Assembly: GCA_026770585.1 (NCBI GenBank)
Contig: MU646403.1
Coordinates: 211,739-249,287 of the forward strand
Source of the DNA: Baffinella frigidus
Lineage: Eukaryota; Cryptophyceae; Cryptomonadales; Baffinellaceae
DNA length: 37,549 nt
Reading direction: 5' to 3'
The notes beneath the pieces were generated by a model, which searched no databases, was not told the origin of the DNA, and worked only from the letters and a program-made list of their open reading frames with translations. Shown here one piece after another: positions 1-37,549 of this stretch. The position numbers and the translations under genes are program-made. Each line of letters opens with the position of its first letter. Within the stretch, counting starts at the first letter, position 1.

Positions 1-3000
1 CTTCTCTCCCCGCATTCGATAGATCGGATGACGTGACCTGAACGTGCGGCCTGGCTACGCGGGAGAGTTACATGTTATTTTACGCCCTGCGTCTTTCTAT
101 TATTTCCCCTTGAAATCGGCAAAAGTGGCCGGAAATACCCACACACAATTGACTTTGACCCTGCCGGCAACCGCAAGATAAGGTATTCTATCCGATCGGT
201 TGCCAAGTAAGGCCCTCCCTAGTAGGATCACGTCGGTTGGTATTCTATCCGATCGGTCGGCAAGTAAGGCAACCTTAGCCCTCCCCAGTAGGATGATGTG
301 ACCTGTACGTGCGGCCTGGCGCCTTCGCCATTTCGAAATCGTGCATGTCAACCTCCTGCTTTCGGGTTTCGGGTTTCGGGTTTCGGGTTTAGGGTTTCGG
401 GTTTAGGGTTTAGGGTTTAGGGGTGAGGGTTTAGGGTTTAGGGTTCAGGGTTTAGGGTTTGGGGTTTAGGGTTGAGAGTTTAGGGGTGAGGGTTTAGGGT
501 TCGGGGTTTAGGGTTCAGGGTTTAGGGTTGAGGGTTGAACCTCCGTGTACGCCGCAGGGTAGATTGTCACAGGCAGCTTCCCCCACCTGGGTCAGGAATT
601 GGGGTTGAGGGATTGGGAACCCTAAATCCAACCCTCAACCCTAATTGTCGCAGGCAAATTGCCCCACCTGCCCACACGGTGGGTTCTGCAGCCCGGTCAA
701 TTTATTTGATGAAAGCCCCGAGTGTACTTATGTGGGACGTGCCCGTACTAAACTTGGACACACCAGTACTACAGTAGGACGTGTCACTAGTTTAGAGTCG
801 CTTGGTACAAAGAGATGCAATCCATCAACCACACAGCGGGCTACGAAGGGATTTTCGGCCCAAACCAGGCCACCGTTCCGTTACCTTATCCATAGGAACC
901 CCCCCTATGGCCCTACGGATTGCCTACCGTAGGGTCGTAGGTCTGATCGCTTAAGGGTTATTCGAAATCCCTTCGAAGTCCGCTGTGTGGATGTCGACCG
1001 GTTTTCGGTCGCGATCCCCTTGGAAACTGTGTCGTTAGGCTCCTCGTTAGGCTCCTCATGTGCACGCCACCGCGTCCCCCCACTACGCGGGAGAGCTACA
1101 TGTCATTTTACACCATGCATCTTTCTGTTATTTCCCCTGAAATCGACAAAAGCTACCCACAAATAATTGACTTTCACCTTGCCGGCAACCGCATGATAAG
1201 GTATTGTATCCAGTCGGTTGCCAACTAACCCTCCCCCGTAGTAAGCTTAGCTATCTCGAAATCATGCATGTCACCCCCCTCCGTGTATGCCGCGGGTTAT
1301 ATGGTCACTGGCAGCTTCGGGTTTAGGGTTCAGAGTTTAGGGTTTAGGGTTTAGGGTTTAGGGTTTAGAGTTTCGGGTTTCGGGTTTGAGGTTTCAGGTT
1401 TAGGGTTCAGGGTTTAGGGTACAGGGTTTAGGGTTTAGGGTTTAGGGTTTAGGGTTTAGGGTTTAGGGTTTAGGGTTTAGGGTTTAGGGTTTAGAATGGT
1501 TTAGGGTTCGTGACAGCAAAGGCTCGATTTCGTCAAGAACACTCGAAATTTCGAGATTTTGTGTACCGGGTTGTCTTACCGGATAGCGTCTGGTGCCGAC
1601 TCTTTGCACCGAAGGATGAAGGTGATAGCCGTAGGGTTGGTTAGCTGAAACGGGGAGGCGGCACGCGACAAGAAGATGTTAAAAGGTTACCTACCCCGAG
1701 TCGTATATCACCAGGTATACAACGTATACTAAGATGGTCTGGTGCCGACCTTTCCACCAAAGGAGGAAGGTAATAATCTGGTGCCGACTCTTTCCACTCA
1801 CAGAGAAAGTGTCCGCGTATGTGGGAGTGATCAAAGCTTAAAGGACCTCAAAGGCTAAAGGACCTCAAAGGCTTCAGGACGTACAGGGACGGTGCACCGA
1901 TTCGTCTTGCCGGATAGCAGCATGTAGAGCGCTTCACCCCCCCGCACCTTCGCTCCACACGTGATTTCAGAACTCAAAGGTTCAGGGTTCAGGTTTTAGT
2001 TTTGCACATGCCGAAAGCTGTTTCGAGTTTCGGGTGTAGGCTTCAGGGTGTCAGGACGCTCGCACGCGCCAAGAGCGCCTTGTTCGTAGAACAATCCATG
2101 ACACAATTCGCAACCTACCTTCGTTGTATTCAGATAAATTCATGACACAATTCGCACAATATTCTCCTTGCATGTCGACCCTGGTCTCGGGTCCATATTC
2201 AATGTGCGCGGAGCAAGTCAACAGAAAACCCCTCCTAGTAATTTTGCGAGGGGTTTTGATATTCTCCTAGGCGTTTTGCGCGGGATTTTGGGATTCTCCT
2301 AGGAATTGTGCATTTTTGTTTGTTTTAGAATTCTCCGAGGAATTGGGGCGTTACCGAGGGGTAGAACGCCTCGACAATTCCGGCCGGCGAGAAAATGATT
2401 CCATCCCGCGCCCCATCCTGACCCTCCCCCCCGTCCCTCTCGTCCTCGCGCGTCTCGGCAGACCCCGCCCCCTCATCAGCGCGCCGCGCGCCCTGCCACG
2501 CCAGAGTGTACGAGGGGGTTGGAGTTTTTAAACCGCGTCAGGACACGGTTGTTGACTTTTGAAAACTACTGCCTTGAGAGGGAATTGACTTTTGACGACC
2601 CCTTCCGAGACTCCGGCGTAGTGCCATGCAGAACAGCTGCGTTGACGGTGGAGAGATCGGTAATTTATTGCCAAACAACCAGCGTCAGCGCTGCACATGC
2701 CTTCCGCATTGTGCTTCATACTGTACCCCGTGTCGGCCGCTCTTACGAGCTTTTTCCTGATGGATTCTATCTCCACCTCCTATCTTGACGGTGCACTTAT
2801 TTGGATGCGACCTGCCACCAAAATTATAATAGATGGCTTTACAACCCATTCAAAACATTGATTGTAATGGTGTGTACCAGAGTCGCGTCCAAACACGTCC
2901 ACTATCAACGTAGCCGTTCGGCATTACCTACCGCTGCGCCGCGGATCCATGCGTTTCAGGGGGGGTTGGAAGATGCGTGCCGTCTCTCGGCATAGAGACG

Positions 3001-6000
3001 GTGCCACTGAGGAGGACTTTCACCTCGCACCACACAAAACGGAACAATCAAAACCTGACTGGCATGTGAGATTCGTATTTGTGACCTGGCGTGACCCTCG
3101 AACATGCGTGCCGTCACGGGAGACGCTTCGTGCTTCTTGCTTCTCGACGATACGTGTTATCGGGAGACATGCGAAAATACTCTGGGTCTGGCAGGTTATG
3201 GACTCCCGAACAGGTTATTTGGGTGCCGGCGTTACATTTCCCCTTGAGGGGGAGATGGTGTCGCCGAGGAGGAGGTTGTCGAAGGAGACGATGCCTCCGT
3301 TGACCAGGACGAGGATCGTTGGCTTGCCGAGAGCGAGGATCGCCCGCGCGAATGCTTCTTGGAGCCCTGTGGGGTGCGATGCCCGTCACGGTAATCACTA
3401 GATATCTAGCGGTACAACAGTACAACAGCACAACTTTTCAAGTCGTCGAAGGAGACGATCCCTCCGTTGACCAGGATGAGGATCGTTGGCTGGCCGAGCG
3501 CGAGGATTGATCGGGCGAAGGATGGTTGGAGCCCTGTGTTTTTGCAGCGGTGTCATAGCAATCACAGTTGTACAGTTATAAATGTAGTTGCAGATTTGTA
3601 GAGGTATTTGTACAGTTGTTCAGTTAGTTGTTCAGTTAGTTGTACAGTTAGCCATCCCTCCATTGACGAGGACCAGGGTCGTTGGCTTGCCGAAGGCCAG
3701 GATTGATCGGGCAAAGGGCTCCCGGAGGCCTGGGGAGTGCGATGTCTTTCACGGTAATCATGATTACAACGTCACGGTTGTACAACCAACTGTACACCGG
3801 TACACCTGTACAACTGACTTGCGTACAACTGAACAACTAACTGTACACCTGCATAACTATCTTGACAACTGTACACGTCATTGTCCTTCCGTTGACGAGG
3901 ACCAGCATGGTTGACTGACCGAGGGAGAAGATTGATCGAGCGAAGGGTGTTTGGAGGCCTATGTGGGGGGATGCAGCGGTGTCAATCACGGCAATCTCAT
4001 CCGGAAGAATTCAAGTTGAACACGATCTGGCAACGAAAATTACCGCACAATTGTTTTTCACTATTACTGGAAAGGACCAATTGTGTAGTAATTTTCGCTG
4101 CCAGATCGTATTCAACTTGAATACTCGGCGGGATTGAATCACTGTACAACTGACTGTGCATGTGCACAACTAACTGTACACGTGTACACCTCTGCACACC
4201 TGTGCAACTCCGTACACCTGTAAAAGTGTACAACTGTACAACCAGCTGAACAACTAACTGTACACCTGTCAATTCGAATGCAACACACCGTGACCTTGGG
4301 AGAGGGGTTCCTACGGATAGGTAGAGCGTTTGCGGTAATTGTTGTCCGTTTTGGACGTACGGTTTTCCGGTTTTGAAAGGGACTTGCAAGACGCGACAAG
4401 GATTTTAAATAGTACCAGAATTGCGCCTCTTGGTACTATTTAAAATCCTTGTCACGTCCTATAAGTCCCTTTCAAAACCGGAAAACCGGAAAACCGTACG
4501 TCCAAAACGGACAACAATCACCGCAAACGCTCCAACGGAAAGGTGGCCATTTAGACCAAAAATCGCTTGGTAGGCTCCTGTGTGGTACATGATAATGATG
4601 ATGGAAGAGGTTTCGGGCGAGGACCTGGGAGGCGGGTGTCGTGGCTCTCACACGCCTCCTCGCCTCCACTCCCCAAACCCTGCGACCTACCACAGCCAAC
4701 TCCGAATGGTAATCTCCGTTAACTTCTCCGGAGGAACCTTCCTATGTTCCTGCGGGTTGCCTACCGTAGGGTCCTAGGTCTCATCGCTTAGGGGTTATTC
4801 AATCCCTTCGAAGTCCGCTGTGTGGTTATGATAACGCAAGAGGGTTCGGGCGAATACCTGGGAGACGGGTGTGGGGGCGATCGTGCCCTTCATACTCCTC
4901 CTCGCCTCCAATCCCCAGGCACAGCACCACCACATCTGCCGCCTGTAATAATACAAAACAATTTAAAAGTCGTAGGAGCCCCCCTACCTACCGTAGGCAA
5001 TCCGCAGGCTGTAAGTACCTCGCTGGCGTTAGCGTTTTGCATGAGTGTAGGGTGTAGGGTATAGGGTCCCTCATACTCCTCCTCGCCACAGATGTGGTGG
5101 TGCACAGCACCACCACATCTGCCGCCTGCTCGAGAAGCGAAGGTGCGGGACAATTCATGAATTGTTTCACGAACAAAGCTTTCACGAACAAAGCGGCCTT
5201 GGCACGTGCGAGAGCCTTGGAATCACGTGTGCGGCGAAGGTGCAGGGAGGTGAAGCACTCTACATACTGATGTCCGGCAAGACGAATGCCTGCACCTCAC
5301 ACCGCATCTGGAGCGCGAACGAAGGCATCAAGGCGATCTCGTTGGACACGTTCATTCGCTCACCCAGACTCGCGGATGAAGTCACCCTGGCGGAACTTGA
5401 TCCACAAACGAAGGTCTGGGTGAGCAGGTAGCAGATCGTGTGGTACGGTGAGGGGAAGCACTGGAGCGCGAACCAAGGTATCAAGAGGCGCCACCATTCA
5501 GTCACCCGGGTGAGACTGCATCCAAAACCGAAGGCCTGGGTGATCATGCCGCAGCCGCCTTCTGGTACTGTGCCTACTGAGGGGAAGCACCCGCGCGGCA
5601 GATAGGGCGTTGGGAAGGGAGGGGTGTCCGCCTATGGTGAGAGCAATCAAACCCCCTAAAGGACCTCAATGCTCGAGGTTGCACCTGTGCGGCGGCTAGG
5701 GCGTTGGCGATGCCAGGGCGCGCATCTGTCTCGTTGGACACGTTCATGCCGACCCCCCCCACCACCGACACCGCCCCTGAAAAGGATAACGCACGCAACG
5801 TCTTAGTTGCCAGGAGTGTGGGTAGTGAGGGTAGGAGGGCACGATGGGGAACTCCGACCATGCCACTACATATCAGGAAACTCAAAAGGAGGAGGATGGG
5901 TCTTGTTGGACACGTTGATGCCCCCTCCACCACCGCCACCACCCCTGTGCGCTTGAGAGTGAGGTGTTCAGCTAAACCGCAAATTCGTCGTGTGGGCCGA

Positions 6001-9000
6001 GCCAAATTGTTGGTGGTTGGAACCCTCCTCGACTTCAGGGGAGTTCTAGGTTGGAAGTTTGGTAGGTAGGTAGGCAGCCACACGGTGGGCTACGAACGAT
6101 TGGACGGGACTGGAATTCAGGGTGTTACGGGACCAAATTGCACCAGAAAATCCTTCAAGTTAACTGCCTCAAGGCAAGTTGACTTTGGATGAAAGGTTCG
6201 TGGTCCACCGTGTGGGTAGGTAGGCGGGGTTGTGCACCATTGTGACAATGAAATATGATACGTGAATTGGAAAATCAACTTTGAGACAACTTTTGCGTAA
6301 TGAACTGTGATATTAACCTATGATGATGTTATTGGGGACTGTGCACCGGTGCACAGTCCCCCCGTACCTACCTGCGCAGGTAGACCTGGGAGCAAAAAAC
6401 GCACTTCACTTCACAGTGGGTGGTTGGTAGGTTGGCGAATTGGTAGGTAGATTCGTGCGACTGTGCACCAGGGTGCAGAGCCGCAAAGGCCTCTCCGATC
6501 TCAAAACAGTAATAGCAAAGCACTTGTGTAGTAAATTCCGGTGCGCCAAAAACGATTAATTAATGATTTTGTGGAGATGAACTAGGGTGCAGATCAGCGA
6601 AGGCCTCTCCGACCGGTGGCTGAAGTTAACTGCCTCGAGACAAGTTGACTTTTGATGAAAGGTTCGTAGTCCACCGTGTGGGTAGATTCGTGGGGCTGAG
6701 CACCTGGGTGCAGCGCCGCGAAGGCCTCTCCGATCGACGGCCAGCACGTCGTCTCCGCCCCGAAGCACAGCTGGTCAACCGCGTATCCTGCCAGGAGATC
6801 GCGCTTCGAGATTGCGTGAGGGCCCACAACCTGTTGGCGGGGGACGTGACTCAAACATCCGGGGACGTGACTGAATAACCCAGTCGCTTCGAGATTGCGT
6901 GAGGACCCACAACTTGTCAGCGGGGACGTGACTAAAAAAAACGTGGTCGGTATCTGCCTGCACCTGGAAACATTCCGGCGGGGGGCATTGGGCTCTTTCG
7001 GGAGCAGGTCTGCCATGGGGTACACCACCCCGTCGAGGTGAACACAGTGCCCCACGTGTCTGCAGTGCGTAAGGGCCCACAACCTGTGAGCGGGGGACGT
7101 GACTCAAACGTCCGGGGACGTCACTGAACAATGCCTGACTAACCGAATTAACGTCAGGGGACGTGACTGAATAACGTCAAGGGACGTGGCTGAATAACCC
7201 AGTCGCAACAACCTGTCTCGCACGAGCCCCAGCGGACCGCACCGCAGTCCCAAAGTGCATCATATTTATCCTGAATTATTGCAGTATCCCGATGACAACG
7301 CCGCTGATGTTTCAGCTTCTCGGAACCCGAACACCTGAGCCTGCACCCGACCTTCTGAAGCGGGGCTTATCCGGAGAAACCTATTTTTTCTTTCATTTCC
7401 TGGCAACGAAAATTACTACACAGTTCGTTCTTACTAGTACTACTGAAGTATTTGTGAGGTAATTTTCGTTGCTAGGAAATTAAAGAAAAATAGGTTTCCC
7501 CGGATAAGGGCGTTGGGCGAAGGTCAGGCACACGTCTCCAGTTCCGGGTTCCGGGGTTTCCGCGTTCCCTGTTCCGGGTTCCGGGTTCCGGGTTCTGGGT
7601 TCCAGGTTCCGGGTTCCGGGGTTTCGGGGTTTAGGGGTTTCCGGGTTCCGGGTTCGCTTCCGGGTTCGCTTCCGGGTTCCGGGGTTCGGATTCCCGGTTT
7701 CGGGTTCCGAGTCTCGGGTTTCGGGTCGCGGAGTGTGGGGTTTCGGATGTGGAGTGTGGGGTGCAGGGTTTGAGGCACACCGCCAGAGAAGCGTCGGGCG
7801 CGAAGGGTAGGATCGCCCCGTCGTTGCAGAGCAGCCGTATCCCTTAAGTGGCCACGCAGTCAAATTTGACTGCCAAGAGGTCCTAGGCAGGTCCTAGGGC
7901 CCTACCGTAGGGCGTATGCGCCTACTGGCCACTTAAGGAATACAAGGTCACGCACACGTCTCCGGTCCCGGGTTCCGGGTTCCGGGTCTCGCAACTCCGG
8001 TTCCCCCAGTCTGGGTTTCGGGTCTCGAGTCTCGGGTTTCGGGTCTCGATTCTCGGGTTTCGGGTCGGACCGCAAGAGAAGCGTCGGATGCGAAGGGGAG
8101 GTCCCGTCGTTACGCAACATCACTATACACGGTCACGCACACGTCTCCGGTTCCGGGTTACGGGTCTCGAATCTCGAGTTTCGGGTTCCGGGTTTCGGGT
8201 CTCGAGTCTCGGGTTTCGGGTCTCGAGTTTCGGGTCTCGGGTGTCGGGTCGGACCGCGCGAGATGCGTCGGAGGCGAAAGGGAGGAACGCCCCGTCGTTA
8301 CGGAGGAGCACTACGCTTTGTTCCGTGTTCTAGGTACCGGGTTTTCTGGGTTCCTGGTTTTCTGGGTTCCGGGTTTTCTGGGTTCCGGGTCTCGGGTCCC
8401 GGGGTTCGGGTCGAACCGCAAGAGAAGTGTCGGGGGCGAAGGGCAGGATGTCCCCGTCGTTACGGAGGAGCACTATGCTTTGCTGCGCGGCATCCAGGTT
8501 CGCCTGGCAGAGAGCGAGAGGTGCATTGTTGAAATCGTGCACTACCGAAACCCCCAAACCTGTAGCCCGTACGAGAAGGGGACAGTCCATCTAACGAGCG
8601 AGAAGGGGATAGTCCATCTAAACGTAATCCATATGCCTTACGGATCAGAACCGTAGGGACATAGGGGGTGCAACGACGTTGCGCAACAGCACTACGCTTT
8701 GCTGTGCTGCATCCATGTTCGCCTGCGAGAACAACCGAAAAGGGCAAGACAGGAACGACGGTGACCCAAATGCGTTGGCTGTTGGAGCTCAGACGCAGAT
8801 ATCACCCCCCCAGACATTTAAATTAAATGCTCGAAATGCATACTTTTGGGGTCAGATTCTGCCTGAAGTTGCCAAATTCAACTTCAGGCAGAATGAGACC
8901 TCAAAAGTATGCATTTCGAGCATTTAATTTAAATGCCTGGGGGGATGAGAACATTTCGTATCTCCGCATTTGGTTTTTGCGTGGAGGTAGAAGTGGGAGG

Positions 9001-12000
9001 CGGTGTGGGTTTGATGCACATCACCAAGCACCGAGAGTCATGGCGTTGTTGCACCGCTCACTGCGGATCAAACTTCAACGCCACCGTTGGTGTCATCCTG
9101 GTAAACCACTCGAGGCTGGAAGAGGGAGTATTTCAAATGTGGGGTTGTTAAATTTAGTACCAGTCACGGGGAGGCTTGGTCACGTATCTGGGGGAATTCC
9201 CTTAAATACGTGACCAAACGCCCCTATTTGTGTGAAATTTACTACACATATCTTTTTTTCTCTTCACTTGTAAAATAACCATGTTTTTAAATAGTCACAT
9301 TTCGAGCCTCGAGTGGGTTGGCGCGGTTTTTCGAGTTGGGTAGTTCGGGGCTTGGGTCTTGAAAAAAATTAAGGTCGTGACACGTTTTGCAACGCATCAA
9401 AAATTATATGCCGTTGACCAGCCAGCACGCTTGAGTACAAACCACGGACAGCTCCACGCAGGCAGTAGGCGGGCGAGGTCTAGCTCTGAGGAGCGGGCGA
9501 GGTCTAGAATGCACACACAATGGAGCCGTCCCCACGCTCAAACCATGAGAATGCTGTGACACTGCACCGCAAGCTCCTAGCTCTTCCTCAGTTAATCTGG
9601 GCTCCTCATTAGGTACATTTTGATGCTCTTTGTACTAGAGCGTTTGTACCTAGTCCTCATCTAAATGTATTTAATGAGCAGACCAGATTCACTGAGGCAG
9701 AGCTAGGAGGTTGCGGTGCACAGCCACACAGCGGACTAACAAGGCATTCGTCAAAAACCCACCAGCGATACGACATACAACCCTACGGTAGGCAACCCGC
9801 AGGGACATAGGGGGGTTCCTACGGATCAGCGGCAAGGCGAGGTACCTGTTGGTGCGCAGTCGAGTTGACCGCCTCCGCCCCGATGGTCGCGTACACCTGT
9901 TCCAACAACCGAAAACGCTAAGTCAACCTACCCTGAAATCTGGCCACTTAAAAACCAGCTAGAGACCTCTGGTTCCAACCATCATACGGCACTTGTTCAG
10001 AACGCGGATATAGCGGTTTTCTACTCAACTGTCCCAATGGCTCCGACGGAGTAGGGAGTTTCCCCAAATGTCATACGTCCGATGGCCGCGAAGACTTGGC
10101 TGGTCCTGAGTCTCTGCGAGGCTGCGACAGGGGGGGGGGGGGCTTTGCGAGGCCTGTGTAAGCCTGCCCAAGGATTTGGGATGTTTGGGGGGGGCATGCA
10201 CGCGTGTGCTAGGGTATTTGGGGGTGTGGGAGGGTGTGGGAGGGTGTGGGAGGGTGTTGGGGGAGGGAGGCTGTACTCGGAGCAACAGCACGCGTTCTCG
10301 GTTCTCCCCCAGACACAGCCTCGATGGGGGTCCATACAAGGCGGCCGTGTTGGTACCAATAAAGTTCTCTCTCACACAGGAGGAGGAGGGGGGGGGGGGC
10401 TGCTCCTCGAGCGGGTCGGGGAGGCCGCTCCGGAAACACTATCATCCGGGAACATTTTTTTTAATTGCCCTTAAACCGGGTTCTGGTCCTAATTAAATAG
10501 ACTTAGGGCCTTAATTGACCTTCGTCCAACTCATATGAACAAATAGGGATCCATTTTCTTTTAAATTAAACACGTCCCCGGATTATCTCGTTTGTCAGCA
10601 CGCGGGAGACGCTGCGGAAGCGCTTATGGTGGGCTACGAAGGTTTCGGTTCCGCTGGATTTAGCGGTAACGTGACCAAATTTGTATTGGAAATCCTTAAA
10701 AGTTAACCTGTCTCCTGGGTAAGTTGACTTTTGATGAAACGTCCGTAGTCCACCGTGTGAACACGCTCCAGCACAAGAAGCATCTACATGTACTGAATGA
10801 GGAGCCCAGATGAACTGAAGCAGAGACAGACATCGCACTGCTAGGGCGAAGCTTTTGTATGAGTCAATTCAAGGCGAAAATCGGAAATCGAAGTACACCG
10901 ATGGTGTATCTCGTTTCTCAAGTTGACAGATTTGTGGGGGTGTTGGGAAGAGAGGAGAGTCCTGGACCTGCCCCTGAAGCGGATCTGCAAGGCAACCCTG
11001 TTCAACACTGATTGTAATGTTGATAGACTGAGGGAGAGGGTGGACCTGGCCGTCCAGGGGGTCGGCGAGGCCGGTGCGGAAACGCTCGTTTGTTAGCACT
11101 CGCGCCACCGCCTCGTCGACTCTTGCCTCCTGGTTAGGGTTTCGTGTTGAGTGTTTGCTGTTTGGTGTTTGGGGTTGGGAGTTGAGCGTTTAGCGTTCAG
11201 GGTTTGGGATTTCGGGTTTCGGTTGAAGGGTTTAAGGTTTAGTGTGTGGGGTTGAGTGTTGAGGGGTTCCGACCCACACGGTGCCTCGGGAGATAGCTTC
11301 ACGGATGCTCTCTCCAGGTCCTGCTGCAACCTAGCATCCACAATGGCTCCAACGTCTGCCGGGGCGGGCCTATCCCCGGATAGTCCTCACACTCGGCCTC
11401 ACTCGAGTTGACTGTCGCACTGTTCTCAAGTTGACATGCTGAGTCTGCGGTACAAATCCGTCAACTTTGTAGCGGAAAAGGGCCCGGTCGCACCAAACTG
11501 GTGAGCCCAAATAGACTGCGGCAGATCAACCTAGCACCCTCCGAGGGAATACACAGCGGTACCACCACGTCGATACCATCCTTTCCCCTCGAAAAACGCA
11601 CTCTAGGATGGAATACACGGTGGTGTCTCTGTGTTTCTTGGGGCACGGGGCAGGGTCCCACGCCAGGTTGATCGAGGAAAACCGACGCCTTATCCACGTA
11701 AGATCTATCGAGGTTGACTCAAGGATTCAATGGGTTTCCCTGGAAAGATGTCAAAAAGGATGTTTCGATCATCCTGGCGTGGTGCCACCCCGTCACCCAC
11801 AATGGTCACCACTCTGCGACACGGGGTCCCTGCCAGAGAGAGAGAGTTTTACTTGACGACCAACTGGTCCGGATCCGCTCAGGGTTTAGGGTTTCACGGT
11901 GGTATCTCTGCGTTTCTAGTGGCACGGGTCAGGGTATGGACCCGGACGGTTTGGGGTTCAGGGTTTACGGTTTACATTTCAGGGTTTGGGTTTCGGGCCA

Positions 12001-15000
12001 GGACGGCGCCGTGGGAGATGGCTTGGGTTTAGGGTCCAGGGTTTAGGGTTTAGTGTTTGGGGTTTGGGGTTTGGAGTTTGGGGTTTGGGGCTTGGATCGT
12101 GGGGTGTAAGCTTCAGGGTTTGGGGTTTGGGGTTTAGGGTTTCGGACCTGGACGGCGCCACGGGAGATGGCTTCGAGCAGTCCTCCGTTGCCCCCTGCGC
12201 CCTTTCATGCACAAAAAAACGACGTCAGAGAAGGGCCCCTTGAGCAACGGAGTGAGCCACTTAGCAGCGACCGAGGACCTTTTCTCCTTAAATTCTAGGT
12301 GAAATCCCGGTTAGGTTAGAGAGCAATGGATACGATTCTAGTACAAATTGTTTAGATGGACTGTATCCGTGAAGCCCCCAGTGGCTTCTGAGTGGGATAG
12401 ATCCGCTTCGGGATTAGAGAGCAGTGATAATGCACAAAAACAATGTTAGAGGAGGACTTATTTGGACGCGACTTGGTACAAATTTCACAATGCATGGCTT
12501 TGAATTGCAATCATTATTAAATTACAATCATTGTAAAACACCGAATCTAATGTTGTGCACCTGATCCACGTCCAAATAAGGCATGGCCTCCTCTAACGGT
12601 TTCGACATTGCTCCCATCTCGCCTCCTGGATCGTGCGCGGTCGGGCGTGCACAAAGTACCCCCCCCCCCTCCCCTTAGAGACCCCCCCTCTCTCCAGATT
12701 ACATTGGGCGAGAAGAAGAGGTCACCGTCGTCGAGGTAGCACGTCAGAGCCCAGGAGGGTGTTGAAGTTTTTAGAACCTTACAGGATAGAACTTTGACTT
12801 TTGAAAACCACTACCTTCAGGGGAAATCCACTTTTAGCAACCCCTTCCAAGAATCTGGCGTGGTAGCACCCTGCGTCATCAAAGGCATCCCCGGTACAAA
12901 GTTGACGGACGTATACCGCGAAAATCAGCATGTCAACTTAAGCATAGACAGGCAACCTGGGCGAGGCTGATCTAAGGCGATCAACGCAGGGAGATGTGCA
13001 CCCCTCGGCAGGCTTTGGCACCAAAGCCTAGCTCAGTCTGAGTCTATTTGGGCTCACCGATTTGGTGAGCCAGGGCTCTTTTCCGCTCCAAAATTGACGC
13101 AGTTGACCGCGAACGGAAAATAGTCTGTCAACTATTATAATACAGAGCACCACGGCAGCTTAGTACCTTGGGCGAGAAGAAGAGGCGATGTGCACAATCC
13201 CACAACGCGACAATCCGCACGCTCTCGCTCTCTTCCAACCAAACCCTAGACTTACCCTAACACCCAACCCATGAAATGAACCCTACACCCTACTCCCCAA
13301 ACCCTTCGCCCCAAACCTTTCGGGTTTCGAAGGTTCCTTGGGCGAGAACAAGAGGTCCCCGTCATCCAGGTCGCACCCAGCGTTGACCGCCCTGCCTCTG
13401 CCTCACTCGGGTTCACCGACCGTCAACTGTGTAGCGCAAAATTACCCTGGCTCACTAATTTGGTGAACCCCCCAAAAGTGCTCTACCTTGGGCGAGAAGA
13501 AGAGGTCCCCGTCGTCGAGATCGCACCCTGCGTTCATCGCCTTGGCTGCTGCGTCGCTCCCGTTCTTCGCAAACCTGCAATCATTACTCAACCATTACAC
13601 TGCAAATCCAGAGATTTTGTACGAGTCAATTCAGCCACAAAATCTGTCAACTTAGAAACGAGGTACCAGGATGGGTACTTCGAAAATCGATTTTCGCCTT
13701 GGTTTGACTAATAAAAAAACTCCGCCCTGGCAGTGCATTAAACCAGTCAACACTAAAATTAGTCAATTACTCAACACTTGAAACTATTTATCGCCCTGGC
13801 TGCCGCGTCGCTCCCGTTCTTCGCAAACCTTCAGGTTTGAGGGTTTAGGGTTTAGGGTTTAGGTACCCAGCTGAGTTGTGAGTTACAAGAATCAAACCCG
13901 CCTTGGCTGCCGCGTCGCTCCCAATCACCGCGAACCTGCATCAATCACTCGACTCATAAATTAGTCAACACCGAAAATAGAGCAGCGAACCTGTAGGTTT
14001 CCAGCTCAGCTGGGAGTGACACGTACCAAAACCGCCTGGAATCACTCGACACTAAAATGGCCTTTGCTGCCGCGTCGCTCCCGTTCGCCGCGAATCTGCA
14101 ATCATTACTCAACTACTAAAATAGTCAATTACTCAAAACTGAAATTAGTCAGCAGACCACGACACCCGCGTCGCTCCTGTTCGCTGCGAACTTGCGAACC
14201 AAGAACCAATTGCTCAACTTTCAAATTAGTCAATTACTCAGCACTTGTATTAGTCAATTACTCAACACCTTTGGCAATTACCAAACACTCAAATCAGGTT
14301 CAACAGGCCAGGACACCTGGGTCGTGACAAATGTTGGTTGCGATCCGTGAAAAGCGCACTTTCTCTCTCAAACAGCGTCAACTTGAGAATAGTCCGCGCA
14401 CCAACCCAGGGAGCGGACCAGATCTTGTCTGTCATCATCTGCCCGATCGCCCCGCAGTCCGACTGCACATCAGCATCTAGCTCTGTCTCTGTCGATTTGA
14501 CCACACCAATCTGGTGAGCCCGGGTCCTTTCCCGCTCAAAAGTTTACGTGCATCAACCACGCACCAAACAGCATGTCAACTTGTGAATAGTCCGTGGGGG
14601 GGGCGGACCTCATCACGTCCCTCTATAGATTATACCTCAGATTTCAGAGGGGTTTGGAGCCATTATGTACATTTACAAGCTTTAAAACTCTTCGATTTGT
14701 ACCAGAAATCGTTTCGATGGACAGTCTCTGGGATAGAATCTATGGAGGGACCTGATGAGACCGGAGAGCATCCGGCACCACCTGGCCAATGGCGCTATTT
14801 GTGCCGCAAACCCAGCATGTCAACTTGAGAATAGTCCGCAAGCCAACCCAACTGAGGTTAGGGCCACACGAGGCTATCCATGCGAACATAATAAAAGTCG
14901 ATTGCAGAGTTTTGTGGGGAGGATTGGTCACGTGGCGCCCTCTTTGCGGGCGTCACGTGACCAAGCGTATAAAAATTACGACACACACGCTTACAATCGA

Positions 15001-18000
15001 CATGTATTCTGCTCGCATGGATAGGCTCGTGTGGGGAGCGGACCGGATTGCGTCGGTCATCATCTGCCCGATCGCCCCGCAGTCCGACTGCACGTGCACA
15101 TCCGGCCGCCCCCAGTGGTGACGCAGCACGTTCTGCAGGAGATACGCGTTGGCGCACATCGGGGCGCCGTTGACGCCGACGTAGGAGCACATGGTCGCGA
15201 GGGCCCCGCCGCCCCGGTTGTCCACGCGGAACCCCGTCGCGAACTGCGGTTAGGGTTTCGGGGTCAGCACAGCACGTGCGGCGCGAAGATACGCGTTGAC
15301 ACACATTGGAAAGCCGTTGTCGCCCACGTACGAGCACATGTCCCTGTTCGGGCCCTGCCGCCGTGTTCGTTGAGGCGGAAGCTAGTTGCGAACTGCGGTT
15401 AGGGTTTCGTGGGTAGGGTTCAGCGCGTTCTTCCTGCAAACGTGGCCATGGGGCACCGCCCCGCGATTCTCTGTACAGGGGGGCCTGATGTGATCCGAAA
15501 GGAAGCACGGCCTTTCTGCAGAACAAGTTCCGGTGTCCGCCCATGTTGGGAGCTCGAAGAACCTAAAGGGCCAAAAGGACCCCCCACGGCGGCTAGTTGA
15601 CGAGCACATGGTCGCCCTGTAGGGTCCTTGGGGGGGCTGGTTTCTTATGAGCGACGTACCCCTGTAGGAGTAGTCTGACTACATGCACTCCTGCAGGAAG
15701 AGGGCCCCGCCGCCGAGTTCGTCCACTCGGAAGCCAGCAGCGAAGTGCGGGATACATGAATGAGACTGATTTGATACCAATAAAACCACGAAATCCAGGG
15801 TGTCACAGTGCGGAATCCAGCCGAGCGCGCCGCACGAACCAGCGTTAATGAATCATCAAACACATTCACCCCAATTCATAGCAACATCGTTTCAACTGGA
15901 AACCGATACTCCCATGGTACCAATCCGGGGAACCGCTCGAGACCGACTGGAAGGCTTTAAAAACTTTGTACCTGAACCCAGGTCCAGATTCTGAACCTGG
16001 ACGATAAAAAACTCCGAGCTCGCTCGAGAGCGGTCTAGAGGATCAGAACTAGAGCACTGTTGTAGGGTGTATGGTGTATGGTGTATGGTGTATGGTGTAT
16101 GGTGTATGGTGTATGGTGTAGGGTGTGGGGTGTAGAGTGTGGGGTGTAGGGAGCAGGGTGTAGGGTGAAGGGGTTCGGGTGCAGCACCTGCGGGAGGTAG
16201 GAGTCGAAGAGATCGAAGAGCAAGATGTTGTAGAAGCGGTAGCCGCGCCCATCCTGGGTTTCGGGTTTCGGATTCGGGTTTCGGGTTTAGGGTTTCGGGT
16301 TTCGGGTTTAGGGTTTAGGGTTCAGGGTTTAGGGTTTAGGGTTTAGGGTTTAGGGTTTAGGGTTTAGGGTTTAGGGTTTCGGGTTTGGGGTTTATCTAGG
16401 GTTTAGGGAGCCTAGACCCTGAAACCTTCACCCTTTACCCTAGACCCCAGACCCTGAACCTCGACGGAGTAAGCGTCGAAGTGCTTCAGCGCGGCGGCTA
16501 CTTTGATGTACCGCGCGTCCTCTCCTGCGGTTCGAGCAGCCTCCGGTCAGCACACCACCACTCCCAACTCCTCAACGAAACACATCAGCCCCCTCCATGC
16601 AAACATGTTTCGGTTAGTAGGGTTGGAATGTTTCGTTGCGTAGGTTGGTCGCGCTGGTCTGGCGAAGCGTCGAAGTGTTTGAGCGCGGCGGCCACTTTCA
16701 CGTACCGCGACTCTTCTTCTGCAGTTCGCAATTGGAGCAATTGGAGCTTCATTAGACAGAGTAACAGCAACCCGGCGCCACCAGACATTCGAAGTGAGGT
16801 GTGTTTCGTTCCGTAGGTTTGGAGTGTTTCGTTCTGGTTTGGCAAAGCGTCCAAGTGCTTTAGCGCGGCGGCCTTCCCCTGTCAAGTATGATTCATCCTT
16901 AAGGTTGGGAAAATCGATGCCCCCAATGGTACCGATCCGGGGAATCTAGAGGACCAACGCCACCTTGACGTATCGCGCATCTTACCCTGCAGGTCGCGCC
17001 ACCTCCGGTCAAACAAAAAACGATGAAATTGATTTCTCAAATGATGGATTTTTTTCACCGCGTTATGCTATGGCACGTGTGGATGTCCGCCCATCTTCCC
17101 CTGCAGCCACTAGCCCTTGGAGGTGGCTCAAATAGTGCTCTGGGGTATTGTCGATTTACCTTGGATCGGGGTCGGATCCGACCCCGAGCCAGGGTAAAAT
17201 CGAAGACCTTCCAGGGCTCTATTTGAGCCGCTTGGGATGGCTGGTGGAGCTGCGGCCCCTCCCGTCAACATACGCACAGCGATCGCCCTCGCTACTCTCT
17301 TTAGGGTTTAGGGTTTAGGGTTTAGGGTTTAGGGTTTAGGGTTTAGGGTTTAGGGTTTAGGGTTTAGGGTTTAGAGTTTAGGGTTTAGGGTTTGGATACC
17401 TTCAGGGTCTAGGGTTGAGGTACATGGGGTTTAGAGTTTAGGGTTTAGGTTTTAGGTACCCGCGCACCATCTCAGCGGCTTACTCTCCCGAAAGCAAAGG
17501 GTCCTCCCCAGTGAGCTCCGAGACCTTTCTCGCTCTGCCTCACACGCTTTGACCGACTAGCCTCAAATTTACATGCCGGGTTCGCGGTACACACCCTTCA
17601 ACTTTCCCGCTCCACACAGCCCGGGCCCACCAAACTGGTGAGCCCAAATTGGTGAGCGCAAATAGACTCAGCGACATAGCTAGGGGGGTGTACCTCGTTG
17701 CATACCCCGGACCATCTCAGCAGCGTACGCGCCCGACAGTACAGGATCCTCTCCAGGGAGTTCCGAGACCCTCCCGAATCGAGGGTCGCGCGCCAGGTTG
17801 ACGTTCGGCCCGAAGCCTGCCACGCCCGAGCCCAAGAGGGGGTTGAATGTTTTGCAACCTTACAGGATAGGACTTTGACTTTTGAAAACCACTGCCTTCA
17901 GGGGAAATTGACGTTTGGCAACCCCTGCCAAGAATCCGGCGTGGTGTGAGAGAGCAGTCCAGAAGAATCACGCGAAACCCCCGGGTTTGATTCCGGGTGA

Positions 18001-19153
18001 ATTCCAAAGCCGGGATCCCGCCACGCCAGAGGCCTCGAGGGAAACCGACGTCTTATCCGCGTCAAATCTGATGAAAGTGATTTTAAGTGTCTGGGGTTCC
18101 CCCCTGAATGATGTCAAAAGTGGATGTTGCGACCCCTCTGGCGTGGCGGGTTTCCTGAGCAAAAATGTTTTTCTGCAGATCCTTTCTACGGAAGGGCGTG
18201 GCGTTGGGCTATGTTGGGAGAAATCAAAATCTAAAGGATCTTAAGGACCACCAGCCCTCACGATTAAACAAAATCGTTGATTTTAGATTGTAGATTTACC
18301 CTTGATTTACCCTTGCAGAGACCCCGGTGAATCTACAAGCTAGAATCGACGATTTGGTCCAATCGTGAGGGTTGGTAGAAAGGACCTGTGAGGCCGACGG
18401 GCGCGCCGAAGAGGCGCGTGGTGCCGAGGTTGTTGAACGCTCGTTGTTCCGTGGCGGTGATTGCACCTGGCGTGTCGCACCGGTTTGGGTTGTGGGGTTT
18501 ATGGTAGGGGGGGGGAGGGGGGTAGCACCGGTCATTGCGGTCAGGGGTGTGGGGTTTAGGAAACGGGGTGTAGGTTTTAGGTTTTAGGGTGCGGGGTTTG
18601 GGTTTTAGGGTTTAGCACCTTTCGAGTCACTGCGCTTAGGGGCTTAGGGTAAAATGGGGTTTCTAAAGGTTGTTGGGTTTAGAGTGTAGGGATGAGCACC
18701 TTTCGTGCGCCACAGCGTTCTGTTGAAGGACGCGGCCAGGCCGGTTGGCCCTGGGAAATTCGTTGGGCACTTGTGCTTCGCGATGCACGTGCCTCCCGCG
18801 CCCGAGTTGTCTTCGACCAAGTGTGTGTAGCGGGGAATGCCGAGGCGCGGAACGCCCGAGTCCATGAAGGAGCAGGCGTCAATGAGCGGCTTGCGCTTGA
18901 CGTCTGGCCCGAGCAGCCCCATCTTCTCGTCGAGCGTCAGCCTGCTGATCAGGTCTTTGACACGCGCGGGGATCGGGAGCGAGGCGTCGCAGAACGGCAT
19001 CTCCTTTGCCACGGTCAAGCATCCTTCAAAGTAGCCGCTTGGGTATGGCTGCTCCGGCGTGCCAGGCCCCCTGAAGGGCTCGTCCTGCACCGGAATCGCA
19101 AAAGCGGGGACGAGAACCGTCAGGAGGAGCATCACACGCGCGCAACCCGCCAT
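1..19153 (-). CDS. Glycoside hydrolase family 3 (beta-xylosidase/beta-glucosidase-like), split gene, 3' end outside window
   Basis: This is the whole span of a spliced gene; its exons are listed separately. GH3 enzymes are retaining exo-glycosidases that remove beta-linked sugars from the non-reducing ends of plant or algal wall oligosaccharides. Read in order, the exons give the family's landmarks: a signal peptide, NFPGPTGLAASFN, GPNVNLARDPRFGR, SELPGEDP, VAAALKHF, MCSY.GVNG.P.CAN, SDCGAIG with the nucleophile Asp, AGCDLDDG, SIVLLRNDGDILPF, AADVVVLCLGI, VLVNGGIVSFD, KLPVTIYP and PGRTYR. This order and spacing match secreted plant and algal beta-xylosidase-like GH3 proteins. Splice phases agree from exon A to K, M to P and Q to R. 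The K/M and P/Q junctions are not resolved, so one or two exons may be missed or lost. The C-terminal fibronectin-III-like part lies left of the window. The exact substrate cannot be told. Almost every exon has decayed partial copies next to it. Confidence 0.88.
38..55 (-). repeat. Echo of the PGRTYR end of GH3 exon R
   Basis: The sense strand reads PGRTF followed by CAG|GTCACG, almost identical to the end and donor of exon R (303-355). Confidence 0.65.
55..250. mobile_element. Repeat unit, copy 1 (CTACGCGGGAGAG type)
   Basis: This stretch begins CTACGCGGGAGAG and ends CCTCCCTAGTAGGA, an imperfect inverted pair. It is clearly similar to 1084-1245 along its whole length, for example TTATTTCCCCTTGAAATC and GCCGGCAACCGCA. 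Confidence 0.65.
303..355 (-). CDS. GH3 exon R: PGRTYR motif, last exon in window
   Basis: The 53 bp start after AAGCAG (phase 0) and end TACAG|GTCACA (phase 2). The exon encodes EVDMHDFEMAKAPGRTYR, matching the GH3 'V.M.DM.MR....PGRTYRFY' motif. Echoes lie at 38-55 (PGRTF) and 1245-1270 (DMHDFEIAK). The gene continues left of the window. Confidence 0.88.
359..540 (-). repeat. Telomere-like filler (sense CCCTAAA)
   Basis: Imperfect TTTAGGG and TTTCGGG units on the plus strand lie between GH3 exons Q and R. They read CCCTAAA or CCCGAAA in the direction of transcription. Confidence 0.95.
541..586 (-). CDS. GH3 exon Q: KLPVTIYP motif
   Basis: The 46 bp start after GACCCAG (phase 2) and end ACGGAG|GTTCAA (phase 0). 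The exon encodes WGKLPVTIYPAAYTE, the GH3 '.GRLPVT.YP..Y' motif near the end of the second domain. Two echoes lie at 648-676 (WGNLPAT) and 1273-1318 (KLPVTI, then a stop). The exon expected between P and Q (the 'P.ILEAWYPG..GG.A.A..LFG..NP' segment) was not found. Confidence 0.87.
829..990. mobile_element. Inverted-repeat element, CACACAGCGG family
   Basis: The ends are CCACACAGCGGGCTACGAAG and CTTCGAAGTCCGCTGTGTGG. The interior has a palindrome-rich CCTACGG..CCGTAGG core. There is no coding capacity, as in a non-autonomous (MITE-like) DNA transposon. Relatives lie at 25446-25607, with partial ones near 4735-4825 and 9723-9840. Confidence 0.8.
1084..1245. mobile_element. Repeat unit, copy 2 (CTACGCGGGAGAG type)
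   Basis: This is the second copy of the 55-250 unit, with small deletions. It lies next to echoes of exons Q and R, just as copy 1 lies next to exon R. It may have been duplicated with the exon rather than transposed. Confidence 0.6.
1317..1502 (-). repeat. Telomere-like filler (sense CCCTAAA)
   Basis: Imperfect units are followed by about nine perfect TTTAGGG units (about 1432-1494) on the plus strand. Confidence 0.95.
1503..2512. other. Intron stretch without recognised exon
   Basis: This is probably part of the long GH3 P/Q intron. It holds two TCTGGTGCCGACTCTTT copies (1589, 1783), a TAAAGGACCTCAAAGGCT direct repeat (1837-1870), and a GGATAGCAGCATGTAGAGCG stretch similar in reverse to 5240-5285. 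TTTGCGAGGGGTTTTG and TTCTCCTAGG repeats lie at 2234-2340. The expected 'LEAWYPG' GH3 segment was searched for on the sense strand and not seen. Confidence 0.6.
2513..2625. repeat. 113-bp dispersed repeat, copy 1
   Basis: It shares TTGACTTTTGAAAACTACTG and GACCCCTTCCGAGACTCCGG with 12754-12867 and 17835-17945. All three have the form GGGGTTGAA..TTTT to CCGGCGTGGTG. There is no coding sign. It is probably a transposon or a copied intron piece. Confidence 0.7.
2626..3235. other. Intron stretch without recognised exon
   Basis: This lies between the 113-bp repeat and exon P. 2795-2912 resembles an inverted-repeat element (TTATTTGGATGCGACCTG / ACCAGAGTCGCGTCCAAACA). 2940-3110 is mixed sequence with small open frames and no GH3 or other motif that I recognise. 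Confidence 0.55.
3236..3366 (-). CDS. GH3 exon P, copy 1 (VLVNGGIVSFD)
   Basis: The acceptor CCACAG|GGCTCC is phase 1 and matches exon O. The frame encodes LQEAFARAILALGKPTILVL, VNGGIVSFDNLLLGD and a further dozen codons. It matches the GH3 strand 'K..VVVL..GG.V.....' of the second domain. The 3' border is uncertain; the first GT downstream is AAAT|GTAACG. Three more open copies of this exon lie upstream in the transcript. Confidence 0.75.
3435..3533 (-). CDS. GH3 exon P, copy 2
   Basis: A 99-bp version of the same exon starts after AACACAG, again phase 1. It encodes LQPSFARSILALGQPTILIL and VNGGIVSFDDLK and ends at a possible donor AAAA|GTTGTG. It is fully open and at least as plausible as copy 1. 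Either it or copy 1, or both alternatively, could be used. Confidence 0.65.
3646..3729 (-). CDS. GH3 exon P, copy 3 (shortened)
   Basis: This third open copy begins after CTCCCCAG and reads LREPFARSILAFGKPTTLVL, then VNGGMAN. It loses the IVSFD end, where it runs into TGTACAACT repeats. A GTACAA donor follows directly. The lost end makes use as a normal exon less likely. Confidence 0.4.
3885..3958 (-). pseudogene. GH3 exon P, copy 4 (decayed)
   Basis: The fourth copy begins after CACATAG and reads LQTPFARSIFSLGQSTMLVL, then VNGR. It is open but has lost GG.VSFD, and no donor stands at its end. It is the most diverged of the four copies. Confidence 0.5.
3991..4137. mobile_element. Long palindromic element (CGAAAATTACYRCACAAT type)
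   Basis: The left arm AGAATTCAAGTTGAA, CACGATCTGGCAACGAAAAT is matched by the right arm ATTTTCGCTGCCAGATCGTA, TTCAACTTGAATACT. Elements at 7366-7508 and 33285-33405 share the internal GCAACGAAAATTACTACACA and GTAATTTTCGTTGC but have different ends. Confidence 0.82.
4324..4532. mobile_element. Long palindromic element, 209 bp, arms about 90 bp
   Basis: The arms GAGCGTTTGCGGTAATTGTT and AACAATCACCGCAAACGCTC are near-perfect. The match continues inward through TTGAAAGGGACTT and GACAAGGATTTTAAATAGTA to a short centre. It would form a very long hairpin in the GH3 pre-mRNA. Confidence 0.88.
4617..4680 (-). repeat. Echo of GH3 exon O (tail half)
   Basis: The sense strand reads GGEEACESHDTRLP, then a GTCC donor-like start. 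The flanking plus-strand sequence CTGTGTGGT..ATGATAA..AAGAGG also occurs before exon O at about 4819-4843, so the copied unit includes the flank. Confidence 0.75.
4858..4942 (-). CDS. GH3 exon O: ADVVVLCLGI ... EGHDR motif
   Basis: The 85 bp start after TTACAG (phase 0) and end CCCAG|GTATTC (phase 1). The exon encodes AADVVVLCLGIGGEEEYEG, then HDRPHTRLP. This is the GH3 second-domain strand plus the 'E.EG.DR..L.LP' loop. Two echoes exist. One (4617-4680) keeps GGEEACESHDTRLP. The other (5085-5145) has folded back on itself. Confidence 0.9.
5085..5145 (-). repeat. Echo of GH3 exon O (head half) with fold-back
   Basis: QAADVVVLC is kept after GAGCAG. The sequence then turns into its own reverse complement at 5089-5121, giving a perfect 15-bp stem with a 3-base loop, before continuing EEEYEG-like (GAGGAGTATGAGGG). 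Confidence 0.75.
5323..5925 (-). repeat. Echoes of GH3 exon N
   Basis: ERMNVSNE is repeated at 5323-5358 and GINVSNKT at 5886-5925, flanking the intact exon N (5685-5776). The stretch 5220-5560 also contains two copies of an AGCGCGAAC.AAGG-type sequence. Confidence 0.6.
5685..5776 (-). CDS. GH3 exon N
   Basis: The 92 bp start after TTTTCAG (phase 1) and end GCACAG|GTGCAA (phase 0). The exon encodes AVSVVGGVGMNVSNETDA and RPGIANALAAAQ. The tail fits the helix 'G...A..AA..ADVVVL' and joins exon O in phase to give LAAAQAADVVVL. NVS and NET are possible glycosylation sites. Echoes of the MNVSN part lie at 5323-5358 and 5886-5925. Confidence 0.78.
6078..6215. mobile_element. Inverted-repeat element, CACACGGTGG family
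   Basis: The ends are CCACACGGTGGGCTACGAA and TTCGTGGTCCACCGTGTGG. The interior has AAGTTAACTGCCTCAAGGCA. Relatives lie at 10625-10760, 21247-21383 and 29768-29926, with half copies at 6615-6681, 30330-30402 and 36516-36540. Confidence 0.82.
6470..6614 (-). repeat. Two echoes of GH3 exon M
   Basis: IGEAFAALHP (6470-6500) and VGEAFADLHP (6582-6614) repeat the end of exon M, including the following CCAGG or CTAG. Confidence 0.72.
6704..6787 (-). CDS. GH3 exon M
   Basis: The 84 bp run from TGGCAG|GATACG to CACCCAG|GTGCTC, phase 1 to phase 1. The exon encodes YAVDQLCFGAETTCWPSIGE and AFAALHP, resembling the Cys-containing 'GC.....C..SI.EA.AA' segment before the ADVVVL strand in beta-xylosidase-like GH3 proteins. 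Two echoes (IGEAFAALHP, VGEAFADLHP) lie at 6470-6500 and 6582-6614. Confidence 0.72.
6964..7059 (-). CDS. Candidate GH3 exon L (frame unresolved)
   Basis: A 96-bp open, GC-rich, non-repeat island lies between CTGCAG and TTCCAG|GTGCAG, in the place where the region after LLRN..LP should be. All three sense frames are open. None gives a clear GH3 motif: one reads GHCVHLDGVVYPMADLLP, another TWGTVFTSTGWCTPW. Only the latter would feed exon M in phase, and it would then need an extra exon after K. It could be a real exon, a decayed one, or intron. Confidence 0.35.
7366..7508. mobile_element. Long palindromic element
   Basis: The ends are CTTATCCGGAGAAACCTATT and AATAGGTTTCCCCGGATAAG. The inner arms TTTCCTGGCAACGAAAATTA and TAATTTTCGTTGCTAGGAAA surround a short unpaired centre. 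Confidence 0.87.
7540..8410 (-). repeat. Diverged telomere-like filler around exon K echoes
   Basis: Blocks of GGGTTCCG, GGGTTTCGGGTCTCGA and GGGTTTTCT units (7540-7770, 7965-8070, 8150-8250, 8318-8410) alternate with the exon K echoes. The units look like telomere repeats that mutated and re-amplified into new motifs. Confidence 0.85.
7778..8723 (-). repeat. Echo array of GH3 exon K
   Basis: Partial copies lie at 8669-8723 (NMDAAQQSVVLLRN), 8252-8312 (AFLPFASDASRA), 8076-8120 and 7778-7845 (LCNDGAILPFAPDAS). The intact exon is at 8417-8503. Each copy is followed on the sense strand by a GTCCGACCC-like start and CCCGAAACCCG-type filler, so exon end and intron start were copied as a unit. Confidence 0.82.
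8417..8503 (-). CDS. GH3 exon K: start of the second domain (SIVLLRNDGDILPF)
   Basis: The 87 bp (29 codons, phase 0 to 0) run from CTGCCAG|GCGAAC to CTTGCG|GTTCGA. The exon encodes ANLDAAQQSIVLLRNDGDI, then LPFAPDTSLA, a diagnostic GH3 second-domain motif ('AA..SIVLLKN....LPL'). Four echoes flank it at 7778-7845, 8076-8120, 8252-8312 and 8669-8723. The next expected motif (AVIGP.A) was not found downstream. Confidence 0.9.
8801..8946. mobile_element. Near-perfect palindromic element, arms about 65 bp
   Basis: The left arm CATTTAAATTAAATGCTCGA, AATGCATACTTTTG and TCTGCCTGAAGTTG is matched by CAACTTCAGGCAGA, CAAAAGTATGCATT and TCGAGCATTTAATTTAAATG. Almost no mismatches suggest a young insertion. 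Confidence 0.88.
9107..9315. mobile_element. Inverted-repeat element, CCACTCGAGGCT type
   Basis: The ends are CCACTCGAGGCT and AGCCTCGAGTGG. The inner inverted parts are TTGGTCACGTATCTG and TACGTGACCAA. TTTTTAAATAGTC near the right end links it to 22925 and 30730-30907. Confidence 0.8.
9563..9720. mobile_element. Inverted-repeat element, TGCACCGCAAGCTCCTAG ends
   Basis: The ends are TGCACCGCAAGCTCCTAGCT and AGCTAGGAGGTTGCGGTGCA. The inner pairs are GGGCTCCTCATTAGGTACAT and ATGTATTTAATGAGCAGACC. Confidence 0.85.
9846..9896 (-). CDS. GH3 exon J
   Basis: The 51 bp (17 codons, phase 0 to 0) lie between GAACAG|GTGTAC and CAACAG|GTACCT. The exon encodes VYATIGAEAVNSTAHQQ. It matches the linker '..VNS..HQ.LA..AA..SIVLLKN' that joins the two GH3 domains and leads directly into exon K. 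A shorter relative (VFAAIG) lies at 10078-10104. Confidence 0.83.
10078..10104 (-). repeat. Echo of GH3 exon J
   Basis: The sense strand reads VFAAIG after CAAG, resembling VYATIG at the start of exon J. The rest of this island (to 10021) reads MTFGETPYSVGAIG and has no GH3 match. Confidence 0.45.
10130..10270 (-). repeat. G-rich tract (sense C-rich)
   Basis: A G12 run at about 10130-10142 is followed by GGGTGTGGGAGGGTGTGGGA units (10205-10265). A GGAGGAGGGGGGGG tract lies at 10380-10400. On the GH3 sense strand these are C-rich. Confidence 0.9.
10407..10990 (-). repeat. Echoes of GH3 exon I
   Basis: Pieces lie at 10963-10990 (LADPLQGQV), 10586-10622 (SRVLTNE) and 10407-10436 (FRSGLPDPLEE). 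An inverted-repeat element of the CACACGGTGG family (10625-10760) lies between the pieces. Confidence 0.7.
10625..10760. mobile_element. Inverted-repeat element, CACACGGTGG family
   Basis: The ends are TGGTGGGCTACGAAGG and CGTAGTCCACCGTGTG, with AAAAGTTAACCTGTCTCC and AAGTTGACTTTTGATGAAA inside. It lies between two echoes of GH3 exon I. Confidence 0.75.
11046..11129 (-). CDS. GH3 exon I
   Basis: The 84 bp (28 codons, phase 0 to 0) lie between AACCAG|GAGGCA and GGCCAG|GTCCAC. The exon encodes EARVDEAVARVLTNERFR and TGLADPLDGQ. This is the GH3 '.ID.AV.RVL..RFR.GL.DP' helix that ends the catalytic domain. Echoes of RVLTNE and FRSGLPDPLE lie at 10586-10622 and 10407-10436, and one of LADPLQGQV at 10963-10990. 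Confidence 0.89.
11274..11309 (-). CDS. GH3 exon H (short; 5' border uncertain)
   Basis: A short coding stretch encodes SIREAISRGTVW and ends at GTGTGG|GTCGGA, phase 0. It corresponds to the GH3 '.L..AV..G.V' segment just before 'ID.AV.RL'. The acceptor I chose leaves 12 codons in phase with exon G. Other AG dinucleotides a few bases upstream are possible. Echoes at 11998-12018 and 12150-12178 keep AISRGAV or AISHGAV. Confidence 0.6.
11392..11536. mobile_element. Element of the CTAGCTCTG family (GH3 gene)
   Basis: One end reads CTCGGCCTCACTCGAGTTGA. The core reads CTCAAGTTGACATGCTGAG, then ACAAATCCGTCAACTTT and GCGGAAAAGGGCCC. The other end reads TGGTGAGCCCAAATAGACTG. The element is about 145 bp and non-coding. 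It is the most frequent family in the window. Confidence 0.75.
11657..11784. mobile_element. Inverted-repeat element, CCACGCCAGAGG type, diverged
   Basis: It begins CCCACGCCAGGTTGATCGAG, contains AAACCGACGCCTTATCCACG and ATGTCAAAAAGGATGTTTCG, and ends ATCCTGGCGTGGTG. Confidence 0.75.
11998..12178 (-). repeat. Two echoes of GH3 exon H
   Basis: The sense strand reads LEAISRGAVQ before GTCCG (12150-12178) and QAISHGAVL (11998-12018). Telomere-like GGGTTTGG repeats lie between and around them on the plus strand. Confidence 0.6.
12257..12395. mobile_element. Inverted-repeat element, CCACTTAGCAGC family
   Basis: The ends are CCACTTAGCAGCGACCGAGG and GAAGCCCCCAGTGGC. The interior is GGTGAAATCCCGGTTAGGTT and GATGGACTGTATCC. 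Relatives lie at 24469-24605 and 37006-37144 (reverse). There is no coding capacity. Confidence 0.83.
12445..12598. mobile_element. Inverted-repeat element, GTTAGAGGAGG ends
   Basis: The ends are GTTAGAGGAGGACTTATTTG and AAATAAGGCATGGCCTCCTC then TAAC. The centre is A/T-rich. A weaker relative is seen at 2800-2912, where TTATTTGGATGCGACCTG and ACCAGAGTCGCGTCCAAACA occur. Confidence 0.8.
12754..12867. repeat. 113-bp dispersed repeat, copy 2
   Basis: It reads AACCTTACAGGATAGAACTT, CCACTACCTTCAGGGGAAAT, CCTTCCAAGAATCTGGCGTG. It is very close to the copy at 17835-17945. Confidence 0.75.
13027..13135. mobile_element. Element of the CTAGCTCTG family
   Basis: It reads CTAGCTCAGTCTGAGTCTAT, GGGCTCACCGATTTGGTGAG, TTTTCCGCTCCAAAATTGAC and ends near AATAGTCTGTCAACT. 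It lies among echoes of GH3 exon G. Confidence 0.65.
13487..13574 (-). CDS. GH3 exon G: AGCDLDDG segment
   Basis: The 88 bp start after TTGCAG (phase 2) and end CCCAAG|GTAGAG (phase 0). The exon encodes FAKNGSDAAAKAMNAGCDLD followed by DGDLFFSPK, the counterpart of the GH3 'AAALALKAGTDLDCG..F' segment. Four head-half copies and three or more tail-half copies surround it between 12702 and 14192. This is the copy that keeps both splice sites and an open frame. Confidence 0.89.
14418..14800 (-). repeat. Echoes of the SDCGAIG end of GH3 exon F
   Basis: The copy at 14418-14476 keeps VQSDCGAIGQMMTDKIW, with the donor-like TG|GTCCGC. A poorer one at 14759-14800 reads NSAIGQVVPDALR with CCG|GTCTCA. 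Each is followed in the transcript by similar intron sequence and a CTAGCTCTG-family element, so exon end and element were copied together. Confidence 0.78.
14476..14600. mobile_element. Element of the CTAGCTCTG family
   Basis: It runs from CTAGCTCTGTCTCTGTCGAT through CAATCTGGTGAGCCCGGGTC to CATGTCAACTTGTGAATAGT. It abuts an echo of exon F. Confidence 0.72.
14863..15034. mobile_element. Inverted-repeat element beside the catalytic exon
   Basis: The ends are CCACACGAGGCTATCCATGC and GCATGGATAGGCTCGTGTGG. The inner pairs are AAAGTCGATTGCAGAG with CTTACAATCGACATG and TTGGTCACGTGGCGCC with CGTCACGTGACCAA. It lies 9 bp from the donor of GH3 exon F. Confidence 0.87.
15044..15243 (-). CDS. GH3 exon F: catalytic core with nucleophile Asp (SDCGAIG)
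   Basis: The 200 bp begin after CCGCAG (phase 0) and end ATCCG|GTCCGC (phase 2). The exon encodes FATGFRVDNRGGGALATMCSY, then VGVNGAPMCANAYLLQNVLR, HHWGRPDVHVQ and SDCGAIGQMMTDAI. The Asp of SDCG is the expected catalytic nucleophile. A 172-bp inverted-repeat element (14863-15034) sits 9 bp past the donor. Several echoes of both halves of this exon lie on either side. Confidence 0.94.
15265..15390 (-). pseudogene. Echo of GH3 exon F, frameshifted
   Basis: The sense strand begins FATSFRLNEHGGRA in one frame. After a shift it continues MCSYVGDNGFPMCVNAYL in another, and is then cut before the SDCGAIG part. The acceptor CGCAG is kept. It sits immediately 5' to the intact exon F. Confidence 0.8.
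15596..15756 (-). pseudogene. Second 5' echo of GH3 exon F, fragments
   Basis: The fragment at 15690-15756 reads HFAAGFRVDELGGGALF and then changes to unrelated sequence. A further piece at 15600-15625 keeps the GACCATGTGCTC of the MCSY motif. Confidence 0.65.
16066..16400 (-). repeat. GGTGTAT tandem repeat and TTTAGGG filler around exon E
   Basis: About seven GGTGTAT units (16066-16125), then GGGTGTAG variants, lie 3' of exon E. TTTCGGG and TTTAGGG units (16254-16400) lie 5' of it. Confidence 0.93.
16188..16253 (-). CDS. GH3 exon E
   Basis: The 66 bp (22 codons, phase 0 to 0) lie between acceptor CCCAG|GATGGG and donor CCGCAG|GTGCTG. The exon encodes DGRGYRFYNILLF and DLFDSYLPQ, matching the GH3 'F...VS..DL.DTYLP.F' segment between the KHF and MCSYN motifs. 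The donor is followed by an imperfect CACCATA-type repeat on the sense strand. Confidence 0.83.
16401..16459 (+). repeat. Telomere-like filler in the opposite orientation
   Basis: ACCCTGAAACC and CCCTAGACCCC units lie on the plus strand, a short inverted block next to 16254-16400. It is one of few exceptions to the sense-CCCTAAA rule. Another is 13240-13325. Confidence 0.8.
16460..16524 (-). CDS. GH3 exon D: KHF motif
   Basis: The 65 bp start after CCGCAG (phase 1) and end at GTCGAG|GTTCAG (phase 0). The 21 codons include ARYIKVAAALKHFDAYSVE, the GH3 'K.AA..KHF.AY' segment whose Lys-His pair contacts substrate. Of four versions in this stretch, only this one keeps the full reading frame, a phase-correct acceptor and a usable donor. 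The others lie upstream in the transcript at 16662-17000. Confidence 0.87.
16662..17000 (-). repeat. Echo array of GH3 exon D
   Basis: One nearly full copy (16662-16718) encodes EESRYVKVAAALKHFDAS after a phase-correct CTGCAG. A further copy is split in two. Its tail half (AALKHLDAL) is at 16841-16875 and its head half (DARYVKVAL) at 16955-16988, with about 80 bp of foreign sequence between. Part of that insert resembles 15910-15945. Confidence 0.75.
17300..17458 (-). repeat. Telomere-like filler with the longest perfect run on the left
   Basis: About ten perfect TTTAGGG units (17302-17372) are followed by imperfect ones, 3' of the exon C echo. Confidence 0.95.
17461..17530 (-). pseudogene. 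Echo of GH3 exon C, with stop codon
   Basis: The sense strand reads VSELTGEDPLLSGE, a stop (TAA at 17480-17482), then AAEMVRG. It is a partial copy of exon C lacking the GPNVNLARDPRFGR half. A CTAGCTCTG-type inverted-repeat element lies between it and exon C. Confidence 0.75.
17530..17683. mobile_element. Element of the CTAGCTCTG family
   Basis: It runs from GCTCTGCCTCACACGCTTTG through CGCTCCACACAGCCCGGGCC to GACTCAGCGACATAGCTAG. It lies between intact exon C and its echo. Confidence 0.72.
17694..17816 (-). CDS. GH3 exon C: RDPRFGR / SELPGEDP substrate-binding region
   Basis: The 123 bp run from acceptor GGCAG|GCTTCG to donor CGAG|GTACAC, phase 1 to phase 1. The exon encodes GPNVNLARDPRFGRVSELPG, then EDPVLSGAYAAEMVRGMQ. 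The Arg of RDPR and the 'GEDP' turn line the sugar -1 site in GH3 structures. A decayed copy with a stop in frame lies about 170 bp further along the transcript (17461-17530). Confidence 0.92.
17835..17945. repeat. 113-bp dispersed repeat, copy 3
   Basis: It reads AACCTTACAGGATAGGACTT and CCACTGCCTTCAGGGGAAAT, ending AATCCGGCGTGGTG. It sits immediately 5' of GH3 exon C. Confidence 0.75.
18017..18150. mobile_element. Inverted-repeat element, CCACGCCAGAGG type
   Basis: The ends are CCCGCCACGCCAGAGG and CCTCTGGCGTGGCGGG. The interior AAACCGACGTCTTATCCGCG is shared with 11657-11784. Confidence 0.83.
18386..18466 (-). CDS. GH3 exon B
   Basis: The 81 bp run from acceptor GCCAG|GTGCAATC to donor CACAG|GTCCTT, phase 1 to phase 1. 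The exon encodes AITATEQRAFNNLG and FGAPVGLTG. It continues the helix and loop that follow NRTLW in GH3 proteins (the 'TE.RAFNN' segment) and leads into the 'GFGPNVNLARDP' strand. No partial copy was noticed beside it. Confidence 0.86.
18540..18690 (-). repeat. Telomere-like filler in GH3 intron A/B
   Basis: GGGTTTTAGG, GGGTGTAGG and similar imperfect units lie between exons A and B. Confidence 0.85.
18700..19153 (-). CDS. GH3 exon A: signal peptide and N-terminal domain
   Basis: This first coding exon holds 151 codons plus one base. I start it at the ATG at 19153, because MAGCARVMLLLTVLVPAFA is a clean signal peptide. An ATG 25 codons upstream in the same frame would put a basic stretch in front of it. 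The mature part runs through PARVKDLISRLTLDEKMGLL and LGIPRYTHLVEDNSG to NFPGPTGLAASFNRTLW, the classic GH3 N-terminal landmarks. NRT is a possible N-glycosylation site. The donor is AAAG|GTGCTC, phase 1, and exon B restores the frame. It is the longest exon in the gene, and I see no echo of it. Confidence 0.92.
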
Positions 19154-19519
19154 CTCCCCCCTCCTTTTTACGTCCCGTTTCAGGACGAGGCGAGAGAACG
19201 CCTGAAAGTGCCTTCTTGCAGCTCTCAAGAGCTGCGGGAAATGGCGTGGGCACGGGACGCAGGCTGAAGAGCCTCCAGTCTACGATTTTATGTCTCGAAC
19301 CACACGGCTTCTGCCCCCCCACAAAACTCGCGCGAACCCCGATTTGACCATCAATTTGACCACCAACTCCAGTCCTGAGGCGGGCTCGAACTTCAAACGG
19401 CGGGGAGGACCATAAACAGTTTTGCGGCGGGCTGGCGGAAGCTGCTGGGGGGGAAGTGCAGCGCCCCGGGCGGCTTGGGCAAGAGGGTCTGATTCCCAGA
19501 AGTCTCACAAGTCGCCGCG
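19154..19519. promoter_or_regulatory. Shared upstream region between the two divergent genes
   Basis: These 366 bp separate the GH3 start codon from the candidate start of the plus-strand gene. The region must hold the GH3 5' leader and promoter, and possibly those of the other gene. I see no TATA box. It is GC-rich near both ends. A short direct repeat of TTGACCA sits in the middle (19345-19370), and it is free of telomere-like filler, unlike the introns. The divergent arrangement is seen; a two-way promoter is inference. Confidence 0.35.
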
Positions 19520-19609
19520 ATGGTGAACACCGTAAAGATGAAGAAGCTAGGGGGCTTTTCGGAGATGCTGGCGGGCGGAAGGATGGCAGAGGGCTTCGCC
19601 AGGAAGATG
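19520..19609 (+). CDS. Candidate first coding exon of the plus-strand gene
   Basis: The ATG at 19520 lies in a strong eukaryotic start context (GCCGCGATGG). Thirty codons (MVNTVKMKKLGGFSEMLAGG, then RMAEGFARKM) follow up to a possible donor ATG|GTCCCG, phase 0. The stretch is Lys/Met-rich and could form an amphipathic helix. The opposite strand is also open here, with a hydrophobic run, so strand choice rests on the start context and the position 5' to the other plus-strand exons. Confidence 0.45.
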
Positions 19610-22600
19610 GTCCCGCCAGACACGCCCCACAGGCACCCCCTCCCCCTCTCCCCCCCCGGCGCCGTTTCCCGCCCCCTCTCCAGGCCCACATCAGACGTTT
19701 CTGGCTCCTTGCTAGCAAGACTCGGTTTGATTTGTTCAAGGCGGCATTTGGCTCGCAAGGGCGCTACCCGCTCGTCAGTGCCTCTCTTCCCGAGCCCATC
19801 AAACCCAGACTCTCACTTCTGAACGCCACCGCAGAGAGGACAAGAAACGGTGGCGCATCGATGCGCTGGGGCGGGCCGTGCCGGATGAGGGCATCCCGCA
19901 GGACAAGCTCCGCCAGGTGCGCCCCTCCCCGCAGTCACGAGCAGGTGTTCCAGCCGGAATGCGTGCAGCAGCGCGGGCGATACCTCTGCAGATTCTCCTC
20001 CTGCGGCGGTCGTCGAACCCTCCACCCTGGATGCAACCCAGGGGCAAATCTCAAGTCCATCTCCCACAGATGCACTCGGATTCCCAGTGCATTTGTATGG
20101 GAGTTGACTTAAGAAACCATAAATTTACCCACAAGTTGCCTCCAGGGTGGTCGTGCGCCTCGCTCCGCCCCTTGTACCGCCATGAGCCCCGAGACCTCCT
20201 GAACCATTGCCTCGAGAAGGGGCCATTACCTCCCGGGACGCCCTTGAGACTTTGGTTCAGGAGACGTGACGACAGTCGCTGAATTTCCACTCCCCCGTCC
20301 CCTTCTACTGATCAAAGTTAACGCCCGTCAAGTCGAACCATTATTGACATAAGTGTAAATTTGAATTGCCGCTCACCTCGCGATTTTGGGGGATGAAAGA
20401 GGCCTTATTAACCTCATGGCGTCGAACCATAACCTGGGCAGATGTACATCGACGCGTTTATTTTGAAACACTCTTGCTCTGCCTCACTCGGGTTGACGGA
20501 CTATTCTCAAGTTGACATGCTGGGTATGCGGCACAAATCCGTCATTTCTGGAGCGGAAAAGAGCCTGGGCGCGCAAGTATGGTCAGCCCACATAGACGGA
20601 TACAGAGCTAGGAATCGCCACGCATGAAGTGATTGCGGCGGAGAAGAGATATTTTATTGAACCCACGACGTCGAGCCATAAACTGAATATCGTCCAGCGA
20701 GGGCTCGAAATCAAGGTCCCATAACCTGTTTCTCGGCCCTAAACCGGTTTGGGTGCTGCACCCTGTAACCCCCGTTTCGCCGGTAGGGTACAGTTCCCCT
20801 CGACCGATCCCGGCCAATCTTGGTTTGGTGATGGGCTCGAAATGAAGGTTCCGCGAAAGTGACGGTAGTTTTACTAGACGGAGACAGAGCTGGAACTTGG
20901 CAGTGATGAAATGATGGTGGCAGTTGTACATCGACGCGTTTCTGGCGGAGGAGGACGAGGAGGAGTGCGCTGACCACGTCCGAAGGTCTCGCCCTCTCTC
21001 AGGCTATTTTCGCTCACCATAAGGGGGGTTATTGACCGTTTATGATTTTTCGGGGGGGGGGTTAAACCATTGAGGATGTCTCGGGGGGGTTAGAGGCCGT
21101 GAAGGAGCATCAGAGACCGTGAAGGATTATCGGGTGGTGTAGAAACTGTGTAGCGTTTCTGGCGGAGGAGGACGAGGAGGAGTGCGCTGACCGCGTCCGA
21201 AGGTCTCGCTCAGCCAGAGCTAGCCTCTTGTTGATGCACGTCCTGTCCACACGGTGTGCTTCGAGGGTTTCGTTCGGCCTGGATTCCAGGGGGGTACGTG
21301 ACCAAGTTGCACCAGAAAATCTCAGGGTTAATTGCATCAAGGCAAGTTGACTTTTGATGAAAGGTTCGTAGTCCACCGTGTGGTGACCTCCAACATGCCG
21401 CTGGTCCCGCAATCAATCAGCCAGAGAGGTCCTAGCCCTCTCTCAGGCTATGTTGGCGGACCAATTTGGTGGGCCCGGGTCCTTTTTCGCGCCAAAGTTG
21501 ACGGGTTTGCACCGCACACCCAGGCTGTCAACTTGAGAATAGTCGGTGAACACGAGTGAGGCAGAGCTAGGTTTCGGTTTCGTAGCCGCTGTGTCGAGAC
21601 AAACTGGTGAGCGGGGCAGCTTGACCCCCAGGGCAATGGCAAAATATCACACGTAAATATATCGTTAGTCTTTCTATCACTCGTGGTACAAATCGTGGTA
21701 CAACTAACAGAAAATCTAGATTGACACGATTTGCGTTTCCGATTTTGCGGACCGCTTCACCTCCGGGCACGGGACCAAGAGCAGTTGACTGATCCGAGAA
21801 TGCCCTGGTACTAATCCTCCCCGGTTTCGTCACCGCCCTGGTACAGTCCGTGCCCGGGTCAGTCAACTGCGGCGCACGCGGGACCTGCCTTGGAGGTTTC
21901 GTGGCAGCCTCGGGACTGGTTCGCTCAAAAGTTGACGGGTTTGTACCCATATCCAAGCATGTCAACTTACGAATAGTCTTTGATGGCGGAGGGCGCGGGA
22001 CCTCCAGCAGCCACCTGAAGAGAACCAAGTCGAGATTCCAGCTTGAGCCATTTCCTCCCTTCGTCCTACTCTGAGAGTAGACTCCTGGTGAAGATTAGAG
22101 TAGCGGATGATCGCGATCTGGTCCACTTGGGGTGGCTGGTGGCTGACTTGGAGGGTTGGTGGATCTGGTCCACTTTTATAGTAACAGGATCTGGTTTTAG
22201 ATTTGCAAAGTGGCTCGTGCTGGTACAAACAATAAAACTCGAGGGGCTACAAGTCAATTTTAGTCCCTCGAGTTTTATTATTTATACCAGAACGAGCCAC
22301 TTTACAAATCTAAAACCAGATTCTCTCACTACTAACTTAGTGGCTGGTGGATTTGGTCGACGTGGTGGCTCGATGTGGTCCACTTGGGGAGGTAGGTGGC
22401 TGACGTGGAGGGTTGGTGGCAGCCTCGGGACGATGGCGGAGCAGGGCGACTTCGAGTGCGCCAAGGTCATGCTCTTCTCCCTTCTCTCTGTTTCAAATAA
22501 ACCGTTCTCTCTCTCCGCCAGGACTCTGAAACCTTGGTCGGATAGCGAGGGGGCAAACGGGTCTTTTAACTCGGGTACGAATTCAAAAATTTGTACCAGT

Positions 22601-25600
22601 CGCGTCCAACCTATGGGCGCAAGCCTTCCCTTTTGGAAGGCTGGCCAGAAATTACCCGATCCGTTTGCCCCCTCGCTATCCGAGCAAGGTCCCAGTCAGT
22701 TTCCGCAGGACCGGACTTCGAGTGCACCAAGGTGCTAGAGTTTAGGGTTGAGTGTTGATGGTTTAGGGTTGAGGGTTTAGGACCTTCTCCGCTGCCATCC
22801 TCTCCACACAGGTTATGGGCTACGAAGGGATTTTCGGGCAGGAAATGCCCGAGTTTCCAGGATAAGGTGTTCCAACCTCGTGACTGGCCAGTATAGGGCA
22901 GTGCTGTCGCGCCCCTCCCGAGAACCACACGAGAATGCTAGAGGGGCCTATTTAAACCAACGTGCTTTTAAAAGTGGTCATCTGTGTAGTAACTTTCGTG
23001 GATTGGTCACGCAACTGGGGGATTCCGCTCTTACGTCAACTTTTGATTGACCATCATCACGTCTGAAGTGGCCCCCTCGTCAGCCGCAGTCATATCCCGC
23101 CCTTCATGGGAAAGTGACAGTGTGCGTCAGCTATCCAGCCCTCCACCAACTAAGCCATTCCAGCCCTCTTCCAACTAAGCTAGCCCGCTACCAACAAAAC
23201 CAGGGGGGCGGATGTTGACGAAACAATGCACTGCAGGTTCTCCTCTCGTGGCTGGCGACGAACAAGTCTGCGAACCTCCGCAAGCAGATCCTGCGCAAGC
23301 TCGTCTTCGCCGCCAAGACCCCTCAGGTTCCGAGCCTTTTTAACAGGGGTTACTCGAAATTACGGACTCGCACCGCCTTAGGGTCCTACCGTAGGGCGAG
23401 TCTTAGGAGCATAGGACCACCCTAGGGCGACCCCCCGGTTCCGTATGGATTTAATTGAAATGATCAGATAACCAGACTTAATTTAAGTTACCGTTTGTGC
23501 TATGTTAAGGGCGGGGTATGCTATCTTAGCCTCTCCATAGCTGTATCGTAGCACACAAGCACCCGTAAGATAGCACAGCAGGTCCCCCGCAAGCTTGTCT
23601 TCGCTCACAAGTCTGCCCTCAGGTTCCGAGCCTCTTTTTTATCTGCCACCCTTGCCACCCCCTCGCGACCATATTCCGCAGCGAGATGGAGAGCTGTCTT
23701 TCCCCACATTCAAACCCCAAATTCAAACCCTAAACCCTAAACCCTAAACCCTACACCACTAAACCCTAAACACTAAACCCTAAACCCTAAACCCTTAACC
23801 TGAACCCTGAACCTTGTCAAACGTTTTTAAACCTTGGGGAGGAGAGAGAGAAAGAGATGGAGAGCTGTCTTTCCATCGCCTTCCTTCGTCTGCCCCGTGC
23901 CCCCGCATCGAGCAGCCCAGTCCGTACCATCCTGTTTATGGCATGGGGTTTGGGGTTCAGGGTTGAGGACAGAGCCCAGGGTCAGGTCCGCCCCGTGGTG
24001 GACTAGCTCTTTCGACCGTGGCCGGGNNNNNNNNNNNNNNNNNNNNNNNNNNNNNNNNNNNNNNNNNNNNNNNNNNNNNNNNNNNNNNNNNNNNNNNNNN
24101 NNNNNNNNNNNNNNNNNNNNNNNNNNNNNNNNNNNNNNNNNNNNNNNNNNNNNNNNNNNNNNNNNNNNNNNNNNNNNNNNNNNNNNNNNNNNNNNNNNNN
24201 NNNNNTCTCCCCCCCTCCTCTCCCTCCCCTCTCTCTCCCCCTCCTCTCCCTCCTCTCTCTCTCCCACCCCTCCCCTCTCCCTCTCCCACTGGGGGTGACT
24301 CTTTTTCGTCACACACACGGTTCGGTGGCGACTGCCCCTTTTCACCCCCCCCTAATCGCCACGCTTGCTCCAAACTTTCGGAACCTCAGGTCCCGAGCAT
24401 ACCGTCCCCTCAGAGGTCAAGTGAAGGTGGCCCGATGTGGGCCGAAAATCCCTTCGTAGCCCGATGTGTGGTAGCAGCGACCGAGGACCTTTTCCCCTTG
24501 AATTCAAGGTGAAATTTCGGTTAGGTTCCAGGGCAATGGATAAGATTTTAGTACACAGCGTTTAGATGGACTGTATCCGTGAAGCCCTCGGTGGCTGCCA
24601 AGTGGCCCTCAGAGGTCAAGTGTTTTGATATGTGGCCAACCATTATATGCTCGGTGACTGAGATCGGTGGCTCTTAACCCTGAACCCTAAACCCTAAACC
24701 CTAAACCCTGAACTCTAAACCCTAAACCCTAAACCCTAAACCCTGAACCCTGAACCCTGAACCCCGAGAGCTGTCGTGCCCTGTGGCAGCTCGCGAACCC
24801 CGAAACCCTAAACCCGAAACCTTCAAACCCTACACCCTACACCCCTAAACCCTCAACTCTCAGCCCTAAGCCCCTAAACCCGAAACTCGAAAATCTGTGG
24901 CAGTTTGCGAAACCCGAAACCCGAAACCCTCAAACTCTAAACCCTCAAACCCTCAACCCTAAACTCTGAACTCCAAACCCCTGTGGCAGGTGGCGAATTG
25001 CCGGGAGATCCTCATCGGCATCCAGGTCTCAAACCCCATACCCCAAACCCTCAACCCTCAACCCCAAACCCTAAACACTGAACACTAAACACTAAAACCC
25101 TAAACACTAAACACTAAACTCTAAACCCTAAACCCTGGACCCTAAACCCTAAACCCCAAACACTAAACCCTAAACCCTAAACCCCTAAACCCTGAACCCC
25201 ACACTAAACCCTAAACCCTAAACTCTGAACTCTAAACCCTAAAACCGTAAACCCTACACCCCACACCCCACACCCCTCACCCCACACCCCACACCCCACA
25301 CCCCAAACCCCAAACCACAAAAAAATAAAAAATAAAATGAAAATAAAAAATAAACCCTAAACTCCTCAGGTGTGCATCGAGGACGAGAAGGCGGCGATCC
25401 GCGGGATGATGCTCGAGACCCTCGACTTCGCGGCCCAGAAGGTACCCACACAGCGGATTTCGAAGGGATTCGTGAATGACCCCTGAGCGATAAGACATTG
25501 GACACCACGGTAGGCAACCCGTAGGAGCATAGGGGGGTTCCTACGGATCAGGTAACGGAAATTCGGCCCAAAATGGGCCGAAACGCCCTTCGTAGCACGC

Positions 25601-28600
25601 TGTGAGGCACTACACAGTGGACCAAATCGAGATTGTAGCTTGAGCAATTTCCTTCGGGCAGCCTGTCGAAAACGACCGGCCCCTCAGGAAACGGCTCAAG
25701 TTGCATCCTCGATTTGAGGGTTCGCGGCCCAAAAGGTACTCTGTATATTTGCGTCTCTGGATTCTTCCAGATCCTCTTGACCCTCTCTAGGCCCTTCTAG
25801 ATCATTCTAGAGCCCTCTAGATCCCTCCAGACCCGTGAACACACACCCCTACATCGCATGCAGGTGGACATGTTGGAAATCGAGACGCTGGTGCCGCACT
25901 CGAAGCGCGCGGAGACCAACAAGATGCGTGGCCGCGCCTGGCACAAGGTACATAACCCCTCTACAGCCATAAAACACCTCAACACTAAACCCCACATCCT
26001 AAAGCCTAAACCCTACCACCGAAACCCGAAATCCGGAACCCTGAACCCCGAACCCTACACCCTAAACCCCAAACCCCAAACCCCAAACAGATTCGGGAGT
26101 GGGGGCTGGCGCTCAGCCGCAGGCACCTCATTCCCAGTGCCGTTTCGAGTGTGTCCTGGGGACGTGCCGGTAGTAACTGTTTGTACCGCCCGCTCAGAAG
26201 CCGGTACTAATTCCGGACGTGACAGAACTAACCCGAACCCCCAATCAGGTTTGGGAGTTGGGGGTGGCGCTCAGCCACAGGCACCCCGACAAGACCCCTC
26301 TCGATCTCGCTGTAGACCTCTCTAGACCCTTCTAGATCCTTCTGAACAAATCTAGACCCTTCCAGATCATTCTGGAGCCTTCTAGATCCATCTGGGCCTG
26401 TAAACCCTAAACCTGAAACCCAAAACAGGTGCGGGAGTTGGGGCTGGCGCTCAGCCAGAGGACCCTGATGTCGTGCATCATCTCCCTCTTCACGCACGCG
26501 GTACCGAATCCCGAACACCGAAACCCAAAACTCTAAACCCTAAACCTTAAACCCTAAACCCCAAACCCTAAACCTCAAAGCCTAAACCCTAAACACTAGA
26601 CCCGAAACCCGAAACCCGAACACCGAAACCCCACACACTTAACACTTAACTTCCGCTTTTAGACCCCACGGCCAACCCTCAACCCTCCATCCTCAACCCT
26701 CAACCCCGTGGTATCTCTTCTACGAGGGACTATTCACAAGTCAACACTCTGGGTCCGTGGTACTAAATCCTCAACTTTTTGGGGGGAGGCAGGTGCTGCC
26801 GGTGCGGATGAGCGTGTGGTATCTCTTCTAAAAAGGACTCGATATCGTCCAGCACGTGGCTTATTCATAAGTCAACATCCTGGGTCCGTGGTACTAAATC
26901 CTCAACTTTTGGGGAAATCACTCGACATCGCGTCCCTCTCCCGCTGCAAGGAGTTCGTGGAGTATTCATAAGTCAACATCGTGGGCCCGTGTTACTAAAT
27001 CATCTACTTTTGGGTGTTGCCGGTACCAAACTGTCAACTTTGGGCGCAGGTGTTGCCGGTGCGGATGAGCGTGTGGTACCTGTTCTACGAGGCACTGGAC
27101 ACTGTCTCGCTTTCACGCTGCAAAGAGTTCGAGCGCCGCATGCACCGGTCTTCACCCTAAACCCTGAACCCTAATCCCTAATCCCCAAGTCCTAAACCCC
27201 TAAATCCTAAACCATAAACCATAAACCCTAAATCCTGAACCCCAAGCTCCTAACCCGCAAACCCTCAACCCTAAGCCCTAAACCCTAAACCCTAAACCCT
27301 AAACCCTAAGCACCTAAACCGCAAACCCTAAACCCTAAACCCTAAACCCTAAACACTAATCCCTCAACCCTAAACCCTACACCCTAAACCCTAAACCCTC
27401 AGCCCTCCACCCTTCAAACCTCACGCCTCTCGCAGCTCACGGAGCCTAAACCCTCGGGATCACCCTCATCTCTCATCCAAGCCCAGCACCAATTACACTT
27501 CGCAAGACGTAAATCTAAAAACAATCGGCACACATCAAGGTATTTTCAGAATACGAAATGGCTCTAACGCCAAACCAAATCTGAGGTACAATCTATTAGG
27601 TGACGGGACTAGGTGGCGCTCAGGCGCTCGCTCCGGCTCAGTTTTCAGTCAGGGTCCCTGCCCTGCGCTTTGACAGGGCCGTTTCTCCAGAGGGCGCATT
27701 GTCATTCTCCGTTCTGGGCTGTGCTTCCAGTCCCGACGAAGCTGGTAGCATATCCCAGAACGGAGCATCGGGACTAGACGCACATTCCAGAACAGAGCAG
27801 GAGATTGCACATGGGGGTCACAATTCATATCGCACAACTGATCCAAGCGTGGGGGCAGGCGCCGGGTTGCAAAGGTGGCGGCGTGTCATGAGCCTGTGGA
27901 GTTCTACAGTGTGTGCATTCGCATGGTGTGAGTGTGGGGGCAGCTCCATTGTGTGCTACTGCAAACCCCTGGCCCGCATTTCGCCTCAGTCATTTCGCCC
28001 TCATATATATTTCTCATTAAGTCATTTCGCCCAGGAAATAGGAGCCACTGGATGTCTGATTCAGACGTGTCATTTTTGAAACACGGGCAGGGGGTTTCAG
28101 TAGTGTGCATTCTGATGTGTTGAGCGTGGGAGCAGGCGGCGTGTTGCGAAAGTGACAACTTATCAGGATCTGATGGATGCTGTCAAAAAGACTGAAGAGG
28201 TCTCTCTCTCTCTCACACTCTCTCTCTCTCTCTCTCTCTCTCGCTCGCTCTCTCTCTCTCTCTCGCTCGCTCTCTCGCTCGCTCGCTTTCTCTCTCTCTC
28301 TCGCTCGCTCGCTCGCTCGCTCGCTTTTTTCCTCTCTCTCTCTCTCTCGCTCGCTCTCGCTATCTCTCTCTCTCTCGCTCTCTCTCGCTCTCTCTCTCCC
28401 CCCCTCTCGCTCGCTCTCTCGCCTTCTCTCTCTCGTCTTCTCTCGCTCGCTCTCGCGCTCACGCCAATTTACTTTCGGAAGATCGCTAATTCAGTTGCAC
28501 TTTTTATGTGGCAAACCTGAAACCCGCATCCTGGACCCGAAACGTACCCCGAACCCCAACCCCCAAACCCAACCCGCAGTGGAAGCTCAGCCCCAACACT

Positions 28601-31600
28601 TTGATCGACTTACACACTCTGAACTAGATAATATGGGCTCTGAACGAAATGATACAGAACTAGATGATAGAGTTTTGTTTTCATCTGTTGGCCATGGCAA
28701 AAATACACAATGGCAAAAGTTGACCAAGCTGGTACTAAATCGTCAATTTTTGGCATTGTTTCATTTCTTTTTGTGGCTAACAGATGTGAAAACCGCTCTA
28801 CGAGGCACTCTAAACTGCTAGTTGGCAGCCACCGGGGTCTTCGATGGTCTATCTGAACTATTCTGGTGTAAGTTGCAATTCATGTCAGGGTAACGGGCTT
28901 GAAATGGTCCCCGGAAATCCGGGGTAGATAGAACTCGGGCGCTGCTACCACGCCAGGTCATAACTCGGAATTTTAGTGTACAAGTCTTTTTAAACATTTG
29001 CACCCGGATCCGGAAAATTTGTATTCGGATCGGACGTGGAAACGACGAATCGTCGCGACTTGGCGGGGTGGCTACGTACCATTTAGCACCATGAAACGAA
29101 CCGTTGCGTCCTGAAATTCCCAATAATGACCTGTCGTGGTAAGTGGCGAGGCACTCTCAAATCGATGGTGCGAAGCAGGCGTTTCGAGAGGCCTTTGATG
29201 AACTCTTCTGATTGACTAGATGATACAAGACACTCTAAACTTGACAAAACGACTCTGAACTAGATAAGACGGAACTGCCTGATACGCACACTGAACGAGG
29301 TGATACGAAGCAGGCGTTTCGAGAGGCGCTGGAGGAAGGGCGCGAGACCATGGCTGAGATGCTCGAGGAAGGTCCGCACCCGCGTCCGAACCCCTAAACC
29401 CCACATCATAATTTATAAACCATAAACTAATCATAAACCCTCAACCACAATCATAAACCCTAAACCACAACTCAACTCCACATCACAAACCCTAAACCAT
29501 GAACCCTAAACCATAAACCATAGACCATAGACCATCAACCATAAACCCTAAACCATAGACCACAAACCCTATCTGTTTGCTTTACAGTAAATCTATTCTC
29601 TATTCTCGTCCCTGCTCCCGCGCTGGAGGCGATGGCTGCGATGCTCGAGGAAGGTCTGCTTTCCGCTCCAAAGTTGACGGGGGTGTACCAGGAACCCAGC
29701 GTGTCAACTTTACAATAGTCCCGAAAGGCACACCAGCTCGAGGAAGGTCCGCTTTCTCTGGGAATACCCACACGGTGGACTACGAACCTTTCATCAAAAG
29801 TCAACTTTTCTCAAGACAGTCAACGTCAACTTGCCTTGAGACAATTAAAAAGGATTTTTCTATGCAAATTGGCCACGTAGCACCCCGGAATCCGGGGTCA
29901 ACGAAACCATCGAAGCCCACCGTGTGGCAGTCCCGTGTAGGATGGCCATAGTGACTTCACCCCAGACTTTCTGCTCCAAAGTTGACGGGGTTGTACCAGG
30001 AGCCCAGCGTGTCTACTCTACAATGCTTGAGGGAGGAATGCGCCCGCTGCGCTCTAGCGCGCCCGCTAGAAGCAAGATGCCTTGAGGAGCACTGTGCACT
30101 CTGTCCTTGCGAAGCACGCACGTTGGGACACGCATGGCACACGGGAGGAATTGGGAAGCTGCTATTGCCGCGCCCGCGCCCCCTGAGAGAGAGCCCCCCT
30201 TCTGTCTCTGAGGGGCGGGTTGGAGGGCGGACATCTGAGAGGGAGAGGCCTTTGTTGATACTTCCACCATGCAGCAATTGGGAAGCAGACCAGATCGGTT
30301 GACTTGGGATCACAGACCGGACGTAGGATGGCAGACCCGCCTTAAGTTAATTATGTCGGGGTAAATTTTCTTTTGATGAACGGTCCGTAGTCCACCATGT
30401 GGTCAAGAGGCTGACGATATCGGCGGACTTGGGGGATGGCAGACCGGATGCATGCGGGGATAGACGTGGCGACTCTCGAGATGCAGATGGAGGCCAAGGA
30501 CCGAGTGCTTGTCGATGACGCCGCATTCCTCACCGCCAAGGAGAATGTCAGTCGCCCCACTATTCTCAAGTTCACGTGCTGGGTGTGTGGTACAAACTCG
30601 TCAACTTTGGAGCGGGAAAGATCCCGGGGAAGCAAATTGGTGAGTCCAAATAGACTGAGATTGAGTTGTCGAGGACGCCAGATTCCTCGCCGCCAAGGAG
30701 AATGTGAGTTGACCGACTATGTTCAAGTTCCACTCGAGAATGCTGGAGGATCCTAGATGCATTTCGGGTTGTAAATATTTGTACCAGGGTAAGGTCACTG
30801 GGCTCATTTTGCAGAGTTGCGTGACCATCCTCACGAAAGTTACTACACAAATGCCCACTTGTAAAAGCAAACGGTTTTAAATAGACCCCTCTAGCATTCT
30901 CGTGTGGTTGACGTGCTGGGTTTGAAGACTGGTCACGTTACTGGCGAAAGGATTTGCACTTTGTACGGGAATCGTTGAGATGGACCGCTTCTAGAAGGCG
31001 CCGGTGGCTGATGCGTGGTGGGTGGTTGCTGGAACCACTGCATGAGAAGTACTCAGCACTGTGGCGTCTGTACCACGAGACGCTTTTGAAGCGAAACGTT
31101 GCATTGTGAGATCCTTCTAGATCCTTCTAGATCCTTCTAGATTCTCTAGACACTTCTAGATCCTTCTACATTCTCTCTTGTGATCTGGCGTGTTGGAGCA
31201 GCTGGAGGAGCTGAAGGAGAAGTACTTGAAAGTGACGCAAGAGTTCGAGGTCGAATTCGCGCAGTACTCCAAGATAGAGAAGGAAATCGAAAACATGGTG
31301 CGCTTCACCCCCCACACTTTGTGTACATTTGCACCGCAACCCCAGATTCTTGGAGGCCCAGCCACCCTTGGTAGCCCAGGTTGAGATATCCGTAGGAACA
31401 ACCCTATGTCCCTACGGATGGCTTTCGTAGAGTCAGGACTTGGTTGAACTGGCGCAGTACTCCAAGATAGAACACGAAAACATGGTGCGCCTCCCGTCGC
31501 ATCGCGCATGTTATTAGGGCAAAGTCCTGAAAATCGGGTAGTTAGGCCTACGGTATTGCCTACAGTAGGCCGTAGGGCTCCTAGGACCTAATGTTTCGTA

Positions 31601-34600
31601 GGAACCCCCCTAGGCCCCTACGGCCTACCGTAGGCTTAACTACCCGATTTTCAGGACGCCATCCTATGAATGTGCCATCTCACACGGAAACATATTTCAT
31701 TTGCGCATGTGCCATCTCACACCGAAAACTATTTAAGTTACCACACCTTGTGGCTATCTTATGGGTGGGTTTCGTGCTATGGTACAGCTATGTAGAGGCC
31801 AAGATAGCAAACCCATCCATAAGATAGCGCTGCACGTGCGATCTCATACAGATTCAAATTTAATTTAAATCACCTTTTTGCTATCTTGTGGGTGGGATTT
31901 GTACTGTGGTACAGCAAAGTAGTCCAAATCTAAGGCGGAAACATAGTGAATTTGAAACACGGTTTTGTGCTATCTTAAGGGTGGAATTTGATATCTTAGC
32001 CTTGACGAGTGGCTTTACCATAGCACGAACCCTACTCCTAGGATAGCAAAGGGGTGATTTAAATCAAATCTATTTCCGCATTAATCGTCTGCAGCGTCTC
32101 ACATTTCTCCCTCGGTCGCCGCGAAACCCCAAACCTTTAAACACCAAACCCTAAACCCCAAACCCCAAACCCTAACCCCTAAACCCTACACCCTAAATGA
32201 AACCTAACCCTTAAACCCTGAACCCCAAACCCTGAACCCCAAACCCTCAACCCTAAGCCCTAAACCCTAAACCCTAAACCCTAAACCCAAAACCCTAAAT
32301 CCTAAACCCTAAACCCCAAACCCCCAACCCAGATTCTGTCTCTGTTCGCGACTCTGATGGTGGAACCCTCGAGAGTTCTCGAAAAGATGTCCAACGCCAT
32401 GGGCAGGTTAACCCTGCTTCTAGCTCTCTCTTCTCCACCCTCTCTCTCCTCCACCCTCTCGCTCCGCTACCCTCTCTCTCCTCCACCCTCTCTCTCCTCT
32501 ACCCTCTCTCCCCCTCTACTCTCTCTCTCCTCTACCCTCGCTATCTCTCCTCTACCCTCTCTCTCCTCTACCCTCTCCCCCCTCTACTCTCTCTCTCCTC
32601 TACCCTCGCTGTCTCACCTCTACCGTCTCTGTCCTCTACCCTCTCTCTCCTCTACTCTATCTCTCCTCTACCTTCTCTCTCCTCTACTCTATCTATCTCT
32701 CCTCTACCCTCTATCTCTCCTCTACCCTCGCTCTCTCTCCTCTACCCTCTCTCTCTCCTCTACCCTCTCTCTCTTCTACCCTCTCTCTCCCGCCCTCTCT
32801 CTCCTCTACCCTCTCTCTCCTCTCCTCTCCTCCATCTCGCCTCTACCCTCTCTCTCTTCTACCCTCGTGGGTCAGCCGTCGAGACCCAGCGCTGCCTCAC
32901 GTGGTTTGACTGATTATTCTCAAGTTGACACACTGGGTGTTCGTTCAAATCCGTCAATTTTGGAGCGGGAAAGAGCCGGGCTCACCACACTGGTGAGCCC
33001 AACTAGACTGAGACGGAGCTAGACCACGCCAGGTCATAAGTGGGGTTTTCATGCACACTTGTTCGCGCGAAAAGTGTTTAGATGGCTTATCATGGTACAG
33101 ATTCTTTAAATTCCGCATGGCAAGGGCCCAAATTTCCAACACCTTTGGCGTGTTTCCCGGGAAGAATCAACTTGACTCGAAAATCGTGTAGTACAAAGAA
33201 ATTTCGACTTCTGACCTGGCGTGGGTTCCCCGCAGGTTGTTCGAAGTCCACGCGAAAAGCATCACAACTCTCAACTGTGGAACCGGTTCAAAATGTTACT
33301 TTCTTGCAACGAAAGTTACTACATAATTGGGTCTTACTAGTGACAGTAAAGCATCTGTGCAGTAATTTTCGTTCAACCATAAAAGTTTTAAAAAATTATC
33401 GTTTCCGGAGTTGAACTCAGTGGGTCTTTTGAGCGCCTCTGAGGCGGCTCGCGCGCGTTCGGACGCCTGATCGCTGGGGGGGTAACCCTAAACCCTAAAC
33501 TCTAAACCCTAAACCCTAAACCCTAAACCCTAACACCTAAACCCTGAATGTAAACCCACGGAGCAGAGGCTCGCAAGGGCACTGGTATGTCCGGCGGTGC
33601 ATCCTGACGACAATCACGCCCTTCGCTCTCGATGGCGACGCCAAGTCAATCGCCATGCTCCAGTCTGCTGTCACCGACAACAGGTCCCTCTACCTCTGTC
33701 TCCGTCTATTTCGGCTCACTAACTTGGTGAACCTGGGCAGATTTCCGCTCTCCAAAGTTGACGAGTGTGTACCGCAAACCTCAGCCTGTCAACTTGAGAA
33801 TAGTCCTCCTGGCGACAATCACGCCCGTCGCGCTCGATGGCGACGCCAAGTCCATCGCAATGCTCCAGACGGGCGCAGAGCGGCTGCCCAATATCAGATC
33901 GCGACGTTTCGTTGCTGTGGTACCAAATGAGTGTGCGTGACCCGGTGAGACGCAGCTCCTCGTCCTTTCCACGTCCGGGCGTTCCCCCAGAACCGAAAAC
34001 CCCGGTACAGAATCGAAAAACCTGGTACAAAATTAAAACCGATAAGTGCATCTGAATTTTTCACTGACGACCTGGCGCGGCCACAGTCCGCACGTGCGGA
34101 GAATCGCCGGGCGGTCGCTGCGCGAACTTAATACGGTCATGTATGTCAACTTAACGGCCGTGTATGTCAACTTAATACACCTCGCCTTTCCCCCCGTACA
34201 GCCCATACGTGCGGAGAATCGCCGAGCGGTCGCTGCGCGCCATCTACGTCAAAAACCACGAACGCGACAACCCCCAGCTGAAGTTCGTGAGCAGCCTGCC
34301 GGCCGTCACGGGATACGTCGTCGTGTTGGAGCCGGATGCGGAGCAGACGCTCCACAAAAAGGTGATGAGCCTCACTCGTGGCAGACTATTTGGGCTCGCA
34401 GATTTGGTGGCCCCGGGTCCTGATCTGCTCCAAAGTTGACGGGTTTGTACCGCAAATCTAGCATGTCAACTTGAGAATAGTCTGTCAGCCTGCCGGCTGT
34501 TACGGGATACGTCGTTGGAGCCGGACGCTGAGCAGACGCTTGACAAAACGGTGATGAGCCTCACTCGTGACAGACCGTTGTTACGTTGACATGCTGGGTT

Positions 34601-36989
34601 CGAGGTACGAATCCGTCAACTTTGGAGCGGAAAAGAGGGATATGTTGTGACGCTCGAGCCGGACTCGGATCAGATGGTTGACAAGAAGGTGCTAACCGAC
34701 TATTCGAAAGTTGACATGCTGGGGGTTTGGGTGTGGATACGTCAACTTTGGAGCGGGGAAGAGCCCGGGTTCACCAAGTTGGTGAGCGCAAATAGACTGA
34801 GACACAGCTTGACATTGAAGGGCCTGCTGCACGCATCCTCTTGACGTGCCTGTCACATGTAATTAGGGTAACGCGGGTAGTTAGGCCTACGGTATTGCCT
34901 ACGGTAGGCCGTAGGGCTCCTAGGACCTAATGTTTCGTAGGACCCCTTCTAGGCCCCTACGGCCTACCGTAGGCAATACCGTAGGCTTAACTGCCCGGTT
35001 TTCAGGACGTTGGCCTATGAATGAACCACACCTGCTCACTCATCACACACCACACACCACACAAAACCCTAAATCACAAACCCTAAATCCCACACTCTCA
35101 ACACCGAACCCTAAACCTTCAACCTAAACCCTAAACCAAAACCTTAAACCCTAAACCCTAAACCCCAAATCCCAAACCCTGAACCCTAGCTCCTCAACCC
35201 CCACCCCCCACCCCTAGACCCTAAACCCCAAACCTCAAACCCCAAACCACAAACCCCAAACCACAAACCACAACCCCTGCACCATCACCCCCAACCCCAA
35301 AGCCCCAAATTCTAAATCCCAAACCCTAAACCTCAAACCCTAAACCCCCACCTCAAACCCCTAACCCCTAAACCCGAAAACCGAAGGTGGTGCTGGACGA
35401 GACGACGCAGATGGAGCTCATCCCACACCCAACCAACTCACTCACATTCCACCACTAACCTCCAAGCCATAATCCCCAACCCCAACCACTAACCCCGGGC
35501 ATGAAGGATGGAAAATGTCTCATTTCCTTCGGAGGAATGTGCGAAATCGAACCTTTTCCCCCGAGGAAATACCCAAGCTCCAGCCTGGATTTGACCCGGA
35601 ACCCGGAACCCGAAGGTGGTGTTGGACGAGACGACGCAGATGCGCGACCTCCTCGACATTTCCAACTTCAACAAGACCCCTCTCGATCTCTCTCCAGACC
35701 TCTCTAGATCCTTCTAGATCCTTCTGGACCTCTCTAGACCCTTCTAGATCATTCCATAGCCCTCTAGAACCATCTAGGCCCGTAAACCCCAAGCCCTCAC
35801 CCCCAAAGGTGGTGTTGGACGAGACAACGCAGATGGTGCGCGACCTCCTCGACATTTCCAACTTGATCAAGAAGACCCCGGGGTAACATTTCCTACCCTC
35901 AACCCTCAACCCTAAACCCTAAACCCTAAACCCTAAACCCTAAACCCTAAACCCTAAACCCTAAACCCTAAACCCTAAACCCTACACCCTGCAAGTGCGT
36001 GACCTTCTTGACATTTCCAGCTTCATGAAGACCCTGGGGCAAGAAATCTTAACCCCAAACCCTAAACCATACTCTATAAACCGTATACCCCGAACCTGAA
36101 TCCTAAACCCTCAACCCTCAACCCTCAACCCGAGCAACTTCAACAAGGCCCCGGGGAAAGATTCCCTCAACCCTAAACTCTAAACCCTAAACCCTGAACC
36201 CTGAACCCTGAACCCTAAACCCAAACCCTAAACCCTGAAATGTGAAACATAACCCTTTAGCCCTGGACCCTCAAATTCAAACACTGAATCCGCAACCCGA
36301 CCTTGCTGATATCCACACTTACAAGACCCCGGGGCAAGATACCCCCCTCACCCTCGCTATCTTTTTGTTTTCAATGCGAATCCGGATATTTTGTAAAAGT
36401 CAACACCCCCACAAATCTGTCAACCACGAGTTACACCATCGGTGTACTTTCATTTTCGATTTTCGCCTTGAGTTGACTAATACAAAAACTTCGCCCTGGC
36501 AGTGTATTTCCCTCCCACGCGGTGGGCTTCGAAGAGGATTTTGACCAGAATTCTGGTCGAAAGTCCTGCCGTGCCTTCCACGAATGAATTCTAGAGGGGA
36601 CTATTTAAACGTGACACATTTTTACAAGTAAATATTTTTGTTGCAACTTTCATTCCATTGGAGCCATTCTATGTTTTTTTGCACATAGACAGTGAGAGGC
36701 AGAGCTAGAATCTCACCAACGACCCCGGGGCAAGATTCCCGCCACGAACTTGGTTCATTTTTGACAAACATCATTGACCATCAATTGACCATCAATCATT
36801 GACCATCAATTGACCATCAATCGGAAAGCAGGGCGGATGACGAGGCAGGGGCGAGTCCTTTGAAGCAGCCTTCCAAGCACCACGACGCTCCGCAAGAACC
36901 CCCCATGGCTGCCAGCGCACCGTCTAAGAGTCCGACCAACAAAGCGCAGAATGATGAAGACTTCTTGGACACGGCTGGTGTCGCCGATG
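19520..36989 (+). CDS. Unrecognised multi-exon gene: HEAT-like and coiled-coil protein, continues past window
   Basis: This is the whole span; its exons are listed separately. I do not recognise the product. The pieces share one strand, are GC-rich and have standard GT-AG borders. In two blocks (24990-27147 and 32333-36989) and the pair 29314-30546 they join in phase. Visible parts are a basic N-terminus, an acidic stretch (AEEDEEEC), helical segments that look HEAT/ARM-like (LATNKSANLRKQILRKLVFA, SPYVRRIAERSLRAIY), a 32-residue coiled coil (LEELKEKYLKVTQEFEVEF), and a polar Ser/Pro/Lys/Asp tail. No signal peptide or membrane segment is visible. One gene is the simplest reading, but 19.5-25 kb and 25-37 kb could be two genes. 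Confidence 0.6.
19839..19916 (+). CDS. Candidate exon, plus-strand gene
   Basis: The 78 bp (26 codons, phase 0 to 0) lie between CAGAGAG and CGCCAG|GTGCGC. The exon encodes DKKRWRIDALGRAVPDEG and IPQDKLRQ, a charged, soluble-looking segment without repeats. The acceptor could be up to 5 bp earlier. The function is unknown. Confidence 0.5.
19945..20008 (+). CDS. Candidate exon, plus-strand gene (Cys-containing)
   Basis: An open stretch after GAGCAG encodes VFQPECVQQRGRYLCRFSSC and then GG, to a possible donor GGCG|GTCGTC. Three Cys residues are present, but no zinc-finger spacing that I recognise. The opposite strand is open too. I infer the strand from the neighbouring exon. Confidence 0.35.
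20009..20441. other. Intron-like stretch of the plus-strand gene
   Basis: There is no clear exon here. 20050-20110 contains two GATGCACTCGGATTCCCAGT-like parts in inverted order. 20190-20280 has CTCCTGAACC and GGTTCAGGAG as an inverted pair (20198-20262), so a transposon is likely. Confidence 0.5.
20474..20612. mobile_element. Element of the CTAGCTCTG family, full length
   Basis: The ends TTGCTCTGCCTCACTCGGGT and GACGGATACAGAGCTAGG are inverted relative to each other. The core has CTCAAGTTGACATGCTGGGT and GGAGCGGAAAAGAGCC. It follows directly on an echo of the acidic exon. Confidence 0.8.
20924..20985 (+). CDS. Acidic exon (AFLAEEDEEEC), plus-strand gene
   Basis: The 62 bp start after GTGGCAG (phase 0) and end CGAAG|GTCTCG (phase 2). 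The exon encodes LYIDAFLAEEDEEECADHV and RR. Two echoes support it as a once-functional unit: MYIDAF after CAG at 20442-20459, and AFLAEEDEEECADRVRR at 21152-21211 with the same donor. The phase links to the exon at 22423. Confidence 0.62.
21247..21383. mobile_element. Inverted-repeat element, CACACGGTGG family
   Basis: The ends are CCACACGGTGTGCTTCGAGG and TTCGTAGTCCACCGTGTGG. The interior shares TTGCACCAGAAAATC and AAGGCAAGTTGACTTTTGAT with 6078-6215. It is in an intron of the plus-strand gene. Confidence 0.82.
21428..21571. mobile_element. Element of the CTAGCTCTG family, full length
   Basis: It runs from CTAGCCCTCTCTCAGGCTAT through CCAATTTGGTGGGCCCGGGT and AAAGTTGACGGGTTTGCACC to CGAGTGAGGCAGAGCTAG. 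It is in the opposite orientation to the copy at 20474. Confidence 0.8.
22189..22322. mobile_element. Near-perfect palindromic element
   Basis: The left arm ATCTGGTTTTAGATTTGCAA and AGTGGCTCGTGCTGGTA is matched by TACCAGAACGAGCCACTTTA and CAAATCTAAAACCAGAT. The centre pair is AAACTCGAGGG and CCCTCGAGTTT. Confidence 0.85.
22423..22465 (+). CDS. Exon SLGTMAEQGDFECAK, plus-strand gene
   Basis: The 43 bp start after GGTGGCAG (phase 2) and end GCCAAG|GTCATG (phase 0). The reading LGTMAEQGDFECAK joins the preceding acidic exon and the following helical exon without a frame break. Echoes of its two ends lie at 21897-21916 (GTGGCAG and CCTCGGGAC) and 22718-22735 (DFECTK, then GTGCTA). Confidence 0.6.
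22531..22692. mobile_element. Inverted-repeat element in an exon-echo interval
   Basis: The ends are ACCTTGGTCGGATAGCGAGG and CCTCGCTATCCGAGCAAGGT, followed inward by GGGCAAACGGG and CCGTTTGCCC. It lies between an exon (22423-22465) and the echo of its end (22718-22735). Confidence 0.85.
22739..22782 (-). repeat. Short TTTAGGG block inside the plus-strand gene
   Basis: About six imperfect GTTTAGGGTTGAG units lie in the antisense orientation relative to the surrounding exons. This is an exception to the orientation rule. Confidence 0.85.
22925..23060. mobile_element. Element with CCACACGAGAATGC end
   Basis: The left end CCACACGAGAATGCTAGAGG matches the right end of 30730-30907 in reverse. 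TGTGTAGTAACTTTCGTGG and GGTCACGCAACTGGGG follow. The right end is not clear. Confidence 0.6.
23237..23326 (+). CDS. Helical HEAT/ARM-like exon, plus-strand gene
   Basis: The 90 bp (30 codons, phase 0 to 0) lie between ACTGCAG and CCTCAG|GTTCCG. The exon encodes VLLSWLATNKSANLRKQI and LRKLVFAAKTPQ. The alternation of Leu/Ile/Val with Lys/Arg suggests a helical hairpin of the HEAT/ARM kind. An echo (RKLVFAHKSALR, with the same CTCAG|GTTCCG donor) follows at 23582-23622 beyond an inverted-repeat element. Confidence 0.68.
23488..23582. mobile_element. Inverted-repeat element, GTGCTATCTTAAGGGTGGG type
   Basis: TGTGCTATGTTAAGGGCGGG and CACCCGTAAGATAGCACA are inverted ends. Related units lie at 31735-32055. 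It separates the exon at 23237 from its echo at 23582. Confidence 0.72.
23582..23622 (+). repeat. Echo of the LRKLVFAAK exon
   Basis: It reads RKLVFAHKSALR and ends CTCAG|GTTCCGAGCCTC, the same donor and intron start as the exon at 23237-23326. Confidence 0.8.
23704..23822 (+). repeat. Telomere-like filler (sense CCCTAAA)
   Basis: AAACCCTAAACCCT units lie in an intron of the plus-strand gene, just after one copy of GAGATGGAGAGCTGTCTTTC and before another (23851). Confidence 0.93.
24027..24205. other. Assembly gap (179 N)
   Basis: This run of unknown bases lies inside an intron of the plus-strand gene. The right side resumes in CCCTCTCC-type low-complexity sequence (24206-24290), so the gap is probably a CT-rich repeat that could not be assembled. 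Open frames crossing it are artefacts. Confidence 0.98.
24206..24292 (+). repeat. CT-rich low-complexity tract at the gap edge
   Basis: TCTCCCCCTCCTCTCCC-type sequence is pyrimidine-only for most of its length, read in the sense of the plus-strand gene. Confidence 0.9.
24469..24605. mobile_element. Inverted-repeat element, CCACTTAGCAGC family
   Basis: It shares AGCAGCGACCGAGGACCTTT and GATGGACTGTATCCGTGAAG with 12257-12395 and ends CTGCCAAGTGG. Confidence 0.83.
24676..25369 (+). repeat. Long telomere-like filler with embedded exon copies
   Basis: CCCTAAA and CCCAAAC units fill most of these 700 bp. They are broken only by the copies of the CTGTGGCAG exon region (24764, 24893, 24981) and an A/T-rich end (25318-25352). 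Confidence 0.93.
24990..25025 (+). CDS. Exon VANCREILIGIQ, plus-strand gene
   Basis: The 36 bp (12 codons, phase 0 to 0) lie between CTGTGGCAG and ATCCAG|GTCTCA. The exon encodes VANCREILIGIQ and continues in phase into the next exon (VCIEDEKAA). Copies of its upstream flank (CTGTGGCAG) and first codons recur at 24764-24797 and 24893-24915. This may therefore be the surviving member of a small array. Confidence 0.55.
25370..25441 (+). CDS. Helical exon, plus-strand gene
   Basis: The 72 bp (24 codons, phase 0 to 0) lie between CTCCTCAG and CAGAAG|GTACCC. The exon encodes VCIEDEKAAIRGMMLETLDF and AAQK, an amphipathic helix pair. The intron before it is nothing but CCCTAAA-type and A-rich sequence. 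An inverted-repeat element starts 5 bp past the exon, and an echo of the exon end (FAAQK-like, with the same GTAC donor) follows at 25704-25735. Confidence 0.75.
25446..25607. mobile_element. Inverted-repeat element, CACACAGCGG family
   Basis: The ends are CCACACAGCGGATTTCGAAG and CTTCGTAGCACGCTGTGAGG, with the same CCGTAGGAAC-type core as 829-990. It sits 5 bp behind an exon donor and is followed by an echo of that exon. Confidence 0.78.
25704..25735 (+). repeat. Echo of exon end FAAQK
   Basis: It reads CCTCGATTTG, then TTCGCGGCCCAAAAG and a GTACTC donor-like start, a decayed copy of the end of the exon at 25370-25441. Confidence 0.72.
25756..25840 (+). repeat. CTTCTAGATC decamer tract 1
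   Basis: Imperfect 10-bp units (CTTCTAGATC, CCTCTAGATC) stand before the exon at 25864. The same unit fills parts of three other introns of this gene. Confidence 0.85.
25864..25947 (+). CDS. Exon VDMLEIETLVPHSKR, plus-strand gene
   Basis: The 84 bp (28 codons, phase 0 to 0) lie between GCATGCAG and CACAAG|GTACAT. The exon encodes VDMLEIETLVPHSKRAETN and KMRGRAWHK. The upstream intron is a 10-bp CTTCTAGATC repeat and the downstream intron is CCCTAAA-type filler. No echo was seen. Confidence 0.75.
25975..26088 (+). repeat. Telomere-like filler ending at an acceptor
   Basis: AAACCCTA and AACCCCAAACCCC units run straight into CAAACAG, the acceptor of a truncated exon copy. Confidence 0.9.
26091..26290 (+). 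repeat. Two 5' echoes of exon VRELGLALSQR
   Basis: IREWGLALSRRH (26091-26135) and VWELGVALSHRH (26249-26290) each follow CAG and then break off into unrelated sequence. Confidence 0.8.
26300..26400 (+). repeat. CTTCTAGATC decamer tract 2
   Basis: CTTCTAGATC and CTTCCAGATC-type units follow a truncated exon copy. Confidence 0.85.
26429..26500 (+). CDS. Exon VRELGLALSQRTLMSC, plus-strand gene
   Basis: The 72 bp (24 codons, phase 0 to 0) lie between CAAAACAG and CACGCG|GTACCG. The exon encodes VRELGLALSQRTLMSCIISL and FTHA. Two truncated copies of its first half stand upstream at 26091-26135 (IREWGLALSRRH) and 26249-26290, each right after an acceptor CAG. Only this last copy has a donor and a full length. 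Confidence 0.75.
26515..26706 (+). repeat. Telomere-like filler (sense CCCTAAA)
   Basis: CCGAAACCC, CCCTAAACC and CCTCAACCC units directly follow the donor GTACCG. Confidence 0.92.
26699..26960 (+). repeat. Three 5' echoes of exon VLPVRMSVWYLFYEALD
   Basis: The first piece is WYLFYEG-like (26703-26728). The second is VLPVRMSVWYLF and a stop (26793-26831). The third is IASLSRCKEFVEY (26927-26960). Each is followed by the same transposon core (TCAACA..CTGGGTCCGTGGTACTAAATCCTC). Confidence 0.83.
27050..27147 (+). CDS. Exon VLPVRMSVWYLFYEALD, plus-strand gene
   Basis: The 98 bp start after GGGCGCAG (phase 0) and end CACCG|GTCTTC (phase 2). The exon encodes VLPVRMSVWYLFYEALDTVS and LSRCKEFERRMH. 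Aromatic and hydrophobic spacing suggests helices. Three decayed copies precede it (26699-26960), one with a stop after WYLF. Confidence 0.75.
27155..27425 (+). repeat. Telomere-like filler (sense CCCTAAA)
   Basis: CCCTAAACC units with several perfect runs begin a few bases after the donor of the WYLFYEALD exon. Confidence 0.95.
27426..28166. other. Long intron stretch with repeat-like sequence and a 159-codon open frame
   Basis: 27708-27780 holds inverted parts (CTCCGTTCTGGG / CCCAGAACGGAG and CCAGTCCCGA / TCGGGACTAG). GTGTGCATTC..ATG.TGTGAG.GTGGG occurs at 27910-27945 and 28107-28135, and in reverse at 9510-9560. At least one exon should lie here, because the phases of the flanking exons disagree. 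I could not pick it out. Confidence 0.5.
28167..28199 (+). CDS. Short exon DLMDAVKKTEE, plus-strand gene
   Basis: The 33 bp (11 codons, phase 0 to 0) lie between TTATCAG and GAAGAG|GTCTCT. The exon is followed at once by a CT-rich microsatellite intron. It is charged and helical. Its phase does not match the exon ending at 27147, so at least one exon between them is unseen. Confidence 0.5.
28200..28457 (+). repeat. CTCTCGCT microsatellite intron
   Basis: CTCTCTCT and CTCGCTCG units run directly from the donor GAG|GTCTCT of a short exon. On the sense strand it is almost free of AG and GT. Confidence 0.93.
28458..28945. other. Intron stretch with GAACTAGAT-type sequence
   Basis: CTCTGAACTAGATAATATG, GAACTAGATGATAGAG and, further on (29215-29300), CTAGATGATACAAG and GAACTAGATAAGACGG are related fragments, probably of one element. 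A fragment of the CCACTTAGCAGC family lies at 28822-28846. An open frame at 28573-28810 has no support as an exon. Confidence 0.5.
28946..29140. mobile_element. Inverted-repeat element, CCACGCCAGGTCA type
   Basis: The ends CCACGCCAGGTCATAACT and ATGACCTGTCGTGG are inverted. The interior is not obviously related to 33023-33225 beyond the ends. Confidence 0.6.
29314..29371 (+). CDS. Exon AFREALEEGRETMAEMLEE, plus-strand gene
   Basis: The 58 bp start after CGAAGCAG (phase 0) and end GAGGAAG|GTCCGC (phase 1). The exon encodes AFREALEEGRETMAEMLEE, a strongly charged helix. Echoes lie upstream at 29174-29205 (KQAFREAFDEL) and downstream at 29621-29655 (ALEAMAAMLEE plus the same donor) and 29729-29745. 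Confidence 0.7.
29390..29575 (+). repeat. Telomere-like filler (CATAAACC variant)
   Basis: Units of ACCATAAACC and ACCACAAACC begin 20 bp after a donor; the variant appears locally amplified. Confidence 0.9.
29768..29926. mobile_element. Inverted-repeat element, CACACGGTGG family
   Basis: The ends are CCACACGGTGGACTACGAA and TCGAAGCCCACCGTGTGG. The sub-terminal ATCAAAAGTCAACTT is shared with the other copies in reverse orientation. Confidence 0.85.
30443..30546 (+). CDS. Exon RMHAGIDVATLEMQMEAK, plus-strand gene
   Basis: The 104 bp start after GATGGCAG (phase 1) and end GAGAAT|GTCAGT (phase 0). The exon encodes RMHAGIDVATLEMQMEAK and DRVLVDDAAFLTAKEN, and joins the previous exon as EEDRMHAG. 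An inverted-repeat element follows within 10 bp of the donor, then an echo of the exon end plus donor (VVEDARFLAAKEN, GTGAGT) at 30664-30703. Confidence 0.72.
30556..30668. mobile_element. Element of the CTAGCTCTG family
   Basis: It reads ACTATTCTCAAGTTCACGTG, TTTGGAGCGGGAAAGATCCC, AAATTGGTGAGTCCAAATAG. It starts 10 bp past an exon donor and ends at an echo of the same exon end. Confidence 0.75.
30664..30703 (+). repeat. Echo of exon end FLTAKEN
   Basis: It reads VVEDARFLAAKEN, then GTGAGTTGACCGACTAT. The copied unit thus includes the donor and the beginning of the CTAGCTCTG-family element that follows the intact exon. Confidence 0.82.
30730..30907. mobile_element. Inverted-repeat element, CCACACGAGAATGC type
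   Basis: The ends are CCACTCGAGAATGCTGGAGG and CCCTCTAGCATTCTCGTGTGG. It contains ACGAAAGTTACTACACAAAT and TTTTAAATAGACC. A matching left end (CCACACGAGAATGCTAGAGG) stands at 22925, and a similar one (TTCTAGAGGGGACTATTTAA) at 36589. Confidence 0.78.
31045..31091 (+). CDS. Candidate exon SALWRLYHETLLKRN, plus-strand gene
   Basis: An open non-repeat stretch encodes KYSALWRLYHETLLKRN. It could start after CATGAG or GAGAAG near 31045-31048. It is followed by GTTGCA at 31092 (the donor used here) and a better donor, GTGAGA, at 31099. The better donor gives phase 2, which does not suit the next exon's phase 0. The borders given are therefore approximate. Confidence 0.45.
31108..31178 (+). repeat. 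CTTCTAGATC decamer tract 3
   Basis: GATCCTTCTAGATCCTTCTA units fill the short intron before the coiled-coil exon. Confidence 0.88.
31202..31297 (+). CDS. Coiled-coil exon, plus-strand gene
   Basis: The 96 bp (32 codons, phase 0 to 0) lie between GGAGCAG and AACATG|GTGCGC. The exon encodes LEELKEKYLKVTQEFEVEF and AQYSKIEKEIENM, a heptad-like coiled coil. A second, shorter copy with the same donor (LAQYSKIEHENM, GTGCGC) lies at 31438-31482. Confidence 0.78.
31438..31482 (+). repeat. Echo of the coiled-coil exon end
   Basis: It reads VELAQYSKIEHENM with donor GTGCGCCTCCC, matching the end and donor of the exon at 31202-31297. Confidence 0.8.
31508..31675. mobile_element. Palindromic CCTACGG-rich element, twin 1
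   Basis: The arms are GTCCTGAAAATCGGGTAGTT and AACTACCCGATTTTCAGGAC, with AGGCCTACGG / CCGTAGGC pairs inside. It is closely similar to 34855-35022, including ACCTAATGTTTCGTAGGA and the flanking CCTATGAATG. Confidence 0.85.
31735..32060. mobile_element. Cluster of three GCTATCTTAAGGGTGGG-type units
   Basis: There are three related units: 31749-31826 (GCTATCTTATGGGTGGGTTT to CCCATCCATAAGATAGC), 31890-31925, and 31965-32050 (GTGCTATCTTAAGGGTGGAA to CCTACTCCTAGGATAGC). Outer arms AAATTTAATTTAAATCACCT and GGGTGATTTAAATC suggest nested insertions. Confidence 0.65.
32125..32332 (+). repeat. Telomere-like filler ending at an acceptor
   Basis: CCCTAAACC units end in CCCAACCCAG, the acceptor of the exon at 32333. 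Confidence 0.95.
32333..32406 (+). CDS. Exon ILSLFATLMVEPSRVLEKM, plus-strand gene
   Basis: The 74 bp start after CAACCCAG (phase 0) and end ATGGGCAG|GTTAAC (phase 2). The exon encodes ILSLFATLMVEPSRVLEKM and SNAMG. The acceptor follows 200 bp of CCCTAAA-type sequence, and the donor is followed by a 470-bp CT-rich minisatellite. It joins the next exon in phase. Confidence 0.72.
32409..32870 (+). repeat. CTCTACCCTCTCTCTC minisatellite intron
   Basis: Units of about 16-18 bp built on CTCTACCCTCTCTCTC begin a few bases after the donor ATGGGCAG|GTTAAC and run for 460 bp, pyrimidine-rich in the sense strand. Confidence 0.93.
32892..33022. mobile_element. Element of the CTAGCTCTG family
   Basis: It runs from GCTGCCTCACGTGGTTTGAC through AATTTTGGAGCGGGAAAGAG to AGACTGAGACGGAGCTAG, directly next to the element starting at 33023. 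Confidence 0.8.
33023..33225. mobile_element. Inverted-repeat element, CCACGCCAGGTCA type
   Basis: The ends are ACCACGCCAGGTCATAAG and TTCTGACCTGGCGTGGG. A possible relative with less perfect ends lies at 28946-29140 (TACCACGCCAGGTCATAACT to AATGACCTGTCGTGGTA). Confidence 0.75.
33285..33405. mobile_element. Element with GCAACGAAA..TTACTACAC core
   Basis: It contains TTGCAACGAAAGTTACTACA and GCAGTAATTTTCGTT as inverted parts and a CCGG-flanked outside. It is related to 3991-4137 and 7366-7508 through the core only. Confidence 0.6.
33483..33545 (+). repeat. Telomere-like filler (sense CCCTAAA)
   Basis: About eight CCCTAAA units lie shortly before the exon at 33567. Confidence 0.93.
33567..33683 (+). 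CDS. HEAT-like exon TITPFALDGDAKSIAML, plus-strand gene
   Basis: The 117 bp start after GGAGCAG (phase 2) and end ACAACAG|GTCCCT (phase 2). The exon encodes GSQGHWYVRRCILTTITPFA, then LDGDAKSIAMLQSAVTDN. With the next exon it reads like a HEAT unit (AKSIAMLQSAVTDN, SPYVRRIAERSL). A well-preserved echo (ATITPVALDGDAKSIAMLQ) follows at 33809-33890 beyond an inverted-repeat element. Confidence 0.75.
33690..33808. mobile_element. Element of the CTAGCTCTG family
   Basis: It runs from CTCTACCTCTGTCTCCGTCT to GTCAACTTGAGAATAGTCC. It lies exactly between the exon ending at 33683 and its echo starting at 33809. Confidence 0.8.
33809..33890 (+). repeat. Echo of exon TITPFALDGDAKSIAML
   Basis: ATITPVALDGDAKSIAMLQ is open and well kept; the last part (TGAERLPNI) has diverged. 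It directly follows the transposon at 33690-33808. Confidence 0.82.
34202..34361 (+). CDS. HEAT-like exon PYVRRIAERSLRAIYVKN, plus-strand gene
   Basis: The 160 bp start after CCGTACAG (phase 2) and end AAAAAG|GTGATG (phase 0). The exon encodes PYVRRIAERSLRAIYVKN, HERDNPQLKFVSSLPAVTGY and VVVLEPDAEQTLHKK. It has one head echo upstream (34086-34129) and two tail echoes downstream (34488-34552 and 34638-34690). The tail echoes repeat the exon end and a GTG start of the intron. Confidence 0.78.
34372..34486. mobile_element. Element of the CTAGCTCTG family
   Basis: It contains GGCAGACTATTTGGGCTCGC, CTGCTCCAAAGTTGACGGGT and ends GTCAACTTGAGAATAGTC. It lies between the exon at 34202-34361 and its first tail echo. 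Confidence 0.8.
34570..34811. mobile_element. Two further CTAGCTCTG-family pieces around an exon echo
   Basis: A short piece (34570-34637) with ACGTTGACATGCTGGGTTCG and TTTGGAGCGGAAAAGAG comes first. A longer one (34697-34811) ends AAATAGACTGAGACACAGCT. Between them lies the second tail echo of the exon at 34202. Confidence 0.75.
34855..35022. mobile_element. Palindromic CCTACGG-rich element, twin 2
   Basis: It is very close to 31508-31675, from CATGTAATTAGGG to the flanking GGCCTATGAATG. It differs in a deletion of the left outer arm and one extra CAATACCGTAGG unit on the right. Confidence 0.85.
35060..35386 (+). repeat. Telomere-like filler ending at an acceptor
   Basis: CCCTAAACC, CCCCAAACC and CCACAAACC units end in CCGAAG, the acceptor of the first copy of the VVLDETTQM exon. 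Confidence 0.93.
35683..35790 (+). repeat. CTTCTAGATC decamer tract 4
   Basis: CTCTAGATCCTTCTAGATCC units follow the second VVLDETTQM exon copy. The start CCTCTCGATCTC and the end CTAGGCCCGTAAACC closely resemble tract 2. Confidence 0.88.
35809..35882 (+). CDS. Exon VVLDETTQMVRDLLDIS, plus-strand gene
   Basis: The 74 bp begin after CCCAAAG (phase 0) and end CCCCGG|GTAACA (phase 2). The exon encodes VVLDETTQMVRDLLDISN and LIKKTPG. If it is not spliced there, a TAA follows directly at 35884. Phase 2 suits the polar exon at 36832. Six other versions lie around it between 35387 and 36740; this is the fullest. Confidence 0.65.
35893..36295 (+). repeat. Telomere-like filler between VVLDETTQM exon copies
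   Basis: About ten perfect CCCTAAA units (35917-35987) come first. Imperfect units (36050-36130, 36165-36295) follow, each block separating two exon copies. Confidence 0.93.
36346..36715. other. Intron stretch with two transposon fragments
   Basis: 36395-36500 resembles 10860-10935 in reverse (GGTGTACTT..TTCGATTTTCGCCTTGA, CCCCCACAAATCTGTCAAC). 36516-36540 is a CACGCGGTGGGCTTCGAA end, and 36589-36665 a TCTAGAGGGGACTATTTAAA element end. No exon is visible. Confidence 0.6.
36770..36822. repeat. TTGACCATCAAT tandem repeat
   Basis: Four imperfect units of CATTGACCATCAATTGACCA type lie just before the acceptor of the polar exon. A similar TTTGACCATCAATTTGACCA is seen at 19345-19365 upstream of the GH3 gene. 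Confidence 0.85.
36832..36989 (+). CDS. Polar Ser/Pro/Lys/Asp exon, plus-strand gene
   Basis: The 158 bp start after AAAGCAG (phase 2) and end GCCGATG|GTACCA (phase 1). The exon encodes ADDEAGASPLKQPSKHHDAP, QEPPMAASAPSKSPTNKAQN and DEDFLDTAGVAD. The composition suggests a disordered linker. It is non-repetitive and open, and its acceptor phase matches the exon before it. An inverted-repeat element begins 16 bp past the donor. The gene probably continues to the right. Confidence 0.6.
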
Positions 36990-37005
36990 GTACCAGCTCA
37001 CCACG

Positions 37006-37144
37006 CCACTTAGCAGCCACCGAGGTCTCCACGGATGCAGTCCATCTCAACTATTTGTTCTAGAATCTTATCCATTGCCCTAGAACCTGACCGGAGTTTC
37101 ACCTTGAATACAAGGTGAAAAGGTCTTCGGTAGCTGCTAAGTGG
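37006..37144. mobile_element. Inverted-repeat element, CCACTTAGCAGC family, reverse orientation
   Basis: The ends are CCACTTAGCAGCCACCGAGG and CTTCGGTAGCTGCTAAGTGG. The interior is the reverse complement of the copies at 12257 and 24469. It begins 16 bp past the donor of the polar exon. Confidence 0.85.
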
Positions 37145-37250
37145 TTGGCGAGCCCGGGCTCTCTGGAGCGTAAACGTTGGCGGATTTGTACCGCACCCCC
37201 AGCATGTCAACTTGAGAATAGTCGGTCAACCGGAGTGAAGCAGAGCTAGG
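37140..37250. mobile_element. Element of the CTAGCTCTG family
   Basis: It reads GGTTGGCGAGCCCGGGCTCT, TTTGTACCGCACCCCCAGCA and ends GGTCAACCGGAGTGAAGCAG then AGCTAGG. It is joined to the right end of the element 37006-37144. Confidence 0.75.
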
Positions 37251-37549
37251 CCCCCGCCGCGGCCCCGCGCCCCCTAGTCAGTCCGCATGATCTGTGTGTG
37301 AGCAACGTATCAGCCTAGTTGCAGCTGCAACTAGGATGCAGTTGCAGCTGCAACTGCAGATGCTGTGGATCAGCATCTGCTGGGTGCAGGCACCTCCTAG
37401 CTCTGTCTGACTCGATTCAGGAGATGCGGCGCCCAGCTGCATGCACCTTGAACCCCAAACCCTACACCGCAACCCCCAATCACGTTCCTTGTCTCACGAG
37501 CCCCGTGTTCGCGCAGAGGCGCCTCTCCTGATGAGAGACTGAGGGAGAG
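37251..37549. other. Right edge, no recognised exon
   Basis: GC-rich CCGCCGCGGCCCCGCGCCCC is followed by the palindrome chain, a CTAGCTCTGTCTGACTCGAT element end (37397-37416), a short CCCCAAACCCTACACC filler (37452-37470) and an open end. The next exon of the plus-strand gene may lie beyond the window. Confidence 0.55.
37314..37380. repeat. Chain of three adjacent palindromes
   Basis: 37314-37335 is a perfect 22-bp palindrome (CCTAGTTGCAG and its complement). 37338-37357 is a perfect 20-bp palindrome (GCAGTTGCAG and its complement). 37356-37380 is a 10-bp stem (GCAGATGCTG / CAGCATCTGC) with loop TGGAT. All share the GCAGCTGC or GCAG theme. No coding sign. Confidence 0.92.

Follow-up and report, generated by a model that had tools for sequence, protein, structure and literature searches.

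The exons of two genes in the window (the whole stretch of Baffinella frigidus DNA analysed here, 37,549 nt) adjoin partial copies of themselves, called echoes below. This was the central claim of a preliminary description, and it is borne out at 25 of the 37 exons within 1.5 kb. Young pairs of copies have the layout X-insert-X', the copies lie on the same strand, the exon end kept by an echo corresponds to the side on which it lies, and the inserts are of mixed kinds. The pattern recurs on other contigs, copies are in excess at exons, and one intron is absent from an echo. On balance, insertions at widely staggered breaks probably duplicate exon targets, with selection keeping one complete exon. 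What we infer from this single strain is that staggered breaks start the events, that fill-in does the copying and that selection acts as the filter.

The GH3 (beta-xylosidase-like) gene lies on the minus strand (301-19153) and has 19 exons and 18 GT-AG introns. Its used exons are defined by P0001, a protein found on a public contig (2.8 kb) that is independent of the window contig. All GH3 residues in the window are identical to P0001 (692/692), and each of the 18 junctions has a single GT-AG solution against it. The draft protein has both the N- and C-terminal GH3 domains above the Pfam cut-off (PF00933, 96.6 bits; PF01915, 50.7 bits). Paralogues elsewhere were rejected as a source of the echoes, all 17 P0001 matches listed in the genome falling at the GH3 locus. 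In the plus-strand gene, exons 1-10 are supported by the homologue P0121 (65% identical); exons 11-18 are defined solely by open frames and splice sites, and the frames join uncleanly in the draft. Its first intron has a GC donor, and its protein gives a weak HEAT match under the cut-off and no relative in PDB. An Rfam search gave no match. The window contains an N run at 24027-24205.

Table. Exons, echoes and related features of the window. GH3 exons are placed by identity to P0001.
Feature	Position	Upstream echoes	Downstream echoes	Span	Strand	Basis or remark
GH3 exon 1	19153-18700				-	
GH3 exon 2	18466-18386				-	
GH3 exon 3	17816-17694		17457-17525	17457-17816	-	dispersed element 17525-17629 begins at the cut edge of the echo
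GH3 exon 4	16524-16460	16665-16717, 16845-16872		16460-16872	-	
GH3 exon 5	16253-16188				-	
GH3 exon 6	15243-15044	15270-15392, 15602-15615, 15700-15744	14427-14477	14427-15744	-	
GH3 exon 7	13574-13487	13787-13828, 13899-13935, 14057-14094	13337-13414, 13167-13185, 12704-12742	12704-14094	-	
GH3 exon 8	12201-12148		12001-12024, 11278-11300	11278-12201	-	
GH3 exon 9	11129-11046		10407-10440	10407-11129	-	
GH3 exon 10	9896-9846				-	
GH3 exon 11	8503-8417	8674-8722	8260-8320, 8071-8126, 7781-7835	7781-8722	-	
GH3 exon 12	6830-6704	6885-6913, 7066-7083	6585-6615, 6471-6500	6471-7083	-	
GH3 exon 13	5776-5685	5900-5944	5595-5613, 5337-5355	5337-5944	-	
GH3 exon 14	4942-4858	5050-5125	4625-4694	4625-5125	-	
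GH3 exon 15	3366-3236	3442-3533, 3654-3703, 3888-3956		3236-3956	-	older echoes have intron flanks in common, by eye
GH3 exon 16	2492-2355				-	
GH3 exon 17	1947-1898				-	
GH3 exons 18 and 19	586-541, 355-301			36-667	-	further short echoes 644-667, 36-55
Echo of fused GH3 exons 18 and 19, intron 18 lacking	1246-1318				-	within intron 17; score 86
Candidate intronless copy of GH3 exon 9/exon 10 junction	10079-10122				-	within intron 9; score 31
Inverted GH3 exon 17 copy, intron edges included on both sides	5218-5296				+	matches 1891-1969
Plus-strand gene, 18 exons used	19520-35882				+	homology (exons 1-10); open frames and splice sites (11-18)
Plus exon 3	20924-20985	20443-20459	21153-21202	20443-21202	+	downstream echo 98% identical
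Plus exon 4	22423-22465		22705-22731	22423-22731	+	
Plus exon 5	23237-23326		23573-23622	23237-23622	+	
Plus exon 9	26429-26500	26094-26127, 26253-26289		26094-26500	+	
Plus exon 10	27050-27147	26708-26731, 26793-26830, 26919-26957		26708-27147	+	
Plus exon 11	29311-29371	29176-29192	29620-29653	29176-29653	+	
Plus exon 12	30443-30546		30666-30703	30443-30703	+	dispersed element 30556-30665 precedes echo
Plus exon 13	31202-31297		31442-31484	31202-31484	+	
Plus exon 16	33567-33683		33807-33868 (inner)	33567-33868	+	dispersed element 33689-33806
Plus exon 17	34202-34361	34092-34124	34486-34548, 34637-34688	34092-34688	+	downstream echoes set apart by dispersed elements 34381-34492, 34558-34637
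Plus exon 18	35809-35882	35387-35417, 35616-35680 (nearly whole exon)	35995-36038	35387-36038	+	TCTAGA-type and CCCTAAA-type arrays separate exon and echoes

An echo is defined as a local alignment scoring at least 27 within 1.5 kb of an exon of either gene, both strands being searched. Together the genes have 57 same-strand echoes, 37 spread over 14 of the 19 GH3 exons and 20 over 11 of the 18 plus-gene exons. These figures are close to those given earlier (13 of 18 and 12 of about 18). The most echoes at any one exon is six, at GH3 exon 7. Twelve of the 37 exons have no echo. The echo of GH3 exon 1 is doubtful (score 32, an inner piece 1.4 kb away), and with a cut-off of at least 40 an echo is retained at 20 of the 37 exons. 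Identity between echo and exon ranges from 0.71 to 1.00, and stops are present in some echoes.

On the opposite strand, the same 1.5 kb gives two matches, with scores of 30 and 32, which is chance level. When each GH3 exon is compared with the DNA around the other exons of the gene, the top same-strand score is 30 and the top opposite-strand score 32, exon 17 aside; this exon scores 68 because of an inverted copy. That copy is the sole clear one on the opposite strand, lies 3.3 kb from its exon and comprises the whole of it; the preliminary statement that copies are always on the same strand holds within 1.5 kb. At a score of at least 40, same-strand local copies are found for 24 of 48 exon windows and inverted copies for none (0/48), compared with 13/152 and 11/152 for non-exon control windows free of repeats and echoes. 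In this sample, exons genuinely have more copies than introns do.

The side of an echo is strongly associated with the exon end that it retains (Fisher P 6e-12, four edge classes). In the two genes, upstream echoes keep the 5' end in 22 of 23 classifiable cases and downstream echoes keep the 3' end in 22 of 22; one upstream echo has the 3' end and no downstream echo has the 5' end. Outside both classes are 11 inner pieces and one nearly whole exon (11/57 and 1/57). Tandem exon duplication repeats the whole exon with both splice sites, and with 1/57 echoes nearly whole it is not encountered here. The edge rule is also obeyed on other contigs by 13 of 13 echoes of HSP70 exons (score at least 35, judged by exon half), which were located by profile before any echo search. 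The HSP70 set comprises 15 of 17 loci, the intronless pair L027/L028 being excluded; some of these loci share overlapping DNA of a single contig, and N makes up 27-45% of four. Echoes are present at 4 of the 15 loci, the other 11 being without one at score 35.

Edge echoes often continue beyond the exon. In 35 of 48 the copy extends into a homologous intron stub beyond the best of 30 shuffles, many of these stubs being just 3-10 bases long and hardly reaching past the splice site. Copying from spliced mRNA is rejected as the general case, since these 35 echoes run on into the intron. No homologous intron stub exceeding 30 shuffles is seen in 13 of 48, where decay may explain the absence.

Because young pairs have the layout X-insert-X', the copy looks like a duplicated insertion target. 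At plus exon 3, X (20936-20992) and X' (21153-21209) are separated by a 160-bp insert. The layout was judged in 65 rows, namely 75 direct rows minus three that repeat a locus (L040 is L039 DNA) and seven with gaps below 30 bases, which are tandem repeats without an insert. Rows were selected for holding two copies, and X had to be 35 bp or longer. From the 65 rows, 39 pairs were hand-picked without a written rule; left out were the ten other rows of the array-like cluster in L028, one element-only pair at 29659 and fifteen rows, mostly third copies, in the crowded stretches L023, L035, L036 and L039. In the 39 pairs, with X of at least 35 bp required, X has a median of 62 bp (range 35-102 bp) and the insert a median of 169 bp. 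Thirteen inserts are dispersed elements, 11 are simple or telomere-like, and 15 are unmatched in a small reference sample of the genome. The coding score of X exceeds the 75th percentile of random local segments in 21 of 25 cases from five stretches chosen by place (20 of the 24 such stretches being half or more N or repeat-masked) and in 18 of 22 from the hand-picked set, which speaks for a bias toward exons.

In the mechanism that we favor, a widely staggered break would consist of two opposite-strand nicks some tens of bases apart, in an exon or at its edge. Foreign DNA (miniature elements, arrays of telomere-like or simple repeats, or DNA of other kinds) would be joined into the break, and filling of the single-stranded ends would generate X-insert-X', X being some tens of bases long. 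When X lies across the edge of an exon, one complete copy of this exon would survive, splice site included, and the cut piece would be stranded in the intron; echoes would be mostly exon ends because of this insertion geometry plus selection. An event wholly inside an exon would disrupt the gene unless splicing removed the insert. With repeated events echoes would accumulate, introns would lengthen and some introns would be created. Introns hold far fewer pairs, which counts against the mechanism, as the process should strike introns too. The earlier suggestion of local copying with selection for one exon is supported by the spread of identities and the recurrence elsewhere, and is to be amended in that the process is not exon copying as such.

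Introner-like transposition could yield a similar picture if miniature elements entered exons and made target-site duplications of exceptional length, the gaps of telomere-like or simple sequence being decayed or replaced elements. For other algae, the cited part of one study describes introners as a driving force of intron gain (PMC9860276). In the window, the gap between exon and echo holds dispersed elements whose edges come to about 6 bp or less from the cut at GH3 exons 3, 6, 7, 11 and 12 and plus exons 5, 12, 16 and 17. In favor of the staggered-break mechanism, the echo cut is at most 5 bp from a dispersed-element edge in 9/48 edge echoes vs 5% of random intron positions; against it, the fit is modest at a distance of at most 25 bp (13/48 vs 21%). 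The element at 24424-24606 has exact 16-bp repeats on its flanks, and flanking direct repeats accompany 26/60 dispersed elements vs 25% of 981 random positions; the other 34 of 60 have none. Seven elements have repeats of at least 25 bp within 25 bp of both ends, but six of them overlap an exon or echo and the seventh abuts exon 12. The 18-base end of one element has no match in the viral contigs scanned and six in prokaryote genomes, about the chance number by estimate. The inserts are moreover of many kinds, 11 of 39 being simple or telomere-like, and the duplications given for introners in the cited part measure 3-9 bp (PMC9860276). Transposition is a serious but unlikely explanation. Ordinary local tandem duplication of a segment reaching from exon to intron, with later insertions between the copies, predicts the edge rule equally well. 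Tandem cases exist, such as the insert-free echo 15270-15392 of GH3 exon 6 (149-bp unit) and the seven rows with short gaps, and the shared flanks at GH3 exon 15 seem by eye to fit. However, young pairs already hold an insert between the copies, and tandem duplication is rejected as the main form because this insert is repeated after X' in 0/65 rows; we regard it as rather improbable.

Unequal crossing-over between like repeats of neighboring introns, already disfavored, finds material in the telomere-like arrays and elements common to introns of both genes. It would copy whole exons, however, and echoes are cut inside exons, where 53 of 3565 bases match dispersed repeats, making it very improbable. 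A functional role, in which echoes are retained as decoy splice sites or regulatory pseudo-exons, is suggested by the splice site kept in many of them; given the stops, the wide identity range and the dozen exons without an echo, it is very improbable indeed. Assembly error might be suspected from the N run, but is scarcely credible: divergence between echo and exon reaches 29%, other sequence lies between them, the used exons match an independent contig, and the echoes recur on other contigs under one geometric rule.

The echoes had been said to correspond to no described feature, yet a precedent exists in Daphnia pulex, where introns grow by insertion at staggered double-strand breaks, with end joining proposed (PMC4202315). 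In the cited part of that study, as here, inserts are flanked by direct repeats of exon ends, and repeated rounds occur inside young introns. The exon-derived repeats in Daphnia are 4-12 bp, whereas the copies here run to some tens of bases and occur at 25 of the 37 exons; shorter ones fall outside the young-pair search (at least 35 bp) and the echo search (score at least 27). The duplication lengths here would need overhangs far longer than those leaving the Daphnia repeats. Overhangs of tens of bases are filled, joined and thereby duplicated by CST and polymerase alpha at 3'-overhang breaks, giving small tandem duplications (PMC8355091). That system, marked by dependence on CST, Shieldin and Ku, concerns induced nicks in mouse and human cells, and the cited part does not describe large inserts between the copies. 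In horse and human, telomere-like arrays are inserted at breaks, a few of them with direct target duplication; the cited part gives simple duplication at 3/66 horse loci and no human array in an exon (PMC7215372). Introners also create introns by insertion in algae, but form families of like elements, some with short duplications, according to the part cited (PMC9860276), unlike the mixed inserts and long duplications here. Direct repeats near intron splice sites have been read as insertion footprints, and measure 4-30 bp (mean 11.4 bp) in the cited part of that work (PMC11782384).

More tentatively, breaks and insertions may be directed at exons, the overhangs being 35-100 bases long. Long exons would then be shredded, the small exons that remain would be hemmed in by decayed copies of their ends, and introns would be assembled from miniature elements and telomere repeats. 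As an event would be harmless only where it spans an exon edge, exons may come to rest at about the length of the overhang. The origin and growth of introns is an old open question, most cases being too old to read. Beside these exons many local events are readable, each with a duplicated target, an insert and sometimes an apparent fossil exon copy from before the intron. Counted across the genome, these events would show how fast insertion, intron gain and decay proceed, and would be a direct test of whether introns are built by break repair and not by mobile elements alone.

Tandem duplication of AGGT exon segments has reportedly been treated as a source of introns in a further study besides the one cited here. 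In the part of the latter that bears on this, duplicated exon sequence adjoins introns, as it does in the window (PMC3443670). The splice-site signature was looked for at 35 introns and not found: on neither side does any intron (0/35) exceed the 99th percentile set by mismatched pairs, and intron birth by this route is rejected. Donors resembling the start of the next exon and acceptors resembling the end of the previous one reach the 95th percentile in 5 and 2 of 35 cases. The 35 exon junctions were also tested for intronless copies, with no match on the opposite strand. For GH3 intron 11 the candidate intronless echo is a doubtful match, and the exon 9/exon 10 junction has a low-scoring candidate (Table). 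The strongest case is GH3 intron 18 (540-356), a telomere-like array bordered by a 7-bp repeat, by eye; this intron was probably gained after the duplication that made the echo of exons 18 and 19.

Echoes, that is, decayed partial copies of an exon lying near it, were sought by aligning each exon to its own 1.5-kb surroundings with every exon masked. At a score of at least 27, 57 same-strand echoes were found at 25 of the 37 exons (14/19 in the GH3 gene, 11/18 in the plus-strand gene), against two opposite-strand matches, the chance level. The preliminary description had claimed that most exons have nearby partial copies on the same strand; the comparison of exons with their surroundings, which it had proposed as a check, bears this out. 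With the threshold raised to 40, 20/37 exons retain an echo. GH3 exons compared with the surroundings of other GH3 exons scored at most 30 (same strand) and 32 (opposite strand), excepting an inverted copy of exon 17 (score 68), which may have been captured from DNA close by. Self-comparison of the window gave 45 direct versus 2 inverted pairs (at least 40 bp at 80% or more, less than 500 bases between copies), the direct pairs including those inside telomere-like arrays.

The window belongs to contig C101 of a 382-Mb assembly of 1364 contigs. The GH3 gene encodes a glycoside hydrolase (Pfam PF00933 and PF01915), and its exons agree with P0001, an 839-residue protein from a 2824-base contig, at 692/692 residues, and each of the 18 junctions admits a single GT-AG solution. 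Since that contig is without introns, it is probably a transcript; the definition of exons from cDNA that had also been suggested is thus in effect achieved, at the protein level, for GH3. Among the best candidates scored, all 17 matches of P0001 in the genome fall at the GH3 locus. In the plus-strand gene, exons 1-10 match a 311-residue unnamed protein at 65%, and the N-terminal half matches an unnamed family, with one cluster above threshold (P0121, 9 member sequences) among 8000 candidates scored. Exons 11-18 are defined by open frames and splice sites only, and the draft frames do not join cleanly.

Features of the window and their coordinates
Feature	Strand	Position	Remark
GH3 gene	minus	301-19153	19 exons
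GH3 intron 18	minus	540-356	almost wholly telomere-like repeats
Intronless copy		1246-1318	exon 18 end joined to exon 19 start; 73 bases, score 86
Inverted copy of GH3 exon 17		5218-5296	inside intron 13; both intron edges included
Plus-strand gene	plus	19520-35882	18 exons
N-terminal half	plus	19520-27147	
Start of intron 1	plus	19633	apparent GC, not GT
N run		24027-24205	assembly gap or masked stretch
Dispersed element		24424-24606	
Its flanking direct repeats		24408-24423, 24607-24622	exact, 16 bp

The echoes follow an edge rule: those upstream of an exon retain its 5' end and are cut within the exon, and those downstream retain its 3' end. The classes are upstream/5' 22, downstream/3' 22, upstream/3' 1, downstream/5' 0, whole 1 and inner 11. 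The sole upstream/3' echo, near exon 18, appears to belong to a more extensive duplication that continues past exon 19 into the following intron. The edge rule is the necessary outcome of any duplication of neighbouring sequence in which the surviving exon remains complete. Scattered copying, which would leave either exon end on either side, is disfavoured by it.

Exons appear to be hit preferentially. At a score of 40, a same-strand local copy is present in 24/48 exon windows versus 13/152 clean non-exon windows (odds ratio 10.7). Some excess is expected, because exon sequence is kept while its echo decays, but both copies of an intron sequence decay; we estimate this detection bias to be about two-fold, not ten-fold, and, as far as can be judged, the preference exceeds it. 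The higher G+C of exons (0.63 vs 0.53) may be relevant.

The anatomy of close pairs, in which copies X and X' enclose an insert, was studied in 119,566 unmasked bases of partly overlapping loci. At 90% or more over at least 35 bp and less than 600 bp apart, there were 75 direct versus 12 inverted pairs. Repetition of the gap sequence after X', as expected of a tandem unit, was seen in 0/65 rows (after omission of 7 rows whose gaps are shorter than 30 bases and of 3 from a locus that occurs twice in the set). In 39 hand-picked pairs, the median length is 62 bp for X and 169 bp for the gap; the gaps hold dispersed elements (13), telomere-like or simple arrays (11), or sequence unmatched in a small reference sample (15). 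Such pairs have the form expected of an insertion with long target duplication, but no single type of insert is closely tied to them. In the window, 9/48 echo cut edges lie no more than 5 bp from the edge of a dispersed element, versus 5% of random intron positions, and 13/48 lie within 25 bp, versus 21%; direct repeats flank 26/60 dispersed elements versus 25% of random positions. One element has a clean 16-bp target-site duplication, away from exons.

The best supported explanation has DNA inserted while widely staggered breaks are being repaired, the main rival being a transposon that makes long target duplications. In the repair scheme, an insert would be joined at a widely staggered break and both ends filled in, and selection would then filter the events so that mostly exon ends survive as echoes. 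Because exons have a median of 84 bp and X is about 60 bp, most events touching an exon should, by arithmetic on these lengths, cross its edge as well, so that one complete copy is left. Each proposed step has precedent in one of three papers: overhang fill-in yields tandem duplications (PMC8355091), breaks can receive telomere arrays, in some cases with the target duplicated (PMC7215372), and staggered breaks recur in young Daphnia introns (PMC4202315). What is new here is the length of the duplications, their density and the exon preference. A literature search by title, with most subscription papers outside its coverage, returned no title describing partial exon copies beside most exons, which supports novelty only weakly.

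A profile search was used to find HSP70 exons elsewhere in the genome, and 15 loci were considered, an intronless pair being left out. Echoes scoring at least 35 were present at 4/15 loci and absent from the other 11; 13/13 obey the edge rule, with the retained half of the profile match as the criterion. In five stretches chosen by place, X segments were coding-like in 21/25 cases (codon score trained on window exons; Mann-Whitney P 4e-9), the stretches outside the window being a small sample, most requested ones being N, and not a genome survey. The two genes of the intronless pair, L027 and L028 on contig C709, are oppositely oriented, score equally and are separated by about 0.9 kb. Among the named matches listed for intronless HSP70, the top identities are to Guillardia theta (90%), Hanusia phi (88%) and Hemiselmis tepida (88%); the listed matches scoring above the cryptophyte ones are chiefly long proteins from other organisms, with 72-77% identity. 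On this one gene, the source is most likely a cryptophyte alga. Several further HSP70 matches are short and exon-like.

The echoes also bear on intron gain. GH3 intron 18 has a 7-bp direct repeat, GGAGGTT, at both borders, and an intronless copy of its junction lies nearby; the simplest reading of these sequences is that the array would have been inserted after the duplication and then become an intron. Other intronless junction copies are weaker (intron 9) or doubtful (intron 11). Opposite-strand intronless matches were found at 0/35 junctions, and the AGGT-duplication signature of intron birth, sought across introns, at none at the 99th percentile. The telomere-like repeats share one orientation relative to the gene: exact CCCTAAA motifs run sense versus antisense 62 to 2 in the minus-strand gene (301-19153) and 88 to 2 in the plus-strand gene (19520-36038). 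CTAAA is a candidate branch-point motif, and a pyrimidine tract may be provided by the C-rich strand.
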